Shown here piece after piece: positions 1 to 64,000 of a stretch of 64,000 bases of DNA. Position numbers and translations under genes: made by a program. Source of the stretch: a virus; IMG/VR virus record IMGVR_UViG_3300041402_000314, positions 62,001 to 126,000 of that record; one strand, given 5' to 3'. The notes under the pieces are model-generated. The model was given only the letters and a program-made list of their open reading frames with translations. It ran no database searches and was not told where the DNA came from. Each line of letters opens with the position of its first letter. The stretch's first letter is position 1.

Positions 1-48
1 GGCTATAAAAGATATCGTTCTAATCGAGGTAAAAAGGCTAGTAAATAA
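1..48 (+). CDS. C-terminal end of a gene cut by the window edge
   Basis: An open frame enters from the left edge and stops at a TAA at 46-48. Only 15 residues are visible, rich in Lys and Arg (GYKRYRSNRGKKASK). The next gene follows after an AAGGAG site, so this looks like the end of the preceding gene in the same operon. Function cannot be judged. Confidence 0.4.
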   Translation, partial: GYKRYRSNRGKKASK

Positions 49-62
49 GGAGAAAAAATATT

Positions 63-326
63 ATGGAAGATGCTAAAGTATGTGCAGTAAAAGAAGATAA
101 ACATAGAGATTTAGATAATGCTATTGGGTCTATGGATGATGTTATTCATCGAGCGTATAGTATACTTAGACGTATTCAAGATGCTAGTGATGGTGATAGT
201 GAAGGTACGGCTGAATGTAAAACACCTAGTCTTAAAGAAGTCTTGGATTTTGGAGCGGATAGAATACGAGAAAAAAATGGGGAACTCCATAAAATATTAG
301 ATGAGATAACAGATAACCTCTTTTAG
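63..326 (+). CDS. small helical protein, paralogue of the next gene
   Basis: An 87-residue acidic protein that I do not recognise, preceded by AAGGAG. It aligns along its whole length with the following gene: both share a Lys-His plus Asp/Asn-Ala-Ile segment near residue 20, a His-Arg pair near residue 30, a Pro-Ser-Leu segment near 55 and end in Phe. This is a tandem duplication. No membrane segment or metal site is visible; helix is predicted throughout. Confidence 0.75.
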   Translation: MEDAKVCAVKEDKHRDLDNAIGSMDDVIHRAYSILRRIQDASDGDSEGTAECKTPSLKEVLDFGADRIREKNGELHKILDEITDNLF

Positions 327-337
327 GAGAATATATT

Positions 338-598
338 ATGAATAAACCTGAAATTTTAGAGAATAAAGAAAATAAACATGTTGGCTTGAACGATGCTATT
401 GATAATGTTGAGAGCATATTACATAGAGTTGAACGATTATATGAAAAAATTATGGAAATTTTACCAGAAGATAAGCCTTGCTCCGAAAAATTAAAACCTT
501 CTCTTCATAATGTTCTTGAAGGCGGTGCTAAAAGACTTTATACTACAACGGATGAGATACATATGACGATCAATAAAATAGAAGATGTAATATTTTAA
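338..598 (+). CDS. small helical protein, paralogue of the previous gene
   Basis: An 86-residue protein starting 12 bases after its paralogue, with AGGAG upstream. The two copies have diverged to roughly one-third identity but keep the same spacing of KH, DAI, HR, PSL and terminal F residues. Function unknown. It lies just before the sigma-factor promoter, so the pair ends an operon that begins outside the window. Confidence 0.75.
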   Translation: MNKPEILENKENKHVGLNDAIDNVESILHRVERLYEKIMEILPEDKPCSEKLKPSLHNVLEGGAKRLYTTTDEIHMTINKIEDVIF

Positions 599-617
599 AA
601 ATAAAAATTAAATAAGC

Positions 618-646
618 TTGACAAATCCTCCTAGAGTTGGTATAAT
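618..646 (+). promoter_or_regulatory. sigma70-type promoter of the sigma-factor gene
   Basis: Perfect TTGACA (618-623) and TATAAT (641-646) with a 17-bp spacer, directly upstream of an AGGAGG site and the sigma gene. Confidence 0.85.
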
Positions 647-676
647 ACTATCAATTATAGGAGGATTTTTTAATTT

Positions 677-1591
677 ATGGGAAGTTTTTATACTACTGAG
701 ATAAGTAAATATTCGCCTCTTTCGAGAGAAGAGGAGAAAGAAATAGCAATAAGATACAAAAAAGAAGGACATGATGTTGATGCCAATAAACTCATTACTA
801 GCAATCTTAGATATGTGGTAAGAGTAGCTAATAAACTTTCTGTACGTTATAGAGATGTTGATATATCGGAGTTGATTCAGGAAGGAAATATAGGTTTAAT
901 GAAAGCATTGGAAAAGTTCGAGCCTGAGAAAGGATTTAAACTCATTACATATGCTAATCAATGGATATTAACGTATATGAAAAGATTTATAGCTAAGAAT
1001 AATAATATTTGTTCCGCTACATTTGAGAATAACTATGAGCGGTTGTTTATGAAATCTCAAGGCAAAACAAAAGCTATTCACGATATTGATATTGGTACTT
1101 ATGAAGAGACGAATTTCAATGCTCTATATACTAATTGTACTGCTGAAGATAGATTAGCTGAAAAGAACTGGTTAAGATCAGTTCACGAAATAACAGATGA
1201 TGTCAATGAAAAATATAGTTTCGTTATTAAAAATCGATTGATAAGCGATGTTCCTTTGAAATTGGATGATATAGCGGAACATTTTAACATCAGTCGATCG
1301 GGCGCACATGATCTTGAGAAAAGAATAAAAGATAATCTGAAGAAGAGATTTATGGAGAGTCCAGACATAATGGAGTTTTTGGGTGAAGATACGATAAAAG
1401 TAAATGTTGAAATGGAAACGGTCAGAAGAAAGAAGAAAAAAATAGGCCATATTATTGACGAATTTGATTTTGACTTAGCAAAAGAACTACTCAAGAAAGA
1501 AACTTATAAAACGGTAGCTGAAAAAATGGGTATATCTAGGGGTTATCTACACACAATCATAAATCGTAAAGGTAAGGGAGCTGTGAAATGA
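677..1591 (+). CDS. RpoH-like sigma factor, candidate late sigma factor
   Basis: A 304-residue sigma70-family protein that should direct RNA polymerase to phage promoters. Region 1.2/2.1 starts with LSREEEKEIA (about 15-24). Region 2 is very clear: DISELIQEGNIGLMKA, a Phe-Glu-Pro-Glu-Lys-Gly segment and TYANQWI (about 62-98). A region-4 type helix-turn-helix (LDDIAEHFNISRSG, about 194-222) follows. Unlike ordinary sigma factors it then carries a further roughly 79 residues with a basic RRKKKK patch and a second helix-turn-helix (AEKMGISRGYL). By family knowledge it sits between RpoH and T4 gp55; the window's many TATAAATA promoters make a gp55-like late role likely. Its own promoter is host-type. 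AGGAGG precedes the ATG. Confidence 0.88.
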   Translation: MGSFYTTEISKYSPLSREEEKEIAIRYKKEGHDVDANKLITSNLRYVVRVANKLSVRYRDVDISELIQEGNIGLMKALEKFEPEKGFKLITYANQWILTYMKRFIAKNNNICSATFENNYERLFMKSQGKTKAIHDIDIGTYEETNFNALYTNCTAEDRLAEKNWLRSVHEITDDVNEKYSFVIKNRLISDVPLKLDDIAEHFNISRSGAHDLEKRIKDNLKKRFMESPDIMEFLGEDTIKVNVEMETVRRKKKKIGHIIDEFDFDLAKELLKKETYKTVAEKMGISRGYLHTIINRKGKGAVK

Positions 1592-1833
1592 AGAATGATG
1601 AGTGGACAACAGAATTTCCTAAAGAAAAAGGGGAATATTGGTTTTATGGGTATAGATATGGTAAGATTAGTGTAGGTAGAGAATGTGAACCTGAATTAAT
1701 GTTTGTTGAAGTTATAAAATCCTCTAATGGGTTTCTTTATAATGCTGCTGGACAAATGATGTGGGAGAGTGAAGTCGAGGAGCCTCATTTTAAAAAGGCT
1801 GATCTGCCCGAACTACCAGAAATGGAGAAATAA
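1588..1833 (+). CDS. hypothetical protein, 81 aa
   Basis: Overlaps the sigma gene stop by four bases (ATGA), so it is translationally coupled to it. The sequence is rich in Trp, Tyr and Glu (GEYWFYGYRYGK) and has no cysteine motif or membrane segment. I do not recognise it. The N-terminal pattern PKEKGEYWFYGY is typical of small phage proteins of unknown function with a DUF551-like fold; that comparison is weak. Confidence 0.7.
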   Translation: MKNDEWTTEFPKEKGEYWFYGYRYGKISVGRECEPELMFVEVIKSSNGFLYNAAGQMMWESEVEEPHFKKADLPELPEMEK

Positions 1834-1834
1834 G

Positions 1835-2059
1835 ATGAGATGTTATTGTGATACTTTACCAAAAGGTGAAATTTGTTGGAAATGTATAGATAATATAATC
1901 ACCTCGGATGACGTTGATACGGAGTTAGACTTGATTAGAAAAGACTTGGTTCATCAATTGAACATACCTGATGAACTTGATTGGGATTATTTTTTAGAGA
2001 CAGCGATCAAAGCAAAAAGAGCTGCTGATGATGAGGGCAGAAACATGGTAAATAAATAA
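1835..2059 (+). CDS. hypothetical protein with Cys-rich N-terminus
   Basis: A 74-residue protein. I chose the ATG at 1835 because a GGAG site precedes it and the previous gene stops at 1833. The start MRCYCDTLPKGEICWKC holds four cysteines that could bind zinc; the rest is acidic helix. Not recognised. Confidence 0.65.
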   Translation: MRCYCDTLPKGEICWKCIDNIITSDDVDTELDLIRKDLVHQLNIPDELDWDYFLETAIKAKRAADDEGRNMVNK

Positions 2060-2071
2060 CACATTTTTATG

Positions 2072-2100
2072 TTGACAATCACATTTTATTGTGATAGTCT
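2072..2100 (+). promoter_or_regulatory. weak sigma70-type promoter
   Basis: TTGACA at 2072-2077 and a poor -10 (TAGTCT, 2095-2100) at 17 bp, in the gap before the next small gene. Confidence 0.4.
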
Positions 2101-2131
2101 GTAAAAATAATGATTTAAAGGAGAGTTGAGA

Positions 2132-2332
2132 ATGAAAGATAGTAGAGATCAAACGGTTCATTTTGATGAAAATGGAAATGAATATTGTTTAGATGAGAGT
2201 GGTGTAAAAATACCGCCTTTACAGACTACAAAAAAGTTATCAAATTCATCTGGGTTTACTTCTTATGATACCTCTACTGGTCATTGTGGTCTATGTGGTA
2301 GTTTAACATGCAATGGCTCATGTTTTAAATAA
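2132..2332 (+). CDS. small protein with C-terminal CGLCG knuckle
   Basis: A 66-residue protein from the ATG at 2132 (GGAGAG upstream; a TTG six bases earlier is less likely). The tail HCGLCGSLTCNGSCFK has four cysteines, suggesting a zinc knuckle. A run of Ser/Thr precedes it. Function unknown. Confidence 0.65.
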   Translation: MKDSRDQTVHFDENGNEYCLDESGVKIPPLQTTKKLSNSSGFTSYDTSTGHCGLCGSLTCNGSCFK

Positions 2333-2376
2333 TGATTTAAAAAGGAGAGTTTAGGCACTCTTGGGGGCGGAAATTT

Positions 2377-2410
2377 CCAAATGTATAAATAATTAAAAAC
2401 ATTTGGAGAG
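2377..2410 (+). promoter_or_regulatory. hairpin hiding the RBS with a late promoter in its loop
   Basis: CCAAATG (2377-2383) pairs with CATTTGG (2400-2406), which overlaps the TTGGAGAG ribosome site of the homing endonuclease. The loop contains TATAAATA (2384-2391). Read-through transcripts would fold and hide the site; a transcript started inside the loop would not. This layout is known from T4 homing endonuclease genes such as I-TevI. Confidence 0.7.
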
Positions 2411-2414
2411 AGTA

Positions 2415-3290
2415 ATGGAACATGAATGTCTAATCTGCTATAAAAAATTCACTACTAAAAAAAGTTTATCTGGTCATGTTAGAAATCACGATATGACTAT
2501 ATCTGAATATAAAGAAAAATTTGGATTATATAAACGATGTAAAAAATGCAATAAGAAAGTTTCGAAGAAATGTACGGGAGAATATTGCAATCGTTGTCGA
2601 GATAGAACAGGCATAAACAATTCTTTTTTCGGTAAAAAACATTCTACACAAACTATCGAAGTCATAAAAGAGAAAGTAAGTCTCGCCTCTAAAAAATTAT
2701 GGGAAGATGAGGAATATAGAAAAAAAGTAATAAAGGGTGTTTCTAAACCTAGAAGAAAGGGATTTGCTGAAGAACAGAGCAAACGTGTTACCAAATGGTA
2801 CGAGGAGAATCCTTCTCAGCGAGATTTGAGAAGCGAAATAATGAAACAAAGCTGGAAAGATGGTAAGATTACCAGTAATAATTTTTCTTGTAATTCGAGT
2901 AAAATAGAAAATGATTTTTTTAATGAAATAGAGAAAATTTACCCTAATATTAGGAAAAAAGTAACACTTCGAGATTCCAACAACAGAGTAATATATCCTG
3001 ACATATTAGTAGATGATCATCTTATAATTGAATTCTTTGGAGATTTTTGGCACGCAAATCCGAAATTTTACAGTCCTGATGATATTATCATCAAAAACAT
3101 AACAGCTAAAGAGATTTGGGAACATGATAAAGAAAGAATAGATAGGCTATCTCATGTTATACAAGAAGACAGTGATTTTGCTACTGAATATAGAGTAGAG
3201 ATAGTTTGGGAAGATGATTATAAAAATGATAAGGATAATGTTCTAAAATATTTTGATATGATATTGAATTGGGAGAGTTGTACGTTTTAA
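2415..3290 (+). CDS. free-standing homing endonuclease, Vsr/EDxHD-like
   Basis: A 291-residue DNA endonuclease, probably a mobile selfish gene. The N-terminus has a C2H2-type finger (CLICYKKF ... SGHVRNH) followed by the ISEYKEKFGL segment typical of Ros/MucR-like fingers in phage homing enzymes, then a CxxC...CxxC pair. Residues NSFFGKKHS form a NUMOD3-like DNA-binding motif. The C-terminal half has DILVDDHLIIEFFGDFWH, which fits the PD-(D/E)xK fold of Vsr-like homing nucleases, ending with a predicted strand EIVWEDDY. The start ATG follows a hairpin-controlled ribosome site. It sits between two phage genes with no other mobile features. Confidence 0.82.
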   Translation: MEHECLICYKKFTTKKSLSGHVRNHDMTISEYKEKFGLYKRCKKCNKKVSKKCTGEYCNRCRDRTGINNSFFGKKHSTQTIEVIKEKVSLASKKLWEDEEYRKKVIKGVSKPRRKGFAEEQSKRVTKWYEENPSQRDLRSEIMKQSWKDGKITSNNFSCNSSKIENDFFNEIEKIYPNIRKKVTLRDSNNRVIYPDILVDDHLIIEFFGDFWHANPKFYSPDDIIIKNITAKEIWEHDKERIDRLSHVIQEDSDFATEYRVEIVWEDDYKNDKDNVLKYFDMILNWESCTF

Positions 3291-3299
3291 ATTATTTAC

Positions 3300-3328
3300 T
3301 TGACATTTAAAAATTAACTTGATATGAT
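3300..3328 (+). promoter_or_regulatory. sigma70-type promoter of rtcB
   Basis: TTGACA 3300-3305, TATGAT 3323-3328, 17-bp spacer. The start site it implies lies after an ATG at 3324, which supports the GTG at 3357 as the true rtcB start. Confidence 0.75.
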
Positions 3329-3356
3329 TACCACCATAAACCAAAGGAGAAATAAA

Positions 3357-4499
3357 GTGAAAAATTATAAGTTGTTTATACCTGAAGAAAATATAGACCC
3401 GAAGGCATTACATCAGTTTCATGAGGCTATGGAGCAAGAGTGTATAGTTCAAGGAGCATTAATGCCAGATGTTCATGCTGGTTACTCTCTTCCTATTGGT
3501 GGAGTTGTAGCTTCTAAAGGCTTTATATTTCCTTGTTTTGTGGGATATGATATTGGTTGTGGAGTTGCTGGTGTCAAATTACCTATTAAGAAGGGCGATG
3601 TTGAAGCTCTCGGACAAGCGATATACGATGAGATACTTGATACAATCCCAATTGGATTTAAGCATAATGAGAAATGGTCTAAATGGGACTATTCTAATAT
3701 TCCAATAACTGAAGTTATGACTAATATTTTCCATGAGAAAGGAGGTTTGAAGCAACTTTGTTCTATGGGCGGAAATAACCATTTCATCGAACTAGGATAT
3801 GATGAAAATGATGATGTGTGGGCTACTACTCATACTGGAAGTCGTGGTGTTGGTCATGCTCTCGCTACTCATTACATGAGAATAGCTGGTGGTGGTAAAG
3901 CTAGAGAAGGTTGTTTTTCATTGGATGTCGAGTCTCAGGATGGTAAGGACTATATTACAGACTTGAATTTCTGTCTGGAATTTGCTTTGGAGAATAGAAA
4001 GCAGATAATTCAGAGAGTAATAAATGCTGTTGAAAAGGTACTTTCTACTAAGTTTAAGCCCTTCAATTTGAACGATGAGAAGGTGTTTATAAACAGAAAC
4101 CATAACCATGCGGAACTCAAGGATGGTCTATGGATTCATAGAAAGGGTGCTACCCATGCTGAAAAGGGAATGAGAGGTATCATTCCGGGTAATAGAAGAG
4201 ACGGTCTATTTGTAGTTGAAGGACTCGGTAATCCTGATAGCCTATATTCTAGCTCTCATGGAGCTGGTAGAATCAAAGGCAGAAAACAGGCTAGACAGGA
4301 CTTGAATCTCGATGATTATATTTCAACTATGAAAGGTATTGTAGGTGAGGTATCGGATGCTACCCTAGAGGAAGCTCCTGAAGCGTATAAGAATATCTTT
4401 GAGGTCATGGAGATGCAGAAGGAATTAGTAACAGTGAAGCATCATGTGAAGCCTCTCATTAACGTGAAAGCTTGTAAACCTATAAAGAATAAGAAATAA
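3357..4499 (+). CDS. rtcB: RNA ligase RtcB
   Basis: A 380-residue RtcB ligase that joins RNA ends with 2',3'-cyclic phosphate or 3'-phosphate to 5'-OH ends using GTP and Mn2+. Family motifs are all visible: MPDVHAGYSLPIGG, GYDIGCG, the metal ligands in GGNNHFIELG and THTGSRGVGH, RNHNHAE, and the guanylylated His in SSHGAGR. The length matches the short bacterial branch. The GTG start is set by AAAGGAG at 3343-3348 and by the promoter position. In a phage it most likely repairs tRNAs cut by host anticodon nucleases; the CCA-adding enzyme and HAD-type protein elsewhere in the window fit this. A terminator follows. Confidence 0.95.
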   Translation: MKNYKLFIPEENIDPKALHQFHEAMEQECIVQGALMPDVHAGYSLPIGGVVASKGFIFPCFVGYDIGCGVAGVKLPIKKGDVEALGQAIYDEILDTIPIGFKHNEKWSKWDYSNIPITEVMTNIFHEKGGLKQLCSMGGNNHFIELGYDENDDVWATTHTGSRGVGHALATHYMRIAGGGKAREGCFSLDVESQDGKDYITDLNFCLEFALENRKQIIQRVINAVEKVLSTKFKPFNLNDEKVFINRNHNHAELKDGLWIHRKGATHAEKGMRGIIPGNRRDGLFVVEGLGNPDSLYSSSHGAGRIKGRKQARQDLNLDDYISTMKGIVGEVSDATLEEAPEAYKNIFEVMEMQKELVTVKHHVKPLINVKACKPIKNKK

Positions 4500-4527
4500 G
4501 AGACTAATTTTAAAGAACAATCTATCG

Positions 4528-4556
4528 AAAGGGTGGTCTTCGGACTGCCCTTTTTT
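4528..4556 (+). terminator. intrinsic terminator after rtcB
   Basis: Stem AAAGGGTGGTC / GACTGCCCTTT with a TTCG loop, followed by six T. Confidence 0.9.
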
Positions 4557-4566
4557 AGTTGGCGAT

Positions 4567-4596
4567 TTGACAAATGACCTCCGTTTATAGTATAAT
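4567..4596 (+). promoter_or_regulatory. sigma70-type promoter of the helicase operon
   Basis: TTGACA 4567-4572 and TATAAT 4591-4596, 18-bp spacer, right after the rtcB terminator. Confidence 0.8.
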
Positions 4597-4622
4597 GTGT
4601 AGATAAAATTTTGGAGGTATAA

Positions 4623-5030
4623 ATGTATAAAGTAACGCAATATTTATATAGAAAACAGTTTCATGATCGAATGTCTATCGGTAAAATGGTATCGTCAATT
4701 GGTATTATAGTAGGATTTATATCACAGCATTATAACACAACTATTTTACTGGTTGTGGTGTTAGGATTATTGGTCGATTTACTATTGAATAGGAGTGTAG
4801 ATTGGGATGGATACCCTGAAGATACCACATGTCCTATCTGTAGGGATGGTGAGTTGAATGAAAATAGAGACAAAAAAATGTTCCATTATAAAGGACATGA
4901 ATTGAGACTTCCTGATTATGAAAGATTGATGTGTGATAATTGTGGCGGTGGCCTGATGAAAATAGAGTATCAGGAAGAGGTAAATGAGAAGATAGAAGAA
5001 TTTAAACAGAAAGTTGATGATGGAGAATAG
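4623..5030 (+). CDS. membrane protein with MqsA/YgiT-type zinc finger
   Basis: A 135-residue protein preceded by GGAGG. Residues about 22-58 are hydrophobic and would form one or two membrane segments. The C-terminal half reads CPICRDGEL ... FHYKGHELRLPDY ... CDNCGGG, the pattern of the YgiT/MqsA N-terminal zinc finger (two CxxC pairs around a YKGxxxxxP strand). The DNA-binding domain of MqsA antitoxins is absent and no toxin gene is adjacent. Role unknown; it shares the promoter of the helicase gene. Confidence 0.75.
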   Translation: MYKVTQYLYRKQFHDRMSIGKMVSSIGIIVGFISQHYNTTILLVVVLGLLVDLLLNRSVDWDGYPEDTTCPICRDGELNENRDKKMFHYKGHELRLPDYERLMCDNCGGGLMKIEYQEEVNEKIEEFKQKVDDGE

Positions 5031-5035
5031 CGTAT

Positions 5036-6568
5036 ATGATAAATGAAACAACACCTAACCATGAAGAAGTCAAAGAACTTACCGAAGAACTTATTATATC
5101 CCAGATTATCAGAAATGCCTTATATAGGGATAACGTACTTACCGAATTAAAACCTAGCTACTTTGAAGATGTTGAAAACGCTGAATTATTTAAGGTCATG
5201 CAATCACTGGTCTTAAAGGATAAAATTCAGAAAATAGATAAGAAAACCCTTAGATTCAAGTATAACAATACTGAGAAATTAGATGCCATTTTTGCAGAAG
5301 AAGAATATCCTGTTACTAACATAGATTTTCTTATGAGACAGACAGAGGTATGGGGTAAAGAAAATGCGATGGTAGAGGCCGTCATGGAATCTGCTGATAT
5401 AATAGAAGAGAAAAAAGATACTGGTTGTATAGGAAAATTGATCGAGGATGCGATGTCATTTTCGTTTGATCGGAATCTAGGACTCGACTATATAAATGAT
5501 TTACAGAGAAGAATAGATTTCTATACTCAACCTAATAATAAACTGAGTACATGCTTCTTTCAGTTGGATGAACACACGAATGGCGGTCTGCCTAAAAAGA
5601 CCCTTACTATAACCGCTGGTTCGAGTGGTCTGGGTAAAACCCTTTTCGGAACCAATTTAGCTTCTAACTTCATGAAACAGGGCTTCAATGGAGTCTATGT
5701 TACCCTAGAATTGGCTGAAGAGCTTATAGGTAGACGTGTAGACAGTATAACAACTGGAATGGATTATGGCGGACTCTCCAAGGAAAAAAATACTGATAAA
5801 TTAGTCACTAAACTTAAAAAGGCATTTGCGACAGGTCTTGGTCGGTTATTCATTAAAGAATATCCACCATCTAAAGCATGTTGTTTGAATCTGAAGACTT
5901 ATCTTAAGGAATTGGAGCTTATAGAGAAAATAAAACCAGATTTTCTCATCGTAGACTATATCCAGCTCATGAAACCTAATAATGAAAGAAGTGGGCAAAA
6001 TTCTTATGATAAGTATAAAGAGATTGCAGAAGAGCTAAGAGAATTAGCTATGGAACTCGATATACCAGTCATCACATTTTCTCAGGTTAGAAGAGACGGT
6101 TATAACACTTCTTCTGCTGAAATGACTCAAATATCAGATTCTATGGGTATAGTTAATACCGCCGATCTAGTTGTTATCATGTCTCATTATGAGCCTGAAG
6201 AAAAGACTGCGGATTGTAAACCTCAGTTGTGGAAGATAGTTAAAAATAGATTGGGTATGGTCGGTAATTATTTCGTAATGTTATTGAATACTGTTACACT
6301 GAAAATTACGGATGACCCAGATGAAACCGAAAAAGTTTTGAAGGCTGCTGGCGAAGTCATGACTGCTACTAACAAAGAAGCTAATGAGGAAGAGAGTGAA
6401 ACAGAGAACGTTGAAAAAGTCTTAGATACCGAAGCATATTCAGAAGAAGATATAGATAACTTAGAAAAGGAAAGTGCAAAGGAAGAAAAGAAAATTAAAG
6501 ACGAAATAGTAGGTGCGGTTAAAAAGAAGAAACGTGGTATAGACAATAATGACACAGGGAGTAAATGA
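5036..6568 (+). CDS. replicative DNA helicase, DnaB/gp41 type
   Basis: A 510-residue RecA-fold helicase that should unwind DNA ahead of the fork. Walker A is GSSGLGKT (near residue 200), Walker B is FLIVDYIQLM, and a TFSQVRRDG segment corresponds to motif H3/H4. The N-terminal ~140 residues match the DnaB N-terminal helical domain (short NYIxR-like YRDNVLTEL). The last 90 residues are highly charged Glu/Lys and probably disordered, which is longer than T4 gp41. GGAG lies 10 bases before the ATG. Confidence 0.92.
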   Translation: MINETTPNHEEVKELTEELIISQIIRNALYRDNVLTELKPSYFEDVENAELFKVMQSLVLKDKIQKIDKKTLRFKYNNTEKLDAIFAEEEYPVTNIDFLMRQTEVWGKENAMVEAVMESADIIEEKKDTGCIGKLIEDAMSFSFDRNLGLDYINDLQRRIDFYTQPNNKLSTCFFQLDEHTNGGLPKKTLTITAGSSGLGKTLFGTNLASNFMKQGFNGVYVTLELAEELIGRRVDSITTGMDYGGLSKEKNTDKLVTKLKKAFATGLGRLFIKEYPPSKACCLNLKTYLKELELIEKIKPDFLIVDYIQLMKPNNERSGQNSYDKYKEIAEELRELAMELDIPVITFSQVRRDGYNTSSAEMTQISDSMGIVNTADLVVIMSHYEPEEKTADCKPQLWKIVKNRLGMVGNYFVMLLNTVTLKITDDPDETEKVLKAAGEVMTATNKEANEEESETENVEKVLDTEAYSEEDIDNLEKESAKEEKKIKDEIVGAVKKKKRGIDNNDTGSK

Positions 6569-6569
6569 T

Positions 6570-6920
6570 ATGTTATGTATGGCAATTAATAGAACTACAC
6601 AAGAAATTTATATGGGTAAGACGGATGATGATACTTATGATGACGTGATAATGACTGATGTTTTTTATGTTAATTTTGTAGAAGTAGAGAGGAAGGGAAA
6701 TTTTGTACCAGTTCCTACCGATTTTATGCCTCCAGCGGAAAGTCTGTTAACTAAAACGGCATTGGATAAGTGGATGGATAACCTAGTCTTTTCGAGAAAG
6801 GACTACTGGTTGTTTTCGGAGAATGAAATTAAAGCTGAAATGATAAATTGGTATGCTCGTGCTATGGCTCAAAAATCTGGTATTGCAATCGTTGGAGCCG
6901 ACAGTAAAATAATACATTAA
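6570..6920 (+). CDS. hypothetical protein, about 116 aa
   Basis: Start is uncertain: ATG 6549 is open but overlaps the helicase end; ATG 6570 has GGGAG eight bases upstream and is preferred. The protein has no cysteine motif, signal or membrane segment. A central stretch FVPVPTDFMPPAES looks structured. Not recognised. Confidence 0.65.
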   Translation: MLCMAINRTTQEIYMGKTDDDTYDDVIMTDVFYVNFVEVERKGNFVPVPTDFMPPAESLLTKTALDKWMDNLVFSRKDYWLFSENEIKAEMINWYARAMAQKSGIAIVGADSKIIH

Positions 6921-6931
6921 GGAGCGAATTC

Positions 6932-7279
6932 GTGACTGGAAAGAAATTAATCGAAAGATATAAAAGTTTAGTTAAAGGATTCGAAGCAGATGATGATTCT
7001 ACAGACATATTAGAGGAGATGATCGACAATGCTTTTGAGGAAATAAGGAATGAATTCGTATCTGATGTTGTTCGAGTAGGTATAGAGGAGAAATGGCTTG
7101 TAAAAGCGTTAGATCATCTACATGATGTCCAATGTCCTAAAGTACAATATACTGGAATGCAAGAAGGAATGGCGGATGAAGCCATATCAAACATGAAGCT
7201 TTCTGTTTATGCTGCAATAGAAGCTTTAGAGAAGGGTAACAAACACTATTTTAAGCCTTTAGAAATGATCGTTAATTAA
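6932..7279 (+). CDS. hypothetical protein, 115 aa
   Basis: GTG start with AAGGAG eight bases upstream. Mainly helical and acidic, with no motif I can name. Ends just before the promoter of the CCA-enzyme gene. Confidence 0.65.
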   Translation: MTGKKLIERYKSLVKGFEADDDSTDILEEMIDNAFEEIRNEFVSDVVRVGIEEKWLVKALDHLHDVQCPKVQYTGMQEGMADEAISNMKLSVYAAIEALEKGNKHYFKPLEMIVN

Positions 7280-7280
7280 C

Positions 7281-7309
7281 TTGACAAACACCTTATACTT
7301 TGATACCAT
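7281..7309 (+). promoter_or_regulatory. sigma70-type promoter of the CCA-enzyme gene
   Basis: TTGACA 7281-7286 and TACCAT 7304-7309 at 17 bp, followed by GTGTCTATAAGGAG. Confidence 0.7.
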
Positions 7310-7331
7310 GTGTCTATAAGGAGAGAAAGAG

Positions 7332-8651
7332 ATGGAAAGAGTAAAGAAAATATGTGAAGAAGTTAAGAGAGCTGGCGGAAGAGCTTTTCTGGTTGGTGGA
7401 ATAGTTCGGGATAAATTCCTCGGTCTGGAATCCAAGGATATCGATCTTGAAGTTTTTGGTATAGAGCCTGAAGCACTTAAGACTATAATAGAGAAGTTCG
7501 GTAAGGTTAAAGAATGCGGAAAATCTTTTGGTGTTCTTAAGCTGGATGATCTCGATATATCACTACCTAGAAGAGAGAGAAAGACTGGTGTAGGTCATAA
7601 AGGATTCGAGACAGAATGCGACCCTCATATGAGCATAGAGGAAGCATGTAGTCGAAGAGATTTGACTATAAATGCTATGCTTTTTGACCCTCTGACAGAT
7701 GAGCTACTAGACCCTTTTAATGGTCTTAATGATATAGAGGATAGAGTTTTGAGGCACGTAGATGATATACGGTTCGCTGAAGACCCTCTTAGAGTTCTCA
7801 GGGTAGCTCAGTTTCATGCCAGATTCGATTTTAGAGTACATGACGATACTAATGAGCTTTGCCGTGTTCTTCTCGATGAGCTAAAACATCTTTCTAAGGA
7901 AAGGTTTTTCATAGAGTTCGAGAAGATGCTTATGAAAGCTAATATGCCGTCTAAAGCATTCGAATGGATGCTTGAGTTTGGTGTTCTCGATGAGCTGTTC
8001 CCAGAACTAGCGGTTCTCGAAACTATAGAGCAGGGCAGGAAATGGCATCCTGAAGGTAATGTATTTACACATACCATGCTTGCTCTTGATTCGGTTTCTA
8101 AAGAGGAAAGAACCATGACCTTGATGCTTGCTATACTTTGTCATGATCTTGGTAAGGCGGTCACTGGCGGAGTTCCTAAAGAAGATGACCCTGAGAGTAT
8201 AAGTTTTCATGGTCATGCTGAAGAGGGCGTTGCTGTTACCGATAAGTTTCTCAGGAAGCTAACTGATAACAATAAGCTGATAGAAGATGTCTGTACGCTC
8301 GTAGAATTCCATATGAGGCCACTTGAGTTGAAGGCTAACCCTAAGAAGAGGCTTGTAAGAAGACTGGCTCTCAAGGTCGATATACCGCTTCTAATGAAGC
8401 TGAATGAGGCTGATATGAGGGGTGGTCTTAGAACTCCAGAAGGTATAGATGAGATATTGGCTATATTCGAAGAGATAAAGAACGAAATACATCCTCTTGT
8501 AGAAGGTAGACATCTTATAGAATTGGGCTTGACACCTTCGCGTGAATTTGGTATAATATTGTCTGAGATATTCGAAGCACAATTGGATGGTGAATTCTCA
8601 ACTCTTGAAGATGGTCTGGAATTTACTAAAACTTTTATAGCGAAGAGATGA
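7332..8651 (+). CDS. cca: CCA tRNA nucleotidyltransferase with HD domain
   Basis: A 439-residue class II nucleotidyltransferase that adds or repairs the 3' CCA of tRNAs. The head has LVGGIVRDKFLG and DIDLEVFG (catalytic Asp pair), then RRDLTINAM and the EDPLRVLRVAQFHARF segment that shapes the nucleotide pocket. The second half has an HD phosphohydrolase domain (VFTHTMLALD ... LCHDLGK ... FHMRP), as in E. coli-type enzymes with 2',3'-cyclic phosphodiesterase activity. The window's tRNA lacks an encoded CCA, so this enzyme would be needed to mature it. Together with RtcB it suggests tRNA repair. Confidence 0.93.
   Translation: MERVKKICEEVKRAGGRAFLVGGIVRDKFLGLESKDIDLEVFGIEPEALKTIIEKFGKVKECGKSFGVLKLDDLDISLPRRERKTGVGHKGFETECDPHMSIEEACSRRDLTINAMLFDPLTDELLDPFNGLNDIEDRVLRHVDDIRFAEDPLRVLRVAQFHARFDFRVHDDTNELCRVLLDELKHLSKERFFIEFEKMLMKANMPSKAFEWMLEFGVLDELFPELAVLETIEQGRKWHPEGNVFTHTMLALDSVSKEERTMTLMLAILCHDLGKAVTGGVPKEDDPESISFHGHAEEGVAVTDKFLRKLTDNNKLIEDVCTLVEFHMRPLELKANPKKRLVRRLALKVDIPLLMKLNEADMRGGLRTPEGIDEILAIFEEIKNEIHPLVEGRHLIELGLTPSREFGIILSEIFEAQLDGEFSTLEDGLEFTKTFIAKR
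8529..8557 (+). promoter_or_regulatory. perfect sigma70 promoter inside the CCA-enzyme gene
   Basis: TTGACA 8529-8534, TATAAT 8552-8557, 17 bp. It lies about 100 bases before the CCA-enzyme stop and would serve the downstream small genes. Confidence 0.7.
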
Positions 8652-8848
8652 GAATGGCAGGGACAAGACAGTTTAAATTGAGATGTTCTAAATGCTTTAA
8701 TCGTGATTGGAGGCAATGCGATATGGCGGGAAGAACATGGGAGAATATTGAAATTATCCGAAGGACTGACGGAGGTGGGGCGATAGCAAAATGCAAAACC
8801 TGTGGGCATGAATATCGGACATATGCAAAAGCCGCGAGTATATACTAG
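8648..8848 (+). CDS. small zinc-ribbon protein
   Basis: A 66-residue protein overlapping the CCA-enzyme stop (ATGA). It has CSKC and CKTCGHEY pairs about 37 residues apart, a standard zinc ribbon. Probably a nucleic-acid or protein adaptor; function unknown. Confidence 0.7.
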   Translation: MRMAGTRQFKLRCSKCFNRDWRQCDMAGRTWENIEIIRRTDGGGAIAKCKTCGHEYRTYAKAASIY

Positions 8849-8877
8849 CGACCCAACCAATTGATAAGGAGAAACAA

Positions 8878-9210
8878 ATGATTTTACCACAAAAACCTAA
8901 AGAATATGATTATCTTTTCATTAAAAATTTGATGAAAGTTACGGATAATAAAGAGCTTAAAGAGATATTGGACTTGGTGAGTAGAGAAGATCAAGACATA
9001 ACACTTCCCGAAAGAGAGAAAATAGAACTTTTCATGTTGAAGGTCAAGAATAAGATCGGGACTTGGAAAGATTCTGTCTATGGTCTATATCAAAATTATG
9101 ATATGGATGTCTATAATCTAATGGTAGCTTCTAAAATTATGCGTGAGAAACTAGGCGTAGACTATATACCTCGTAAAACAGACGATCTAACTCAATCGGG
9201 CATGTTCTAA
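8878..9210 (+). CDS. hypothetical protein with C-terminal clamp-binding-like tail
   Basis: A 110-residue helical protein after AAGGAG. It ends DDLTQSGMF; a Gln followed by hydrophobic and aromatic residues at an extreme C-terminus resembles motifs that dock on sliding clamps (as in T4 gp33, gp55 and gp43). That reading is speculative. Otherwise not recognised. Confidence 0.65.
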   Translation: MILPQKPKEYDYLFIKNLMKVTDNKELKEILDLVSREDQDITLPEREKIELFMLKVKNKIGTWKDSVYGLYQNYDMDVYNLMVASKIMREKLGVDYIPRKTDDLTQSGMF

Positions 9211-9506
9211 TGGGTAGCTGTAAGAATAAAGACTGTGATAGTTGTGAAAATGATAGGGGTGATATATGCCCTATCTGTGGGTTCTGTTCACGATGTCATA
9301 CGGATTCTGGGATAGAAGGTAGTTGCGCCTCTTTTTTAGGTACTCAAAAAATGGAACATTTTAAATTTCCAATATCGGAACCAGTAGCTACCTATGAATG
9401 TAAGCAGTGCGGTGGATATAAGTTTATAGTAGGTAAAATGGATAGTTATGAGACCTCTATAAAATGTCCGAGATGTGGATTTGAAAGAATAGTCCATGAC
9501 GGTTAA
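9210..9506 (+). CDS. multi-zinc-finger small protein
   Basis: A 98-residue protein overlapping the previous stop. It has at least ten cysteines: a CxxxxCxxC cluster at the N-terminus, CPICGFCSRCH, then CKQCGGY and CPRCGF near the end. It probably holds two or three zinc sites. Function unknown. Confidence 0.7.
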   Translation: MGSCKNKDCDSCENDRGDICPICGFCSRCHTDSGIEGSCASFLGTQKMEHFKFPISEPVATYECKQCGGYKFIVGKMDSYETSIKCPRCGFERIVHDG

Positions 9507-9509
9507 ATA

Positions 9510-10103
9510 ATGCAAAATTTGAGAAAGAAAGTACCCAATCCATTAAGAATATATAATCTGTTCAACCAGATATACTATAGATATTTTTCCGATATCAATA
9601 TCAGAAGCGGGAAGCAGATCAAGAGCATAACCACTAAGGAATATTTAACTTTCTTTGTCGAGAATCATTATAAGAAGTTAAAGTCAATCGATAATATTAA
9701 ACATTATATTCTTTGGGCGTTTAAAGAAAAAGGTAAGTTTCCCATTAATCATCTTCATATCTATATTGATGAATGGTTGAAACATGAGTCTGATGATATC
9801 ATATATTTTGCTGATGCTATATCAGCATATCTCAGGAACAATGATCTTACTATCAAGGAGTATTTAGCACCTGTACCTAGATATTATCCACATATCATAC
9901 AGCATTATATAGGCCAGAAGAATATTCCGTTTGAATTTATTCTATATACTAAGGTCATTGATAGGATACCTAAGAAACAATTGACTTTATTAAAGGTGTT
10001 GTTGGGTGATGAGTTCTATGAGCTGGATATGTATAGGGAACGAATGAAGAAGAGAAAAGGATATTTAAGTGCCGAAGTAGAAAGACTTAAGAAATTGATT
10101 TAG
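9510..10103 (+). CDS. hypothetical helical protein, possible helicase loader
   Basis: A 197-residue, basic, fully helical protein with no recognisable catalytic motif. Its size, charge and position just upstream of primase and after helicase resemble T4 gp59, the helicase-loading protein (217 residues), but I see no decisive sequence match, so this is only a positional guess. Confidence 0.7.
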   Translation: MQNLRKKVPNPLRIYNLFNQIYYRYFSDINIRSGKQIKSITTKEYLTFFVENHYKKLKSIDNIKHYILWAFKEKGKFPINHLHIYIDEWLKHESDDIIYFADAISAYLRNNDLTIKEYLAPVPRYYPHIIQHYIGQKNIPFEFILYTKVIDRIPKKQLTLLKVLLGDEFYELDMYRERMKKRKGYLSAEVERLKKLI

Positions 10104-10106
10104 TTC

Positions 10107-10135
10107 TTGACTTTACGGATATGATATGTTAGAAT
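10107..10135 (+). promoter_or_regulatory. sigma70-type promoter
   Basis: TTGACT 10107-10112 and TAGAAT 10130-10135, 17 bp, followed by TCATAATC, a leader motif shared with other early promoters here. Confidence 0.7.
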
Positions 10136-10165
10136 GTTATCATAATCCAAATAAAGGAGACTGTC

Positions 10166-10294
10166 ATGAAGAAGATTGGTGCTATAGAAATTTGTGAAGG
10201 ACTTACGGTAAAGGAAGTGGTTGCTACGGCTGGTGGCGGAATGTTTATAGCCATAATGTTCTATGTAGGTATGGTAGGTGCTTTCGTATATTAA
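10166..10294 (+). CDS. 42-residue single-pass membrane peptide
   Basis: Short gene with AAAGGAG nine bases upstream of its ATG. Residues about 18-42 (VVATAGGGMFIAIMFYVGMV region) form one membrane helix. First gene after its promoter, so it is probably real. Function unknown. Confidence 0.6.
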   Translation: MKKIGAIEICEGLTVKEVVATAGGGMFIAIMFYVGMVGAFVY

Positions 10295-10310
10295 TATGGA
10301 GGATGGAAAG

Positions 10311-10604
10311 ATGGAATTGCCTGAAAGAGGAGATTGTATTCATTGTGTAGTATGTAAATTTGACGATCAAGTTTGTCCGATGGAGTGTGGTTATTTTGAA
10401 GAAGCTGGACTTAAAGCCCAAAAAGAACCCGTGTTAGATGTTCATGCTCTCAAAGAGCAATTAGATCGCCTTCTTAGTGTGGTCAATGCTGTGACCTGTC
10501 CGCATAGACACGGACAACCTATAAGGCCGAAAGATTTGACGAGATTATGTAACAGGCAGCTTGACGTTGAAGAAGCCCTAAGAGAGATGGGTTATGATAG
10601 TTAA
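10311..10604 (+). CDS. hypothetical Cys-rich protein, 97 aa
   Basis: ATG 10311 is preceded by GGAGGA; an in-frame ATG at 10296 is possible. The N-terminal CIHCVVCKFDDQVCPMEC has five cysteines likely to bind metal; the C-terminal part is helical with CPHRHG. Not recognised. Confidence 0.7.
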   Translation: MELPERGDCIHCVVCKFDDQVCPMECGYFEEAGLKAQKEPVLDVHALKEQLDRLLSVVNAVTCPHRHGQPIRPKDLTRLCNRQLDVEEALREMGYDS

Positions 10605-10627
10605 AGTAAAGAGGTAGGAGGAATAGT

Positions 10628-10819
10628 ATGGACAAGCCAAAACTTTTTAAGGTGGCACAGGACAGTACAAAGGCAGAGTTATTCGACCTTTACTGTGAGC
10701 AAATGAATCTAGTTGAAAAATTACAAGAAGGATTAAATGAAGCCTTGGATTGGAATTGGCTAGACGAAGATCACCCAAAAGATGTAATGGAAAGACTATT
10801 AAACTTGGTAAGTATTTAA
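10628..10819 (+). CDS. hypothetical protein, 63 aa
   Basis: Preceded by AGGAGG. Acidic helical protein with one EALDWNWLDED segment. Lies directly before primase in the same transcription unit. Function unknown. Confidence 0.6.
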   Translation: MDKPKLFKVAQDSTKAELFDLYCEQMNLVEKLQEGLNEALDWNWLDEDHPKDVMERLLNLVSI

Positions 10820-10838
10820 GCTAAACAGCAAGGAGTCA

Positions 10839-11867
10839 ATGGATAGATCATTAGTTAAATCAATATTACAACGAATTGTTACTGATGGAAGTATAAAGGA
10901 AACCAGTAAAGGGTTAAATTTCAGATGTTGTAAATGTGGCGATTCTGAGAAATCTAAGAGACTTCGTAGGGGTTGGATATTATTTAAAAATGATATGATA
11001 ACCTATTTCTGTCATAATTGTGGCTTTTCTCAGTCCTTTAAGAATTTCGTAAGAGAATATAGCCCAGAACTATATAAAGAATATTTCAAAAATAAGGATA
11101 TTAAGAACATCTTTAAGAAGAATTATGATGTTGGTGCTGTTCTTGTATCTGATAGAAAGAAGATCGATAATATTGATGATCTATCGAAAGAAATCCTTCC
11201 TTATTCGTTTCCTCTTCTTGAGAGAAGTATATCTGGAATCTATAAGAAAGAACTCCAGAAGAAAGCAGTTCAATTCGTGAGAGATAGGAAAATCCCTAAG
11301 AAATTCTATAAGGATTTTCTGGTCTGTTATGGCTATGATGACCCTGAAATGATACACTTCAAAGATCGGCTTATCATACCTTACTATGATGAGAATAGGA
11401 AGATGTATTGTTTTTCTGCCAGAGCTTTATATGGCGAAACTCCAAAATATCTTACATGGAATAGAGATAATATCAAGATATTTAACTTCTATAATGTTGA
11501 TAAATCTCAACCTACATTTATATTCGAGGGTGCTATAGATAGTATGTTTGTGCCTAATAGTACGGCATTGACGGGTGTAACGAATCCTGATAGCGATCAG
11601 TTTAAGATGATAAAGAAGAGATTCCCGTTGAGAATTTGGGTTACTGATAATCAATGGTGTGATGAAACAGGGATGAAAGTAGCGAAACAGATGGCAGGAG
11701 TAGGTGAGAATATTTTTGTCTATCCTAAGATTTGGAGACAATGGAAAGACCTGAATGAAATTATTTTGTCCGCAAACTTGACATCTGAGGCTGCATATAG
11801 TATAATACTTGATAATGTTTATAAAGGCAAGACCGCCTTATTAAAACTGAAACTTTTAAAATCGTGA
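10839..11867 (+). CDS. DNA primase, gp61-like with Toprim domain
   Basis: A 342-residue primase that should make RNA primers for lagging-strand synthesis with the helicase. The N-terminal zinc site is CCKCGDSE ... YFCHNCGF. The Toprim core shows FIFEGAIDSMF (catalytic Glu) and IWVTDN (Asp). Between them is a helical linker with KIPKKFYKDFLVCYGY. Length equals T4 gp61 (342). AAGGAG precedes the ATG. Confidence 0.9.
   Translation: MDRSLVKSILQRIVTDGSIKETSKGLNFRCCKCGDSEKSKRLRRGWILFKNDMITYFCHNCGFSQSFKNFVREYSPELYKEYFKNKDIKNIFKKNYDVGAVLVSDRKKIDNIDDLSKEILPYSFPLLERSISGIYKKELQKKAVQFVRDRKIPKKFYKDFLVCYGYDDPEMIHFKDRLIIPYYDENRKMYCFSARALYGETPKYLTWNRDNIKIFNFYNVDKSQPTFIFEGAIDSMFVPNSTALTGVTNPDSDQFKMIKKRFPLRIWVTDNQWCDETGMKVAKQMAGVGENIFVYPKIWRQWKDLNEIILSANLTSEAAYSIILDNVYKGKTALLKLKLLKS
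11778..11806 (+). promoter_or_regulatory. perfect sigma70 promoter inside primase, before the clamp gene
   Basis: TTGACA 11778-11783, TATAAT 11801-11806, 17 bp, about 75 bases upstream of the clamp start. Confidence 0.75.
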
Positions 11868-11881
11868 AAAGGAGTTTGTGT

Positions 11882-12625
11882 ATGGAAAAAATAGAAGTAT
11901 CGAAGTTGAAAAATTTTACATTACCATTAAAGGCCATTAGGAATAATATACCATCGGTTATATTTTCTAAGAATGGAGACACATTTCATGTCAATGCAAA
12001 GACAGAAGATGGGTCAAAGCTAGTAAATCTCAGGTTTAATAATGATACTGTTAAACTCAAGAAGACAGGCGACATTAAAAAGCTTGGAATATACAATCTT
12101 GATGAGTTTATCAATATCCTTTCTATGTTTGATCAGGATGTGTTAGAAGTGACCAAAGACGATAACAGACTTCTGATCAAATTCAATGATAAATCAGAGG
12201 TTAGTTATGTACTCTCTGATATCAAGATCATAGAAGATAAGGAAGGACCTTCCGAGCCAAAGGCTAAGATTGACTTCTTCATCACATTTGAAATCAATAA
12301 AAATTTCTTCAAGAAAATCAAAAATATATCAAACACTGTTGATGGTAAGAACCTAAATCTTATCATGGAAGACGGTACATTATCCTATTCAATAGGTGAA
12401 GACTGTAAGCATACACATCACTATATAGAAGAGCTTCTAACTGATTGTGATAGCGAAGACTTTATTGTATCTCTACCTATCAAGACGGACGGTAAGGATA
12501 ATTTCGCATTTATATGTGACCAATTTCCTTACAAGGTGAGCGTACATTCTAAGATTGTACAGTTAGTAGCACAGACAGATGACTATGAATTATTGAGATA
12601 TTTCATAGCTCCGATAAAGAAATAA
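11882..12625 (+). CDS. sliding clamp, gp45-like
   Basis: A 247-residue processivity clamp. I chose the ATG at 11882 because of AAAGGAG. Features of the T4 gp45 fold are visible: the GIYNLDEFINILSMFD segment (domain 1), a RLLIKFNDKSEVSYVLSD strand pair and a second domain starting ITFEINKNFFKKIKN. In T4 the clamp tethers polymerase and also activates late transcription with gp55 and gp33; the late promoters here suggest the same double role. Clamp loader genes follow about 2 kb later. Confidence 0.88.
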   Translation: MEKIEVSKLKNFTLPLKAIRNNIPSVIFSKNGDTFHVNAKTEDGSKLVNLRFNNDTVKLKKTGDIKKLGIYNLDEFINILSMFDQDVLEVTKDDNRLLIKFNDKSEVSYVLSDIKIIEDKEGPSEPKAKIDFFITFEINKNFFKKIKNISNTVDGKNLNLIMEDGTLSYSIGEDCKHTHHYIEELLTDCDSEDFIVSLPIKTDGKDNFAFICDQFPYKVSVHSKIVQLVAQTDDYELLRYFIAPIKK

Positions 12626-12638
12626 TCGAGGAGAAAAC

Positions 12639-13154
12639 ATGAATGATTATAAACACATATTAGTAACACCACATAATAAGGCAGTGCTGGAACAGTTAAA
12701 ATTTGAAATTGAACAAGACCCTGTAATAAGATTTGCTTTAAATGGTAGCTGGACAAACTTTGATCTTGATATTACAAGTACATGGAATCGAGAGTATCAT
12801 TTACTTATGAAAAGTGGTCATGTTATCGGCTACTGTAAATTATATTTCGATAGAGGTTCTGGTTTAAATGATATATCTTGGACGTTAGCAATTAAAGAAG
12901 AGTATCGAAATGATATTCATGGTATTGCTGTCGGTCAAATGATGGCAGATTATACCTTCGAAAAACTCGGTGCTGATATTTTAAGAGCAACAGTATTTTC
13001 TAATAATGTAATAAGTTTAAAAATACATGAAAGTTTTTTCACTTCTACTGGATACGTATTTAGAGAATTTAAAGTAGGCAATAATTTTATTGATAAACAT
13101 TTTTTCCATTGCACTAGAGAAAGATGGGAAGAAGGTAAACGAAAAAGATCGTAA
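12639..13154 (+). CDS. GNAT-family N-acetyltransferase
   Basis: A 171-residue acetyltransferase. Strands GHVIGYCKLYFDRGSG and ISWTLAIKEEYRNDIHGIAVGQMM match the GNAT core, although the acetyl-CoA loop (usually Q/RxxGxG/A) is degenerate as NDIHGIAVG. ILRATVFSNNVISLKIHESFF is the typical C-terminal half. Substrate unknown; phage GNATs often modify proteins or small molecules of the host. Confidence 0.8.
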   Translation: MNDYKHILVTPHNKAVLEQLKFEIEQDPVIRFALNGSWTNFDLDITSTWNREYHLLMKSGHVIGYCKLYFDRGSGLNDISWTLAIKEEYRNDIHGIAVGQMMADYTFEKLGADILRATVFSNNVISLKIHESFFTSTGYVFREFKVGNNFIDKHFFHCTRERWEEGKRKRS

Positions 13155-13197
13155 TCATATATGAGATTGGGTGGTTAATTCGTTTGACATGGTACGG

Positions 13198-13303
13198 CTC
13201 CTTATATAAGTATTAGTGGAAGGACAGCAAGCAGATGGCTCCGCTTGTTGCTAACTTATTGGTAGTAGGTTAGCTTACTTCCTATAACTATTTATATAAG
13301 GAG
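13198..13303. repeat. structured three-way-junction element, copy 1
   Basis: Outer inverted repeat CTCCTTATATAA (13198-13209) / TTATATAAGGAG (13292-13303), inner stem GGAAG (13218-13222) / CTTCC (13278-13282), and two hairpins: CAAGC (13228-13232) / GCTTG (13243-13247) and GCTAAC (13250-13255) / GTTAGC (13269-13274). The right arm holds the ribosome site of the RuvC-like gene. A TATAAATA late promoter reads leftward (13289-13296). Two further copies lie at 20722 and 50116 with compensating base changes. In the other copies the element precedes a homing endonuclease; here none is present, so this copy may mark a lost one. Confidence 0.75.
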
Positions 13304-13309
13304 AAATAA

Positions 13310-13855
13310 ATGATAGCTTCAATTGATGCTTCAATGAGAAGTACAGGGGTATGTGTCGTAAATGAGAAAGGAGATTTGGTAGATTTTTGTATTGTGTCTA
13401 ATAAAGACGCTACTGATTTAGAACTGTTGGAATATAATATAGAAGGGGTGATGGATTTTCTTTTGAAACATAAAGGAGATTTAACTGATATTATTATTGA
13501 GGGTCTAGCCTTTGGTGCTAAATGTAAAAGGGCTGATATATTATTTTCTAACTATTGGTTTATGCGTTATTTCATATCTAAAGAATTTGGAGATAGTGTG
13601 AATTATAATGTTTATCCAGTTACTACATGGAGAAAAACCTTTATTTCTAAAGAGAGAGCGAAAGAAGTCAAGGACAGAGGGGAAAATAAAAAAGGTTGGC
13701 AGAAAAAAGAGTGTGTGGGTCTTCTGGATGAAGAGGTTAAAGTGGCTTTTGAATTATATGTTAAGGAAAATAAATTCAAAAAAGATGCTATTTTCGATCT
13801 AACGGATTCTTTTTTACAGGGAAAACATCACGTCCTAGAAAAAACTTCTGGGTAA
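13310..13855 (+). CDS. RuvC-like Holliday junction nuclease
   Basis: A 181-residue RNase H-fold nuclease. The first strand IASIDASMRSTGVCVV carries the first Asp of the catalytic set, IIIEGLAFGA the Glu, and DLTDSFLQG near the C-terminus the last Asp, in the order of RuvC-type resolvases. It may cut branched DNA before packaging, replacing T4 endonuclease VII (gp49). Its ribosome site lies inside the structured element, so its translation may be hairpin-controlled. Confidence 0.85.
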   Translation: MIASIDASMRSTGVCVVNEKGDLVDFCIVSNKDATDLELLEYNIEGVMDFLLKHKGDLTDIIIEGLAFGAKCKRADILFSNYWFMRYFISKEFGDSVNYNVYPVTTWRKTFISKERAKEVKDRGENKKGWQKKECVGLLDEEVKVAFELYVKENKFKKDAIFDLTDSFLQGKHHVLEKTSG

Positions 13856-13857
13856 AT

Positions 13858-13887
13858 TTGACATCAGAGAAACCGTTGTGTTATAAT
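13858..13887 (+). promoter_or_regulatory. sigma70-type promoter
   Basis: TTGACA 13858-13863, TATAAT 13882-13887, 18 bp, at the end of the RuvC-like gene. Confidence 0.8.
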
Positions 13888-13916
13888 TAGAGCTTAAAAA
13901 TTGGAGGAATAAATTT

Positions 13917-14156
13917 ATGTTGAAAGAAAGTTATGAAAAAATTATTTACGACTCTGGCATAAAGAAGATTGTATATTCTATAGGAAAAGAAGTATCTGAA
14001 GATACCGTCAGTAGATCAGTAAGAGATGATGGTGGGTTAGGTTCGCATCTCGTTATAAGATGTAATTATCTTCCAAATGATGTTTTAGAAATTATAAATA
14101 TTAATCAAACACTAGTTAAAACAGTAGAAGAAAGTACATTTGATAAGAAAGAATAA
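13917..14156 (+). CDS. hypothetical protein, 79 aa
   Basis: Starts MLKES after TTGGAGGAATAAATT. The same leader and first codons recur in front of the next gene, showing a duplicated translation start region. The body (GSHLVIRCNYLPNDVLEII) looks like a small alpha/beta fold. Not recognised. Confidence 0.65.
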   Translation: MLKESYEKIIYDSGIKKIVYSIGKEVSEDTVSRSVRDDGGLGSHLVIRCNYLPNDVLEIININQTLVKTVEESTFDKKE

Positions 14157-14171
14157 TTGGAGGAATAAATT

Positions 14172-14477
14172 ATGTTGAAAGAATTGAAAAGAGCTAAAGT
14201 AGGTGAGTTCTACGGAACGGAAATGACCACTTTAGATTCTACCTATAGTGAAGCTAAAAATGAGAGAATACAGGAAATTCTACTCGAAGGTATTGTAGGT
14301 ACTGTGATATCGGTTTTACCGCCTGATGCCACAGACCCTATTAATGTAGTTGTTGAAGATTTTGACTTCAGCGAGAAGCCTAAAAGATTCATATTCAGCT
14401 TCTATAATGAAGAGACTGGAACTGATGAAATGGTCGATACGCTCTTTGAAAAAGATTGGAAAATAGTACAGATATAA
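14172..14477 (+). CDS. hypothetical protein, 101 aa
   Basis: Starts MLKEL with the same upstream sequence as the preceding gene, but the rest is not related to it. Beta-rich, acidic protein without known motif. Lies before the clamp loader in one transcription unit. Confidence 0.65.
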   Translation: MLKELKRAKVGEFYGTEMTTLDSTYSEAKNERIQEILLEGIVGTVISVLPPDATDPINVVVEDFDFSEKPKRFIFSFYNEETGTDEMVDTLFEKDWKIVQI

Positions 14478-14497
14478 GCTAAACGTTGGAGGTTTGA

Positions 14498-15451
14498 ATG
14501 AGTGAAGAAAAGGAATTATCAATACCGTGGGTTGAGCGACATAGACCTGATGAGATAGACAATATTGTACTACCAGAAAAAACAAAGAAGGTCTTTAAAA
14601 CCCTGTTGAAAAGAGGTGGTGATAAGCTACCTAACTTTCTCTTCAGTGGGTTATCTGGTGTAGGTAAAACCACTTTAGCCAAGGCCATAATTAAAGAGTT
14701 GGGTATAACCAGCTCTCTTTATATCAATGCTTCAGATGAAAATGGTATCGATACTATCAGAACGAAAGTAAGTACATTTTGTTCCACTATGTCGGTAGAT
14801 AATGAAATAAAGATACTGATATTGGATGAGGCCGATGGTATATCCTTTCAAGGACAGAAGGCACTCAATAATATCATAGAAAGCTCTACAACTACAAGGT
14901 TTATCTTTACCTGTAACTATCCTGAGAAGATATTACCAGCGTTGAGGTCAAGGCTTAAGGAAGTAGTTTTCAGACAGTCAGATGTCAAAGATATCAGAAG
15001 ATTAATGGGTAGTATCCTGAAAGCTGAAGGAATCGATTTCTCTGATGTCGAGCAAAAAACCACATTACTCAAGATGATAGATAAATTTTATCCTGATATG
15101 AGAAAGACCATAAACCATCTTCAATATTTCTGCTCTTCTGGAGAGTTAGATATTGATCTTGATGAGGTTGTTGCTGATGATACCTACGATATCGTAATAG
15201 ATCAAATTTGTCAAGGAAAAATTATGTCGTTATGGGAAACCATGCGAAATAATAAGCTAGACTATGACGGTATCATCAAACGTATATTCCACGACTTGTT
15301 AAATAAGAAAGAACTTTTCGGAGAGGTAGAGAATACTATGCTTTCCCAAATGATACTTCTTTGTTGTGAATTCAAGGCAAAATCTAATGAAGTGGTCGAT
15401 AAAGAGATGAACTTCATGCAGTTTGCTATAGAAATAATGGAAGTGGAATAA
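14498..15451 (+). CDS. clamp loader large subunit, gp44-like AAA+ ATPase
   Basis: A 317-residue AAA+ protein that opens and loads the sliding clamp. Walker A FSGLSGVGKTTLAKA (near residue 52), Walker B ILILDEADGIS, sensor 1 FIFTCNYPEKI, and the arginine-finger region ALRSRLKEVVF (the usual SRC is SRL). N-terminal PWVERHRPDEIDNIVLP is the classic RFC-box start. Stops inside the start of the small subunit gene (TAATG), as in the T4 44-62 pair. Confidence 0.95.
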   Translation: MSEEKELSIPWVERHRPDEIDNIVLPEKTKKVFKTLLKRGGDKLPNFLFSGLSGVGKTTLAKAIIKELGITSSLYINASDENGIDTIRTKVSTFCSTMSVDNEIKILILDEADGISFQGQKALNNIIESSTTTRFIFTCNYPEKILPALRSRLKEVVFRQSDVKDIRRLMGSILKAEGIDFSDVEQKTTLLKMIDKFYPDMRKTINHLQYFCSSGELDIDLDEVVADDTYDIVIDQICQGKIMSLWETMRNNKLDYDGIIKRIFHDLLNKKELFGEVENTMLSQMILLCCEFKAKSNEVVDKEMNFMQFAIEIMEVE

Positions 15452-15918
15452 TGTTAGAGCTGTTCGGTATAAAGGAAAAGGAAGTAAAGGAAGAAACCTA
15501 CGTCCAACCAAAGCCTTTATCTATCTTTGATTATATAACAGATATTTGCGTGACTAAAAAGGGTAATATTCATGTTACTAGAGACCCAAATCTCAGTAAA
15601 TTTGACCCCTTTATGGTCATGCGGTTCCTGAGTTTGGATAAAGGAAACATTGTTTTCACTGGTATATTCAATCATTTTTCTTCTAGTCTAACCAAAGAAG
15701 AGCTATATAAGAGCTTGGTCATTATAATTCCTAGAGGTAAAAAGTTCTTAAAATACCCTAAACTGGTAAAGAGCATCCTTAAGGAGGAGGATGTCAAGCT
15801 ACTGAAAGACTACTTTAAGTGTTCCAGTTATGATGCCAGAGAATACCTGAATATGGGTCTAATTAAAGAAGATGATATAGAGGCTATAAAGGAAAAGTAT
15901 GGCGGAAGAGAAGGGTAA
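15451..15918 (+). CDS. clamp loader small subunit, gp62-like
   Basis: A 155-residue partner of the AAA+ subunit. It has the gp62-type segments FDYITDICVTKKG, DPFMVMRFLSLD and LLKDYFKCSSYDAREYL. T4 gp62 is 187 residues, so this one is slightly short. It overlaps the large subunit gene by one base, which gives coupled translation of the complex. Confidence 0.88.
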   Translation: MLELFGIKEKEVKEETYVQPKPLSIFDYITDICVTKKGNIHVTRDPNLSKFDPFMVMRFLSLDKGNIVFTGIFNHFSSSLTKEELYKSLVIIIPRGKKFLKYPKLVKSILKEEDVKLLKDYFKCSSYDAREYLNMGLIKEDDIEAIKEKYGGREG

Positions 15919-16135
15919 ATGGTACACGGAATGGAAAGAATATAAAGTAGTTACATGCGCTTCATGTGGGTTTTTATATAAGAATGGTGAAAAATATTGT
16001 CATGACTGTGGTGATGATGGAGTAGATATTAGTATGGAAATATATGTCACTCCGATTAAACCAGTAAGATTCATAGAGTTAAATTTTGTAATAGATAAGG
16101 AGAATGGTGAATGTACATTTCATTCGAAGGAATAG
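15899..16135 (+). CDS. small zinc-ribbon protein
   Basis: A 78-residue protein overlapping both neighbours. CASCGFLYK and CHDCGDD pairs form a zinc ribbon. Its place between gp62 and thymidylate kinase is tight, so it is co-translated. Function unknown. Confidence 0.7.
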   Translation: MAEEKGKWYTEWKEYKVVTCASCGFLYKNGEKYCHDCGDDGVDISMEIYVTPIKPVRFIELNFVIDKENGECTFHSKE

Positions 16136-16761
16136 ATGGGGCAGGTAAAAGCACTATCATGAAAAGGGTTGCGGATAGGTTAAGTTTAGATGAAAGATTA
16201 AAGGAATATGGCTATGATAAGATAGTGACATCTAGTGAGCCTAAAGGAATTTTTCGAGATATTATTCTCGATGCTGATAACAAATATGAGATTACTGAAT
16301 TGGCAAGATTCTTTCTATATCAGGCCGATAGGAGTATCCACACTGAAACCGTTATCAAACCTAACAGAGATAAGATATTGTTGGTCGATAGAGGTCCAAT
16401 AAGTACGTTGGTCTATCAGGAAGTTGCTACAGGTTTAAAGCCTCATACGATGAGGAATATAATAGAGATAGCCAATCGAGGTATTTGGCCTGATGTATAT
16501 ATCTATTTTGATATAGATTATGAGACTTCTGTTAAAAGACTTGGTGCTGAAAAAGATCACTTTGAGAAGAAAGGAAAAGACTTCTTCGATAAGCTCCTCA
16601 ATGGTTATGTGAATAGGTTGGCGGAAATGGATGACTATGGTACTAAAAAGGTTATAAAAATAGATGCTAAACGTGATGAAAATGAGGTATTTGAAGACGT
16701 TTATAAGCAAGTATTCAGATATATAATAGCATATGATCTGATAAAACAATCCGAGTTCTGA
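16111..16761 (+). CDS. tmk: thymidylate kinase
   Basis: A 216-residue dTMP kinase that makes dTDP. P-loop FEGIDGAGKST, the DRG signature LLVDRGPISTLVYQ, and SSEPKG with a following LARFFLYQADR segment (thymidine-binding Arg) are clear. Starts within the end of the zinc-ribbon gene, with GGAGAATGGTG upstream. With ThyX at 18.8 kb it secures dTTP for an AT-rich genome. Confidence 0.93.
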   Translation: MYISFEGIDGAGKSTIMKRVADRLSLDERLKEYGYDKIVTSSEPKGIFRDIILDADNKYEITELARFFLYQADRSIHTETVIKPNRDKILLVDRGPISTLVYQEVATGLKPHTMRNIIEIANRGIWPDVYIYFDIDYETSVKRLGAEKDHFEKKGKDFFDKLLNGYVNRLAEMDDYGTKKVIKIDAKRDENEVFEDVYKQVFRYIIAYDLIKQSEF

Positions 16762-16771
16762 AAAGTAGCTC

Positions 16772-16815
16772 CCAACTCCTTATATAAATAGTTAAAACTA
16801 TGAATAAGGAGTTGG
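16772..16815 (+). promoter_or_regulatory. regA leader hairpin with an internal late promoter
   Basis: A 12-bp stem, CCAACTCCTTAT (16772-16783) / ATAAGGAGTTGG (16804-16815), buries the AAGGAG ribosome site of regA. TATAAATA (16783-16790) lies at the 5' side of the loop, so a late transcript would start inside the loop and lack the 5' arm. Early read-through RNA would be closed, late RNA open. Confidence 0.8.
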
Positions 16816-16819
16816 TAAA

Positions 16820-17221
16820 ATGATCGAAAAAGGAATAAAAGTAGACCTTAATAAACCCTTTCCTATTGTGAGGGAAACATTAAGTCGTATAGGTATAGCT
16901 AATAGAGAAGAGAAGAAATTGTTCCCTAGCTGTTATATCTACCAAAAAGGAGAGGATTATTTTATCTCTCACTTCAAAGAACTTCTCAAAAATCCTGATA
17001 TGGATGAAGTTGATTACCAGAGACGAGATACCATTATATGGCTTCTCGAAAATTGGGAATTAATAAGTATATGTTGTGATAGTGAAGCTGAAGAGATTAA
17101 AAATAATATTCTCAAGAAAAAACTTTTCGTCTTATCGAAAGATCAGATGGAAAGAGAAGATTGGTTAATATGCCATAAATTGCACCAATATGGCATAACT
17201 CAATATAGTTCGATTGATTAA
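16820..17221 (+). CDS. regA: translational repressor RegA
   Basis: A 133-residue RNA-binding repressor of early mRNAs. It matches T4 RegA (122 residues) over RETLSRIGIANREEK, FPSCYIYQKG, YFISHFKELL and VDYQRRDTI. The C-terminal third is longer and different. It sits after clamp loader genes as in T4 (45-44-62-regA). In T4, RegA blocks ribosome sites, including its own; here a strong hairpin covers its own site. Confidence 0.92.
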   Translation: MIEKGIKVDLNKPFPIVRETLSRIGIANREEKKLFPSCYIYQKGEDYFISHFKELLKNPDMDEVDYQRRDTIIWLLENWELISICCDSEAEEIKNNILKKKLFVLSKDQMEREDWLICHKLHQYGITQYSSID

Positions 17222-17250
17222 TAAATCTACTAAACAACAGGAGGAAATAT

Positions 17251-18153
17251 ATGAAAGTAGATAGAAGTAAGTTAAGAAAGGCTTTGAAAAAAAGTAAGGA
17301 GGAAGATGATAAGAAAAAAGGCGGTTTCGTAGATGAAAGAATCTGGAAGCCTGAAATTCCTAAAAAAGATAAGAATATCTTTAGGGTTAGAGTTCTGCCT
17401 TTCGGTAATGAAGTGCCTTGGGTAAATCTCCGTCAGCATCAAATCAAGACCAAAACTGGTTTCTGGTATGAGAATTGCCCAACCACAATTGGTAAGGATT
17501 GTCCTATCTGTGAAAGAGCTGTTGAGCTTTACGCTACTGAGGATGAGACAGATGCTAAAGAGGCTAGTAAGATATACAGAAAGCAGCAATATTTCTCTAA
17601 CATCTTAGTAGTAAAAGACAGTAGAAATGATGGTGAAAATGAAGGTAAGGTTTTCCTTTATAAGTACGGTAAAAAAATATTCGATAAGTTCTATTCTGCA
17701 CTTCATCCTAATGTAGAAGAAGGCGAGGAAGAATGCTGGTTTATTGGTTGTGATGAAGAAGAACAGGGAAGTGATTTTCTTCTAGTAGCAAAGACTGTAT
17801 CTGGTTTCGCTAACTATGATGAGTCTAAATTTGCCCAGAAAACTACGGCTATTGCTAAAACCGATGAAAAGATCAATGCTATCCTCGATAGTGGATATAA
17901 GCTCACGGATGAAATATCTCCCGATAAATTCAAGTCTTATGATGAGCTAGTGAAGCTTTTCGAGCAAAAAGTTCTCGGCGTGGAAGTTGCTAAAACTGAA
18001 GAAAAGGCCACTACTAAGAAAAAGGTAGAGAAAGAAGAGACTGATGATCTCGATAATGAGTTTGATGACGATGATACATCTACCGATGTTGATACATCTG
18101 ATGCTGGTGATGGTGATGATGATCTTCTGGACGGACTTGATGACTTCGATTAA
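17251..18153 (+). CDS. single-stranded DNA-binding protein, gp32-like
   Basis: A 300-residue protein with the T4 gp32 plan: a basic N-terminal region for cooperativity (SKLRKALKKSKEED), an OB-fold core with the zinc site formed by ENCPTTIGKDCPICER, and a strongly acidic tail (DDDDTSTDVDTSD to DDLLDGLDDFD) that recruits replication proteins. AGGAGG precedes the ATG. A hairpin follows. Confidence 0.93.
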   Translation: MKVDRSKLRKALKKSKEEDDKKKGGFVDERIWKPEIPKKDKNIFRVRVLPFGNEVPWVNLRQHQIKTKTGFWYENCPTTIGKDCPICERAVELYATEDETDAKEASKIYRKQQYFSNILVVKDSRNDGENEGKVFLYKYGKKIFDKFYSALHPNVEEGEEECWFIGCDEEEQGSDFLLVAKTVSGFANYDESKFAQKTTAIAKTDEKINAILDSGYKLTDEISPDKFKSYDELVKLFEQKVLGVEVAKTEEKATTKKKVEKEETDDLDNEFDDDDTSTDVDTSDAGDGDDDLLDGLDDFD

Positions 18154-18192
18154 GTTAAATAATACATTATCGTCCTCATAACTATAATGTAA

Positions 18193-18224
18193 GTAGAGGG
18201 AACTATATCAATAGTTCCCTCTAC
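18193..18224 (+). terminator. strong hairpin after the SSB gene
   Basis: Perfect 14-bp stem GTAGAGGGAACTAT / ATAGTTCCCTCTAC with loop ATCA. It lacks a clean T-run (TATTAT follows), so it may be a processing or stability hairpin instead of a full terminator. Confidence 0.6.
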
Positions 18225-18243
18225 TATTATCTGAAGAAATAAC

Positions 18244-18272
18244 TTGACAATAGAGAAAGAATTTAGTATAAT
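18244..18272 (+). promoter_or_regulatory. sigma70-type promoter
   Basis: TTGACA 18244-18249, TATAAT 18267-18272, 17 bp, upstream of the thyX group. Confidence 0.85.
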
Positions 18273-18301
18273 AGGGGTTTGAAAATTAGAGGAGAAATAT
18301 A

Positions 18302-18547
18302 TTGAAAGTAACCGAGATAAGTTTAACTAGAGAGGCGGTAGAGGAAAGAGATTATCGTGATATATTTGCGATTGAAATAGACGATGTGAAAGTTTTCAGG
18401 GTAAGTGACGGAGAACCAGAGGACAGTAATTTAAGCAGAGATTTTAGTGATGTCTATAGTATCCCAGAATTAATGCAAAAAGCTTATGATGCTGGAAAGA
18501 GAGGTGAAGAAATTACCTTTGAGCAGAACGAAGTTGATGAATATTAA
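18302..18547 (+). CDS. hypothetical protein, 81 aa
   Basis: TTG start supported by GAGGAG ten bases upstream and by the promoter. Acidic protein with beta strands (FAIEIDDVKVFRVSDGE). Not recognised. Confidence 0.65.
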   Translation: MKVTEISLTREAVEERDYRDIFAIEIDDVKVFRVSDGEPEDSNLSRDFSDVYSIPELMQKAYDAGKRGEEITFEQNEVDEY

Positions 18548-18559
18548 TAGGGGTTAATT

Positions 18560-18778
18560 ATGAGAGATATAAAGTTAGTTAAAGCCATAATGATAGATGG
18601 TGAATTAGTACATGTAACATGGGAAAGCAACATCCCTACTGATTTAAAAGCTATGCATGGTATAACTGCCATAGATCAGATGGCATTAATGGTTGCTGAT
18701 GCGTTGACTGAATATAACTTAACTGATGAAGAAAAGGAACATCTAGTTAAGTTGATACAAGAGGAACTACAATTATGA
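18560..18778 (+). CDS. hypothetical protein, 72 aa
   Basis: Small acidic protein ending TDEEKEHLVKLIQEEL. It overlaps the thyX start (ATGA), so the two are co-translated. Function unknown. Confidence 0.65.
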   Translation: MRDIKLVKAIMIDGELVHVTWESNIPTDLKAMHGITAIDQMALMVADALTEYNLTDEEKEHLVKLIQEELQL

Positions 18779-19410
18779 GCATAATACTTAAATCTGGTGT
18801 AGAACTATTAGCGATTACCCCAGACTGTGAAAGATTAATAGAATCATGTGGTAGAACCTGTTATGAGTCGTATGATAAAGTAACAGAAGATTCACATATA
18901 AAAATTATAAGACATCTGCTGAAAAATGGTCATACATCCGTGTTTGAACATGCATCTGCCACATTCAGGTTCACTAACGTATCGAGGAGCCTTACCCATC
19001 AATTGGTGAGGCATAGAATAGCTTCTTATTCTCAGAAGTCTCAAAGATACGTTAAAGAAAACGATTTTGATTTTATTACTCCTGATGCTATTATTGATAA
19101 TGGTGATGCATTAGCAAAATATCATGATTGTATGAAATTCATTGAAGAAATTTACAATGATTTAGTTGCATTGGGTATCAGGAAAGAAGATGCTAGATAT
19201 GTTCTGCCAAATGCGTGTACGACTACTATAGATACGACACTTAACTTTAGAAGTCTCTTTAATTTATTCGATCTAAGAGGCGACATTCACGCACAATGGG
19301 AAATAAGGCGTAAGGTAATGGCAATGCTAGTCCTTGTTAAAGAACATGCTCCTACGGTCTTTGAGGGATACGAAAACGATTACGAAAAAGAAATTATTCG
19401 GAGAGTGTGA
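18775..19410 (+). CDS. thyX: FAD-dependent thymidylate synthase ThyX
   Basis: A 211-residue flavin-dependent enzyme converting dUMP to dTMP. The ThyX motif RHRIASYSQKSQRY (consensus RHRxxSxNxxSxR) is present, preceded by FEHASATFRFTNVSR and followed by RYVLPNACTTTIDTT and FNLFDLRGDIHAQWEIR, which carry substrate-binding residues. T4 uses the unrelated ThyA-type enzyme, so this is a replacement. Confidence 0.95.
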   Translation: MSIILKSGVELLAITPDCERLIESCGRTCYESYDKVTEDSHIKIIRHLLKNGHTSVFEHASATFRFTNVSRSLTHQLVRHRIASYSQKSQRYVKENDFDFITPDAIIDNGDALAKYHDCMKFIEEIYNDLVALGIRKEDARYVLPNACTTTIDTTLNFRSLFNLFDLRGDIHAQWEIRRKVMAMLVLVKEHAPTVFEGYENDYEKEIIRRV

Positions 19411-19583
19411 TGTTTAAAAAATTATTTGGGAAAAAAGAACAAAAAACTCCTGACACTGACCCTTATAAAGAGATATATTGTGCGTATGAATTTAACGGCA
19501 AATCTAAAGTTATAGTTTTTAGAGCAAGGCGAAATTATGATAAAGATAATATGATTTGCCGAAATTGTAAAGCTTGTGAATAA
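19410..19583 (+). CDS. 57-residue basic protein with C-terminal cysteines
   Basis: Starts on the thyX stop (TGATG). N-terminus MFKKLFGKKEQ is an amphipathic basic helix of the type that sits on membranes; the end has CRNCKAC. Function unknown. Confidence 0.6.
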   Translation: MFKKLFGKKEQKTPDTDPYKEIYCAYEFNGKSKVIVFRARRNYDKDNMICRNCKACE

Positions 19584-19608
19584 ATAAAATTGTTTAAGGA
19601 GTTTGAAA

Positions 19609-19842
19609 ATGATTCCACTATTAAAATGGAAGGGGTTGAAGTTCAAGGACATCAGTGAGTCCGTATTCGAACTGACTCATAAGACTGGAAAATTATTTAC
19701 GGTAAAAATTCATAAATTTCCTGAAAACGAAGGAAGTTTAACGATTGCTAATCCTAAATATAAACTTTCGAATGCCGAATTTGTAATGACAGAAAAAGGA
19801 TTTTTGGAAAATTTAAAAAGGGAATATATAACCATTTTATAA
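19609..19842 (+). CDS. hypothetical protein, 77 aa
   Basis: ATG 19609 after AAGGAGTTTGAAA. Beta-rich basic protein (LFTVKIHKFPENEGS). It is the last rightward gene before the opposite-strand homing endonuclease. Not recognised. Confidence 0.65.
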   Translation: MIPLLKWKGLKFKDISESVFELTHKTGKLFTVKIHKFPENEGSLTIANPKYKLSNAEFVMTEKGFLENLKREYITIL

Positions 19843-19856
19843 CAAATAAAATAGTT

Positions 19857-20714
19857 TTAAGAAGTTAATATATCTTTAACGTCTTCTAATATGCATTCGT
19901 CAAACCATTCCGTTCTTCCACCACCCGAAGGCTGAATTTTACAATGATCTTTGAAATAATCATGGAGATAAGATTCTAATTCATCTATTTTCTTGTAAGT
20001 ATCTTTTACTAAGAAAATAGGTTTACAATCACCGAAATCTCTCGAAAGATCATGTATTCTTCTCTGTAAATTCTTTTCATTGGTGAGACCTATTTTGATG
20101 ATAGGTTTAGTTTGGTGCTGCATTAGATAAAGATAATGAGATTCTATAGAATTGTTTTCGGATAAAGATTTGAAATATTTTCTACGAGATATACTAATAT
20201 TATCTCTTCTTCTCGTCTCTAATTCGGGATTATTTTTCATAGTTTGGGTAGTTTTTTCAATTCTCTGTTTCTCTACAGTTGGATTATCCAAATAAAATTT
20301 TTTACGTTTTTCTATACGGCTGTGTATTTTTTCAGGATTATCTCAAAAAATTTGTTTAATTTTCTCTGTCCTATTTTTGACTTTTTCGAGATTATCTTTA
20401 CACCATAGTTTATATTTTTCTACTTTCTTTTGTGTAATGGAAGGATTATCTTCGAGAGTTTTTCTATAAGATTTTATTTGCTTATCTTTCACTATTCTAT
20501 TATTATTTGAACATTTACTAGAACAATGATTGGCATAACCATATGTTAAGTTGAAAAATTTTGTCTCTTTACCACAAGAACAAATTCCCTCTCGTTCGGC
20601 TTTAAAGAATATATCATAATAGTCTTTTGGTATTAGATTATGTTTTCTCTTAATATGATGGCCTAAAATTTTAAATTGTTGATTACAGATTTGACAGGTG
20701 AGAATTTTTGACAT
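19857..20714 (-). pseudogene. homing endonuclease split by an in-frame TGA
   Basis: Read leftward from ATG 20714. The N-terminal part has a Ros-type finger (CQICNQQFKILGHHIKRKH) and a second cysteine group (CSCGKE, CSSKCS). Then comes a run of about 21-residue repeats built on DNP (EDNPSITQKK, DNPEKIHSRI, DNPTVEKQRI). The end is a T5orf172/GIY-YIG-like nuclease domain (YLYLMQH, KIGLTNEKNLQRR, ESYLHDYF, TEWFDE). One TGA at 20343-20345 interrupts the second repeat; the frame continues perfectly on both sides. So it is a recent single-base loss of function, a read-through gene, or an error. The structured element copy 2 lies just upstream. Confidence 0.8.
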
Positions 20715-20721
20715 GATATAG

Positions 20722-20819
20722 CTCCTTATAAATAGTTGTGGAAGGACAGCAAGTAGATAGCTCCACTTGTTTTGGATTGAGGTGAGAGTCAATCCAATTA
20801 CTTCCTATAATTATTTATA
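20722..20819 (-). repeat. structured three-way-junction element, copy 2
   Basis: Stem GGAAG (20740-20744) / CTTCC (20801-20805), hairpin CAAGT (20750-20754) / ACTTG (20765-20769) and hairpin TTGGATTGA (20772-20780) / TCAATCCAA (20789-20797). Compared with copy 1 both hairpins change sequence yet keep pairing. A leftward TATAAATA (20812-20819) stands before it and the homing endonuclease ATG (20714) after it. The ribosome site (AAGGAG on the minus strand, 20723-20728) is in the outer arm. Confidence 0.75.
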
Positions 20820-20834
20820 CATTCTAAAAAGAAC

Positions 20835-20863
20835 TTGACAAGTAAAATAAAATTTGATATAAT
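20835..20863 (+). promoter_or_regulatory. sigma70-type promoter of ligA
   Basis: TTGACA 20835-20840, TATAAT 20858-20863, 17 bp. The implied start supports the ligA ATG at 20894. Confidence 0.85.
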
Positions 20864-20893
20864 ATGTTAATTAAAAAGTTGAGGAGAACAACT

Positions 20894-22735
20894 ATGAATA
20901 CTGAAAGGATCGAAGAACTAGAAAGAGAAATAGAAAAACACAATCATTTATATTGGGAGAAAAATGAACCTATCATAAATGATGAAAGTTATGATGTATT
21001 ACTCCAAGAGCTACTGACAATATACCCAGATAGTCATATCTTCACTACCTTAGAGGAACAGAAATCTATCGAACCCCAAAATAAGTATGTACATTCAGAC
21101 CCTATGCTGTCCCTTGAGAAATTCTATAGCGTAAAAGAAGTCATTACATGGATGAAGAAGATAGGTAGATCACCCCACGAACTCTTCAAAATGGAACTCA
21201 AACTCGATGGTATTTCTGGTCGCCTAGAGAATGGTAATCTTGCGACTAGGGGAGATGGTCGAGTCGGTGAGAATCATACATCTAAAATTCCTTTCATAGA
21301 ATTCAAGGTAGCTTCAGATAAAACAATCTGTGAAACTGTTGATTGTACTATCAATGGTGAGATCATTATAACGGATAAGTTCTTTGAAGATAATCTTAAG
21401 GGAGAATTCAAGAATTCGAGAAATGCTGTTGCTGGTCTGATGGGTAGAAAGCGTCCTGAAGAGATCGAAGGAATGGGAGTTACTTTCGTTGATTTTGATT
21501 ATGATAAAATCCAACATACAGGAAATGTCGATGCCTTTGAAATCGGATGGGATGATCTGGTAAAAAATCTTACTTCAAAGGGATTTCCTTTTGATGGTAT
21601 CGTAATCAAATTGGCTGATACTGACTACTACAAGCTGTTGGGCAATAAAACCAAAAGTCCTAGAGGTGCTATAGCGTTTAAGTTCGCTAATAAGAAGGGA
21701 ATTACCCCTGCTACAGAGATTACAGCCCAAGTAAGTAGGAAGGGTAAGCTTACTCCTGTTGCCGAACTAGAGCCTATTGAGTTGGCTGGTGTTACGATAT
21801 CCAGAGCTACGTGTCATAATTTTAAGTTCGTTAAGGACATGGGCATAGGAAAAGGTTCTGTTGTTGTAATTGAAAGAGCAGGAGATGTGATACCAAAAAT
21901 CACGAGCGTTGTCAAAGGTAAAATTGATGATGTTATATTCCCAACAAATTGTCCCTGTTGTGACACACCAACTGAATTTAATGGTGTAGACCTATGTTGC
22001 CCTAACACTACATGCCCAGACCGTCTGATAGAGCATCTGGCTTTCATGGCTAAAACCATTGGTATCGATGAGCTTGGCAGACCGACTGCCGAGAAAATAT
22101 ATAATTATTATGTGGAATCCACTCATAATAAAACAAATATTTTTAGATTAAATTCCATATCATATGAAGATATTCTTTCTTTAGAAGGGTATGGTGAGAA
22201 GAGTGCTAAGACACTTTATGGTAATATCCAGAACGCATTGAAAAATATCAATGAAATAGATTTTTTGGCTTCTTTTGGTATATCTGGATGGGGTAAGACT
22301 ATGGCAGACAAAGCCCTTACCAAAGCTGGTAGCCTAGATAATCTTCTCAAAATGAATAAAGAAGAATTGACTTCTATTGAAGGAATCGGAGAAATAATGG
22401 CCGAAAATCTAATAAATGGCGTTAAAGAACAATGTATACGATTAGTTCATGCTGATTATACTACCTTCATTGTCGAACCTACCAAAGAACACAATAACAT
22501 AGTAGATGGACAACACGAAAACATAGTAAAGTATACAATCTGTTTCACTGGTAAATTAGAAAATCCGAGGAAATTCTATGAAAATATTGCTAAAGAAAGA
22601 GGGATGAAACCTACTTCTTCTGTAAATAAAGACTTGAACATATTGATTACTGCTGATAAGAACAGCGTATCCAGTAAAATGAAAAAAGCTGAAAAATTAG
22701 GTATAGAGATTTTATCTTTAGAGGAATGGCTATAA
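20894..22735 (+). CDS. ligA: NAD-dependent DNA ligase
   Basis: A 613-residue ligase that seals nicks using NAD+, releasing AMP-adduct chemistry and NMN. The Ia domain start (EELEREIEKHNHLYWEKNEP), the adenylated Lys in MELKLDGISG, the TRGDGRVGE motif, the PRGAIAFKF and SRKGKLTPVAELEP segments of the OB fold, a zinc site (CPCC ... CCPNTTCP), helix-hairpin-helix repeats and a C-terminal BRCT (FTGKLENPRKF) are all present. Slightly shorter than bacterial LigA (about 670). T4 uses an ATP-dependent ligase, so this is a different solution and makes the phage depend on NAD. Confidence 0.95.
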   Translation: MNTERIEELEREIEKHNHLYWEKNEPIINDESYDVLLQELLTIYPDSHIFTTLEEQKSIEPQNKYVHSDPMLSLEKFYSVKEVITWMKKIGRSPHELFKMELKLDGISGRLENGNLATRGDGRVGENHTSKIPFIEFKVASDKTICETVDCTINGEIIITDKFFEDNLKGEFKNSRNAVAGLMGRKRPEEIEGMGVTFVDFDYDKIQHTGNVDAFEIGWDDLVKNLTSKGFPFDGIVIKLADTDYYKLLGNKTKSPRGAIAFKFANKKGITPATEITAQVSRKGKLTPVAELEPIELAGVTISRATCHNFKFVKDMGIGKGSVVVIERAGDVIPKITSVVKGKIDDVIFPTNCPCCDTPTEFNGVDLCCPNTTCPDRLIEHLAFMAKTIGIDELGRPTAEKIYNYYVESTHNKTNIFRLNSISYEDILSLEGYGEKSAKTLYGNIQNALKNINEIDFLASFGISGWGKTMADKALTKAGSLDNLLKMNKEELTSIEGIGEIMAENLINGVKEQCIRLVHADYTTFIVEPTKEHNNIVDGQHENIVKYTICFTGKLENPRKFYENIAKERGMKPTSSVNKDLNILITADKNSVSSKMKKAEKLGIEILSLEEWL

Positions 22736-23133
22736 TGAACCCATTTTTAGTTGGTTATATCGGTATGATTGGTTTCTTCTTGTCTCATGCAGTGGCTAGA
22801 GCTGCTTATGATTGTGGAAAAGAACAGCAATATGAAATGCCTTTTATTCCACAATACCACCAGAATCCATCTGGGATGATTGAATCTGAAATGAGAATGG
22901 AAACATACGTAGCAGAACAACATATTCCAATGAATATGGTAATGATGGCATCTTCTGAAGATATGAGAAATCAAATGATAGATGCTGTTAAAAGAGATTT
23001 GGAATATACTATTTTTGATGGTTTAAAATCATATATTAAAATCGAAGAAATGTATTATCGTGATAAAGAAGACCCACCTTTCCCTTGTAAAACATTTCGA
23101 GCAAGTATAAGGGTAGCTAAAGATGAATATTAA
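22735..23133 (+). CDS. membrane-anchored hypothetical protein
   Basis: A 132-residue protein from ATG 22735, chosen because GAGGA lies nine bases upstream; it overlaps the ligA stop. Residues 4-20 (FLVGYIGMIGFFLSHAV) form an N-terminal membrane segment. The rest is soluble and rich in Met. Not recognised. Confidence 0.65.
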   Translation: MNPFLVGYIGMIGFFLSHAVARAAYDCGKEQQYEMPFIPQYHQNPSGMIESEMRMETYVAEQHIPMNMVMMASSEDMRNQMIDAVKRDLEYTIFDGLKSYIKIEEMYYRDKEDPPFPCKTFRASIRVAKDEY

Positions 23134-23164
23134 TAAAAAAACTAAAAGAGGAGATAAAAAAAGT

Positions 23165-23416
23165 ATGATTGATAAGGAAAAGTTTCAACAGTTGGCGGAT
23201 GCGATAGAACAGTTAGAAAGTGAGAAGAAGGAGCTGGCGGAAGAAGTAAAAGATAAGATCGCTATGGCAGCTCAAGAGGGTAATGCTGATAAGAAAGCTC
23301 TCGCCAAGGCGGTAAAAGAGTATCTTCGTTATAAAAAGGACACTCAGACTTACATCGCGGAGGACCTTGAAGTCTCGAATATCCTCGTATCGGTCATCAA
23401 GGAATTCCAAGACTAA
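23165..23416 (+). CDS. GapR/DUF2312-like coiled-coil DNA-binding protein
   Basis: An 83-residue helical protein from ATG 23165 (GAGGAG upstream). The pattern IEQLESEKKELAEEVKD, then a Gly-containing turn, KKALAKAVKEYLRYKKD is close to the GapR/DUF2312 family, which clamps AT-rich or overtwisted DNA. T4 DsbA, a late-promoter DNA-binding protein of similar size and plan, is an alternative. A terminator follows. Confidence 0.65.
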   Translation: MIDKEKFQQLADAIEQLESEKKELAEEVKDKIAMAAQEGNADKKALAKAVKEYLRYKKDTQTYIAEDLEVSNILVSVIKEFQD

Positions 23417-23444
23417 AATACAATTGAATAGATCGAATAGAGAG

Positions 23445-23466
23445 GGAGCCGTTTGGCTCCTTTTTT
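23445..23466 (+). terminator. intrinsic terminator
   Basis: GGAGCC GTTT GGCTCC followed by six T. Confidence 0.9.
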
Positions 23467-23480
23467 ATTGTCGTTTTTCC

Positions 23481-23509
23481 TTGACATTCATATTTACCTG
23501 TGATAAGCT
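23481..23509 (+). promoter_or_regulatory. probable sigma70-type promoter
   Basis: TTGACA 23481-23486 with a weak -10 around GATAAGCT. It is followed by CTCATAATCAATTG, the leader motif shared by five early promoters. Confidence 0.55.
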
Positions 23510-23548
23510 GTACTCATAATCAATTGAAACACTAAAAGGAGACTGAAA

Positions 23549-23872
23549 ATGAAAGTTATTTTTGACCCAAAAGATATGGAAAATGTAAGAGACCTCATTA
23601 GTGATAGGGCAAGGGTTAAGCTTAATGATGAACAGCTCAAAGAATTCATATTCAATAAGCTTTCTAGTCATACGATAGGTGATATAGTAGCTTGCGATGG
23701 ATATTGTGGCGATACGGTAACTCGTGAATATGTTATGGACGACTTCGTAAAATCTCTTCTCGGTAAATCCGAAACGTGGCCTATAAATGGTGATGGAGAA
23801 GAGATTTTCCAAATCTTTGTTAAGAAGTTAGATGAAGCGATGAAGAAGAAAGGATATGAGCCAAAAGAATAG
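23549..23872 (+). CDS. hypothetical protein, 107 aa
   Basis: After AAAGGAG. Acidic alpha/beta protein; nothing catalytic is visible. It follows its own terminator-promoter cassette. Not recognised. Confidence 0.7.
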   Translation: MKVIFDPKDMENVRDLISDRARVKLNDEQLKEFIFNKLSSHTIGDIVACDGYCGDTVTREYVMDDFVKSLLGKSETWPINGDGEEIFQIFVKKLDEAMKKKGYEPKE

Positions 23873-23882
23873 GGAGATCGTC

Positions 23883-24083
23883 ATGAAAAGGAAAGTAGTA
23901 TTACAGCCAATAACTGTTCCTGCTGGTGATTATTGTTGGGAATTTAAAGTTATGGGTAGTTGTCAATATTTCAATAATGAAGGCGGACATTCAAAATGTG
24001 AATTAGGATTTTACCCATTAAAAGATAGTGGGGTTGGGGTCATAAAAGCTAATGAATGTTTTCATTTAAAAGAAAGTTCTTGA
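23883..24083 (+). CDS. small Cys-containing protein, 66 aa
   Basis: ATG 23883 after GGGAGATCGTC. Four spaced cysteines (YCWEF, SCQYF, KCELGFYPL, ECFHLK) suggest a metal-binding or CxxC-like fold resembling small phage proteins of the FYPL type. Function unknown. Confidence 0.65.
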   Translation: MKRKVVLQPITVPAGDYCWEFKVMGSCQYFNNEGGHSKCELGFYPLKDSGVGVIKANECFHLKESS

Positions 24084-24108
24084 CAAACGAATCGAAATTT
24101 AGTATAAT
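24080..24108 (+). promoter_or_regulatory. sigma70-type promoter
   Basis: TTGACA 24080-24085 overlaps the preceding stop codon; TATAAT 24103-24108; 17 bp. Confidence 0.85.
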
Positions 24109-24139
24109 GTTGATATTAAATAATAAAGGAGAGTTTATT

Positions 24140-24391
24140 ATGTACGCTGAAAATGAAGAATGTATCGAAGCGTTGGATAAGCTATTAGAAGAAGAAAAGT
24201 TAGCCGTACTATTTGATGAAGCGGTTAATCTCGATTTAAGAAATAAGATAGCGAATATTCTTTTTAATGCTGGAGTTAAACCAACGTATTCTCATGGTAT
24301 CTGCGGAAGCTCAACATGCGGATATGGTATGTTGGATGAGTATGGATATTGGCAATTTCCAGTATCAAAACAATTATTTGAGGAGAAATAA
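24140..24391 (+). CDS. hypothetical protein, 83 aa
   Basis: ATG 24140 after AAAGGAG, placed by the promoter. Acidic helical start, then SHGICGSSTCGYGMLDEYGYWQF, a region typical of small phage proteins of unknown role. Confidence 0.65.
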   Translation: MYAENEECIEALDKLLEEEKLAVLFDEAVNLDLRNKIANILFNAGVKPTYSHGICGSSTCGYGMLDEYGYWQFPVSKQLFEEK

Positions 24392-24393
24392 AA

Positions 24394-24612
24394 ATGAAAT
24401 TTACGACAGAATTGAACGATAATAAAGCGAAAAGCAGTGAAGGTCGCTGGCGGAAATGTTGCGGAACTCATGCTAAAGGTCTCAATACAATAGAAAATGA
24501 TAATGCGCCAACGACATATCAGATTTATTGTAAGGAGTGTAATACTACTACCGCACCATATGAGACAACCCAAGAAGCGAGTTATGCTTGGAATAATAAA
24601 ATTCTGATGTAA
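24394..24612 (+). CDS. Lar-like zinc-ribbon protein
   Basis: A 72-residue protein, two bases after the previous stop. KCCGTH, then YQIYCKECNTTT and a final EASYAWNN form the pattern of Lar-type restriction-alleviation zinc ribbons (Cys pairs, then a T-x-E-A-x-x-WN helix). Anti-restriction activity is only an inference from that resemblance. Confidence 0.65.
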   Translation: MKFTTELNDNKAKSSEGRWRKCCGTHAKGLNTIENDNAPTTYQIYCKECNTTTAPYETTQEASYAWNNKILM

Positions 24613-24621
24613 CGAATATGC

Positions 24622-24650
24622 TTGACAAATAAAATCAGTTTTGATACAAT
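24622..24650 (+). promoter_or_regulatory. sigma70-type promoter
   Basis: TTGACA 24622-24627, TACAAT 24645-24650, 17 bp, followed by TTGTAAGTGAG, a leader motif seen at four promoters. Confidence 0.8.
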
Positions 24651-24678
24651 GTATTTGTAAGTGAGAAAAGGAGATGGA

Positions 24679-25245
24679 ATGAGAAACAACGAAATTATTA
24701 AAAAGGCTATTGAGTTTGCTAGGAAATTCCATGAAGGTCAACCATATTCGGATGTTTATGGCTATATAAGGCATCTTGAAATGGTCTATGATGTTCTGGT
24801 TAGGTTTGGCTTCAGGGAAGTAGTTATACTGGCCTCTTCTTGGTTACATGATATTATAGAAGATACTATAGTTTCTTATCAGACTGTTAAAATAGAATTT
24901 GGATTTGATATTGCTGAAGCGGTCTATGGTGTTACTGATGAACTTGGTAGGAACAGGAAAGAGAGGAAAGCTAAGACCTATCCTAAGATAAGGGCGAATA
25001 TAAACTCTCTTATACTCAAGTTGGCTGATCGGATAGCTAATGTAGAGTTCGGTGCTAGTGGTGTATTCGGAGACCCATCTAAAACAAAGATGTATCGGAA
25101 GGAGCAAGCTGAGTTCGAGGAAGCATTAGGATTTAATGAACTATCTGAGAAATTCAGTAAAGGTGCTTATGATAGTGAGGAAGAAAAAGAAGTGGATAAA
25201 AAGATTTTAGCAATGTGGTTACATTTGAGAGAACTACTAAAATAA
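24679..25245 (+). CDS. RelA/SpoT-like HD hydrolase
   Basis: A 188-residue HD-fold metal hydrolase from ATG 24679 (AAGGAGATGG upstream). YIRHLEMVYDVL supplies the first His, SWLHDIIEDT the HD and ED pairs, and LKLADRIANVEFG the late Asp plus Asn, as in the hydrolase half of RelA/SpoT and in MESH1. There is no synthetase domain. It may degrade (p)ppGpp or a related nucleotide such as NADPH (known for MESH1) during infection; the substrate is not provable here. Confidence 0.82.
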   Translation: MRNNEIIKKAIEFARKFHEGQPYSDVYGYIRHLEMVYDVLVRFGFREVVILASSWLHDIIEDTIVSYQTVKIEFGFDIAEAVYGVTDELGRNRKERKAKTYPKIRANINSLILKLADRIANVEFGASGVFGDPSKTKMYRKEQAEFEEALGFNELSEKFSKGAYDSEEEKEVDKKILAMWLHLRELLK

Positions 25246-25264
25246 TAAAGGAGAGGAGAATAAA

Positions 25265-25507
25265 ATGAAATTGATTGAAAAGGCTGGTATGAGTTTTGGT
25301 ATATTGGGTGTGTTGGTAGTGGTAGGTTTAATACTATCACTGGCAGGGTTGTCTTTTTACGGTATATACCTAGCATTTAGCGCAAGTATCATTCTTGGTA
25401 TTATTGCGCTGTTCGTTCAACCATCACCATTTGTATTTGGTGTATGTATGGTTTTCGGAAAGAACATACCTGAAATAATTCAGGCATGGGCTGACTTTCC
25501 TATCTAA
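25265..25507 (+). CDS. small membrane protein, 80 aa
   Basis: Two hydrophobic stretches (about 10-30 and 33-53) and a third weaker one near 60-72. GGAGAGGAG precedes the ATG. Possibly a superinfection or holin-like protein, but nothing specific shows this. Confidence 0.65.
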   Translation: MKLIEKAGMSFGILGVLVVVGLILSLAGLSFYGIYLAFSASIILGIIALFVQPSPFVFGVCMVFGKNIPEIIQAWADFPI

Positions 25508-25529
25508 AAGTTAAAACTGGAGGTGTACT

Positions 25530-25814
25530 ATGAGTCAACAAAGAAAGTGTAACCATTGTGGTGTAAGGTTTAGAAAGAGTCATAGATGTAGTGTAGTAAA
25601 TAGGACTATTGATGACAGTTGTATCGAGGATTTCATTTTGGTTGCTGTTGTACTAGATTCTCTCATGTCTGAGGATTCTTGCGAAAGCTCATCTTATGAC
25701 AGCGGTGGAAGCTCATCTTATGACAGCGGAAGCTCATCATATGATGGTGGAAGTAGCTCATCTTATGACAGCGGAAGCAGCGATTCTGGCGGTGGCGATT
25801 GCGGTGGCGATTAA
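25530..25814 (+). CDS. Cys/His knuckle with Ser-Tyr-Asp-Ser-Gly repeat tail
   Basis: A 94-residue protein. The N-terminal CNHCGVRFRKSHRC is a zinc knuckle. The last 45 residues are imperfect repeats of SSSYDSGG encoded by repeated DNA (25689-25800), ending GGGDCGGD. The tail is low complexity and probably disordered or sticky. The preceding sequence AAAACTGGAGGTGTA is repeated before the next gene. Confidence 0.7.
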   Translation: MSQQRKCNHCGVRFRKSHRCSVVNRTIDDSCIEDFILVAVVLDSLMSEDSCESSSYDSGGSSSYDSGSSSYDGGSSSSYDSGSSDSGGGDCGGD

Positions 25815-25857
25815 TACCCTTAGACTGAAAGAAAACAATTAAAACTGGAGGTGTATT

Positions 25858-26655
25858 ATGAATAGAAGAGTTGAACTACTACTGATCGACCCACAGAATG
25901 ATTTCTGTGATAAAAATGGGAGTCTGTTTGTACCCGGAGCTGATGAAGATTCTCTCCGACTGGCAACCATGATCGAGAGGATAAAGAATAAAATTTATAA
26001 TATCCATGTTACCCTCGATACCCACCACTATCTGGATATAGCTCATCCGATGTTCTGGACGAACTCAGAGGGCAGTCATCCACAACCATTTACGCTAATA
26101 TCCAAGCAGGATATCGCTGATGGGACATGGAGAACTACCAATCCTGCGGAACAGGATTACGGTAAGCAGTATATCGAAACTCTTGAAGCAAACAATCGTT
26201 ATCTGCTTTGTATCTGGCCTCCGCACTGCCTAATCGGTACATGGGGTCATAATGTGGTAGAACCTGTTGCAAATGCCGTTATGGAATGGGAAAAACGCTA
26301 TAGGTTCGTAGATTACGTTACAAAGGGTAGTAACTATAAGACTGAACATTATAGTGCTGTTCAGGCCGAAGTACCTGACCCTGAAGACCCATCTACACTG
26401 ATCAATACACCGTTTATCGAGACGCTTGAAGAAGCAGATATAATCGGTATATCTGGACAAGCTCTTAGCCATTGTGTAGCGAATACGGTAACGGATATCG
26501 CTGATCAATTCGGTGACGATAATATCAAGAAGCTTGTGCTGCTTGAGGATACCACATCTCCAGTACCTACTTTCGAGGGTCTTGGAGAAGATTTCCTCAA
26601 GGATATGAAGGCGAGAGGTATGCAGGTAGCGAGGTCAACAGACTTTTTAGCATAA
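25858..26655 (+). CDS. pncA: nicotinamidase (isochorismatase family)
   Basis: A 265-residue enzyme converting nicotinamide to nicotinate. All expected sites are visible: catalytic Asp in LLIDPQNDFC, metal ligands in VTLDTHHYLDIAHP and IWPPHCLIGTWG, Lys in DYVTKGSNYKTEHYSA, and nucleophile Cys in ALSHCVANTVTD. It is longer than E. coli PncA (213) owing to inserts near residues 80 and 165, like eukaryotic and some phage forms. About 1.5 kb downstream lies nicotinate phosphoribosyltransferase, the next step of the Preiss-Handler route. Confidence 0.88.
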   Translation: MNRRVELLLIDPQNDFCDKNGSLFVPGADEDSLRLATMIERIKNKIYNIHVTLDTHHYLDIAHPMFWTNSEGSHPQPFTLISKQDIADGTWRTTNPAEQDYGKQYIETLEANNRYLLCIWPPHCLIGTWGHNVVEPVANAVMEWEKRYRFVDYVTKGSNYKTEHYSAVQAEVPDPEDPSTLINTPFIETLEEADIIGISGQALSHCVANTVTDIADQFGDDNIKKLVLLEDTTSPVPTFEGLGEDFLKDMKARGMQVARSTDFLA

Positions 26656-26664
26656 ACAGTTTAT

Positions 26665-26781
26665 GGGAGAGTGGCGAAATTGGTAAACGCATCCTTATTA
26701 GGTCTGATACTCTTGCTGATAAGTTAGGACTGAACAGGATGGTGAGCAAGCACTTTGTAGGTTCGATTCCTACCTCTCCCA
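26665..26781 (+). tRNA. tRNA-Leu(UAG)-like with an enlarged anticodon arm
   Basis: Acceptor GGGAGAG (26665-26671) / CTCTCCC (26774-26780) with A73, D-arm with GCG/CGC and loop AAATTGGTAAA, T-arm GTAGG-TTCGATT-CCTAC, and a class II variable arm (GTG AGCAAG CAC). The anticodon stem pairs TCCT (26692-26695) with AGGA (26736-26739). The loop is 39-40 bases instead of 7. If position 33 is T26698 the anticodon is TAG (26699-26701), G37 is 26702, and about 31 extra bases (26703-26733) fall between positions 37 and 38, the classic tRNA intron site. A direct repeat (TTAGGTCTGA / TTAGGACTGA) spans the insert. CCA is not encoded. Confidence 0.75.
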
Positions 26782-26801
26782 ACATAATTTAAGTTTGGTA
26801 G

Positions 26802-26896
26802 GTAGGGCGATAATCGGAGAAAACTCTTTAATGATATTCGCCCCTGATTGAAGGTTTGAGAGTGAGCGGTTTAAATGACCTATCCGATTGCCCTAC
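26802..26896 (+). ncRNA. structured RNA next to the tRNA
   Basis: GTAGGGC (26802-26808) pairs with GCCCTAC (26890-26896) and ATCGGA (26813-26818) with TCCGAT (26883-26888), closing a 95-base domain with further short stems. It follows the tRNA by 20 bases. It does not fold as a tRNA. T4 has stable RNAs C and D of unknown role beside its tRNAs, a fair comparison. Confidence 0.55.
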
Positions 26897-26943
26897 ACTA
26901 TCGATTAAAAAGAATAAAATAAAAGAATAGAGGAGGTAATAAA

Positions 26944-27321
26944 GTGAAAAGATTAATTAGTATAGTAATATTGTTGTTTTTATGTGTAGGATGTACCGAT
27001 GCTGACGTTGCATCAAGGAATTTGGCTAAGTCTGCTGACATGTTTGAGTTAGAGCGTAGGATAGTTTTTTATGATGCCATCCAAGGTGTCTATCTGCTGT
27101 CAATAGAGGGAAGATGTTCAATAGAAGTTAGGACAGCAAAGCTATCAGTGACATGTAAAACAAGTGAGACTGGTTATAAGAAGCACCATCTTGGATTATC
27201 GGATAATGTCACCTTCTTTTCGGAGCAGTTAAAATCGGCAAATGTTGGCGTTTACAATTATCGAGTAATTTTTAAGCCTGAAGTTTTAATCCCGAATATA
27301 GACTTAGAAACAAGCAGATAA
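26944..27321 (+). CDS. phage beta-sandwich lipoprotein
   Basis: A 125-residue secreted protein with GTG start after GAGGAGG. N-terminus MKRLISIVILLFLCVGC is a lipoprotein signal (lipobox CVGC, Cys17). ADVASRNLAKSADMFELERRIVFYD and GLSDNVTFFSEQL match a lipoprotein widely found in phages of Gram-negative bacteria. It would be anchored in the host envelope, possibly in superinfection exclusion; that role is not shown. Confidence 0.85.
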   Translation: MKRLISIVILLFLCVGCTDADVASRNLAKSADMFELERRIVFYDAIQGVYLLSIEGRCSIEVRTAKLSVTCKTSETGYKKHHLGLSDNVTFFSEQLKSANVGVYNYRVIFKPEVLIPNIDLETSR

Positions 27322-27363
27322 CTTACGACCCTTAATAAAATAAAAGAATAATGGAGGTGTATC

Positions 27364-28092
27364 ATGAATGAAGACATGGATTTTAACATACCAATAGTCG
27401 GTGGTGGAGCATTTAATTTCTCTGCTACTAAGCCTGAGGTTTTAGGTGCGACAGAATATACGATTGTAACTCTTGTTGTGGACATATCAGGAAGTGTAAT
27501 ACCGTTTTCGAATGAACTGCTTGAGACAGTAAAGAGTGTAGTCACCGCCTGTCAAAAGAGTCCGAGAGCAGAAAATTTACTTTTCAGATTAATATCGTTT
27601 AATGATACTGTGATGGAGGTTCATGGATTTGTTCAATTGAATGGAATCAAAGCGGATGATTATCAAGCCCTCCAGTGTGGCGGAAGAACTGCTTTGTTTG
27701 ATGCGGTTCATGAGGCCATAGGCGCAACAATTTCGTATGGTCAAAGATTGATCGATCAAGATTTTGACGCGAACGCAATTGTATTCGTAGTTACTGACGG
27801 GCTAGATTGGGGTTCTACTATGACACCAAGAACTATCAAAGACCTTGTTGATAAGGCGGTGATCGGGGAACAATTGGAAAGTCTGACCACAATTCTTGTT
27901 GGTGTAAACGCAGATGATTGTGAGGATGCATTGGAGAGGTTTGTGAAGGAAGCTAACCTTTCACAATTCATAAACATAGGAGATGTGACACCACAGAAAT
28001 TGGCTAAATTGGCTCAGTTTGTTTCGAAGTCAATTTCATCAACATCACAGTCTCTCGGCACTGGCGGAGCAAGTCAGCAACTAATCTTTTAA
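27364..28092 (+). CDS. TerY-like von Willebrand factor A protein
   Basis: A 242-residue vWA domain protein. The metal-ion site (MIDAS) is complete: DISGS (about 38-42), the Thr in GGRTALFDAV and the Asp in FVVTDGLDWGS. There is no signal peptide, so it acts in the cytoplasm like TerY. It lies just before nicotinate phosphoribosyltransferase, PP2C phosphatase and a kinase, giving the set known as the TerY-P triad. A terminator follows. Confidence 0.85.
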   Translation: MNEDMDFNIPIVGGGAFNFSATKPEVLGATEYTIVTLVVDISGSVIPFSNELLETVKSVVTACQKSPRAENLLFRLISFNDTVMEVHGFVQLNGIKADDYQALQCGGRTALFDAVHEAIGATISYGQRLIDQDFDANAIVFVVTDGLDWGSTMTPRTIKDLVDKAVIGEQLESLTTILVGVNADDCEDALERFVKEANLSQFINIGDVTPQKLAKLAQFVSKSISSTSQSLGTGGASQQLIF

Positions 28093-28102
28093 TCTTCCAT
28101 TC

Positions 28103-28136
28103 AAAAATGGGAGGGCTTCGGCTCTCCCATTTTTTC
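28103..28136 (+). terminator. intrinsic terminator after the vWA gene
   Basis: AAATGGGAGGGC TTCG GCTCTCCCATTT stem, with TTTTTT at its end. Confidence 0.9.
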
Positions 28137-28137
28137 C

Positions 28138-28166
28138 TTGACTTCCTATCTTCCTTTTGTTATAAT
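28138..28166 (+). promoter_or_regulatory. sigma70-type promoter of pncB
   Basis: TTGACT 28138-28143, TATAAT 28161-28166, 17 bp, then GTTCATAATCTAATAAAGGAG. Confidence 0.85.
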
Positions 28167-28197
28167 GTGTTCATAATCTAATAAAGGAGATAAACCA

Positions 28198-29604
28198 ATG
28201 AAAGAATTTTTACTTTTAAAAAATGACTATTATCAGTTAAGCATGTGTGTGGCCTATATTTTATTAGACCAAGCAAATCAAAAAGCAGGGTTCGAGGGTT
28301 TTGTCCGTAGAATCAATTCCAAAATCAATCCAGACCAAGATTTATATTACTTCGGTGGTAATAAAGAGGCTAACGAGCTTCTGGAAACTGCTAAAACCGA
28401 GATTCAAGACCCTGAATTTCTGGAGACCTTTATATCATTAGTCGAGACTAAACTTCCTGAAGATAAGAGAGACCTCTATATACGTCTCATAAGAGATAAA
28501 TGGGAATATCTGGATAAGGATTTTCATTATACTGTCTATCCTGAGAACGCCAAATTGTTTCCATATGTTCCTGCTGTACAATTCTATGGCGCAAAATGGA
28601 TAGGTCAACTTCTGGAAACTCCATTAATAAATACAATCAATGGTAAAACTGGTTTCAATACTTTAGATCGTCTGGATGGTTTTGATAGTGAAGAAGAGAA
28701 AGATTATTTAAAAACTATCATGGGCGGAAATTTCCAGAATAATAATTCATACTTCAATACGTATAGACAAGAATTATCTATACGAGCTAAAGAATATAGA
28801 GATTCTACCAGCAAGATGTTATTTGAAGCTGGTTATAGACGAGCATGTGGATTTGATGCTTCTTGGTTAGCTACTCAAATAGCTTTAACTGAAGGATGGG
28901 ATGGTACTAGCAATACCTCCATCATGTTCGACAATCGTACATGGACAGATTATACTACTGAAGAAAAGCGACTCGTTAAGATAGGTGGAACCATAGCACA
29001 TAGTTTTATAATGAGCCATCCGACTCAATTAGAAGCCCTCTTCAATTGGAATTTAATATATCCAAATAGCACCATATTATCATGTACTTATGATGTCATG
29101 GAATGTTTGGAACTGATGATAAAATATAACATCAAACCAGCAATGGTTCGTATTGATGTGAATCCATTGGCTGATTTAGCTAGACAGGTTAGGGATAGGT
29201 TAGATTCTGTCGGGTGGTCTGATGTTAAAATATTCCTATCTGGTGACTTAACTCCAGAGAAATTGAGAAAATTTGAAGAAGATGGAGTACCCTTCGATGC
29301 ATGTATGGCGGGAACCTCTTATGTTAACGTAGGCGGAACTGATAAGGTCAATGCTGAATTTGTCTATAAGCTGGTTGAATTCGAGAAGGATGGGAAGACT
29401 TTTTATCCTGAGAAGAAAGCCAATGGGAAGGATAGTAAGGCTGGATTGAAATATGTAGAATATAGTAAATATAGAAAGACTTTAGATGTGACCTCCCATA
29501 AAACAGAAAATGTTATGGATTTTGAAATAAAAAAGACATGGATGGGTTTTTGGGGTCTTACTGAAAATAACGAAATAGAAGAAGTGAGGTTTATAAATGA
29601 TTAA
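28198..29604 (+). CDS. pncB: nicotinate phosphoribosyltransferase
   Basis: A 468-residue enzyme making nicotinate mononucleotide from nicotinate and PRPP. Family segments: LLLKNDYYQLSMCVAYI at the N-terminus, GYRRACGFDASWLATQIAL, GWDGTSNTS, the phosphorylated His in GGTIAHSF (about 264), SCTYDVME, VRIDVNPLADLARQVRD and IFLSGDLTPEK. These fit PncB and not the NAMPT (NadV) group often found in phages. With the nicotinamidase it forms a two-step salvage route; later steps (NadD, NadE) would come from the host. Confidence 0.88.
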   Translation: MKEFLLLKNDYYQLSMCVAYILLDQANQKAGFEGFVRRINSKINPDQDLYYFGGNKEANELLETAKTEIQDPEFLETFISLVETKLPEDKRDLYIRLIRDKWEYLDKDFHYTVYPENAKLFPYVPAVQFYGAKWIGQLLETPLINTINGKTGFNTLDRLDGFDSEEEKDYLKTIMGGNFQNNNSYFNTYRQELSIRAKEYRDSTSKMLFEAGYRRACGFDASWLATQIALTEGWDGTSNTSIMFDNRTWTDYTTEEKRLVKIGGTIAHSFIMSHPTQLEALFNWNLIYPNSTILSCTYDVMECLELMIKYNIKPAMVRIDVNPLADLARQVRDRLDSVGWSDVKIFLSGDLTPEKLRKFEEDGVPFDACMAGTSYVNVGGTDKVNAEFVYKLVEFEKDGKTFYPEKKANGKDSKAGLKYVEYSKYRKTLDVTSHKTENVMDFEIKKTWMGFWGLTENNEIEEVRFIND

Positions 29605-30445
29605 AAATATCGATAGTTTTATGACCATAGGCAATTCCCATGAGGTATGTGAAGATTATATCTATTCCTCTTTCGGAGTAGACCCTTATATTATTCTGTC
29701 AGATGGTTGTTCCAGTTCCAATAATACTGATGTGGGAGCAAGGGTTCTAGTTCACTCAGCAAGGAACATATTGAATCGGTTCATATATAAAACTGGTATG
29801 CCTATTAATGCCGATACAATGGGTGATATGATAGCAAATGAAGCAGATGAGACAATCAAGAAAATGGGATTGAATACTTCGGCTCTGGATGCTACTCTAA
29901 TCATAGCATATCGACTCAAAAATAAGATCGTAATCAATGTCTTCGGTGATGGTAATGTCATATTAAAGAAGAAAGACGGAACCACGAAAATATATAATTA
30001 CCAGTATGCCAATAATATGCCTTATTATCTATCTTACTATGTCGATGCTGGAAGGCAGAACCAATATTGTAGGGAGATGTTCGATGTTGATGAAGGCGGT
30101 AAGACCATGACCACAAATCTTCTTCGTCTTAATAATGACCCTGCCTTGAGGGATTATCATGAATATTCTCATGAAGATTTTGTTAAGATACCCACTTTCG
30201 TTCTTCCTATCGAAGAATATGCAATGATAGGTATAGCATCTGATGGAATAGAGTCTTTCGGTAATCCTGTTAGTGGCCTTAGAAAAGACCATTATGTTGT
30301 ATTGGAGGAGCTAACAGCCTTTAAAGGGACTGTTGGAGAGTTCCTTAAGAGAAGGTGCAAGAGAGCTATCAAGAACTATAAGAAAGAAGGGATAGAGCAT
30401 TATGATGATGTGTCTATCGGAGTAATGTTGATAGGAGATGAATGA
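29597..30445 (+). CDS. PP2C-type protein phosphatase
   Basis: A 282-residue Mn/Mg-dependent Ser/Thr phosphatase. The metal sites are visible in order: HEVCEDY, ILSDGCSSSNNTDVGAR, NVFGDGNV, IGIASDGIESF and YDDVSIGVM. It overlaps the pncB stop. It likely removes phosphates placed by the kinase at 32.2 kb, as in TerY-P systems. Confidence 0.88.
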   Translation: MIKNIDSFMTIGNSHEVCEDYIYSSFGVDPYIILSDGCSSSNNTDVGARVLVHSARNILNRFIYKTGMPINADTMGDMIANEADETIKKMGLNTSALDATLIIAYRLKNKIVINVFGDGNVILKKKDGTTKIYNYQYANNMPYYLSYYVDAGRQNQYCREMFDVDEGGKTMTTNLLRLNNDPALRDYHEYSHEDFVKIPTFVLPIEEYAMIGIASDGIESFGNPVSGLRKDHYVVLEELTAFKGTVGEFLKRRCKRAIKNYKKEGIEHYDDVSIGVMLIGDE

Positions 30446-30618
30446 TGGATATACCAATAACTGATATATTTAAAAAGATTAGTTCTAAAGACAAACGTTT
30501 AGAAATATATTATGATATAGCATCTGAGAGAGTTATAATTAGACATGATAATGCTGCATGGAACTATCCTACCTTTGAAGAGGCTATTGCTGGATTAATA
30601 GGGAGTTATATTAAATGA
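30445..30618 (+). CDS. 57-residue hypothetical protein
   Basis: Overlaps the phosphatase stop (ATGATGG) and the next start (ATGA). An alpha/beta micro-domain (YYDIASERVIIRHDNAAWNY). Tight coupling on both sides supports it. Function unknown. Confidence 0.6.
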   Translation: MDIPITDIFKKISSKDKRLEIYYDIASERVIIRHDNAAWNYPTFEEAIAGLIGSYIK

Positions 30619-31136
30619 AAATAATATTTCTTGATATAGACGGTGTTCTGAACCACCAACGATTTTACAAAGAGAGGTTTGAAGCCAGAAAGCAAGATAA
30701 ATTGGATGGTAATCTCGTCAAAAAGTCTCAGATTGATCGTGAAGCAGAAGAGATAGACCCTGAATCTGTCGAAAATTTGAATGAACTTATTGAGAATACT
30801 GGAGCTAAAGTTGTTATTAGTTCTACATGGAGATTGGGTACAGAGATCGAAACACTTCAAGCCATTCTCGAAAAACGAGGATTTGTTGGAGAGGTTATAG
30901 GTAAAACCCCTGTAGGTTGTGGTTGTTGTCAAAGAGGAAATGAAATTCATAAATGGTTAGGTGATAATCGCGATATCATAGATGAAGAAGGTAATAATTA
31001 TATAATTCTCGATGATGATAGTGATATGCTCTACTGGCAACGAAATAATTTTATAAACGTAGATCAATATGTTGGATTAACACCTAAACAGGTTTATAAA
31101 GCTACGAGATTTTTAACAGGTATAGGTCAATTGTGA
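30615..31136 (+). CDS. HAD phosphatase of the RNA-repair (SAK) type
   Basis: A 173-residue HAD-fold phosphatase. Motif I FLDIDGVLNH, motif II VVISSTWRLG, and motif IV NYIILDDDSDML are clear; KTPVGCGCCQRGNEIHKWL is typical of the HAD domain family found in Swiss-army-knife RNA repair proteins. It could remove 3' or 5' phosphates on cut RNA, complementing RtcB. Substrate is inferred only. Confidence 0.82.
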   Translation: MKIIFLDIDGVLNHQRFYKERFEARKQDKLDGNLVKKSQIDREAEEIDPESVENLNELIENTGAKVVISSTWRLGTEIETLQAILEKRGFVGEVIGKTPVGCGCCQRGNEIHKWLGDNRDIIDEEGNNYIILDDDSDMLYWQRNNFINVDQYVGLTPKQVYKATRFLTGIGQL

Positions 31137-31558
31137 AAGAGAATAAATTTAGGGTATGGGATACTTTTACTAAAAAGATGGTCTTTGAAGGATTTAATGT
31201 CATAGGAGAAGTAACATGCTTTAATGGTATTGAACAATATGGAGATGAACATCCTAATCCTGCATATGAATCATCATTGATGCGACTTAATGATTTCATT
31301 CTCATGCAATTTACTGGTCTTGCGGATAAAAACGGTAAAGACTTATATGAAAATGACTTGGTAATACACAAACATGATTTATCCGTATATCAGGTGATCT
31401 GGGTAGATGAAGAAGCTAAATTCATACTCAATTTAGTAAAGGGAAATGGTAATGATAGTATTGATGAAGATTTAAGTCCGTTGAATCTATCGCTATTTAC
31501 GATTATAGGAAATATATATGAGAAACCTGAATGGTTGGAGATAGAAAATGAAAGGTAG
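31133..31558 (+). CDS. YopX family protein
   Basis: A 141-residue protein, GTG start on the previous stop. NKFRVWDTFTKKM and LMQFTGLADKNGKDLYENDLV are the two signature segments of YopX proteins, common in phages and of unknown role. Confidence 0.85.
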   Translation: MKENKFRVWDTFTKKMVFEGFNVIGEVTCFNGIEQYGDEHPNPAYESSLMRLNDFILMQFTGLADKNGKDLYENDLVIHKHDLSVYQVIWVDEEAKFILNLVKGNGNDSIDEDLSPLNLSLFTIIGNIYEKPEWLEIENER

Positions 31559-32174
31559 AATTTATAAAATACCACTATTGGAAAGGTTCACCTCTGTTAA
31601 TAGAGCATGTTTTACTTTTAGTCGTTGTAGGCCGATGACCGTAGATTCAATAGGTCTTTATGTGTATTATGATGATGAAAAGGATATTACAGTTAGTAAT
31701 GTTCGTCAGTCGCTAATAGGCGTTAAAGATACTCGTGTTATAGTAGTGGCGAAAAATGTAAATGAAGCTCTCGATAAATTTTATGATGAGTGGGATGGTG
31801 CTAAAGTAGGCGGTGATTTCATAGATTCTAAGGCACTATGGGTCAATCCTAATAGAAATATAGTTGAATATCCTAGCTGTAGTCTGTTAAACATAAACAG
31901 TAAAGATGAGCGTATTTGTGGGAAAGAAATAACGATGGGTGAAGACGAATATGCTCATAATTGTGGCGAATTTGGTTGGTGTACTTTAGATGGATATGAT
32001 AGCGATATGGATTGTCCTGTAGAAGCATGTAGTGGGTTTAATTATGAACTTAAACCCACGATAAAGACATGTAATCATAAAACAGGTATTTTTAAATATG
32101 AGTCATGTGATATGTTTTTAGATTGGAGTAAGAAATTTTTTAGCTCTACAGAAAACGTAAATTTAGAGGACTGA
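31548..32174 (+). CDS. hypothetical protein, 208 aa
   Basis: Overlaps the YopX gene by eleven bases. The C-terminal half has several Cys/His residues (ICGKEITMGEDEYAHNCGEFGWC, split here by a loop; later CPVEACSGF and CNHKTG), so a metal-bound domain is possible. Not recognised. Confidence 0.7.
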   Translation: MKGRIYKIPLLERFTSVNRACFTFSRCRPMTVDSIGLYVYYDDEKDITVSNVRQSLIGVKDTRVIVVAKNVNEALDKFYDEWDGAKVGGDFIDSKALWVNPNRNIVEYPSCSLLNINSKDERICGKEITMGEDEYAHNCGEFGWCTLDGYDSDMDCPVEACSGFNYELKPTIKTCNHKTGIFKYESCDMFLDWSKKFFSSTENVNLED

Positions 32175-32177
32175 AAA

Positions 32178-33860
32178 ATGGCTAAATATACAGTAAGAGG
32201 AAAGGGAGAAACGACCTTAACCGATAGAAATTTCATCACTGAAGGCGGTGAGGGGAAAGTCTATGGGAAAGGCTCTACTATATACAAAATATATAGCGAT
32301 ATCAATAAGATGATACCAGAAGCCAAGATAAAGGAACTCGAAGTATTGACTTCGCCCAATATAATGAATCCTCAGAATGTCATACTAGATCAGAAATCTC
32401 GTATGGTTGGATTCACTATGGATAGGATAGACAACTCTCTGCCTATATGTAAACTGTTTACTACTGACTTCAGGAATAGAAATAATATAACGCCTGAGAT
32501 CATAGTCGATCTTGTAGATAATATACAAGAGACATTGAATTCCATACACGAAAAGAAAATAATATGCGTGGATTTAAACGAATTAAATTATCTGGTCAAG
32601 GAAAACGACTTTAAGACACCTTATTTTATAGATGTCGATTCGTACCAGACACCTAATTTTCCTGCTACTGCGATAATGCCTAACATAAGGGATTATAATA
32701 CGAATGGATTTAATCGCTTGACAGACTGGTATAGTTTCGCTATAATAGCTTTTCAGTTGTTCATTGGCATACATCCTTTTAAAGGTAAGAATCCTAATTT
32801 CAAGAAGAATAGCCTCATAGAGCGCATGAAACAGAATGTTAGTGTCTTTGATAAGGATACGAGGGTTCCTGCCTCTACAAGGGATTTTAGCCACATTCCT
32901 AGCCATTATATGGCGTGGTTCGAAAGGCTATTCCAGAAAGGTGAGAGATTAGAGCCACCTTCTATAGCTGGACTGCTTAATGTAATGCAGGTTCAAACAG
33001 AAATAATAGATAGTACGGATAACTTTATAATAAAATTTCTCCGAGACTATAAGAATCCTGTTACCAGTTATTTCAATTTTAGTGGTACTGATGGAACCAC
33101 CACTACGAAGGAAGGTTATATAGGCAAGGTAGGATATGATATCGATAACGCCAATTCGGTTCTGGTATTCGGTGAAAAATTCCTTACACCAATAATAGCG
33201 ACTGTAACGGATGAAAAATTAGTCTTGACAAACCTGAAGACAAATGTTATAATCCCTAATGTATTCATAAACGCTAAGAAAATAACTAAGGTAGGGAATA
33301 AGTTATTTGTATATCAGGGCGAGAAGTTCTTGGAAGTAGGTATAGTTGAAATGAATGGTAAGGTACTGGCGAACGTAGCTAAGACCTACAATGTTATGCC
33401 TAACTCCACTCAGGTATTTGATGGGTTCCTTTATAGCACTATGTTGGAGAAACCATATCTGATGATACCTCAGAATGGTAATTTCGTTCCTGTTCCAGTA
33501 AAAGAGCTGGAGAAATACAAGATCATAGACGGTAAATTTGAGAACGGTGTCTGTGTGATAACAGCATATAAAGATGGTGGCTATGATCGGTTTACCTTTG
33601 TCTTCGAGGGAGTTAATTATACCTTCAGGAAAGATGAGGATGTAGCTGGAAAATCGGTTAACTTCACTGTTCTAAGCAATGGAATAGTCGTTAGTATAAC
33701 TGATGATGGAACTATGGAGATATTTAAGAATGATAGTAGCCATAATAAGATGAAGGTTATACATGACCCTGCTATCAGTTCCGATATGAAACTCTGTAAT
33801 AACGGCCTCGAAGTATTATTCTATCGAGGCAATGAAATGTACTCTTTAAAGATGAAGTGA
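32178..33860 (+). CDS. protein kinase-like protein of the TerY-P triad
   Basis: A 560-residue protein. The first ~270 residues are a divergent Ser/Thr kinase: glycine loop TEGGEGKVYGKG, Lys in IYKIYSD, catalytic loop IICVDLNELNYLV (in place of HRDxxxxN, Asp and Asn kept), DFG-equivalent FIDVDSYQTP, and DWYSFAIIAFQLFIGIHPF as the APE/F-helix region. The remaining ~290 residues are all-beta with repeated short units, propeller-like. It is the third member of the vWA, PP2C, kinase set and stands three genes after the phosphatase. Confidence 0.82.
   Translation: MAKYTVRGKGETTLTDRNFITEGGEGKVYGKGSTIYKIYSDINKMIPEAKIKELEVLTSPNIMNPQNVILDQKSRMVGFTMDRIDNSLPICKLFTTDFRNRNNITPEIIVDLVDNIQETLNSIHEKKIICVDLNELNYLVKENDFKTPYFIDVDSYQTPNFPATAIMPNIRDYNTNGFNRLTDWYSFAIIAFQLFIGIHPFKGKNPNFKKNSLIERMKQNVSVFDKDTRVPASTRDFSHIPSHYMAWFERLFQKGERLEPPSIAGLLNVMQVQTEIIDSTDNFIIKFLRDYKNPVTSYFNFSGTDGTTTTKEGYIGKVGYDIDNANSVLVFGEKFLTPIIATVTDEKLVLTNLKTNVIIPNVFINAKKITKVGNKLFVYQGEKFLEVGIVEMNGKVLANVAKTYNVMPNSTQVFDGFLYSTMLEKPYLMIPQNGNFVPVPVKELEKYKIIDGKFENGVCVITAYKDGGYDRFTFVFEGVNYTFRKDEDVAGKSVNFTVLSNGIVVSITDDGTMEIFKNDSSHNKMKVIHDPAISSDMKLCNNGLEVLFYRGNEMYSLKMK
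33225..33253 (+). promoter_or_regulatory. perfect sigma70 promoter inside the kinase gene
   Basis: TTGACA 33225-33230, TATAAT 33248-33253, 17 bp, in the C-terminal third of the kinase gene. Confidence 0.6.
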
Positions 33861-33870
33861 GGTATTGAAA

Positions 33871-34224
33871 ATGGAAAAGCCATATATTGAAGAAAAAGTT
33901 ATAACCACACTTAGAAAGTATAATCCAGATTATGGTGATGATAGAATATGTATGTGCGGTCATCCCTACTATCGACATTTTGATAGCTATGAAGATATGT
34001 ATCCTCGCGGTTGTAAGTATTGTGGTTGTTTTACTTTTAAAGAAGAAAATCCGAATGAATGGCGAAAATCTTCTATTCGTCCTACAAAAGCTGGATATTA
34101 CGAAACGAAATGTATATACGATTCAAAAGATCACATATATGAAAGATTCTACAATAGAAAAACAGATAGGTGGGGAACTAGAAATTTTCCCTACCAGCCT
34201 ACTTACTGGAGACCAATCGCGTGA
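33871..34224 (+). CDS. hypothetical protein with zinc site and DUF551-like end
   Basis: A 117-residue protein from ATG 33871. CMCGHPYYRHFDSYE and GCKYCGCFTF give a Cys/His zinc site. The C-terminal part (PTKAGYYETKCIY ... YWRP) looks like the small DUF551-type phage domain. Function unknown. Confidence 0.7.
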   Translation: MEKPYIEEKVITTLRKYNPDYGDDRICMCGHPYYRHFDSYEDMYPRGCKYCGCFTFKEENPNEWRKSSIRPTKAGYYETKCIYDSKDHIYERFYNRKTDRWGTRNFPYQPTYWRPIA

Positions 34225-34490
34225 CACCATATTTAATAATTTTTACAACAGCATTTATCCAGATATTTTTTGTATCTTTACAGACAATACAGATTGCTAG
34301 GGTTGATACTATGGAGTATGCAGCAACTAGAATATTCGTGGTAAGTATTTGTATTGCACTAGCATGGCTTTATAATATAAATAAAGGCGTAAAGGATTGC
34401 CGTCTAACAAAATTTATTTATATTATGGGTACATCAACTGGTGCTGTTTGTGGAGCTAAAGTAAACGCTATAATTGGAGCGATAATATGA
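34221..34490 (+). CDS. small membrane protein, 89 aa
   Basis: GTG start on the preceding stop, GGAG upstream. Three hydrophobic stretches (1-20, 34-50, 62-89). No specific motif. Confidence 0.65.
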   Translation: MTPYLIIFTTAFIQIFFVSLQTIQIARVDTMEYAATRIFVVSICIALAWLYNINKGVKDCRLTKFIYIMGTSTGAVCGAKVNAIIGAII

Positions 34491-34783
34491 AAAAGGAAAA
34501 TATTCAAACCCCTGCTGATTTCGAAGAATATTATGGTAGTCTGCCGAGTGTGGAAACAAAATGGAAGAAGGTGGATATCGTAAAGGAAGAATTTGATATC
34601 ATGGATTTGATGGGCGCAACGGTGGTCTATCACGGAAATACCAGTGAGGATAAATCTATAGGTATGGTGGGAACTCACGAGAGAGAAATGGTCATAGTTT
34701 GGAAAGATAATTGTGAGGATACCATTATAGATTCCGATCATGGTAGACAAGTTCTTAAGGAAAGTAGAATATTTCCGATATAA
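34487..34783 (+). CDS. hypothetical protein, 98 aa
   Basis: Overlaps the membrane-protein stop (ATGA). Beta-rich second half with MVIVWKDNCEDTIIDSDHG. Not recognised. Confidence 0.65.
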   Translation: MKKENIQTPADFEEYYGSLPSVETKWKKVDIVKEEFDIMDLMGATVVYHGNTSEDKSIGMVGTHEREMVIVWKDNCEDTIIDSDHGRQVLKESRIFPI

Positions 34784-34792
34784 GGGGAGAAA

Positions 34793-35179
34793 ATGGATAA
34801 TAGAATTTTTAACGTAAACGGCAAGGGTTGTGAAGATTTACAGGCTACATTAGAGCTTGTATTCAAACAATCGCGCATGACTTGTGATGGTTGGTCATTT
34901 AGTAGAAAGCATGGACTGATATTACATTGGTGTGATGGAGATGCCGTAAATAAACTCCCTTCATCTATAAAGTCCGAAGACGCTACAAAACTCGTGTGGT
35001 CGTGGCTACAGACTGATGAAGCTGGAACTGTTGAACAGGAGCATTGGGATAGTAATTATCAACATGATGGACATAATGGGACAGGATGGAGAGTCTACTG
35101 TGAAGATTGGGGTCATGCGAATAATGATTGGGGTGCTATTTGCGCTATAAAACCAGTCTATCTATGGTATGGTAAATAA
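34793..35179 (+). CDS. conserved-looking hypothetical protein, 128 aa
   Basis: Rich in Trp and His (LILHWCDGDAVNKLP, SWLQTDEAG, GTGWRVYCEDWGH). The residue pattern looks like a compact conserved fold, and the type recurs in large phages as far as I recall, but no function is known to me. Confidence 0.7.
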   Translation: MDNRIFNVNGKGCEDLQATLELVFKQSRMTCDGWSFSRKHGLILHWCDGDAVNKLPSSIKSEDATKLVWSWLQTDEAGTVEQEHWDSNYQHDGHNGTGWRVYCEDWGHANNDWGAICAIKPVYLWYGK

Positions 35180-35188
35180 GGAGAAGTC

Positions 35189-35647
35189 ATGGAGCAGAAA
35201 TACGAAAGTCCTGATGTTAATATTAGGGAAAAAAGTGTTACGTATAAAGAATACAAGAATCCGTCTGTAGCTGTAGACATAATCATAATAAATGAAGATG
35301 GGAGAATAGTTCTGATCGAAAGAAAGAATCCGCCTTATGGTTGGGCATTACCCGGAGGATTTGTTGATTGTGGTGAAACACTTATGAATGCTGCTATCAG
35401 GGAAGCTAAAGAGGAAACATGTGTCGATGTTAAAATATTGGAAAGTTTGGGTGTATACGATGACCCTAAAAGAGACCCTAGACAACATGTAATTTCTGCT
35501 GTTTTCATAGCAACCGCTTTTAATCAGACACCAAAAGCTGCGGATGACGCAAAGAATCTTAAGATATATTCTTTAGATGATTTACCAGAATTGGCTTTCG
35601 ATCATACTAAAATTTTAGATGACTTTATGGGATGGGCTAAAAACTAA
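35189..35647 (+). CDS. Nudix hydrolase
   Basis: A 152-residue Nudix protein. The Nudix box is [20 protein letters not shown] followed by TCV, which keeps the metal-binding REAKEE core but has Cys for the usual Gly. Preceding WALPGG and following SAVFIATAF resemble ADP-ribose pyrophosphatases. It may clean up ADP-ribose or a nucleotide; near the NAD and CoA genes either substrate is possible. Confidence 0.88.
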
Positions 35648-35880
35648 TGGATAAAGAAATTTATGGTAGATGGTTTTCAGTTTACCGATGTTCTGCCTGT
35701 AAGGAAAGATTGAGACGGAATGTAATGATGTATTCACATGGCTGCTGTCCTCATTGTGGTGTTAAATCAGGAGCCACCATAGTAGATTGTGATGAAGGCT
35801 CGGCAAGAAACATATATACAAAAAGGTCTTTTTGGTTTAAGAAATACAAAAGACATGAATGTAAATGGAGTGAGAAATAA
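35647..35880 (+). CDS. zinc-ribbon protein, 77 aa
   Basis: Overlaps the Nudix stop. CSACKERLRR and CCPHCGVKSG form a zinc ribbon; the tail is very basic (KRSFWFKKYKRHECK). Typical small phage protein; function unknown. Confidence 0.7.
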   Translation: MDKEIYGRWFSVYRCSACKERLRRNVMMYSHGCCPHCGVKSGATIVDCDEGSARNIYTKRSFWFKKYKRHECKWSEK

Positions 35881-36302
35881 TGAATTTGACGATACTTTTT
35901 ATAACACATTTTCTCTTTGACTTTATATTCCAGTCGAGGGAAATGGGTAAAAAGAAATCTGAAGATATCAATTTTCTTCTAAAGCATGGCGGTATCCTCT
36001 TCATGGGTTATATGTGGGCTGCATATGCCATATGTGATAACATAGCTGATATGTTTGCTATGAGTGCCGTAATCGTTCTCATTCATTGTATCCAAGATTG
36101 GTATATCTGGAGAGGTTATAAATGGCTGGCTAAGAGGCAAATAGCTAGAGAGAATTTTGATGGTGATATGAACAATACATGGATGGATGAAGAGCTGAAG
36201 ATATTCAAATATTGGGAAGACCATAAATTTTATGCTACTATAGGTCTCGACCAGACTCTTCATTTCATAACAATAGTTTTAATTTATAATTGGGTGATGT
36301 AA
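35880..36302 (+). CDS. DUF3307-type membrane protein
   Basis: A 140-residue integral membrane protein with helices near 5-20, 37-58, 63-78 and 118-138. THFLFDFIFQSREMGKKKS, an internal HCIQDWYIWR and IGLDQTLHF are the DUF3307 signature. Family function unknown. Confidence 0.8.
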   Translation: MNLTILFITHFLFDFIFQSREMGKKKSEDINFLLKHGGILFMGYMWAAYAICDNIADMFAMSAVIVLIHCIQDWYIWRGYKWLAKRQIARENFDGDMNNTWMDEELKIFKYWEDHKFYATIGLDQTLHFITIVLIYNWVM

Positions 36303-36303
36303 A

Positions 36304-36519
36304 ATGATACGAAAATATAATAAAGATTGTAAATGTTTTAAATGTGGTCATAATGATATATCAGATACTTTTCTAGTAAAAGGTAAATATTACTTCTTGT
36401 TAGATGGAAATTCGCGTAAATGGATTCCAGCCGAAGAAGAAATGATAGAACGCACCTGTCGTAATTGCGGATATCAATTTTATGAATTACCCTTAAATGA
36501 AGGTGGCTTAAATGCTTAG
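36304..36519 (+). CDS. zinc-ribbon protein, 71 aa
   Basis: CKCFKCGHND and CRNCGYQFYELP pairs around a beta hairpin. Overlaps the CoaE start by eight bases, so it is coupled to it. Function unknown. Confidence 0.7.
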   Translation: MIRKYNKDCKCFKCGHNDISDTFLVKGKYYFLLDGNSRKWIPAEEEMIERTCRNCGYQFYELPLNEGGLNA

Positions 36520-37135
36520 AATAGGCTTGACTGGAAATATGGGTTCTGGGAAGGATACGGTAGCCCAAATACTCTCTAAAAAGAAAGGATTCATAGAATC
36601 CAATTCTGATGATATCTGTAGATGGTTATGGGAGAATGATGAGGATATTCAAATAGCGGTCTCTGCTCTTTTCTGTGGTGCTACTGATAGAGCAACCATA
36701 GCTAAATTGGCTTTCGATAATGAAAAAAAGAGAAAGAAATTAGAACAGATTTTTCATCCCAGAGTCGATGGATTACATGCTTGTGATTTTTACATGCATT
36801 ATGATACCGAAGATTTCTTGATCGTCAATTCTCCTCTTCTTATAGAGACTGGTTATTATGAGAAGATGGATTTTGTAGTGGTTGTTGGTGCTGATAGAGA
36901 GACCTGTATCGAGCGAGTTCTGGAACGAAATAAGAATCTAAGTCGAGAAGACATAGAGAAAAGATTGGATATCCAGATGCCTTTAGAAAATATGTTTCCA
37001 TATGCTGATTATGTTGTGGAAAATTGCGGAACTAAAAAAGAGCTTGACAATGAAGTTGAAAAGTTGTATAATAGGCTTCTTGAACTTAAATCTTATGAGG
37101 TGACTAGCAGTGAAAGTAGCAATATATCCGGGTAG
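36512..37135 (+). CDS. coaE: dephospho-CoA kinase
   Basis: A 207-residue P-loop kinase for the last step of CoA synthesis. GLTGNMGSGKDTVAQIL (Walker A), LEQIFHPRVDG, VNSPLLIETG, and the C-terminal EDIEKRLDIQMP and ADYVVENCGTKKEL segments match CoaE closely and argue against the T4 gp1 dNMP kinase. It overlaps the CoaD gene. Phage CoaE with CoaD beside it is unusual. Confidence 0.85.
   Translation: MLRIGLTGNMGSGKDTVAQILSKKKGFIESNSDDICRWLWENDEDIQIAVSALFCGATDRATIAKLAFDNEKKRKKLEQIFHPRVDGLHACDFYMHYDTEDFLIVNSPLLIETGYYEKMDFVVVVGADRETCIERVLERNKNLSREDIEKRLDIQMPLENMFPYADYVVENCGTKKELDNEVEKLYNRLLELKSYEVTSSESSNISG
37044..37072 (+). promoter_or_regulatory. perfect sigma70 promoter inside coaE, before coaD
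   Basis: TTGACA 37044-37049, TATAAT 37067-37072, 17 bp, 38 bases before the coaD start. Confidence 0.7.
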
Positions 37136-37595
37136 TTTTAATCCCTTTCATAGAGGACATGTCGATGTAGTTAGACAAGCCTTAAAGCTATTCGATAAAG
37201 TGATCATAGCTAAAGGCTGTAATCCAGATAAGAATGAATACGTATTGCCTATATTAACCTTCTCCGATGAATTTGTTGGAAAAGAATTACATGGAATTAA
37301 AGATTTCTATGGAAAGGACTCTATGGAAGTGGATAAGTTTACTGGATTATTTACTGACTACATCGAGGAATTCAAAGACGGTATAAAATCTGAGGAATTA
37401 GATGTCCAATTAGCCGTCATCAAAGGTCTCAGGAACGGTCAAGACCTTGAATATGAGAAGAATCAACAATATTGGAATGAAGATTTGGGTATAGAGATTC
37501 CTTTCTTCTATATAATATCTGATAGAAAATATTGTCATATATCCAGTTCTGCTATAAGAGGATTGGAGAAATTTAAGGAGAATAAAGATGGGTGA
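37110..37595 (+). CDS. coaD: pantetheine-phosphate adenylyltransferase
   Basis: A 161-residue nucleotidyltransferase, GTG start. AIYPGSFNPFHRGHVDVV has the adenylyl-binding HxGH; KGCNPDKNE, FTGLFTDY, VIKGLRNGQDLEYEKNQQ and the final ISSSAIRG match CoaD segment by segment. NMN adenylyltransferases share the HxGH and ISSTxxR motifs, so an NAD role cannot be fully excluded, but the GLR-DLEYE block is CoaD-specific. It follows CoaE, the next enzyme of the same pathway. Confidence 0.85.
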   Translation: MKVAIYPGSFNPFHRGHVDVVRQALKLFDKVIIAKGCNPDKNEYVLPILTFSDEFVGKELHGIKDFYGKDSMEVDKFTGLFTDYIEEFKDGIKSEELDVQLAVIKGLRNGQDLEYEKNQQYWNEDLGIEIPFFYIISDRKYCHISSSAIRGLEKFKENKDG

Positions 37596-37683
37596 TAATT
37601 TATCAGTTACTATAGTAATATCTGTTGTTGCGATTTGTATCACAATATATAGTGTAATAGAATTATTACAAAATTGTAATTAA
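37588..37683 (+). CDS. 31-residue single-pass membrane peptide
   Basis: Starts inside the coaD end with AAGGAG upstream. VTIVISVVAICITIYSV is one membrane helix. Very small, but its ribosome site is good. Confidence 0.5.
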   Translation: MGDNLSVTIVISVVAICITIYSVIELLQNCN

Positions 37684-37713
37684 AATTTAAAACTAAAAAC
37701 GGAGGAAAGTAAT

Positions 37714-38163
37714 ATGTTTGGAAAAAATGATAAGAAGTTGATGGAAGAAAATGAAGGACTGGTAACGGCTAATGAGAAGCTTGCAAAGGACATCGATAAG
37801 ATCAAGAAGGAACTGAGTAAGGAAAAGGTTTCCCTAACTGATACTATCGACAGCCTGAGTAATGAGAAGAGGAGACTTAAGGAAGAAGTTGCAGACCTTA
37901 AGCTCCAGAAGAAGATTGAAAATGAAGACCTCAAGCACATGATCAAGATCAAGGAAGAGAAAGCTGAGATCGTTATGGAGAAGAAACAGCTTGAGATGCA
38001 GAGGGAGAGTGATAAAGCTATCCAGACGATCAGAGATGAGTACCAGAAGAAGACTGAATTGAGCCTTGAAGATCAAATCAAAAAGATGGGCGAGACTACC
38101 GATAAGATTATGGCTCTTGTACCTAACATCGGTGTTAAGCTTAAGGGCGACATCACCAAGTAA
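37714..38163 (+). CDS. coiled-coil protein, 149 aa
   Basis: GGAGG precedes the ATG. Residues 8-125 are a nearly continuous heptad coiled coil of Lys and Glu; the last 20 (MALVPNIGVKLKGDITK) are not. No catalytic motif. Codon use is richer in AAG/GAG than in neighbours, hinting at high expression. Possibly structural. Confidence 0.7.
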   Translation: MFGKNDKKLMEENEGLVTANEKLAKDIDKIKKELSKEKVSLTDTIDSLSNEKRRLKEEVADLKLQKKIENEDLKHMIKIKEEKAEIVMEKKQLEMQRESDKAIQTIRDEYQKKTELSLEDQIKKMGETTDKIMALVPNIGVKLKGDITK

Positions 38164-38369
38164 TGGGATTGCCTTTTTATCCTCAAATTATATGGCCTAA
38201 TCCAAGCGGATTGTCACCTATATCTTCTGGCGGATGTTATACTATGGAAACTAACGAAACTGGTTCTGGTTTTGGATGTGGAAGTACGTCTATCAAAGTT
38301 AGAGAAGAGCTGACAATCCGCGAGGAGCTACAAATGGATGTTGATATTTGGCTCGGAGATGTGGTATAA
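38163..38369 (+). CDS. small protein with LQ-E-D-WL tail, member 1
   Basis: A 68-residue protein joined to its neighbours by TAATG overlaps. The first 45 residues are Gly/Ser/Pro rich. The C-terminus LTIREELQMDVDIWLGDVV carries a helical motif that recurs in the next three proteins and in the protein at 42014. Function unknown. Confidence 0.7.
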   Translation: MGLPFYPQIIWPNPSGLSPISSGGCYTMETNETGSGFGCGSTSIKVREELTIREELQMDVDIWLGDVV

Positions 38370-38875
38370 TGGGTGAAATTTTTCATGGTGGTTGTCTTGG
38401 TTGTACCAATCAGGAGTTTTATGACTTAGTGGAATGTGTTGATTGTATGTATTATAAATTCGATGCATTCAGCACTAAACCTAATAATTATAAATCTGAA
38501 AAGCTAACAAAAGAGTATGACCCTGTTACTGATAGTTATTATGCTCTGAAACCTGATGAGAAGATCGTCCATTATCAAGAGAACTATGAACTTGATGAAA
38601 ATGGTAGAGCATTTCAACCAATGCATACTAGGATAGTCAAAAAAAATAATGCGCTTAATACTGTTTGGGATTCTAGGGATGAAAAGTTACCATCATATGA
38701 GGTCGATCATATGGATATAACCCATATGGGTCAAAAATTTCGCATTGCTGGTCATAGAACGGAAGTCCCTGATTATAGCGGTTCTGTTGCTGAATGGGTA
38801 GAACCGCCCAAGGAATTTGGGCTAGTGGATGAACTACAGAAAGAGACCGATGAATGGTTGGTAGGAGTGGTATAG
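38369..38875 (+). CDS. protein with LQ-E-D-WL tail, member 2
   Basis: A 168-residue protein from ATG 38369. Near the start CLGCTNQEFYDLVECVDCMYY has four Cys. It ends LVDELQKETDEWLVGVV, the shared helix. The middle part looks like a small phage domain without known role. Confidence 0.7.
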   Translation: MGEIFHGGCLGCTNQEFYDLVECVDCMYYKFDAFSTKPNNYKSEKLTKEYDPVTDSYYALKPDEKIVHYQENYELDENGRAFQPMHTRIVKKNNALNTVWDSRDEKLPSYEVDHMDITHMGQKFRIAGHRTEVPDYSGSVAEWVEPPKEFGLVDELQKETDEWLVGVV

Positions 38876-39217
38876 ATGAGAAATAGTTTAGATCATTTGC
38901 CTAAATATAACCCCAAGGGTACTGTCTTTGATATCGAGTCTAAAGATTTTAGAGATTCCGCTAGTGATTATGAGAAAATGGCCAGGGATGATATTAATCG
39001 AGGTATGGGTTTGCCTGTTGATATGGTAGATATGAGAGAAAAAATTCTCTCTAGTCTTAGCATTTCAGATAGGATAGCACTTATGCATGGTGATAGTATA
39101 GCAGGAACCTTATTAGGGGTTCCTGTTAATCTCCATAATTATCCTAATATCGGATTTACTAAAGAGCTGACTCTAAGGGAAACCTTACAGGAGGAAATAG
39201 ATAAATGGCTATGTTAA
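38876..39217 (+). CDS. protein with LQ-E-D-WL tail, member 3
   Basis: A 113-residue protein starting right after the previous stop. It ends LTLRETLQEEIDKWLC. The rest (GTVFDIESKDFRDSASDYEK) is unrelated to members 1 and 2, so only the tail is shared. Confidence 0.7.
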   Translation: MRNSLDHLPKYNPKGTVFDIESKDFRDSASDYEKMARDDINRGMGLPVDMVDMREKILSSLSISDRIALMHGDSIAGTLLGVPVNLHNYPNIGFTKELTLRETLQEEIDKWLC

Positions 39218-39645
39218 GTTGTGTCAAGTCTGATGTATTATTAAATGCTATTGGTCAAGAACTTGATGTTAGATATGGGAAAGGAGAAACATATAAAGAT
39301 TTTGACCCTATTAATTATAGAGAGACATATACTCACATAACGGAAGATCATATTAAGAGAACTTTCGAGTTAGATAGATTTGTTATGGAGAGAAATTTAC
39401 GTGGGAATGAATGGTCGAATTCGTTGCGTTTAATTGAGGAAGATCATAGCCATCATTGTCCTGAGATGAGTCCTAAGAAGCAACCAAGGCATGTAATTAA
39501 ACAAGGATTTGAACCCATATATGATTGGGAGTTACCGAAATCAACTAAACCAAAGAAGAAAAGTAAGCTGATAGGTAATATCAGAGAACGTTTACAAAAA
39601 GAAACCGATAACTGGTTAAAATCAGTCCAGAAAGAAGAGGACTAA
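39205..39645 (+). CDS. protein with LQ-E-D-WL tail, member 4
   Basis: A 146-residue basic protein with AGGAGG ten bases upstream of ATG 39205. It ends IRERLQKETDNWLKSVQKEED. His-rich middle (EEDHSHHCPEMSP). The body is different from the other members. Confidence 0.7.
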   Translation: MAMLSCVKSDVLLNAIGQELDVRYGKGETYKDFDPINYRETYTHITEDHIKRTFELDRFVMERNLRGNEWSNSLRLIEEDHSHHCPEMSPKKQPRHVIKQGFEPIYDWELPKSTKPKKKSKLIGNIRERLQKETDNWLKSVQKEED

Positions 39646-39668
39646 ATACTTGGGAGGAATAACAGCAT

Positions 39669-39845
39669 ATGAGATTCATTAAAATTTTAGAAAGAACTCC
39701 TAGATGTGATGAAAGAGTAGATGATAGAATTAACCAATTGCGTGATATTAGTATGTTGGCTGATAAGGTAGGATGTTCGAAAGCTGCTGAGTTCATTAGG
39801 AAAATATCGGCAGGTAAATCGCATTATAAAATTAAAGAAAAGTAA
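39669..39845 (+). CDS. 58-residue hypothetical basic protein
   Basis: Helical, basic (MRFIKILERTPRCDERVDD). GGGAGG lies 11-16 bases upstream. Function unknown. Confidence 0.55.
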   Translation: MRFIKILERTPRCDERVDDRINQLRDISMLADKVGCSKAAEFIRKISAGKSHYKIKEK

Positions 39846-39854
39846 AGAGGATAT

Positions 39855-40586
39855 ATGTTAGGAGAAATTAGGTTAAAATATTTCTTGGATGGTATTGGAA
39901 ATTATAGGGATTGTAGTGATCTTCTTTACACTATTGATTCTAGTACAGATACCCGATATTTTAAAGAAGGGCAGGTAATAGAGATAGACCATGCTTTTTT
40001 TAAAGTAAGGGCTATTGAATTAGCTTATATTCCTCTGCCTTGGGAAGGGAAAGGCGAGAAACCTAATAGGGATAAGCCTATAAAAATAATTTACGTCACA
40101 TCCTGTAAAGTAGTTATGATGGGTGATAAGCGTAAGAAAGAAATTGTCGCCATTAATACGATTCCTAAACTGAAGGATTTACCTGAATTCGATATCTCAG
40201 AGATAGTGGATGATACCGATTACACTCAGGAAGACTTCAAGGATGATTTCGCGTATCTTGAATCAGAAGAAGCTAAAAAGAAGAAAAAGAAAGAAGCGAA
40301 GATAATAGCTAAAGCTGATCTAGCTAAACTGAAAAGTCTCAAGAAGAGAAAGAAGTTATCTACTCCTAAAGAGGAGAAACCTGTTAAAAATCTCAGACGT
40401 AAGATCAGGACTACTGATGTGATGGATATGTTTGGTGGAAATGATACTGAGAAGCCTGAGAATGCTCCTGAGTCCACAAAGAAGGCAAAGGATAAGCCAG
40501 TGTCTAAGAATACTAGAAAGAAGCGTTGTAAGGGCTGTGGTGATCTTTTCAATGACTTAGATAAACATATATGTAAGGGGAAATAA
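39855..40586 (+). CDS. hypothetical protein with basic linker and C-terminal zinc finger
   Basis: A 243-residue protein. N-terminal ~100 residues form a beta-rich domain (GQVIEIDHAFFKVRAIEL). A long Lys/Glu-rich linker follows, then a C-terminal CKGCGDLFNDLDKHIC, a C2HC-type finger. Layout suggests a nucleic-acid-associated protein. Not recognised. Confidence 0.7.
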   Translation: MLGEIRLKYFLDGIGNYRDCSDLLYTIDSSTDTRYFKEGQVIEIDHAFFKVRAIELAYIPLPWEGKGEKPNRDKPIKIIYVTSCKVVMMGDKRKKEIVAINTIPKLKDLPEFDISEIVDDTDYTQEDFKDDFAYLESEEAKKKKKKEAKIIAKADLAKLKSLKKRKKLSTPKEEKPVKNLRRKIRTTDVMDMFGGNDTEKPENAPESTKKAKDKPVSKNTRKKRCKGCGDLFNDLDKHICKGK

Positions 40587-40588
40587 TT

Positions 40589-40882
40589 ATGGATGCCATA
40601 TATGAATTATATACAGGAGATTATATCGATCTTTCAAATCTAGTTCTTGTCAGTAAAATATATTTTTATGATAGTAGTTTAGGCCGTGAACCAGAGAAAG
40701 AATCGTGGGGGCGTGTAGTTTTTAGATGCAAGTTTAGACTTTTAAAAGATACTGTTGATATCGGTGATAATAAGAATGTCACTGGTGAAAAAGAGATCGA
40801 AGAGAAAAAGAAATTTGTTGAACGCGAACGACAAGAGTTAATCAGCGCATGGAATTTATATAGAAAGTCGGAGAGAGAATAA
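40589..40882 (+). CDS. hypothetical protein, 97 aa
   Basis: Beta-rich first half (LSNLVLVSKIYFYDSSL) and charged helix in the second. Follows the previous stop by two bases. Function unknown. Confidence 0.6.
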   Translation: MDAIYELYTGDYIDLSNLVLVSKIYFYDSSLGREPEKESWGRVVFRCKFRLLKDTVDIGDNKNVTGEKEIEEKKKFVERERQELISAWNLYRKSERE

Positions 40883-41071
40883 ATGAAAAAGGATGAACTA
40901 GGAAAAAGAATACTTGAAATCCCAGAAGATGGTGAATTTTGGAATAGTGGCTGCGGTGACTCTTTCTATGATGTCGGTAAGATACTTTTGGAAAAGGGAT
41001 TCAGTATGGATGAGACTATAGATATGCTCGAAACTCTTTATTTTGCTACTGCCTCTGAATTTGGGTCTTAA
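40883..41071 (+). CDS. hypothetical protein, 62 aa
   Basis: Acidic; GEFWNSGCGDSFYDVGKILLE then a helix. Starts right after the previous stop. Similar short proteins occur in other phages, I believe, but no role is known. Confidence 0.6.
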   Translation: MKKDELGKRILEIPEDGEFWNSGCGDSFYDVGKILLEKGFSMDETIDMLETLYFATASEFGS

Positions 41072-41072
41072 T

Positions 41073-41264
41073 ATGACAGACGCTATTTGTGATGTTAAAA
41101 AATGCCAGAAAGAATTGGACGAGAAAGGAGCATTATTATTCAGTCCTCCAGCTAAATCTATTAATCGGGTATTCGGTCTGGGTGGTGAAATAGACGTGAC
41201 TCGAAAATTCCATATCTGTAAAGAATGCTATTACGATATAATTCATAATTATATGGAGGATTAA
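41073..41264 (+). CDS. small protein with two Cys pairs
   Basis: A 63-residue protein from ATG 41073. CDVKKCQKEL and ICKECYYD could form one zinc site around FGLGGEIDVTRKFH. Function unknown. Confidence 0.6.
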   Translation: MTDAICDVKKCQKELDEKGALLFSPPAKSINRVFGLGGEIDVTRKFHICKECYYDIIHNYMED

Positions 41265-41265
41265 C

Positions 41266-41451
41266 TTGAAAATAAAAGAAGGTGTGGAAGTTTCAACCAG
41301 TGAATTTTGGTATGATATGAGTGAAGGATATTTATCGCCTCAAGAAATATTAGAAGACAAAAACGATATTGAAAAGGTATATCGGGCGATTAATACCCTC
41401 AAGGTTTTTAAGCAGTCATGTGAGGAACAAATAGAAGGTTTTATTCAATAG
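41266..41451 (+). CDS. hypothetical protein, 61 aa
   Basis: TTG start after GGAGG. Acidic helical protein. Not recognised. Confidence 0.55.
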   Translation: MKIKEGVEVSTSEFWYDMSEGYLSPQEILEDKNDIEKVYRAINTLKVFKQSCEEQIEGFIQ

Positions 41452-41459
41452 GAGAAGTA

Positions 41460-41705
41460 ATGGATATAACAATTGATGCCGATAACGTTGAAGTTAATAG
41501 TGGTTACTTTGGTGGGAAAAATCTCAGAGTAGATTTACGCGAGGTCGTTGCTAGTGATATATTAGAAAGTTTATTTGAGGACTTTCATGATTATGATATA
41601 GTGGGTCTAATTCTTGAACAAATATCTTTAAATGACTTTACTGATGCCTTGGAGGAGAATGACCGAGAAGAATTATATAGAAAATTGAAGGGGGAAATCG
41701 AATAA
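41460..41705 (+). CDS. hypothetical protein, 81 aa
   Basis: After AGGAG. Very acidic (isoelectric point clearly low), alternating strands and helices. Last gene before a late promoter. Not recognised. Confidence 0.6.
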   Translation: MDITIDADNVEVNSGYFGGKNLRVDLREVVASDILESLFEDFHDYDIVGLILEQISLNDFTDALEENDREELYRKLKGEIE

Positions 41706-41729
41706 TATTACCGTTCGGGAAATATTCGA

Positions 41730-41737
41730 TATAAATA
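41730..41737 (+). promoter_or_regulatory. T4-type late promoter
   Basis: TATAAATA followed by CTTATAAA, 28 bases upstream of the next gene. Confidence 0.7.
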
Positions 41738-41764
41738 CTTATAAAAAGGAAATGAGTATCTTAT

Positions 41765-42013
41765 ATGGAATTAAACCCAACAACAGATTTAATAAACGCC
41801 CTTGAGGGTGAGCTAGTCCACATAAAGACTTTCGATGAATATGAAATGATTGACCGTTATAACATCAAAGAAGCTGGTACACTATATATGCTGAATAATA
41901 GATGTTCGGTGGAAGCAACTAATATATCATCTATTCAATGGATTAATGATCATAAAGACCCTGATAAAGATAAGACTTATTATGGCCTGAAAGAATCGAC
42001 TAAGGAACATTAA
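41765..42013 (+). CDS. hypothetical protein, 82 aa
   Basis: First gene after a late promoter. Small alpha/beta protein (KEAGTLYMLNNRCSVEATNI). Function unknown. Confidence 0.6.
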   Translation: MELNPTTDLINALEGELVHIKTFDEYEMIDRYNIKEAGTLYMLNNRCSVEATNISSIQWINDHKDPDKDKTYYGLKESTKEH

Positions 42014-42517
42014 ATGAAAAGCAGTTTACAGAAAGAAATAGATGAGTGGTTAGGGCAAGAGGATAGTACCATACCAGAACCAACGAGTCCAGCATTACAA
42101 TCATCATTCTTTGATATGGTGGATAATATGATAAAGCTTAACAGGCAACATAGGATGAATTTACCTATGAATGTACCTACTTCAATTAGTCCTGTTCAAT
42201 TTGCTATGGAATTTTGTACTGTTAAATGTGATATAGGTAGACGAACAGGAAAGACGGGATATGTTAAATATAAAGCAGATGAAAATTCCTTTATAATTGT
42301 TCCAGAACATCAATTAGTGAGATCATATCCTAAAAATCTTATAGTTAAATGCGTCCGAGATATAATCCATTTTCCTAATATATTTCATGGTAAGAAAGCT
42401 CAAACCATCTATATAGATGAACCACAAATGGTTTTTAGATCAATTCCGCAACCTGATTTATATTATAGATTAGTGGATGAAATGTATGACCAAACCTTTA
42501 TATTGTTGGGAGCTTGA
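42014..42517 (+). CDS. small P-loop-like protein with N-terminal LQ-E-D-WL motif
   Basis: A 167-residue protein. It opens MKSSLQKEIDEWLGQED, the motif found at the C-terminus of four proteins at 38.2-39.6 kb. Then comes a Walker A-like CDIGRRTGKT (about 73-82) and a Walker B-like QTIYIDEPQMV (about 136-146). It is too short for a terminase or helicase, so it may be a reduced NTP-binding protein. Confidence 0.7.
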   Translation: MKSSLQKEIDEWLGQEDSTIPEPTSPALQSSFFDMVDNMIKLNRQHRMNLPMNVPTSISPVQFAMEFCTVKCDIGRRTGKTGYVKYKADENSFIIVPEHQLVRSYPKNLIVKCVRDIIHFPNIFHGKKAQTIYIDEPQMVFRSIPQPDLYYRLVDEMYDQTFILLGA

Positions 42518-42519
42518 AA

Positions 42520-42747
42520 ATGAAAGTAGTTGGAGATTGTACAGACGAAGATGTTAAGAGAATGATGGATGAAAAACTCACCTTTATATATTCTCAATGC
42601 GATTGTGAAGGCTGGAAGAAATATATACCGATTTTGGATAGCCATAGTGCAATGTCCGCTATTCGAGGAGCAACACATATCCCTTATCCTGAAGAAGGCG
42701 TATTCAAATTCTGTCCTTGGTGCGGAAAGCAGAGGCATACGTTATGA
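42520..42747 (+). CDS. hypothetical protein with Cys pairs, 75 aa
   Basis: ATG 42520 after GGGAGCTTGAAA. CDCEGW in the middle and FKFCPWCGKQ near the end. The last part is like zinc-ribbon ends. Function unknown. Confidence 0.65.
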   Translation: MKVVGDCTDEDVKRMMDEKLTFIYSQCDCEGWKKYIPILDSHSAMSAIRGATHIPYPEEGVFKFCPWCGKQRHTL

Positions 42748-42983
42748 ACAAATTTATCAAATGTTTATATAAGAAGTTAACTACTCCTAAATGTAAGCAT
42801 ATTTGGAAGACAGAAGACATAGAATTTCTTTATAGTAAGGAACATATGGGACATGCTTGTGGGTATATAGATATAGATTACTATGATGTTTATGCCCACC
42901 ACCAAAGATGTCTTAACTGTGATGAGAATAGAATCGTAACTAACAGCGAACTTGTTTCATCGCCAAAAGCCAAAACATTATGA
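42744..42983 (+). CDS. hypothetical Cys/His protein, 79 aa
   Basis: Overlaps the previous stop (ATGA). CKHIWKTED and HHQRCLNCDENR suggest one zinc site. Ends in the next start. Function unknown. Confidence 0.6.
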   Translation: MNKFIKCLYKKLTTPKCKHIWKTEDIEFLYSKEHMGHACGYIDIDYYDVYAHHQRCLNCDENRIVTNSELVSSPKAKTL

Positions 42984-43159
42984 TCGTATATGATGAGCCA
43001 GATGAGAATGGTAAAAATCGAGAGATAAGTGTCACCGAAGAAATAGCCATTAAATCACAGAAAGAAGTAGCATTAAAGGCTAATGGATATGTCTATAAAA
43101 ATGATGAGGACGCATTAGCAGACTTCATGACTATACATTGGGCATGGAAAGAGGATTAA
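42980..43159 (+). CDS. 59-residue acidic protein
   Basis: Overlaps the previous stop (ATGA) and ends one base before the next start. Coupling on both sides supports it. Not recognised. Confidence 0.6.
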   Translation: MIVYDEPDENGKNREISVTEEIAIKSQKEVALKANGYVYKNDEDALADFMTIHWAWKED

Positions 43160-43160
43160 T

Positions 43161-43427
43161 ATGAAAGTAAAAGATTTTGAAATGGTAGAAAGTATCAAGA
43201 AATTATCTATGGGTAAAAATGATATTTTGGTTTTACAGCTCAAAAATATAATGTCTAAAAAGCAGTATAGTTTATATGCGAAAGAAACAATAGCAATGAT
43301 CAGAGACTCGTATGAACAAATACCTCATGTAATGATATTACCTGCTGATATGGATTTAAGTGTATTAACTATAGAAGATGAGAAACCTGATAAAACTGTA
43401 AAAATCCCTGAACCAGTAGAGGATTGA
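43161..43427 (+). CDS. hypothetical protein, 88 aa
   Basis: Starts two bases after the previous stop, with GAGGATTAAT upstream. Alpha/beta protein with HVMILPADMDLSVL. Function unknown. Confidence 0.65.
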   Translation: MKVKDFEMVESIKKLSMGKNDILVLQLKNIMSKKQYSLYAKETIAMIRDSYEQIPHVMILPADMDLSVLTIEDEKPDKTVKIPEPVED

Positions 43428-43429
43428 AA

Positions 43430-43894
43430 ATGGCACGACAAACAGCACTAATAAAGATATCGGGTGATTTGGTAAACTCACAAGAAGTTATTCAATGGAT
43501 TAAAGAAATATCCCAAGAATTCTTTACAGTTATATGTATAGGTGGCGGTACTCAAATAAATGAAGCCTTTATTAATAGTGGCATAGCTATTGGTACACAT
43601 GGCCCATTAGGTAGAGAAACAAATACTTTTCTTGAACGTCAATTAGCAAGGGATATTTTAGAAAGTAATCAGAGTGATCTTCAAGATGCCTTATCCGAAC
43701 AAAATATATCTGCCTCCGTAATAATACCTACCCTTGATATTGGTACTGTCTTATGTCACGTCAATGGGGATATATTTATATTATCGGCTTATCATGGCTA
43801 TAATAAACTATATATTGTGACCACTAAGGAAAGAGTAGATACTAAGGAACTTGAATTTGCTAAGTATCCCAAGATATCTATTAAAGGATTTTAA
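43430..43894 (+). CDS. amino-acid-kinase-fold-like protein
   Basis: A 154-residue protein. TALIKISGDLV and VICIGGGTQINEAFINSG resemble the first two nucleotide-binding segments of the amino-acid kinase fold (acetylglutamate or uridylate kinase), and YIVTTKERVD resembles a later strand. The usual family length is about 240-300, so this is a reduced version. No pathway partner is nearby. Ends five bases from the convergent head completion gene. Confidence 0.6.
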   Translation: MARQTALIKISGDLVNSQEVIQWIKEISQEFFTVICIGGGTQINEAFINSGIAIGTHGPLGRETNTFLERQLARDILESNQSDLQDALSEQNISASVIIPTLDIGTVLCHVNGDIFILSAYHGYNKLYIVTTKERVDTKELEFAKYPKISIKGF

Positions 43895-43898
43895 GGGA

Positions 43899-44396
43899 TT
43901 AACGCCTCGGTTTCTTCTTCTTATTATATATCTCGATCTCAGTCAAAATTTTCCATTCCCATCCTCTTTTAACACAATAAGCTTTAGCCGCCTCCCATTT
44001 TGCAGAGTTAACAGCATACGTATAAGTCTCCCTTAATAACGTTTGAGTCCTCTTACCCCTTCTTCTAACAGGTGGTAAGGACTGAGCATATGGTTTCACC
44101 TCGATCAAATATTTCGACAATCTCCCCTGAGTATCCCTTATAATAGCGAAAAAATCTGGAAAATATCTAGCTGGTTTAGTCTGAACCACCTTGTCCTTAT
44201 TGAATTTTATCGGCTTATGATAGCCTATAATAATGGATTCTGAATTCCATTCCACCACATTTGGATTAGCATCAAAATACCTCATCACTTTTAATTCCCA
44301 CGAACTACGATACACAATAGGCCACGCACCTTTATATTTTGAAGGGTGTTTCGGTATATACGTTCCCTGACTATATTTAGATTTTCCTCTAGGCAT
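43899..44396 (-). CDS. head completion nuclease, gp4-like
   Basis: A 165-residue protein on the minus strand. YRSSWELKVMRYFDANPNV, VVEWNSESIIIGYHKP, a RYFPDFFAII strand and YLIEVKPYAQ match the TnsA-like nuclease fold of T4 gp4 (gp50/65), needed to finish filled heads. Catalytic Glu, Asp and Lys fall in SSWE, FPDF and EVKP. It is the only intact minus-strand gene in the window and is served by a bidirectional late promoter. Confidence 0.85.
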   Translation of the reverse strand: MPRGKSKYSQGTYIPKHPSKYKGAWPIVYRSSWELKVMRYFDANPNVVEWNSESIIIGYHKPIKFNKDKVVQTKPARYFPDFFAIIRDTQGRLSKYLIEVKPYAQSLPPVRRRGKRTQTLLRETYTYAVNSAKWEAAKAYCVKRGWEWKILTEIEIYNKKKKPRR

Positions 44397-44423
44397 AAGT
44401 AACCATCCATTTTTTTATAGTAG

Positions 44424-44443
44424 TATAAATATTTATATAAATA
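44424..44443. promoter_or_regulatory. bidirectional late promoter
   Basis: TATAAATATTTATA (44424-44437) is a palindrome of the late motif, and a second forward TATAAATA (44436-44443) overlaps it. It stands between the divergent gp4-like gene and the gene before the portal. Confidence 0.8.
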
Positions 44444-44467
44444 ATTATAAAGAGGATGAGTACGTAT

Positions 44468-45010
44468 ATGCCTTTCACAAGAAAATATAAGAAATTTGCT
44501 ACTGGCGGCTTCGCCCAATTTAGTTATAGCCCTAAGTGGCTCTCAAAATTATCCTTCTATGACAGAAGACCCCTTATCATTTTTATGGCTTACGATAACC
44601 AACGTAAATTGATACATGGAATAAATCTTCATTGGCTTACTAAAGAACAAAGAAGAAGAACCATCGCTTTAGTTAAAAGTGCTATGCGTATAACGAAAGA
44701 TAAGGGCTGGCCTTTTTCTAAGCCTATGCCTCTTGATATCTATCGTCTACTCAAAAGTAAATATCCTATTGCGACCATAGCATATAGAACATACTTCCCT
44801 AACCGTATAAGAAACGTATCCTTTCCTGCATGGGAGTGGGGAAACGAGGATGTGGAAGAGAAGATCATCAATACAGATACCGAGAAGATTATTGGTGTTT
44901 CTCCAGAACAAATTCAAGCACTCGCAAAAAAAGCATTGGGAGCTAGAGGACAGACCCAGACGAGAAAGGCTAAGAGAAGATCAAAAAGGTATAAATCAAA
45001 AAGTAGATAG
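44468..45010 (+). CDS. small head/neck-module protein, function uncertain
   Basis: About 180 residues. The start is uncertain (ATG 44456 or 44468); the late promoter and AGAGGATGAG favour 44468. LSFYDRRPLIIFMAYD and HGINLHWL are a pattern I know from small T4-group structural-module proteins; the role is not settled. The C-terminus is very basic (TRKAKRRSKRYKSKSR), suggesting DNA contact. Confidence 0.75.
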   Translation: MPFTRKYKKFATGGFAQFSYSPKWLSKLSFYDRRPLIIFMAYDNQRKLIHGINLHWLTKEQRRRTIALVKSAMRITKDKGWPFSKPMPLDIYRLLKSKYPIATIAYRTYFPNRIRNVSFPAWEWGNEDVEEKIINTDTEKIIGVSPEQIQALAKKALGARGQTQTRKAKRRSKRYKSKSR

Positions 45011-45019
45011 ATAAATAGA

Positions 45020-45027
45020 TATAAATA
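45020..45027 (+). promoter_or_regulatory. late promoter of the portal gene
   Basis: TATAAATA followed by CTTAAAACTA, 28 bases before the portal ATG. Confidence 0.8.
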
Positions 45028-45054
45028 CTTAAAACTATTACGAGGAAATATAAT

Positions 45055-46713
45055 ATGAGTTGGTTAGATAAATTAAGAGGTAAGGATGTCTTAGAAGAAA
45101 ATCCTAAGATCATTAAGTCCTTTGAACAGACTAAGGATAAGCAAGAAGAGAAAGAAGAAAATGACATCGAGAAAATGGGAGCTACTGAATTTGAAATGTT
45201 CGGTAGTATGGAGTATTACTATAATTCTATTTATGGTACGACTTCCGATAAAGTAAGGCTTGCCAAAGAATATAGAGAAATGGCTATGTTCCCAGAAGTT
45301 GCGGATGCATTAGATGAAATCTGTGATGAGGCTATTGTCCCTGATGATGAAGGTGAAATCCTTAGTCTGCGTTTCGATGATGAAACCTTACAGAAAAATA
45401 AAAACAAAGTTAAAAATCTCCAGAAGGAATTTGACTTTGTAATCAACAAACTACTCAGTTTCAATGATGATGGATTTAATCTCTTCAGAAAATTCTATGT
45501 AGAGGGTGAGCTTTATGGTGAGATGGTTATTAATCCGAAGTCTCCTAAACAGGGTATTAAGAAGATCGTATTTCTGCCTCCCGAAACAATAACTCCAGAA
45601 TATGATGAATATAATAACATCAAAGGATTTATTCAGAAAGTGGAGGGCGGTCACAAAAATGGTAATGATGCGCTTATTAAATTTAGTTCTGAGCAGATTT
45701 CTTATGTGAATTCAGGTATTTTCAGTACCGATAAAAGAGTTCCGTTAAGCTTTATTGAAAGAGCTAAAGTAGCTTATCGACAATTGAAGTGGATGGAAGA
45801 CGCTCTTATTATATATAGAATAGTTCGTGCGCCAGAAAGAAGAGTCTTCACTGTTGATGTTGGTAATCTTCCAAAGAAGAAAGCTGAAGAATACATGAAC
45901 AATATCATTAAACGATATAAGCAGAAGAAAATCTATAATCCTCAGACAGGTGAAATCGATGTAGGTAAGCAAGTTTTGTCTATGATCGAAGACTTCTGGT
46001 TGCCTAAAAGAGCCGATGGTTCTGGTCCGTCCGTAGAAACCTTAGATGGAGGTTCAAATCTTGGAGAGATAGATGACGTTATCTATTTCGTTAAGAAGCT
46101 CTATAAGGCTCTTAAAATCCCTACAAAGCGTATGGATGAAGAGAGTAGTGGTGGTGTTTATCAGCCAAACGGAAAATCTGGTGAAATCGATAGGGATGAG
46201 ATCAAATTTGCTAAGTATGTCGTAAGGGTAAGACAAAGGTTTATTAAGTTCCTGACTCAGATTTTCGTAAAGCATCTTCAACTTACTGGCCTATGGAAGC
46301 AATATAAGCTCGATGAAGACATGTTCTCTTTCATATTCAATGAAGAAAATGAATGGAGAGAAACCAAGAAGCTTGAGAACTTTAGGGAAAGACTTGATAT
46401 CTTCCGTGAAGCTAAAGATCATTCATCTGACCCTGAGAAAGCTATTTACGCTATTGAATGGTTACAGAAAGAAATTCTCAAGATGTCTGATGAAGATATT
46501 GAAGAAAATAGAAAACTAATTGAGAAGGATAGAAAGGAAAAGGAAGAAACTGAAGATAAATGGGGTGCTGGTGATGAGCCAGAAGAAACTGACGGAGATG
46601 CGGATGGTGGCGGTAAGCCTCCAAAGAAGGAGCCTGAAGTAGAGCCAGAAGCGGAGCCTGAAGATGGAGATGAGGAAGAACCAGAAGAAGAAAGTACGGT
46701 TTTAAATACGTAA
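45055..46713 (+). CDS. portal protein, gp20-like
   Basis: A 552-residue portal that forms the dodecameric DNA gate at the head vertex. YREMAMFPEVADALDEICDEAIV and the following acidic DDEGEILSLRF, the central FLPPETITPEYDEYNNIKGF and DDVIYFVKKLYKALKIPTKRM segments are typical of gp20. The last 60 residues are an acidic Glu/Pro tail, longer than in T4. Late promoter upstream; followed by the head-core genes in T4 order. Confidence 0.93.
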   Translation: MSWLDKLRGKDVLEENPKIIKSFEQTKDKQEEKEENDIEKMGATEFEMFGSMEYYYNSIYGTTSDKVRLAKEYREMAMFPEVADALDEICDEAIVPDDEGEILSLRFDDETLQKNKNKVKNLQKEFDFVINKLLSFNDDGFNLFRKFYVEGELYGEMVINPKSPKQGIKKIVFLPPETITPEYDEYNNIKGFIQKVEGGHKNGNDALIKFSSEQISYVNSGIFSTDKRVPLSFIERAKVAYRQLKWMEDALIIYRIVRAPERRVFTVDVGNLPKKKAEEYMNNIIKRYKQKKIYNPQTGEIDVGKQVLSMIEDFWLPKRADGSGPSVETLDGGSNLGEIDDVIYFVKKLYKALKIPTKRMDEESSGGVYQPNGKSGEIDRDEIKFAKYVVRVRQRFIKFLTQIFVKHLQLTGLWKQYKLDEDMFSFIFNEENEWRETKKLENFRERLDIFREAKDHSSDPEKAIYAIEWLQKEILKMSDEDIEENRKLIEKDRKEKEETEDKWGAGDEPEETDGDADGGGKPPKKEPEVEPEAEPEDGDEEEPEEESTVLNT

Positions 46714-46715
46714 GA

Positions 46716-46723
46716 TATAAATA
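46716..46723 (+). promoter_or_regulatory. late promoter of the prohead core genes
   Basis: TATAAATA followed by ATTAAAATATT, two bases after the portal stop. Confidence 0.8.
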
Positions 46724-46759
46724 ATTAAAATATTAATAAGATTTAAGGAGAAATATATT

Positions 46760-46930
46760 ATGGGTATGAAAGAATTGATAGACGGAATTAATGACGATAA
46801 CTTTTCAGATGCTAGAGACGAACTTAAGACATATGTTCAAGATAACATCACAAGTAGAGTTAGTGTTAAACAAGAAGAGCTTGGTTTAGTTATCCCTGTT
46901 GAAGAAGGCGATGCTGGCGAGGAAGACTAA
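46760..46930 (+). CDS. prohead core protein, gp67-like
   Basis: A 56-residue protein after AAGGAG. KELIDGINDDNFSDARDEL matches the start of T4 gp67 (EGLIEAIKSNDLVAARK pattern), and the end is acidic (EEGDAGEED). T4 gp67 is 80 residues. Position between portal and protease genes confirms the call. Confidence 0.8.
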   Translation: MGMKELIDGINDDNFSDARDELKTYVQDNITSRVSVKQEELGLVIPVEEGDAGEED

Positions 46931-47239
46931 ATGAGTGTTATCGATAAGATAGATAACCTTCTGAATGAAGCCTCTTCTAAGAAGCCTAAAGACATTAAAA
47001 GCATTTGGGATGCTGGTGAAGATGAAACGGATAGGTATACCATTGTCTTCGACCCTAAACAAGGTTATGAAGCTAATCCGGGTCTTTATATGATATTAGG
47101 ATTTGCTGCTGGTAGAGGCGGTGGTTCTATTTCTCAATGGGGAGAAGCCAAAGAAGGTAAACATTTAGGTAAAAAGCTTAAATGGGAAGATTTACCAAAA
47201 GAATCTCAAGAGCATGTTTTACAAAGGATTAAGGAATAA
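46931..47239 (+). CDS. small head protein with capsid-targeting-like N-terminus
   Basis: A 102-residue protein in the gp68 position. The N-terminus VIDKIDNLLNEASSKK ends in LNE followed by A, the expected cleavage pattern of the T4 prohead protease, and is nearly the same as the gene cut by the right edge (63869). The body (GLYMILGFAAGRGGGS, then ISQWGEAKEG) is not like T4 gp68. Confidence 0.75.
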   Translation: MSVIDKIDNLLNEASSKKPKDIKSIWDAGEDETDRYTIVFDPKQGYEANPGLYMILGFAAGRGGGSISQWGEAKEGKHLGKKLKWEDLPKESQEHVLQRIKE

Positions 47240-47250
47240 GGGAGACTAAG

Positions 47251-47928
47251 ATGAATCAACATCCATTAGTATTTTTAAGGGAAGAATTTGATTTTCAAAA
47301 CTTCGATAATATTATTGAAGAAGGTAAAGACGGTAAGGAAAAGACATATTGGGTTGTCGGTCCTACTATTGTATCTGAAGCAGAAAACAAGAATGGTAGA
47401 AAATACCAGAAGAGTGTCTGTGAAAGAGAAGTAGAAAGGTTCCAAAAAACAATAGATGAGAATAGGTCTGCTGGTGAACTTGGACATCCGAGTACACCAG
47501 AAATTAATCTCGAAAGAATATCTCATTACATCAAAGAGTTAAAGCAAGATGGAAATATTTGGATAGGTAAGCATCAAGTAGCTTCTACTCCAATGGGAAA
47601 CATCGCTAAAGCTCTCATTAATGATGGATATAAAATGGGTATTTCTACAAGAGGTCTTGGAACAGTTAAGGACGGAGTAGTAGGCGAGGATTTTAGATTG
47701 ATTACTGCCGACCTAGTTTCTGAGCCTTCTGGTCCCGGATGTTTTGTTGAATCTATTGTAGAAAATAAGCAATGGATTATAGACGAGTCTGGGAAAATCA
47801 AAGAAGTAGCGATGGAAGAAGCTTATGATGATCTTGAAGAAAAACTATGCGATTTGCCTAAACATGATATTGAAAAATTCATGATGGAAGCTATCTCATC
47901 ATTTGTTTCTAAAATTCAAAAAGCGTAA
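47251..47928 (+). CDS. prohead protease, gp21-like
   Basis: A 225-residue serine protease that cuts head proteins during maturation. AGELGHPSTPEINLERISHYI contains the catalytic His region, STPMGNIAKALINDGYKMGISTRGLG the nucleophile Ser region, and LITADLVSEPSGPGCFVES the third site, as in gp21. Its own N-terminus has NIIEEG, a possible self-cleavage point. Confidence 0.92.
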   Translation: MNQHPLVFLREEFDFQNFDNIIEEGKDGKEKTYWVVGPTIVSEAENKNGRKYQKSVCEREVERFQKTIDENRSAGELGHPSTPEINLERISHYIKELKQDGNIWIGKHQVASTPMGNIAKALINDGYKMGISTRGLGTVKDGVVGEDFRLITADLVSEPSGPGCFVESIVENKQWIIDESGKIKEVAMEEAYDDLEEKLCDLPKHDIEKFMMEAISSFVSKIQKA

Positions 47929-47941
47929 AAAAATCACGATA

Positions 47942-47949
47942 TATAAATA
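47942..47949 (+). promoter_or_regulatory. late promoter of the scaffold gene
   Basis: AATCACGATATATAAATAATTA; the same block precedes the capsid gene. Confidence 0.85.
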
Positions 47950-47996
47950 ATTAAAATAACATAGTAAAATAGTCACAAGGAGATTAAGGAGATAAT

Positions 47997-48782
47997 ATGA
48001 ATCCACTAGAAAAATTAATCGAGTTTATTGAAAAAGAAGGAAAGGTTGAACTTTCTGAAGGTTTCAAATCTAAGCTTGAGGACGCTATCAAGGTAGCAAC
48101 TGTAGACAAGGAAACTGAGATTGAAGGTCTTAAGGAAATAATGAAGGAAGCTAAAGCTGAGATCGAATCTGGTAGAAGCGAACTTCAAGCTCTTAAGGAA
48201 GGCACTCTGGAAGATGCGAAGAAGGCTATAGAAGAGTATAAGGAATCTCTTACTGAGAAGATTTCTAGTTATCTTGAGTCTGAACTACAAAATCTCATTC
48301 CTGAGAATCTTGTAGAAGCTCAAGCTAAAGTAGAAGCTTATGAGCCTATCGTAGAAAAAGTTAAGGGCATATTCAAAGGTTATGGAGTTGAAATCGATTC
48401 TGAAGCTCATGATGTTCTTAAGGAAGCTAAAGAAGAAATTCTTGGACTCCAGAAAAGCTATGACACTATCGTAGCTGACAAACTTAAGCTTGAAGAGAAG
48501 ACTGCCGAGCTTCTTGCTAAGTATGTATTGAAGGAAAAGTGTGACGGTCTTACTGAAGCACAAGTCACTAAAATCAATGTTATCTTCAAAGGAAGTGATG
48601 TTGAAGAAATCGAAGAGAAATTTGAGTCTGTAGCTGATCTTATTATCTCTGATGGTTCTTCTGCTAGTGATGGTGATAGTGTTGATGGTGCTGGTTCTGG
48701 TTCTGATTTTATTGACGAATCTGCTGGTTCTGCTGCTATAATCGAAGAGGATGTTAACTCCCTCGGACAAGACCTTCTTTAA
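47997..48782 (+). CDS. prohead scaffold protein, gp22-like
   Basis: A 261-residue, strongly acidic, helical coiled-coil protein between protease and major capsid genes, as T4 gp22 (269 residues). Several E-rich sites could be cleaved by the protease. The C-terminus (SDFIDESAGSAAIIEEDVNSL) resembles the gp22 capsid-binding end. Confidence 0.88.
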   Translation: MNPLEKLIEFIEKEGKVELSEGFKSKLEDAIKVATVDKETEIEGLKEIMKEAKAEIESGRSELQALKEGTLEDAKKAIEEYKESLTEKISSYLESELQNLIPENLVEAQAKVEAYEPIVEKVKGIFKGYGVEIDSEAHDVLKEAKEEILGLQKSYDTIVADKLKLEEKTAELLAKYVLKEKCDGLTEAQVTKINVIFKGSDVEEIEEKFESVADLIISDGSSASDGDSVDGAGSGSDFIDESAGSAAIIEEDVNSLGQDLL

Positions 48783-48798
48783 GAAAAAAATCACGATA

Positions 48799-48806
48799 TA
48801 TAAATA
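48799..48806 (+). promoter_or_regulatory. late promoter of the major capsid gene
   Basis: AATCACGATATATAAATAATTA, as before the scaffold gene. Confidence 0.85.
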
Positions 48807-48859
48807 ATTACAAAAGATATAATAAACAATTACAAAAGGAGCTTTAAGGAGATAATAAT

Positions 48860-50002
48860 ATGATAACTGAAAATGTAGATCAATTAATTGAAAAATGGGA
48901 TGGAAAGGGTTTCAAGGTAAGCGAAATCTCTGACCAGCTAGTTAGAGAGAACACTGCAAAGATTCTCGAAAATGAGCATAGATATATACTAGAAGCGAGT
49001 TCTACTTTGTCAACAGACATAGCGGACTTCAAGAAGATCATCATGCCTCTTACGAGAAGAATCTTCCCGAATCTTATCGCTAATGATCTTGTAGGTGTAC
49101 AGCCTATGAGCGGTCCTGTTGGACTTGCATACGCACTTAGGTTCAAAGCTGGTAACGCTGAGACTAACTATAACAGTGGTACGCAACAGGAAGTAGGTTA
49201 TAACACTGTTGATAAAGACTACTCTGGTTCTGTTCTTACGTCTGCTGGTGAAAGATGGGGTTCTACTGACCCAACTAAGACCAAGGAAATTCCAGAAGCA
49301 CAAATGAGCATCGAGCAGGTTTCTATCGAAGCAAAGACCAGAAAGTTGAGAGCAAGGTACTCTCTCGAATCTGCACAAGACCTTAGAAACGTTCATGGTC
49401 TTAATGTAGAAGCTGAGATGACTAACATGCTTCAATACGAAATCTCTGCTGAAATTGATAGAGAGCTTGTAGACAGAATTAACACTCTTGCTGATACTAA
49501 CTCTTCCGACTATGTTGTTAGTGCTGGTGACGGTCAGTGGGAAGCTGAGAAGTTCAGAAATCTTTACACAAGAATCGTTAAAGAAGCATCCGCAATCGCT
49601 ACTAGAACTAGAAGAGGTGCTGGTAACTTCATCATATGTTCTTCTAACGTAGTAACTGCGCTTGACTCTCTTAACAACTTCTTGATTCAGCCAACAAGTT
49701 CTGGCCCAATGAATCTTTCTCCGGGTGTTGCAAAAGTAGGTAGCATCGAGAACAGATTCACCGTATACAGAGATACTTTCGCTACAAGCGACTATATCAC
49801 TGTAGGTTACAAAGGTCCGGGTGCTGCTAACAGCGGTGTTGTTTACTGTCCTTACGTACCGATCATGATCAGCAAAGCAACTGAAGAAGGTTCTTTCTAT
49901 CCGATCATCGGTGTTATGACGCGATATGGCGTAGTAGATCATCTTTTTGGCGGAAGCGATTTTTACAGCAAAATTAACGTTGATTTTACAAACGTTTTTT
50001 AA
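48860..50002 (+). CDS. major capsid protein, gp23-like
   Basis: A 380-residue HK97-fold capsid protein. IMPLTRRIFPNLIANDLVGVQPM, SGPVGLAYALRF, the EISAEIDRELVDRIN and GNFIICSSNVVTAL segments are characteristic of gp23. The N-terminal piece up to RYILE (residue 47), followed by A, fits removal by the prohead protease. It is shorter than T4 gp23 (521), lacking the insertion domain. Codons are richer in C at third positions than in neighbours, as expected for the most abundant protein. Confidence 0.95.
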   Translation: MITENVDQLIEKWDGKGFKVSEISDQLVRENTAKILENEHRYILEASSTLSTDIADFKKIIMPLTRRIFPNLIANDLVGVQPMSGPVGLAYALRFKAGNAETNYNSGTQQEVGYNTVDKDYSGSVLTSAGERWGSTDPTKTKEIPEAQMSIEQVSIEAKTRKLRARYSLESAQDLRNVHGLNVEAEMTNMLQYEISAEIDRELVDRINTLADTNSSDYVVSAGDGQWEAEKFRNLYTRIVKEASAIATRTRRGAGNFIICSSNVVTALDSLNNFLIQPTSSGPMNLSPGVAKVGSIENRFTVYRDTFATSDYITVGYKGPGAANSGVVYCPYVPIMISKATEEGSFYPIIGVMTRYGVVDHLFGGSDFYSKINVDFTNVF

Positions 50003-50026
50003 GATAACCTAAAGTAACACATTAAC

Positions 50027-50060
50027 AAAAAGGGCTACTCGATTTGAGTAGCCCTTTTTT
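50027..50060 (+). terminator. terminator after the major capsid gene
   Basis: AAAAAGGGCTACTC / GAGTAGCCCTTTTTT stem with GATTT loop. Confidence 0.92.
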
Positions 50061-50072
50061 ATTGTCCAAAAT

Positions 50073-50102
50073 TTGACTTTTATCTATAGTCTGTGTTATA
50101 CT
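50073..50102 (+). promoter_or_regulatory. sigma70-type promoter before the homing endonuclease
   Basis: TTGACT 50073-50078, TATACT 50097-50102, 18 bp. Confidence 0.65.
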
Positions 50103-50115
50103 ATAAAATCTTAAA

Positions 50116-50220
50116 TATATAAATAATTAAAAGAGAGTTAGCTAACTTACGGGAATAGGTTAGCAACAGGTGGAGTAAGTTACCTGATGTCCTCTCTCAC
50201 ATCTATTTATATAAGGAGTA
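50116..50220 (+). repeat. structured three-way-junction element, copy 3
   Basis: TATATAAATA (50116-50125, a late promoter) pairs with TATTTATATA (50204-50213). Inner stem GAGAG (50133-50137) / CTCTC (50192-50198 region), hairpins GCTAAC (50141-50146) / GTTAGC (50159-50164) and CAGGT (50167-50171) / ACCTG (50182-50186). It lies directly before the ATG of the homing endonuclease, with AAGGAG in the 3' arm. Orientation relative to the gene is the same as in copy 2. Confidence 0.75.
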
Positions 50221-50225
50221 AGATC

Positions 50226-51266
50226 ATGCCAAACCCACCATTCTATACTTACGTTCTATTAGACCCTCGTAAAAAAGGAAACTATATTTATAATGGATTC
50301 TCATTCGATTATGAGCCGTTCTATTTCGGTAAAGGAATTAACGGTAGATGTAATGACCATATCAGCGAAGCTATCAATACCGATAAAAATAGACCTAAAT
50401 TAAATAAAATAAGAAAAATTCTCAAAGTTGGGAGGAAACCTATTATAGTTAAAGTCTTAGAAAATATTGATGAGCAAACAGCATTTGATAATGAAATAGA
50501 ATCAATAGCCGAGATAGGTCGAGCTGATTTAGGTTTAGGTCCACTAACTAACCTAACTGATGGTGGAGAAGGTGTAAGTGGTAGAATTATGTCTGATGAA
50601 GAAAAGAAATTACGAAGTCAAATATTAACTGGTATCAAAAAACCGCCTAGAACAGATGAACATAATAAAAATTTAGGTAATGCTGTTAGTGAAGCATGGC
50701 AAAATAAATTAGAAGAAGGATTTGAGTGGTCTGATGAAACCATTAATAAAAGAGCTGAATCTAATAGAGGTCAAACTAGAACAGATGAACAGAAACAGAG
50801 AATGAGCGTGTCTCAAATAATTTATTGTTCGGATGAGAAAGTTCGTGAAATGAAATCAGAAATATCACTCGAATATTATTCTTCTGAGGAAGGCGAACAA
50901 ACCAAACAACAAATATCAGCTAATCTCGTTTCCTTCTATGATACTGAAGAGGGTCAAGCTCTTAAAGATCATCTTTCATCTATTAACACAGGAGAAAATA
51001 ATCCTTTATATGGAACTAAAAATTCAGTTGAAACCATAGAGAAACGTGCAGCTACTAGAAAGAAAAATGGTCATTGGCAGATAAGTGAAGAGGAATTGTT
51101 TGAATCCTTTTCTAATGGACAGAAGAAACGATTTTCTGACCCAGAAGAGAGACGAAAGCAGAGCGAACGATTAAAGGGTAGGCGTTGGTATAATAACGGT
51201 AAACAACAAGGCCAATACCATCCAGATAAACGGCCTGATGGATGGGAATTAGGTAGATTAAGATAA
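50226..51266 (+). CDS. GIY-YIG homing endonuclease
   Basis: A 346-residue endonuclease. The N-terminal FYTYVLLDPRKKGNY and FYFGKGINGRCNDHISEA hold the GIY-YIG-like strands and catalytic Arg; DNEIESIAEIGRADLG and LTDGGEGVSGR follow as in SegA-type enzymes. The middle and end have NUMOD-like repeats (GENNPLYGTKNSVETI, RWYNNGKQQ). ATG 50226 has AAGGAG nine bases upstream; an in-frame ATG at 50187 within the element would add 13 residues. It sits directly after the capsid gene, a common target neighbourhood. Confidence 0.88.
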   Translation: MPNPPFYTYVLLDPRKKGNYIYNGFSFDYEPFYFGKGINGRCNDHISEAINTDKNRPKLNKIRKILKVGRKPIIVKVLENIDEQTAFDNEIESIAEIGRADLGLGPLTNLTDGGEGVSGRIMSDEEKKLRSQILTGIKKPPRTDEHNKNLGNAVSEAWQNKLEEGFEWSDETINKRAESNRGQTRTDEQKQRMSVSQIIYCSDEKVREMKSEISLEYYSSEEGEQTKQQISANLVSFYDTEEGQALKDHLSSINTGENNPLYGTKNSVETIEKRAATRKKNGHWQISEEELFESFSNGQKKRFSDPEERRKQSERLKGRRWYNNGKQQGQYHPDKRPDGWELGRLR

Positions 51267-51267
51267 G

Positions 51268-51289
51268 GGAGCCTTACGGCTCCTTTTTT
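51268..51289 (+). terminator. intrinsic terminator
   Basis: GGAGCC TTAC GGCTCC followed by six T. Confidence 0.9.
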
Positions 51290-51303
51290 ATTGTCTTTTT
51301 TCC

Positions 51304-51332
51304 TTGACATACTAATATGGTTATGATAAAGT
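51304..51332 (+). promoter_or_regulatory. sigma70-type promoter
   Basis: TTGACA 51304-51309, TAAAGT 51327-51332, 17 bp, then GTCATAATCAATTAAAGGAG. Terminator and promoter together copy the arrangement at 23445-23540. Confidence 0.6.
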
Positions 51333-51362
51333 ATAGTCATAATCAATTAAAGGAGATTTATC

Positions 51363-51569
51363 ATGGAACATCAAATTACGGTTGAGGATTTGAAAGGAAC
51401 TGTAGAACACCTTTTAGCAAGTTCTTATGGAGGAGGTTCTGGGAAAAAACTGGTTCTTACTTTTGAAATCGGAACAGGTAAAACAGAATATACGGTAAAG
51501 GGGAAAGATGAAACAAGAAATTTTGCCTTTATCGAACATGCTGTAGAATTTTATAATACTTTGGCCTAA
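51363..51569 (+). CDS. hypothetical protein, 68 aa
   Basis: After AAAGGAG. Gly-rich loop SSYGGGSGKKLVL then beta strands. Not recognised. Confidence 0.6.
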   Translation: MEHQITVEDLKGTVEHLLASSYGGGSGKKLVLTFEIGTGKTEYTVKGKDETRNFAFIEHAVEFYNTLA

Positions 51570-51576
51570 ATAGTTC

Positions 51577-51605
51577 TTGACTTATATATCCTACTATGAT
51601 ACGAT
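51577..51605 (+). promoter_or_regulatory. sigma70-type promoter
   Basis: TTGACT 51577-51582, TACGAT 51600-51605, 17 bp, then CTGTAAGTGGG. Confidence 0.65.
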
Positions 51606-51647
51606 GTATCTGTAAGTGGGAGTTAACCTGTAGAGGAGATTGGAATC

Positions 51648-51856
51648 ATGAAGAAAAAGTGATTATATATTACTGGCATATGACACCATTAAAAGGTCTC
51701 GAATATAAACACAATGAAGAGATTCTGGATGCCGACCCTTTTGAGATTGCTAAAGGAATCTTCGAAGCAGGTTATCAAACAATGATAATACCTAATAAAG
51801 AAGACGAAAGTATGGTTACTATAGGTATTGATGATAAATTCTTCAGGCAAAGATAA
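51648..51856 (+). pseudogene. small gene needing a -1 shift at its fifth codon
   Basis: ATG 51648 has a good GAGGAGATTGG site and a promoter, but its frame stops after four codons (MKKK). The shifted frame continues for about 65 residues (VIIYYWHMTPLKG ... MVTIGIDDKFF). One more A in the AAAAA run would join them. So the gene is disrupted, recoded, or carries a homopolymer error. Without a shift the only start would be GTG 51659, which lacks a ribosome site. Confidence 0.6.
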
Positions 51857-51895
51857 GGTCTTACTCTATTCGATCTACAATAAATTTGCCGTCAG

Positions 51896-51985
51896 TTTGG
51901 CCTATCCTGTAAATGAATATAAGCTAGGTTGGTAAAGGGTTTAAGGATTTCTATAAACCTATTTTGGCCGATCATTTGGCCGATC
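51896..51985. repeat. three short TTTGGCC repeats
   Basis: TTTGGCCTATC (51896), TTTGGCCGATC (51963) and TTTGGCCGATC (51975) lie in a 170-bp gap without a gene. They could be protein-binding sites; no further evidence. Confidence 0.45.
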
Positions 51986-52005
51986 TGAAATAAATGAATT
52001 TTTTC

Positions 52006-52034
52006 TTGACTTATTAGAACGATCTTGATATAGT
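52006..52034 (+). promoter_or_regulatory. sigma70-type promoter
   Basis: TTGACT 52006-52011, TATAGT 52029-52034, 17 bp, then CTGTAAGTGAG. Confidence 0.75.
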
Positions 52035-52077
52035 ATATCTGTAAGTGAGTGATACCCCTAATAAAGGAGAGACTAAA

Positions 52078-52635
52078 ATGATTGGAATTGGATGTGAGTC
52101 GTTTAACCCGTATATGCTCGGACAAAACAAGCAGGTGAAAAATATCATTTTCTATTACGATGGTGAAATCAAACTCACTATCAATAGTGGATGGCTTATC
52201 GATAAAAATGGATATGGTAGGGATATTAAATATCTCGATACTGATGAGCCTAGAAGGGCTAACAAGGTCATCCTCACTAAGAATGATAATTTCTACATTA
52301 AGAGTGAAGATCAGAGTTATAGCTTCGAGAGTACATATTACGATCTTTACATCTATGCGGATGTCGAATTCATTGAAGAGTATGTTAATCATACTTCAGA
52401 CAATAAAAGTAGGTTCCATTATTATAAGAAATTTATGGTTCCTGTTGTTAGCATCATGCGTAATGGTGAAAGGCTTGAGACTACCACAGTTGAAATCTTC
52501 TCTAGGATAGAAGAGCATGAAGACCTCAGAATCAAGAATATTCAATCTGAGATTCTTAAAAAATCAGGAGCTAATATCAGTATCAAGAGTCTGGCAATGC
52601 TTCTGGAAGTATATAAGTTAGAGGAGAAAAGGTAA
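52078..52635 (+). CDS. hypothetical protein, 185 aa
   Basis: ATG 52078 after AAAGGAG, placed by the promoter. Beta-rich first two-thirds (NIIFYYDGEIKLTINSGW) and a helical end. No catalytic motif seen. Function unknown. Confidence 0.7.
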   Translation: MIGIGCESFNPYMLGQNKQVKNIIFYYDGEIKLTINSGWLIDKNGYGRDIKYLDTDEPRRANKVILTKNDNFYIKSEDQSYSFESTYYDLYIYADVEFIEEYVNHTSDNKSRFHYYKKFMVPVVSIMRNGERLETTTVEIFSRIEEHEDLRIKNIQSEILKKSGANISIKSLAMLLEVYKLEEKR

Positions 52636-52636
52636 G

Positions 52637-52807
52637 ATGGAACGTAAAGAAAGAAAATCCAAAAAGACTGGCGCGAGGAAGGTAAGAAATATGGTAGCTG
52701 TTGATGCTCATTTCAGAAGTGGTGCTGGTGCTATGGGTGGCGGTAAGAAGACCAATAATAAGAAAGACCGTAAGCAGTCTAAACAGAATCTTAAAGAGGA
52801 ATATTGA
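52637..52807 (+). CDS. 56-residue basic Gly-rich protein
   Basis: One base after the previous stop, GAGGAG upstream. Very basic (KKTGARKVR, KKDRKQSKQN) around a GAGAMGGGKK loop. Possibly nucleic-acid binding. Function unknown. Confidence 0.65.
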   Translation: MERKERKSKKTGARKVRNMVAVDAHFRSGAGAMGGGKKTNNKKDRKQSKQNLKEEY

Positions 52808-52808
52808 G

Positions 52809-53117
52809 ATGGATAAGGCTAAGAGAAAGAAAATGAAGCTTGACATTATACCCACTCTTATGTTAGACTTTACAGGAGTATCTTTAGGTGAGGGTAAAAT
52901 TCGTGATGATGGTATAGTCAGTGACTTCCTCGAATTTTGTACAGATAATGATATCAATTGTTTGCGTGGAGGTATGGTAGGTGGCGGTTGTTGTGTTCGC
53001 TATCACCGTCCAGATGATTTGGATAAGATAGTTAAATGGTTTGAAGAGCAAGGCATTACGCCTAATGTACATGACCAAAATTGGGATTGGGATGAAGGAG
53101 AAGATGATGAAAAATAG
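52809..53117 (+). CDS. YggL/DUF469-like protein
   Basis: A 102-residue protein from ATG 52809. The start AKRKKMKLDIIPTLMLDFTG, the GGMVGGG turn and the ending KWFEEQGITPNVHDQNW follow the plan of YggL (DUF469), a small protein that binds the 50S ribosomal subunit in E. coli. If correct, the phage may tune host ribosomes. Moderate confidence from pattern only. Confidence 0.7.
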   Translation: MDKAKRKKMKLDIIPTLMLDFTGVSLGEGKIRDDGIVSDFLEFCTDNDINCLRGGMVGGGCCVRYHRPDDLDKIVKWFEEQGITPNVHDQNWDWDEGEDDEK

Positions 53118-53541
53118 CGATACCCATATTTATTTGTATGCAAAAGGCCATTATATTGAAACGGATACTCTCGAAGACATGAAGAAAATTGTAGCAGAAC
53201 GATGTGGTTTTAATGCTGAAGATGTTAGGGTTAAAGACATACAATCAATATTGACAAGTATAGCATTTAAGATTATAATCAACTCAGGCAACCCAGAACA
53301 TTTTTTTGATGATTTTATTGAAGGTATTTCTCCTGATAATATGTGGAGAATTATGACAAAACAAAAGATGGAAGATTATGATTTCAATTTAGCAGTTATC
53401 GAGAAGTGTTTGAGCGTAATAAGATTTGTTAGTGTGAAAGACGATGATGGTAATCGTATTCTGGAACTTGATGAGCCTAATGGAAATATATTACCACTTA
53501 AAATGGATTGGGATAAAAATGAAACTAAGATTTGTATCTGA
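53107..53541 (+). CDS. hypothetical protein, 144 aa
   Basis: Overlaps the previous gene; ATG 53107 has AAGGAG six bases upstream. Alpha/beta protein with YLYAKGHYIETDTLEDMK at the start. Not recognised. Confidence 0.7.
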   Translation: MKNSDTHIYLYAKGHYIETDTLEDMKKIVAERCGFNAEDVRVKDIQSILTSIAFKIIINSGNPEHFFDDFIEGISPDNMWRIMTKQKMEDYDFNLAVIEKCLSVIRFVSVKDDDGNRILELDEPNGNILPLKMDWDKNETKICI

Positions 53542-54283
53542 TTTACACCTAGAATTTAATTATGAGCCAGAAGTTGTAGATTCATTTATCCCTCATATGG
53601 ATACGGATAGTGAAACTATATTAGCTTTACTTGGTGATATTCATGTAGGTAAAGAAGTAGTTCCTTATCTCGATGAAATGTCTAAGAGGTTTAAGTATGT
53701 AATTTATATACTAGGTAATCATGAATTCTACAATAATAAATTTTATGACTTAAAGAATCAACTACTCGATAAGACTTTTCATATACCCAACCTACATATT
53801 ATAGAGGACGGAACGGTGATTCTCGATGGGCAGAAATTTGTAGGCTGTACTCTATGGTCTGATATGGAAGGCGGTAGAGAAGGGAGTATATTAAACGTAG
53901 GTAAAGGTTTGAATGATTATTTCCGTATAATGGGTACTGATGGTAGAAGGTTAACGACTAAGGAAACCATTAATGCCCATGAATATTCTATAGAGTATTT
54001 AAAGAAGTATGTGGATGAAGATACGGTAGTTTTAACGCACCATGCGCCTAGTATTGGTTTAAGTGACCCTCAGTTTAAGAATTCTCCTATTAAAGGTGGG
54101 TTTGAATCTGATTTGATGGATTTAATATTAGAAACCCGACCTAAGTATTGGTTATATGGTCATACACACTTTAATAAAGGCGAATCTATCATAGAAAATA
54201 CTACACTATTATCTAATCAATTAGGTTATATTGATATGGGCGAGAAGCTTAATTATAATCCTAAACTGATTTTAGATATTTAA
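53519..54283 (+). CDS. calcineurin-like metallophosphoesterase
   Basis: A 254-residue two-metal phosphoesterase. The five motifs are present: FVSDLHLEF (DxH), LLGDIHVG (GDxH), ILGNHEFYNN (GNHE), LTHHAPS (H) and YGHTHFN (GHTH). Size and spacing fit small phage phosphodiesterases with nucleotide or RNA substrates. It overlaps the preceding gene by 23 bases. Confidence 0.92.
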   Translation: MKLRFVSDLHLEFNYEPEVVDSFIPHMDTDSETILALLGDIHVGKEVVPYLDEMSKRFKYVIYILGNHEFYNNKFYDLKNQLLDKTFHIPNLHIIEDGTVILDGQKFVGCTLWSDMEGGREGSILNVGKGLNDYFRIMGTDGRRLTTKETINAHEYSIEYLKKYVDEDTVVLTHHAPSIGLSDPQFKNSPIKGGFESDLMDLILETRPKYWLYGHTHFNKGESIIENTTLLSNQLGYIDMGEKLNYNPKLILDI

Positions 54284-54293
54284 TTAATTTCTC

Positions 54294-54322
54294 TTGACAT
54301 TCCAACTCCGACATGTTATAGT
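54294..54322 (+). promoter_or_regulatory. sigma70-type promoter of the noncoding RNA
   Basis: TTGACA 54294-54299, TATAGT 54317-54322, 17 bp, then TTGTAAGTGACC. Confidence 0.8.
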
Positions 54323-54328
54323 ATATTT

Positions 54329-54664
54329 GTAAGTGACCGAAACGTTCTTTAACAATTGAATAGTTAAGATTTTAGGTAGAGGGTTAGGACAGAAAAATTG
54401 ATGAATCGATGACAGGAAAAGAGGACGCACACCCTAGCGATTGAACGAGTAGCGAGTAATTCGGGAATTGAGTACCGATGGTAGTGGGGAAACTCCGTAA
54501 ATCCAGTAGCAAAAGGGATATGGGATTAGGCTCTGTGAGAATTGGGATACCGAAGCGAGGCAAGTGGCACTATCACCTGAAAAGGTAACGGACTCTCATA
54601 TCTGATAGTGAATCGTATGTTACCAGTGACCGAACCTGAAACAAGTCATATGACTGAGACACTG
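54329..54664 (+). ncRNA. boxA-led structured noncoding RNA, about 340 nt
   Basis: The only gene-free stretch above 300 bases. No good reading frame, clearly higher GC than its surroundings, own promoter. It starts with GTTCTTTAACAATT (54344-54357), close to the rRNA boxA antitermination signal. Stems: CACTATCA (54568-54575) / TGATAGTG (54603-54610), CAGTG (54624-54628) / CACTG (54660-54664) enclosing AGTCATATGACT (54644-54655), and GGGGAAACTCC near 54486. GTGACCGAA occurs at both ends. No known class recognised; the transcript probably runs on into the next gene. Confidence 0.65.
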
Positions 54665-54706
54665 TGATTAACCTTCTTTCTAAAAACTTAATTGGAGATA
54701 AAGAAG

Positions 54707-54877
54707 ATGTTTAGATACATATTACTTATTATATGGTGGGTGATAGTTGATTTGATGGTCGATAATGTATTATTATGGGTTTTAGCTCTATTAATAGGTA
54801 ACATGACAATATTGATCTATATCGGCTCGTTACCATATAAGAAGGTTAAAATTTTTAATATAAGAATGAAACTTTAA
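54707..54877 (+). CDS. small membrane protein, 56 aa
   Basis: ATG 54707 with GGAGATAAAGAAG upstream. Two hydrophobic stretches (3-20, 22-42). First gene after the noncoding RNA. Function unknown. Confidence 0.65.
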   Translation: MFRYILLIIWWVIVDLMVDNVLLWVLALLIGNMTILIYIGSLPYKKVKIFNIRMKL

Positions 54878-54889
54878 GGAGAATATAAA

Positions 54890-55243
54890 ATGGATGTAAC
54901 GATTTCAGTTAAAATAGCGGAAGAAATTGTTGGCTTAATACCCAATATTACACTACTCAACGATAATGAAAGAAAGGTGTATTTTAAATTTTGTTCTGCT
55001 ATAAATAGAGTTCTATCGATACCTGAATTCAGGCCGATAGACGAGGAGTATAATACGAGAAAAATTCAGTGTATCAGAGCTTGGAGAGAGGCTTTTAGAA
55101 CTGAAGAGGGTGAATGCCCAACACTCCGAGATTCTAAAGACGCTATAGATAGCAGACGATGGATTGAGATAACGGATGAAGAAGCATATCATAAAGCTAG
55201 GAATGCGTTCATCGAATTGGATATTACGCTCGAATATAGATAA
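54890..55243 (+). CDS. hypothetical protein, 117 aa
   Basis: After AAGGAG. Helical protein (NDNERKVYFKFCSAINRVL). No motif recognised. Confidence 0.65.
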   Translation: MDVTISVKIAEEIVGLIPNITLLNDNERKVYFKFCSAINRVLSIPEFRPIDEEYNTRKIQCIRAWREAFRTEEGECPTLRDSKDAIDSRRWIEITDEEAYHKARNAFIELDITLEYR

Positions 55244-55285
55244 ACTATAAAGTAGGTCATATAACCTATAAAAGAGGTGTAGAAA

Positions 55286-55627
55286 ATGTCAACCAAAAAT
55301 TTATCTGAAGCTAAGAAAATTACAGGGGTGATGGTTATTATTGCAACTATCCTAAGTTTATATGTTTATTTCATATCGCCTTACGTTAATGACTACGTTA
55401 ATGACTACGTACAAACTAAATTCTCCACAAATACTGAGACGATAAAATATAAAGATATTTCGAAAGATGTGCAATATGTAGGGTTTCAACTTTATGAGGC
55501 AGGAGTCCAAAGAGGTGTATATGAATCACTCAACGAACTCATTAAATATGGTGCTGAAGATTTTAATACTAAACGTGTGATAGATCGAGCAATGAAATCA
55601 TTAATAAAGGAGACTGAAAATGACTAA
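55286..55627 (+). CDS. membrane-anchored protein, 113 aa
   Basis: One N-terminal membrane helix (ITGVMVIIATILSLYVYFI, about 12-30), then a repeated VNDYVNDYV encoded by a short DNA duplication and a helical domain. It overlaps the next gene and may act with it in the envelope. Confidence 0.65.
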   Translation: MSTKNLSEAKKITGVMVIIATILSLYVYFISPYVNDYVNDYVQTKFSTNTETIKYKDISKDVQYVGFQLYEAGVQRGVYESLNELIKYGAEDFNTKRVIDRAMKSLIKETEND

Positions 55628-55949
55628 ATATTCGGAGCAGTATAACAAATACTTGAAGCTTATTGAAGTGTGTAAAGTAAAGGACACCCTTATAAAGTGT
55701 GTCGGGGAGGAAGTTCAACTCGAAGCTTTATTGGGAGCAGAGAAGACAGAAAAGATTATTAACATCATTCTTGATACAGCCGTTCAAATTTATATGAAAT
55801 ATATAGAACCTAAAGAGGTGGAGGCCATTCTATCTTTCTATGAAAGCACGACAGGACAAAAATTAATTAATATACAAGCTGATATGATCATTGATATGAG
55901 AGATCAGTTACAGCCAAAATTAGAATCTTTAATCGAAGAATCAATTTAA
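55620..55949 (+). CDS. DUF2059-like protein
   Basis: A 109-residue helical protein. YIEPKEVEAILSFYESTTGQ matches the key segment of DUF2059 proteins, but the signal peptide usual in that family is absent here. Function unknown. Confidence 0.65.
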   Translation: MTKYSEQYNKYLKLIEVCKVKDTLIKCVGEEVQLEALLGAEKTEKIINIILDTAVQIYMKYIEPKEVEAILSFYESTTGQKLINIQADMIIDMRDQLQPKLESLIEESI

Positions 55950-55962
55950 AGGAGACTGAAAA

Positions 55963-56148
55963 ATGAATGGCGAACATGATTACTATGGAGATGAAAAGGC
56001 GTTTGAGAGTCTATTCGACAGTTACGATGCAGGAGAGAAGAAAATGGTTGTAAATGAAAATTGCATCCTTTGTGGTAGAGACCTACTTCAAGAAGAGGAA
56101 GAGGTTTGTGTTGTCTGTCAAGAATCAGGCGAAGACTTTGGTGATTAA
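55963..56148 (+). CDS. 61-residue acidic zinc-finger protein
   Basis: CILCGRDL and CVVCQESG pairs form a small zinc ribbon in a strongly acidic protein. Function unknown. Confidence 0.65.
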   Translation: MNGEHDYYGDEKAFESLFDSYDAGEKKMVVNENCILCGRDLLQEEEEVCVVCQESGEDFGD

Positions 56149-56160
56149 AGGAGATTGGAA

Positions 56161-56394
56161 ATGAAAATAAAAATTGATATAGAAGGTTGTTCAGGAGAAG
56201 GTAAAAGTACCATTGCCCAATTGATTAAGCTTACTTTAGAAACATATGGATTAGAATGTTCATATGAGGATATTGATGGTATAGAATTAAGTCCTATTGG
56301 GATAGAAAGAAATTTGATGGAAATGAGTAAGCGTCCTGAAAAATATCAAGTTCATGTTGAAATTGAAACTATTCAAGAGCTTAGATCATCATAA
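56161..56394 (+). CDS. short P-loop protein
   Basis: A 77-residue protein from ATG 56161 (AAAGGAGATTGGAA). IDIEGCSGEGKSTIAQLI is a standard Walker A at residues 4-21, but Walker B and the rest of a kinase or ATPase are missing. It is either a degraded nucleotide kinase or a minimal P-loop protein. Confidence 0.65.
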   Translation: MKIKIDIEGCSGEGKSTIAQLIKLTLETYGLECSYEDIDGIELSPIGIERNLMEMSKRPEKYQVHVEIETIQELRSS

Positions 56395-56396
56395 AT

Positions 56397-56469
56397 GCCG
56401 TTTTAAGTGGTGTTAATCGTATATCCATACCAACCAATAGACATAGTGGTTTAAGTCTCTTAAAACGGC
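56397..56469 (+). ncRNA. structured leader RNA candidate
   Basis: An 11-bp stem GCCGTTTTAAG (56397-56407) / CTTAAAACGGC (56459-56469) closes a loop with two small hairpins (GGTGT / ATACC and AGAC / GTCT). It lies right after a stop codon and 40 bases before the next gene. There is no T-run, so it is not a simple terminator; a leader control or stable RNA is possible. Confidence 0.55.
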
Positions 56470-56509
56470 TTGTAGGGACTGGTGTTAACAATTTAACTGA
56501 GGAGATGGA

Positions 56510-56917
56510 ATGAAATTTTTGAAAACCTTGTTAAATGGTAGTATTATAACTGGTATGTTGTATGCTGGTCTTATTATGAAACTCGAATGGGCTACAAATC
56601 TAAGTTTATTTATGGTTTGGTTGTTGGTATGTCTTGGAGGACTCATAATTGTAATGTTTCTCGCTTTTCTTATTGTCGATGATTCTGTCTTTAATAAAAA
56701 CGGAAATGCTGAGACATATATCGACTCCAGAGGTTTCTTTGCTAAATTTGTAGGTAGATCGCTCGTAGTCTGTAATATTATAATGTTAGTAACTAATGGC
56801 TACTTCGTAGTTGGAGCATTTTATACCTTCAACTTCATTACGACCATGATTCTATATTCATGTTTGGAAACGAAAGCTAAAAGAATCCTCGGTGTTTCCG
56901 ATGCTGCAAAAGCTTGA
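56510..56917 (+). CDS. integral membrane protein, 135 aa
   Basis: GAGGAG precedes the ATG. Membrane helices near 8-24, 31-58 and 85-118. No motif that defines a transporter or holin. Function unknown. Confidence 0.65.
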   Translation: MKFLKTLLNGSIITGMLYAGLIMKLEWATNLSLFMVWLLVCLGGLIIVMFLAFLIVDDSVFNKNGNAETYIDSRGFFAKFVGRSLVVCNIIMLVTNGYFVVGAFYTFNFITTMILYSCLETKAKRILGVSDAAKA

Positions 56918-57170
56918 TTCTACATTATTCGATTGGTTGTCATGGAGAGCATCTTCTTTTATGGAGCTACAAGTATATTGTCGGTACGCTGATATTACTT
57001 CTCCACGAGGAAAGATGTTACTTAGAAAATACGCTATTGGGTGGTGTAGAGGAGAGAATCTTTTATGTAGACCAAAGGTAAATCATGTGGCTTTAATGTG
57101 TTTTAAGAATGGAAATCAATTTTGGTTTCATCTAAGAAATAAAGAATTTAGGGAGGTATTTGGGATATGA
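56901..57170 (+). CDS. hypothetical protein, 89 aa
   Basis: Overlaps the membrane protein gene by 17 bases and lacks a clear ribosome site, so it is probably translated by coupling. Contains CRYADITSPRGKML and a Trp-rich end. Not recognised. Confidence 0.6.
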   Translation: MLQKLDSTLFDWLSWRASSFMELQVYCRYADITSPRGKMLLRKYAIGWCRGENLLCRPKVNHVALMCFKNGNQFWFHLRNKEFREVFGI

Positions 57171-57466
57171 AAATAGATTGTTATCGTGATGGTGGAACTG
57201 TTGTTATAGAGGATAGAGGCGTTACCCTATATATTGATCATGGAATAGGTTCTAAGACAAAGGGTGTGGTGTATTATGACTATCCTAAAGATGAAAACGC
57301 AAGAAAACTTTCAAATCTAAGAAATCTTATGGAAGCGAAAGAAATTTTAGAACAGGCATACGAACAATCTGAATATTATTTACCTACAATTGCAAAAGGT
57401 ATATTGTGGGTTGAAAATAAGATTAGTGATGAATTATGCCCACCTGAAGATTTTCCTTGTCATTAA
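57167..57466 (+). CDS. hypothetical protein, 99 aa
   Basis: Overlaps the previous stop (ATGA). Beta-rich first half and helical second half. Function unknown. Confidence 0.65.
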   Translation: MKIDCYRDGGTVVIEDRGVTLYIDHGIGSKTKGVVYYDYPKDENARKLSNLRNLMEAKEILEQAYEQSEYYLPTIAKGILWVENKISDELCPPEDFPCH

Positions 57467-57490
57467 GATATCGAAGACGGAGATAAAGAA

Positions 57491-57691
57491 ATGAGTGAGA
57501 GAACCGATCATATTTTCAAAGCTACTCTAATGGCAGTAGAGGAAGCTAAGAAGAAAGATGAACATAGAATTGAAAAGGTTCTTATATGGGTTACTCAGTA
57601 CGGTAAACGTAATAAAGTAACCAAGGATGAAGCCCTGATAGCTTTATCTTCTAACCTAAAGGATTATCTATATTCAGACTTGACAAAATAG
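57491..57691 (+). CDS. hypothetical helical protein, 66 aa
   Basis: GGAGATAAAG upstream. Charged helical protein. Ends over the next promoter. Not recognised. Confidence 0.6.
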   Translation: MSERTDHIFKATLMAVEEAKKKDEHRIEKVLIWVTQYGKRNKVTKDEALIALSSNLKDYLYSDLTK

Positions 57692-57708
57692 TTATGTTCT
57701 GATACACT
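57680..57708 (+). promoter_or_regulatory. sigma70-type promoter
   Basis: TTGACA 57680-57685 overlaps the end of the previous gene; TACACT 57703-57708; 17 bp. Confidence 0.65.
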
Positions 57709-57750
57709 ACAAACATAAGTAGAAACAAACTTAAATAATGGAGGAGAAAG

Positions 57751-58146
57751 ATGAGTAGACTAGAACTAAGTGATACAGGAATGGATGTAATAGTAAAAAT
57801 GGCAGATGGGAATCCGGGTGCTATTACGGCTATGATGGATATCTTGGAAAAACATGATGAGATTGACCCTCAAGCTATTCTGGGTGGAATGGGTGCTATC
57901 ATGATACTCGATACATGGGAAATTTATGGTACTGATATCTATGTATTATGGAGTGATAAATGTAACCGAGATGTCCGCCAAATGTTGATGTTGATGAGGG
58001 CTACACAACTCGGTATATTCTCTCATATTAATCTGAAAGAGATGGCTGCTGATCAGATGCGTCAGGTAAATCTAAGCGATGAAGAAATGGCGGGTCTCGA
58101 TGAAAAGGTTTGTGAACAATTAAAGGATTTCGCTAGACCAAAATAA
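57751..58146 (+). CDS. conserved phage protein of unknown function, 131 aa
   Basis: AATGGAGG precedes the ATG. KMADGNPGAITAMMDILEK, then LDTWEIYGTDIYVLWSDKC and RATQLGIFSH are a pattern I have seen in T4-group genomes without an assigned role. Helical, cytoplasmic. Confidence 0.75.
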   Translation: MSRLELSDTGMDVIVKMADGNPGAITAMMDILEKHDEIDPQAILGGMGAIMILDTWEIYGTDIYVLWSDKCNRDVRQMLMLMRATQLGIFSHINLKEMAADQMRQVNLSDEEMAGLDEKVCEQLKDFARPK

Positions 58147-58168
58147 ATATATTTAATATAGTCTCCTT

Positions 58169-58234
58169 AAAGCTCCTTATAATATTACAAAGTATAAATA
58201 ATTAAAACTATGTAATGTGTAAGGAGCTTTTTTT
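58169..58234 (+). promoter_or_regulatory. terminator-like hairpin with internal late promoter
   Basis: AAAGCTCCTTA (58169-58179) pairs with TAAGGAGCTTT (58220-58230) and is followed by a T-run (58228-58234). TATAAATA (58193-58200) and a second stem ATTACA / TGTAAT lie inside. The 3' arm contains the AAGGAG of the following mini-gene. It could end early transcripts and open only when transcription starts inside it. Confidence 0.8.
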
Positions 58235-58276
58235 ATGTCAAGTTTCGATACTAAAAAATTAAATAAGGTAGGATAA
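58235..58276 (+). CDS. possible 13-residue leader peptide
   Basis: ATG eight bases after AAGGAG, frame MSSFDTKKLNKVG then stop, nine bases before the next gene. The start is like that of the protein at 62914 (MSSFKDY), so it may be a remnant of a similar gene or a true leader peptide. Confidence 0.35.
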   Translation: MSSFDTKKLNKVG

Positions 58277-58284
58277 GGAGAAAG

Positions 58285-58548
58285 ATGAATTTTAAAGAAT
58301 ATTTGGATGAAGCTAAAGAAGTTGGGTTAAAAACATTATATGCTAAAGCAGTCCCTACTAAGGATGATGTTATTCTGAAATTAGACCCTGTTGCTGCTAA
58401 GAAGAAAAGAGATATCGAAATATATTCAGACCCCGAAGGTAAAGAATTAAAAGCAACCTTTAGATGGGATAAATCTAATAAACCAAGGAAGAATACGAAG
58501 GTAATTACTCTCAATAGCTGGAAATGGAAATTAGAGTGGATTAAATAA
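58285..58548 (+). CDS. small late protein with capsid-targeting-like N-terminus
   Basis: An 87-residue basic protein. NFKEYLDEAKEVG resembles the T4 internal-protein targeting sequence (pattern YQEFIAEA) with LDE before A as a possible cut site. The remaining part is a small beta domain (KELKATFRWD). Late promoter upstream. Confidence 0.75.
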   Translation: MNFKEYLDEAKEVGLKTLYAKAVPTKDDVILKLDPVAAKKKRDIEIYSDPEGKELKATFRWDKSNKPRKNTKVITLNSWKWKLEWIK

Positions 58549-58563
58549 TTAAGGAATTAAACT

Positions 58564-59304
58564 ATGTCAATAAATGTAATAGACAGCAAGGCAGAGCTGA
58601 AGGATTGGATTAAACGTAAGCTAGGTTGGCCTACTATTAACCTAGAATTCCACGATGCCCAGCTAGAAGATAATATAGATGACGCTATAAAGGAATATAC
58701 TGAACATTCTGGTGATGCTACCTATAGATCAGCACTCCTTTTATGTATGTCTGCGGGTGTAACTGAATATCCATTGGATGATACCGTAGAGTCTGTATTA
58801 GGATTAGAAACGCAATCCGCTATTGGTGGTGGTATCAATACTCTATTCACTATCGAGAACCAATTATACCAAGCTGGTTATATCGACATATTTAGTGGTT
58901 CTATGAATCTAACAAGCTATCAGATAGCTATGGAATATCTCGATATGACTAACAGTATGTTAGCAGCTCAGTATTTCACCGAATTCAATAAATATACAAA
59001 TACTCTCACGATAACACCAACACCCGATGATGATTATACGGCTGTTTTGGAGATATATAGTAAGAGAGATTTCACTGGAGCCACTTCTACTGTCTATGAT
59101 GTCAAATGGGTTAAAGACTACTCTCTTGCTCTTTCTATGATTGTATTAGGGCGTATATGGGGTAAGTATGATGGTATGCCATTACCCGGTGGTGGTACTC
59201 TGAATGCTTCTGATATGAAAGCAGATGGCAGAGAAGATAAATTAGCTCTCGAAGAAAAACTTCAGGCAGATCACGGTGAACCATTAGAGCCATCATTCGG
59301 TTAA
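58564..59304 (+). CDS. neck/head completion protein, gp13-like
   Basis: A 246-residue protein. LKDWIKRKLGWPTINLEFHD, then LEDNIDDAIKEYTEHSGD matches the start of T4-type neck proteins (gp13), which close filled heads. The later LEIYSKRDFTGATSTVYDVKWVKDYSLALSMIVLGRIWGKY, viewed in pieces, fits the same family. T4 gp13 is 309 residues. Confidence 0.7.
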   Translation: MSINVIDSKAELKDWIKRKLGWPTINLEFHDAQLEDNIDDAIKEYTEHSGDATYRSALLLCMSAGVTEYPLDDTVESVLGLETQSAIGGGINTLFTIENQLYQAGYIDIFSGSMNLTSYQIAMEYLDMTNSMLAAQYFTEFNKYTNTLTITPTPDDDYTAVLEIYSKRDFTGATSTVYDVKWVKDYSLALSMIVLGRIWGKYDGMPLPGGGTLNASDMKADGREDKLALEEKLQADHGEPLEPSFG

Positions 59305-59307
59305 AGC

Positions 59308-59336
59308 TTGACAATAATATAAATATTTGATATGGT
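59308..59336 (+). promoter_or_regulatory. mixed early/late promoter
   Basis: TTGACA 59308-59313 with TATGGT at 17 bp, and TATAAATA 59318-59325 inside the spacer. Both signals lie before the same gene. Confidence 0.6.
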
Positions 59337-59363
59337 ATTACCATAACTTAAAGGAGCATATAA

Positions 59364-59663
59364 ATGAAAGATTTACTAACGCAAGGAAATGACGTAGCTG
59401 ATTTCCTAATGAATCAGATCGATGAGGCCAGAGACGGTGTTACCTCTTCTCAAGCCAAAAGATTGAAAAGCGATTGGGAAAAAATAGCAAAAGAGGGTAT
59501 TGAAGTCGAAGAAATTAAAGGTACATTTTATGGATTCGGCTCTGAATTAGCTACTTTACGCCTATTAAAAAAATATACTGCTAACGGTCAAACTGCTAAT
59601 AAGAAAATCAAGGCAGATTATAGTAATGGAAGAAATTCACACTTCTTCAGATTAGAAACATAA
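59364..59663 (+). CDS. late cargo-like protein, paralogous N-terminus A
   Basis: A 99-residue protein. DLLTQGNDVADFLMNQIDEARDG is shared in pattern with the next gene; IDE before A is a possible prohead-protease site. The rest differs. Confidence 0.7.
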   Translation: MKDLLTQGNDVADFLMNQIDEARDGVTSSQAKRLKSDWEKIAKEGIEVEEIKGTFYGFGSELATLRLLKKYTANGQTANKKIKADYSNGRNSHFFRLET

Positions 59664-59687
59664 TAAGAAAATTTAAGGAGAAACAAG

Positions 59688-59993
59688 ATGACAAAAAATG
59701 TATTAACACAAGGAAATGATGTAGAAAGGGAACTGATGAGTCAGATCAATGAAGAGGCAAACGGTCTGAGTTCAAAAGAGAAGAAAGAGATAATGGATAA
59801 TATCAGGAAAAATATGAATTTCTATCTTCAGAAACTCGAAAACAATTTAGATAAGTTCCCTACTAGTTGGGGCGAGAATGAAGCATATGCTCTTTTCGGC
59901 AATACGATAAGAAGTATTATGGAGACTGGTGTTCTTAAGAAAGCTTTAAAGGACATGAAGAAAAATAATAAATGGTATTCATTGAGCATATAA
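59688..59993 (+). CDS. late cargo-like protein, paralogous N-terminus B
   Basis: A 101-residue protein starting NVLTQGNDVERELMSQINEE, matching the previous gene in its first 25 residues (LTQGNDV identical), then diverging. AAGGAG upstream. Helical body. Function unknown. Confidence 0.7.
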   Translation: MTKNVLTQGNDVERELMSQINEEANGLSSKEKKEIMDNIRKNMNFYLQKLENNLDKFPTSWGENEAYALFGNTIRSIMETGVLKKALKDMKKNNKWYSLSI

Positions 59994-60004
59994 GGGAGCA
60001 GAAA

Positions 60005-60409
60005 ATGAAAAAATTAATGGAACAACTAGACCTCGTATTAGAGGGTATATCCAAGAATGTTCTCAGACAATATCTAGCAACCGCTCTATGGTCTTCTAAT
60101 GATGATGAGGGCGACCCATTGGATAGTGAATATGATGTAAGAGATATAGCTAAGTCTTCTATCAATCAAGCTAAAAAGGATTTGGCTAAATTCTGGAAGC
60201 AAGCAGGTGATCTTCTGAAAGGCGAAGATGAGACTCAGGCAGCACATGATTTATGGTTGACTAGAAATCATCATGGAGCTGGTTTCTGGGATAGAAAATA
60301 TAATAATGACGAGGATGGTACTAAAGGCGATAAGCTAACTAAGATAGCAGAAAAATTTGGTGAAATAAATCCTGTTGTCGGTGATGACGGTAAAATATAT
60401 TTCGAATAA
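60005..60409 (+). CDS. late protein with DLWLTRN-HGAGFWDR motif
   Basis: A 134-residue protein from ATG 60005. KLMEQLDLVLEGI is the targeting-like start. The body has ATALWSSNDDEGDPLDSEY and HDLWLTRNHHGAGFWDRKY, a domain I know from many unrelated phages (function unknown). Here it is attached to the cargo-type N-terminus. Confidence 0.78.
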   Translation: MKKLMEQLDLVLEGISKNVLRQYLATALWSSNDDEGDPLDSEYDVRDIAKSSINQAKKDLAKFWKQAGDLLKGEDETQAAHDLWLTRNHHGAGFWDRKYNNDEDGTKGDKLTKIAEKFGEINPVVGDDGKIYFE

Positions 60410-60418
60410 GGAGATAAG

Positions 60419-61003
60419 ATGTCCAAAAGATTATTAGAACAATTAGATAGCGTACTGATCACAGAAGATCAGATCGTAGAGAAGTTCGAGCTATCCAATG
60501 ACGCAATAGCACTTCTTGAAATAGCAACATTCATGGAGACCAAGACCTTAGATGAAGCTCTTAATTTCGGGAAGCTTTTAGGTAAGTTCGGATTGAAAGC
60601 CCATAAAGGAACTGGACTTCTGGATGTACTAAAGAAGGCAGGTAAGAACATCGCTAAAATGATGTGGCTTGCTTTCCAAGCTCAGAGAGGAGATGATTCT
60701 GCTAAACTGGAATTGAAAGACCTTCTTAATACTAAGATCAAGAAAGAAGAAGTTATTAACTTCCTTTATATGCTCGATCAGGCAACCCTACATCTAGTTA
60801 CTGGTCCTCTTCACACGATTGAAGCTCTAACTGGTTGGCATATAAGCGCAGACCTTCATAAAGCTACTTCAGCAACCCAAGCTATTAAGACTGCTATAAA
60901 GGAACTTGAGGATGCTGGTAAGAAATTGGTTGGTAGCGTTAAGACTAAAGTTCTTTCTTATGTCGGAAACATTAAATCTGTTATGGGTTTGGCTAACGGA
61001 TAA
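60419..61003 (+). CDS. late cargo-like helical protein, 194 aa
   Basis: Starts KRLLEQLDSVLITED, like the previous gene. The rest is helical with a possible membrane-active stretch (IAKMMWLAFQAQ) and amphipathic C-terminus. No known domain. Confidence 0.72.
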   Translation: MSKRLLEQLDSVLITEDQIVEKFELSNDAIALLEIATFMETKTLDEALNFGKLLGKFGLKAHKGTGLLDVLKKAGKNIAKMMWLAFQAQRGDDSAKLELKDLLNTKIKKEEVINFLYMLDQATLHLVTGPLHTIEALTGWHISADLHKATSATQAIKTAIKELEDAGKKLVGSVKTKVLSYVGNIKSVMGLANG

Positions 61004-61014
61004 AGGGTAATTAA

Positions 61015-61529
61015 ATGAGTAAGACATTTAGCGAGTATATCAAAGAAGGAAAGATTAGCGCATGGCAAAAACTTTATAGACAGGCCATAGTAGATTTTTT
61101 CTTTAGAAAATATGGGCTAAAGGCAACTATAAAATATAAGCCCATAAAAAGTAAAAAATTCTTTGGAGATGTTGTTTTGAATAACGATTCTCTCAAGAAA
61201 CATATTTTTACTCTTCGATATAATCCTGATTCTGGTTTCGAATATATGGCTTCGTCTATATTACATGAATTGACACATGTAAAACAAATCATTAAAAAAC
61301 ATCTTTCGGCAAATGATAAAGGAACTATAATTTTGTGGAAAGGAAAGAAACCATTCTAGTCAATGATTATAAAAATATAAAATATGATGCATACAAACAA
61401 TTACCTTGGGAAGTAGAAGCCATAAAGTTAAGTAAATCTTTACCCGAAGAATTCTATAAAAGTCCAGAATATTTAGCATTACAGGGAAAGGATAAATCAT
61501 TAGATTATATCATAGATTTATATAAATAA
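61015..61529 (+). pseudogene. zinc metalloprotease-like cargo protein with a frameshift
   Basis: MSKTFSEYIKEGK is the targeting-like start. SSILHELTHVKQII holds the HExxH zinc motif of metallopeptidases. The first frame stops at 61359 after KGTIILWKGKKPF. A -1 frame opens at 61335 and continues LVNDYKN ... LPWEVEAIKLSK, where the second Glu is placed as a third zinc ligand would be. So one protein seems split by one base. It may be recoded, dead, or an error. If active it would be a protease carried in the head. Confidence 0.65.
61521..61528 (+). promoter_or_regulatory. late promoter
   Basis: TATAAATAATTGA, overlapping the end of the protease-like frame and 75 bases before the next gene. A TTGACA with a weak -10 follows at 61544. 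Confidence 0.6.
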
Positions 61530-61602
61530 TTGAAAGATTAAGATTGACAACAAGAATTAGATATGATAAGCTATTATCATAATCTAAATAAGGGAGAGAA
61601 CG

Positions 61603-62100
61603 ATGAATAAAACATTTAAAGAATATCTGAAAGAAGGTAAGGCTAGTTTCGATAGCCCTGAAGATATGGCAACCCAGATCGAGAAGATGATTAAAGGTTA
61701 TTTCCCTAAGTCATGGGCAAATGTAAAAGCCGTATCGAATCTGGGTAAATCAATCAACATTACATTTACACTAGGGTCTGATAAAAGTGAATGGGCAAAT
61801 GGGATATTCCAAAATGACCCTGCCATTACGTCTATTATGATTCATCGTCCTAGTAATGCTGAAAATTTTATGGATGAAAAAATGCAAGCTGAAGGTCTTC
61901 AAACTTCACTTACTATCAGTCCTACTAAACAATATATGGCTTATGGTAGTTTAAAGACAGGATGGAGAAAAAAGACTGGAAATCCAGAAGTTATTTTTAA
62001 GCATGTCGAAAACCATTTCAAAAAATTGAAATCAACTATAAAAGACAATCTGGATATCATGACACCAGAACATAGAAAAATAGCGGAGAAGAAGGTATGA
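61603..62100 (+). CDS. late cargo-like protein, 165 aa
   Basis: MNKTFKEYLKEGKASF is almost the same start as the protease-like gene; LKE before G is the expected cut. The body (INITFTLGSDKSEWANGIF, then KQYMAYGSLKTGWRKK) is an alpha/beta domain that I do not recognise. Confidence 0.75.
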   Translation: MNKTFKEYLKEGKASFDSPEDMATQIEKMIKGYFPKSWANVKAVSNLGKSINITFTLGSDKSEWANGIFQNDPAITSIMIHRPSNAENFMDEKMQAEGLQTSLTISPTKQYMAYGSLKTGWRKKTGNPEVIFKHVENHFKKLKSTIKDNLDIMTPEHRKIAEKKV

Positions 62101-62297
62101 GTAACGAAATATTAAATAAAATAGCTGGTGTCTTAGAAGAAGGCAAAGTAGTAAAATTGAGTAGTGATGGTGATATCAGTGTTAAAAAGGCTATAGCGAA
62201 TCATATCACTATCAGAGATGATAGTGTCGGAGCCATAATTTCTATCAATAAAAAATATCTAAAAGATTTGGTAGATTTCATTCAAAAGGAATTTTAA
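62097..62297 (+). CDS. late cargo-like protein, 66 aa
   Basis: Overlaps the previous stop. NEILNKIAGVLEEGKVVKL is the targeting-like start (LEE before G). The body is a short alpha/beta unit. Function unknown. Confidence 0.7.
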   Translation: MSNEILNKIAGVLEEGKVVKLSSDGDISVKKAIANHITIRDDSVGAIISINKKYLKDLVDFIQKEF

Positions 62298-62311
62298 AGG
62301 AGATTGAAAAG

Positions 62312-62473
62312 GTGTATGATACCAAAGTAACATTGAAGAAAGTCGAAGAAGGTTATTATCATGGTTACTATGAAGGAAAGCAGATTCTAGGCGGTAAAAA
62401 GAGTGAACTAGTTAGAATGATGAAACTGATGGTTCAGGGTATAATGGAATCCGAGAGAAAGAAGCTGACTTGA
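62312..62473 (+). CDS. 53-residue basic protein, GTG start
   Basis: GTG with AAAGGAGATTGAAAA upstream. EGYYHGYYEGKQILGGKKSE then a basic helix. The stop codon overlaps a TTGACA box. Not recognised. Confidence 0.55.
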   Translation: MYDTKVTLKKVEEGYYHGYYEGKQILGGKKSELVRMMKLMVQGIMESERKKLT

Positions 62474-62499
62474 CAAACCATATCAATATGTAGTATAAT
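62470..62499 (+). promoter_or_regulatory. sigma70-type promoter of a small RNA
   Basis: TTGACA 62470-62475, TATAAT 62494-62499, 18 bp. Confidence 0.8.
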
Positions 62500-62505
62500 A
62501 GAGAC

Positions 62506-62606
62506 AACTTGGACAGAAAAAACTGTTATGACACACTAAAATATAGATAATCTTGATCTGAAATATGGTTGGTAAGCCTAGACGCTGTTAAGTCTAGGCT
62601 TTTTTA
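62506..62606 (+). ncRNA. candidate small RNA, about 100 nt
   Basis: Between a strong promoter and a strong terminator there is no reading frame worth calling. It contains a CAG-AAAAAA-CTG hairpin and ends in stem AGCCTAGAC / GTCTAGGCT (62575-62600) with a T-run. Such a unit is typical of regulatory small RNAs. Confidence 0.7.
62575..62606 (+). terminator. intrinsic terminator of the small RNA
   Basis: AGCCTAGAC GCTGTTAA GTCTAGGCT followed by TTTTTT. Confidence 0.9.
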
Positions 62607-62617
62607 TTTTCAGGATA

Positions 62618-62625
62618 TATAAATA
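62618..62625 (+). promoter_or_regulatory. late promoter
   Basis: GGATATATAAATAATTATAA, 33 bases before the next gene. Confidence 0.8.
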
Positions 62626-62657
62626 ATTATAATAAACCTGTAATAAAGGAAACCACT

Positions 62658-62903
62658 ATGAGCTTTAAGGATAAGATTATTAAGTATATCTGGAATAATC
62701 TATTAGCATTTGATAGACAAGTTAATGCTCTTCTATGCGGAGACCCAGAGGAAACTATCAGTTCTCGTATGGGTAAATTAGTTGAGCAAGATAGATGTCC
62801 TTTCTGTTATTTTATCTGTACACATTTTCTACACAAATTAGACCCAGATCATTGCCAGAAGTCAATTGACAGAGACGAAGGCGATGATGAAATAAAATTT
62901 TAG
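62658..62903 (+). CDS. conserved phage protein with NALLCGDPEETISSR motif
   Basis: An 81-residue protein. DRQVNALLCGDPEETISSRMG and the CPFCYFICTHFLHKLDPDHC end form a pattern seen in many phages of Gram-negative bacteria, with no known role. The cysteines and histidines could bind a metal or form disulfides. Confidence 0.75.
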   Translation: MSFKDKIIKYIWNNLLAFDRQVNALLCGDPEETISSRMGKLVEQDRCPFCYFICTHFLHKLDPDHCQKSIDRDEGDDEIKF

Positions 62904-62913
62904 GAGAATAAAT

Positions 62914-63519
62914 ATGTCAAGTTTCAAAGATTACATGACCAAAGAAAAGAATAATGATATCATCAATGATGGACATTTCCATGTAGAAAAGATGGGAGGT
63001 AGAACAGGTCCACCTATTAGAGTTAAGACCGATGATGGCAGAACAACCCATATCCATAATCAAAGTGATGGTAAGGATACAGTCGAAGCTAAAGATGTAG
63101 GTGGTTTCGTTAATAGGGATGATATAGAAGACAATGTAACTTCTCTTCCAAAAAGCCCAAATCATACCCATATGCAAACTGATGGACAGCATACCTCACC
63201 AGCTATATATCCTGAAGTAGAAGAAGATCAGAAGGGTATTAGTATCGGTGGTATCTCTGAGAAGATAGAACAAGTTCTTGAGGGTAAGGGTAAATTCGAT
63301 AAGAAAAATCTAAAAGGTAAAAATACCAAGATAATAGACCCTCATAACAAAGATAAGATTTGGTATTTTGATGATATACAGGATAATAAGATTAGAGTGA
63401 CACAAGTAGTTTTAGGTAGCATTACAGGTCAAAGTGTTATGTCACTTAAAGATGTGAATGAATTACTTAAAGGATTAGGCAAACAAAGTTTCGGTACTTT
63501 AGGATTTAGGGAGAATTAA
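62914..63519 (+). CDS. late protein with two cargo-type segments
   Basis: A 201-residue protein. The start MSSFKDYMTKEK is targeting-like. The first half is rich in His and Gly (HIHNQSDGK, NHTHMQTDGQHTS) and recalls phage structural or metal-bound domains. An internal ISEKIEQVLEGKGKF (about 109-123) repeats the start of the next gene, so it looks like a fusion of two cargo proteins that the prohead protease might separate. Confidence 0.75.
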   Translation: MSSFKDYMTKEKNNDIINDGHFHVEKMGGRTGPPIRVKTDDGRTTHIHNQSDGKDTVEAKDVGGFVNRDDIEDNVTSLPKSPNHTHMQTDGQHTSPAIYPEVEEDQKGISIGGISEKIEQVLEGKGKFDKKNLKGKNTKIIDPHNKDKIWYFDDIQDNKIRVTQVVLGSITGQSVMSLKDVNELLKGLGKQSFGTLGFREN

Positions 63520-63522
63520 ATA

Positions 63523-63857
63523 ATGGATTTAATAGAGAAGATAGAACAAGTATTAATTGAAGGTAAGATCAAAAAGTTTAAGGGTGATAATCCTTTTTCA
63601 AAATCAAATCTATATATGGTTGGAGCTGGTATGGATACGAATGGAAATCATGTGGTATCGATAAAATTTCCTAATTCCAGCGCATTTACAATTCAAACCG
63701 CTGGTAATTTGAACACCGCTCATGATGCATTGAGAGGGGTGAAAGATTATGAGACCGAAATAGATGATTCCACAAAAAGAAGATAGAAAAAGAGATTGTT
63801 GAATATGTCAAGGATTATGGGTCTAAGGCACAACAATCAAAACTAAAAACATATTAA
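63523..63857 (+). pseudogene. late cargo-like protein with a frameshift near its end
   Basis: MDLIEKIEQVLIEGKIKKF is the targeting-like start (LIE before G). The first frame stops at 63786 (DDSTKRR). The -1 frame continues KKIEKEIVEYVKDYGSK ... to TAA at 63857 and ends just before the next ribosome site. One more A in the AAAAA run at 63772-63776 would restore a single 111-residue protein. Confidence 0.65.
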
Positions 63858-63868
63858 AGGGGAATCAA

Positions 63869-64000
63869 ATGAAAATCATAGACAGGATAGACAATATTTT
63901 AAATGAAGCATCTAAAGAAATAGATGAGACTTCTGGTACTGAATTGGAAATGTATATAGAGAATGATAGCCAATTATATAGTCAACAATTTATTCCTATA
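63869..64000 (+). CDS. late cargo-like protein cut by the right edge
   Basis: Starts KIIDRIDNILNEASKE after AAAGGGG; the start is nearly identical to that of the gene at 46931 (VIDKIDNLLNEASSKK). 44 residues are visible before the window ends. Confidence 0.7.
   Translation, partial: MKIIDRIDNILNEASKEIDETSGTELEMYIENDSQLYSQQFIPI

What the first reader, a model, noticed from the sequence alone, without database searches (positions are those of the whole stretch)
46931..64000. A family of probable capsid-packaged cargo proteins marked by an [IL]xE/[AG] N-terminal signature
At least ten small late proteins (46931, 58285, 59364, 59688, 60005, 60419, 61015, 61603, 62097, 62914, 63523, 63869) begin with a short amphipathic helix that ends in a site such as LNE-A, LDE-A, IDE-A, LKE-G, IKE-G, LEE-G or LIE-G. 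T4 internal proteins have a similar targeting helix (YQEFIAEA type) removed by the gp21 protease after (L/I)xE. The capsid protein here also has RYILE-A at the right place, and the gp21-like protease is present. The bodies differ and include a HExxH metalloprotease-like domain and the DLWLTRN/HGAGFWDR domain. This suggests an injected effector arsenal loaded into the head by a swappable tag.
Basis: partly seen in the sequence, partly recalled or inferred. Interest (0 to 1): 0.85.

Follow-up and report, generated by a model that had tools for sequence, protein, structure and literature searches.

The report
Tagged protein cargo for phage heads
A large T4-like virus of bacteria carries about 25 to 30 small, mutually unrelated proteins that share one short front tag of the kind T4 uses to load proteins into its head for injection, so this virus probably delivers a much larger set of proteins into its host than T4 does.

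Summary
The window lies in a 204-kb T4-superfamily phage. About 25-30 small genes start with a 9-22-residue amphipathic helix ending in (L/I)xE|; twelve lie in the window, and the array runs on to genome 129299 (window-scale 67299), with a second group upstream. Unbiased N-terminal clustering joins 19-30 genes, against 2-6 for internal segments and 3 in T4. Apart from one pair, the 30 bodies are unrelated to each other. Three tags carry the exact T4 motif T[FY]xE[FY][IL]xE, which occurs nowhere else in this proteome. Some bodies exist without the tag in other phages and start at the predicted cut; in other lineages the same bodies carry a different tag. The mature bodies are basic, several genes have T4-type late promoters, and in two AlphaFold models the tag is loose with the cut in a linker. 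Best reading: a T4-type capsid-targeting system with an unusually large cargo set. Packaging, cutting and injection are inferred, not shown; effector function is the least certain step. The window's HExxH gene is frameshifted; an intact tagged paralogue lies outside the window. Novelty: a variant of the known T4 internal-protein system.

The parts
45055..46713 (+). gp20 portal; T4-type late promoter at 45020
   Evidence: Pfam Portal_T4 5.4e-123; TATAAATA
46931..47239 (+). Tagged protein in the gp67/gp68 position: MSVIDKIDNLLNE|A; likely core component rather than effector
   Evidence: homologue in same place in relative G002:19003
47251..47928 (+). gp21 prohead protease, predicted to remove the tags
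   Evidence: Peptidase_S77 4.9e-20, phrog_207 2.3e-54
47997..48782 (+). gp22 scaffold, the predicted binding partner of the tags; late promoter at 47942
   Evidence: T4_CASP 1.4e-14
48860..50002 (+). gp23 major capsid protein with maturation site RYILE|A; late promoter at 48799
   Evidence: Gp23 1.3e-98
58285..58548 (+). Cargo MNFKEYLDE|A; late promoter at 58193
59364..59663 (+). Cargo ..MNQIDE|A; body is found untagged in phiM12 gp077
   Evidence: phrog_26253 5.4e-14 on residues 30-99 only
59688..59993 (+). Cargo ..MSQINE|E; shares its longer leader (LTQGNDV) with 59364
60005..60409 (+). Cargo MKKLMEQLDLVLE|G + LTRN/HGAGFWDR domain, widespread untagged in phages
   Evidence: phrog_1915 2.6e-21
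60419..61003 (+). Probable cargo MSKRLLEQLDSVLITE|D (weak site)
61015..61359 (+). Cargo MSKTFSEYIKE|G + HExxH domain; reading frame broken, the rest lies in another frame at 61335-61529
61335..61529 (+). C-terminal remainder of the HExxH protein in a shifted frame
   Evidence: blastp to the paralogue 3e-10
61603..62100 (+). Cargo MNKTFKEYLKE|G; body occurs untagged in Slicko01 and with another tag in L136; late-promoter-like site at 61521
62097..62297 (+). Cargo MSNEILNKIAGVLEE|G
62914..63519 (+). Two-unit cargo: type-A-like start, body 1 (DGHxH..GPPI), internal tag EKIEQVLE|G, body 2
63523..63786 (+). Cargo MDLIEKIEQVLIE|G, first of 11 uninterrupted tagged genes
63869..64000 (+). Cargo MKIIDRIDNILNE|A (continues to genome 126255; the array continues to genome 129299)

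Best explanation
This is a T4-type capsid-targeting system with an unusually large cargo set. During late infection about 25-30 small, mostly basic proteins are made with a 9-22-residue amphipathic N-terminal helix. The helix binds the growing gp22 scaffold core, so the proteins are trapped as the gp23 shell closes. The gp21-like protease then cuts after (L/I)xE, frees the mature bodies inside the head, and they enter the next host with the DNA. A few tagged proteins (46931 and perhaps genome 37872 and 38303) are more likely core components. Shown here: shared tag, unrelated bodies, the T4 motif, the head module, late promoters on part of the set, and bodies that exist without the tag. Inferred: scaffold binding, cutting, packaging, injection, and the role against host defences or in host takeover.
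For: gp20/21/22/23 present. Tag statistics. T[FY]xE[FY][IL]xE at three N-termini and nowhere else in 55,164 residues; T4 has it at the N-termini of IPII, IPIII and 61.1. The 30 bodies are mutually unrelated save one pair. Untagged homologues start at the predicted cut: 59364 body (phiM12), LTRN/GFWDR (50 standalone ORFs, conserved Trp offset median 16, ours 15 after the cut and 28 before), 61603 body (Slicko01), HExxH (L136). The same bodies carry another tag, MI[KR]LxxIL[SN]E, in other phages, several of which also have Peptidase_S77. Mature bodies net positive in 85% against 29% of other small proteins, p 9e-7. Late promoters. AlphaFold: tag low confidence, cut in linker, bodies well folded. 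20 of 24 consecutive genes tagged, 0 of 5000 shuffles.
Against: No virion proteome, cut N-terminus or injection data. Tag class B (MDIIEKIDxILNE) is not the T4 sequence, so its targeting role is by analogy. The late-promoter link is modest (6 of 30 tagged against 27 of 367 others, p 0.03; not significant among genes with long upstream gaps), and sigma-70-like boxes also occur upstream of 59364, 61603 and 62658 (read by eye). Cargo functions are unknown; no PADLOC match among those tested.
Confidence: 0.85

Rival explanations
1. The tagged proteins are mostly structural core or scaffold components of the prohead, packaged and cut but not injected as effectors.
For: 46931 lies in the gp67/gp68 place and its counterpart does so in G002; genome 37872 and 38303 have acidic or lysine-rich low-complexity tails; tagged genes surround head genes in G002.
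Against: Bodies include a zincin-like metallopeptidase and domains that phages without the tag encode as free proteins; 29 unrelated bodies is far more than a core needs.
Confidence: 0.25
2. One gene family duplicated and diverged, with only the N-terminus still recognisable; the tag is ancestral and not a targeting signal.
For: Many tags are nearly identical (MDIIEKIDxILNE), and 59364/59688 share a longer leader.
Against: Bodies are unrelated to each other but related to untagged or differently tagged proteins elsewhere.
Confidence: 0.04
3. The helix is a non-cleaved docking or regulatory element, for instance binding a host or phage protein in the infected cell.
For: P1' is D, N, K or E in some tags, and in T4 IPIII Asp at position 10 blocked processing but not targeting (PMC9026906).
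Against: P1 is Glu with L/I/V/M at P3 throughout, P1' is A or G in 19 of 26, and untagged homologues begin at the cut.
Confidence: 0.08

Closest known systems
T4 internal proteins IPI, IPII, IPIII and Alt with their capsid targeting sequence (CTS), removed by gp21
   Same: Short N-terminal propeptide ending in (L/I)xE, the same core motif in five genes, small basic bodies, T4-type head module and late promoters
   Different: About 25-30 tagged genes instead of a handful, most in one array; a second, dominant tag class; bodies unrelated to each other and spread over many families; a two-unit cargo with an internal tag
Hypervariable internal-protein genes of T-even phages (at least 10 reported across the group; Ip1-Ip3 block GmrSD, PMC12373910)
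   Same: Unrelated bodies behind a common signal; probable counter-defence role
   Different: Here the variety is within one genome, and some bodies are shared with distant phages that use other tags or none
Ejection proteins of SPN3US/phiKZ giant phages
   Same: Many head proteins cut by a prohead protease and injected (PMC5694885)
   Different: Those propeptides are mostly over 100 residues with A/S-x-E sites; here they are 9-22 residues with L/I-x-E
Polyvalent proteins of phages and plasmids (PMC5512222)
   Same: Cargo domains (HExxH, LTRN/GFWDR) also occur inside long phage proteins
   Different: Here the domains are separate small tagged proteins, not one long polypeptide

Membership tests
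T4-type CTS / internal-protein system | gp20-gp21-gp22-gp23 head module with an S77 prohead protease | tested here: met
T4-type CTS / internal-protein system | 10-20-residue N-terminal propeptide ending in (L/I)xE | tested here: met
T4-type CTS / internal-protein system | CTS residues at T4 positions 4, 7, 8 and 10 | tested here: met
   Met for class A tags only (five genes; three with the strict motif); class B tags differ in sequence
T4-type CTS / internal-protein system | Small basic mature proteins | tested here: met
   85% net positive against 29%; acidic exceptions 60005, genome 49368 and genome 126264
T4-type CTS / internal-protein system | Late expression from TATAAATA promoters | tested here: inconclusive
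   Clear for six tagged genes, p 0.03 overall; most array genes have no promoter of their own
T4-type CTS / internal-protein system | MCP cut at the equivalent (L/I)xE site | tested here: inconclusive
   RYILE|A against T4 LTE|A by position; relatives mostly similar; sequence only, cleavage itself not testable
T4-type CTS / internal-protein system | Presence in the virion, cut N-termini, injection | not testable with these tools
   no virion data
Polyvalent proteins | Several effector domains in one long polypeptide | tested here: not met
   Bodies are 44-229 aa, one or two units each
Minigluzincin metallopeptidases (HExxH body) | Zincin fold with HExxH and a downstream Glu ligand | tested here: inconclusive
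   Best PDB neighbours selecase, abylysin, jannalysin by Foldseek (E 0.05, prob up to 0.98) and selecase by profile (E 0.04); E in LPWExEA conserved in full-length members

The most novel reading that the evidence does not exclude
Head-targeting tags act as lineage-specific ports: T4-superfamily phages draw on a shared pool of free-standing proteins, fuse each to the tag their own scaffold reads, and so turn ordinary phage genes into pre-loaded injected ones. This phage has taken this to about 30 cargoes, including a two-unit cargo with an internal tag that the prohead protease would split in two.
Probability: 0.5. Interest if true: 0.75.

Novelty: new variant of a known kind. Interest (0 to 1): 0.62.

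Why it matters
It gives a sequence-only way to predict what a T4-like phage injects. Few internal proteins have known targets (T4 Ip1-Ip3 block type IV restriction; Alt modifies RNA polymerase), so some 25-30 candidates in one genome, with untagged homologues elsewhere, make the question of what pre-loaded phage proteins do directly testable. The second tag class would also provide new head-loading signals for protein delivery.

Tried and rejected
Megablast of the region against phages gave nothing. Single-protein scans of viral contigs with 58564, 60005 and the HExxH paralogue gave no relatives; alignment-based scans did. Terminase relatives were mostly short contigs. GFWDR has no solved fold or sequence relative. 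PADLOC matched none of ten proteins tested. The HExxH family is nearly absent from cellular genomes (one fragment), so it gave no host hint. G006 shows a possible own tag (MDYxESIxRFxLLLED, three genes), noted but not statistically strong. Rejected: paralogous gene family and chance motif. 62914 has no match in the phage collection, though its body recurs with a class B tag in G002 (seen by eye).

Full report
Setting. The window is bases 62001-126000 of a 204,149-base virus record. It carries a T4-type head module: gp20 45055-46713, gp21 47251-47928, gp22 47997-48782 and gp23 48860-50002, each with a Pfam match of about 1e-14 or better (gp21 also phrog_207 2.3e-54). The nearest isolates share only 35-39% of the capsid protein sequence, and no phage record matches at DNA level.

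Is the signature real? I called 397 genes on the whole record. N-terminal [IL]xE[AG] peaks at residues 11-20. A leave-one-out profile finds 14 genes at >=12 bits where 0.05-0.43 are expected, and 17 at >=10 where about 1 is expected. Seeds were chosen by eye, so I also ran an unbiased all-against-all comparison of first residues. This record has a component of 19 genes (22 or 30 at lower cut-offs), internal segments of the same proteins give 2-6, and T4 yields only IPII, IPIII and 61.1 as its tag group. The tags are amphipathic (moment 0.53 against 0.26, p 7e-11). Twenty of 24 consecutive genes are tagged (0 of 5000 shuffles reach this).

Extent. There are two tag classes. Class A (MSKTFSEYIKE|G, MNKTFKEYLKE|G, MSKTFIEYLSE|A, MNFKEYLDE|A, MQLKEYLRE|G) is essentially the T4 sequence: the strict motif T[FY]xE[FY][IL]xE occurs at three N-termini and nowhere else in 55,164 residues, and in T4 at the N-termini of IPII, IPIII and 61.1. 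In T4 IPIII, residues 4 and 7 matter for targeting and 8 and 10 for processing (PMC9026906). Class B (MDIIEKIDxILNE|) dominates the array.

Bodies. With tags removed, the 30 bodies are mutually unrelated except one pair, the two HExxH proteins. They are basic: 85% have net positive charge against 29% of other small proteins (p 9e-7), a property not used to pick them, and one noted for T4 internal proteins.

Tag and body move independently. (1) The 59364 body is phiM12 gp077, which begins at the body with no tag. (2) The 60005 body, the LTRN/HGAGFWDR domain, is in 422 phage records; in 50 standalone ORFs the conserved Trp lies a median 16 residues from the start, ours 15 after the predicted cut and 28 before it (start choice in those ORFs is mechanical). 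(3) The 61603 body is untagged in Alishewanella phage Slicko01, and in contig G011 it follows a different leader, MIKLKSLIIE|E, with the match starting at our residue 19. (4) The HExxH body carries MQLKEYLRE|G or MSKTFSEYIKE|G here, MIKLRDILSE|D or MIRLKSIMNE|D in L134/L135/L138, nothing in L136, and lies inside long proteins in L137 and L139-L142. In G009 the MI[KR]LxxIL[SN]E leader heads at least five genes in a row, and that record has its own S77 protease. (5) The DGHxH..GPPI body of 62914 follows a class B tag in relative G002 next to its portal gene, while ours starts with a class A-like leader and has a class B-like tag inside, suggesting a two-unit cargo.

Structure. AlphaFold gives low confidence to the tag (block means about 45-49) and high confidence to the bodies (overall means 86 and 90), with the predicted cut in the linker. 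The HExxH body resembles minigluzincins (selecase MJ1213, abylysin, jannalysin) by fold and by profile; each match alone is weak (E 0.04-0.05), but the two agree. The GFWDR body matches no solved fold.

Expression. TATAAATA occurs 85 times against about 42 expected. A strict form lies just upstream of gp20, gp22, gp23 and the genes I read as terminase and sheath, and of six tagged genes. The excess among tagged genes is modest (p 0.03), as expected if the array is transcribed from few promoters; sigma-70-like boxes before 59364, 61603 and 62658 (seen by eye) allow earlier expression too.

Mechanism. In T4 the CTS brings proteins to the gp22 core and gp21 removes it (PMC5694885). The same parts are here, so I infer the same steps. 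Shown: tags, unrelated bodies, head module, sequence of the cut motif. Inferred: scaffold binding, cutting, packaging, injection. The effector role rests on T4, where Ip1-Ip3 each block type IV restriction (PMC12373910) and IPIII is needed on strain ECOR17 (PMC9391042), and on the nature of some bodies. Some tagged proteins, above all 46931 in the gp67/gp68 place, are more likely core components.

Novelty. The CTS and variable internal proteins are known, and it has been proposed that the CTS lets T4-like phages add proteins to the head. New here are the scale in one genome, the second tag class, the bodies shared across lineages behind different tags or none, and the internal tag. The full-text term 'capsid targeting sequence' is in 15 held papers; I read parts of three of them and saw no report of such an array, but subscription papers are not held.

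Limits. Gene calls are from my own simple caller. The set has soft edges: about 20 are firm and about 10 weaker (59688, 60419, 62914, genome 31755, 37872, 47289, 127247, 127945, 128851, 129087). The 61015 frame break may be natural or an assembly error.

Noticed in passing
61335-61529 with 61015-61359: The HExxH cargo gene in the window is broken by a frameshift; its C-terminal half continues in another frame. The intact tagged paralogue is at genome 36088-36591 (minus strand).
   Followed up: partly
T4 gene 61.1 (NC_000866 18966-19130): T4 61.1 begins MKTFKEFIKE-D, a CTS-like start that groups with IPII and IPIII in the ab initio test; it may be an unrecognised internal protein.
   Followed up: no
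50226-51266 and genome 28580, 43349, 48193, 131455: Several GIY-YIG/NUMOD3 homing-endonuclease-like genes (the one at 50226 confirmed by Pfam, the others similar by eye), one directly after the major capsid gene.
   Followed up: partly
27364-28092, 29597-30445, 32178-33860: vWA protein, PP2C phosphatase and protein kinase near each other (Pfam), with similar-looking neighbours in relative G002 (27697, 29394, 30274); unusual for a phage.
   Followed up: partly
25858-29604 and 36512-37595: NAPRTase-like protein with a possible nicotinamidase (no Pfam match), plus CoaE and a cytidylyltransferase-like (CoaD-like) gene: possible NAD and CoA salvage genes.
   Followed up: partly
47942 and 48799, genome 39353, 44433, 124618: Near-identical repeats around TATAAATAATTAAAA, apparently conserved late promoters.
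   Followed up: yes
L140:4894-7893, L142:3715-8151: Giant proteins starting with a tag-like helix (MIDFINEIVNEILEE-N), then a nucleotidyltransferase-like stretch, with the HExxH domain further on: a possible polyvalent protein delivered by the same kind of tag.
   Followed up: no
L040-L049 (G006) 155790, 188633, 189535: Three genes share a different N-terminus, MDYxESIxRFxLLLED, possibly another lineage-specific tag.
   Followed up: partly
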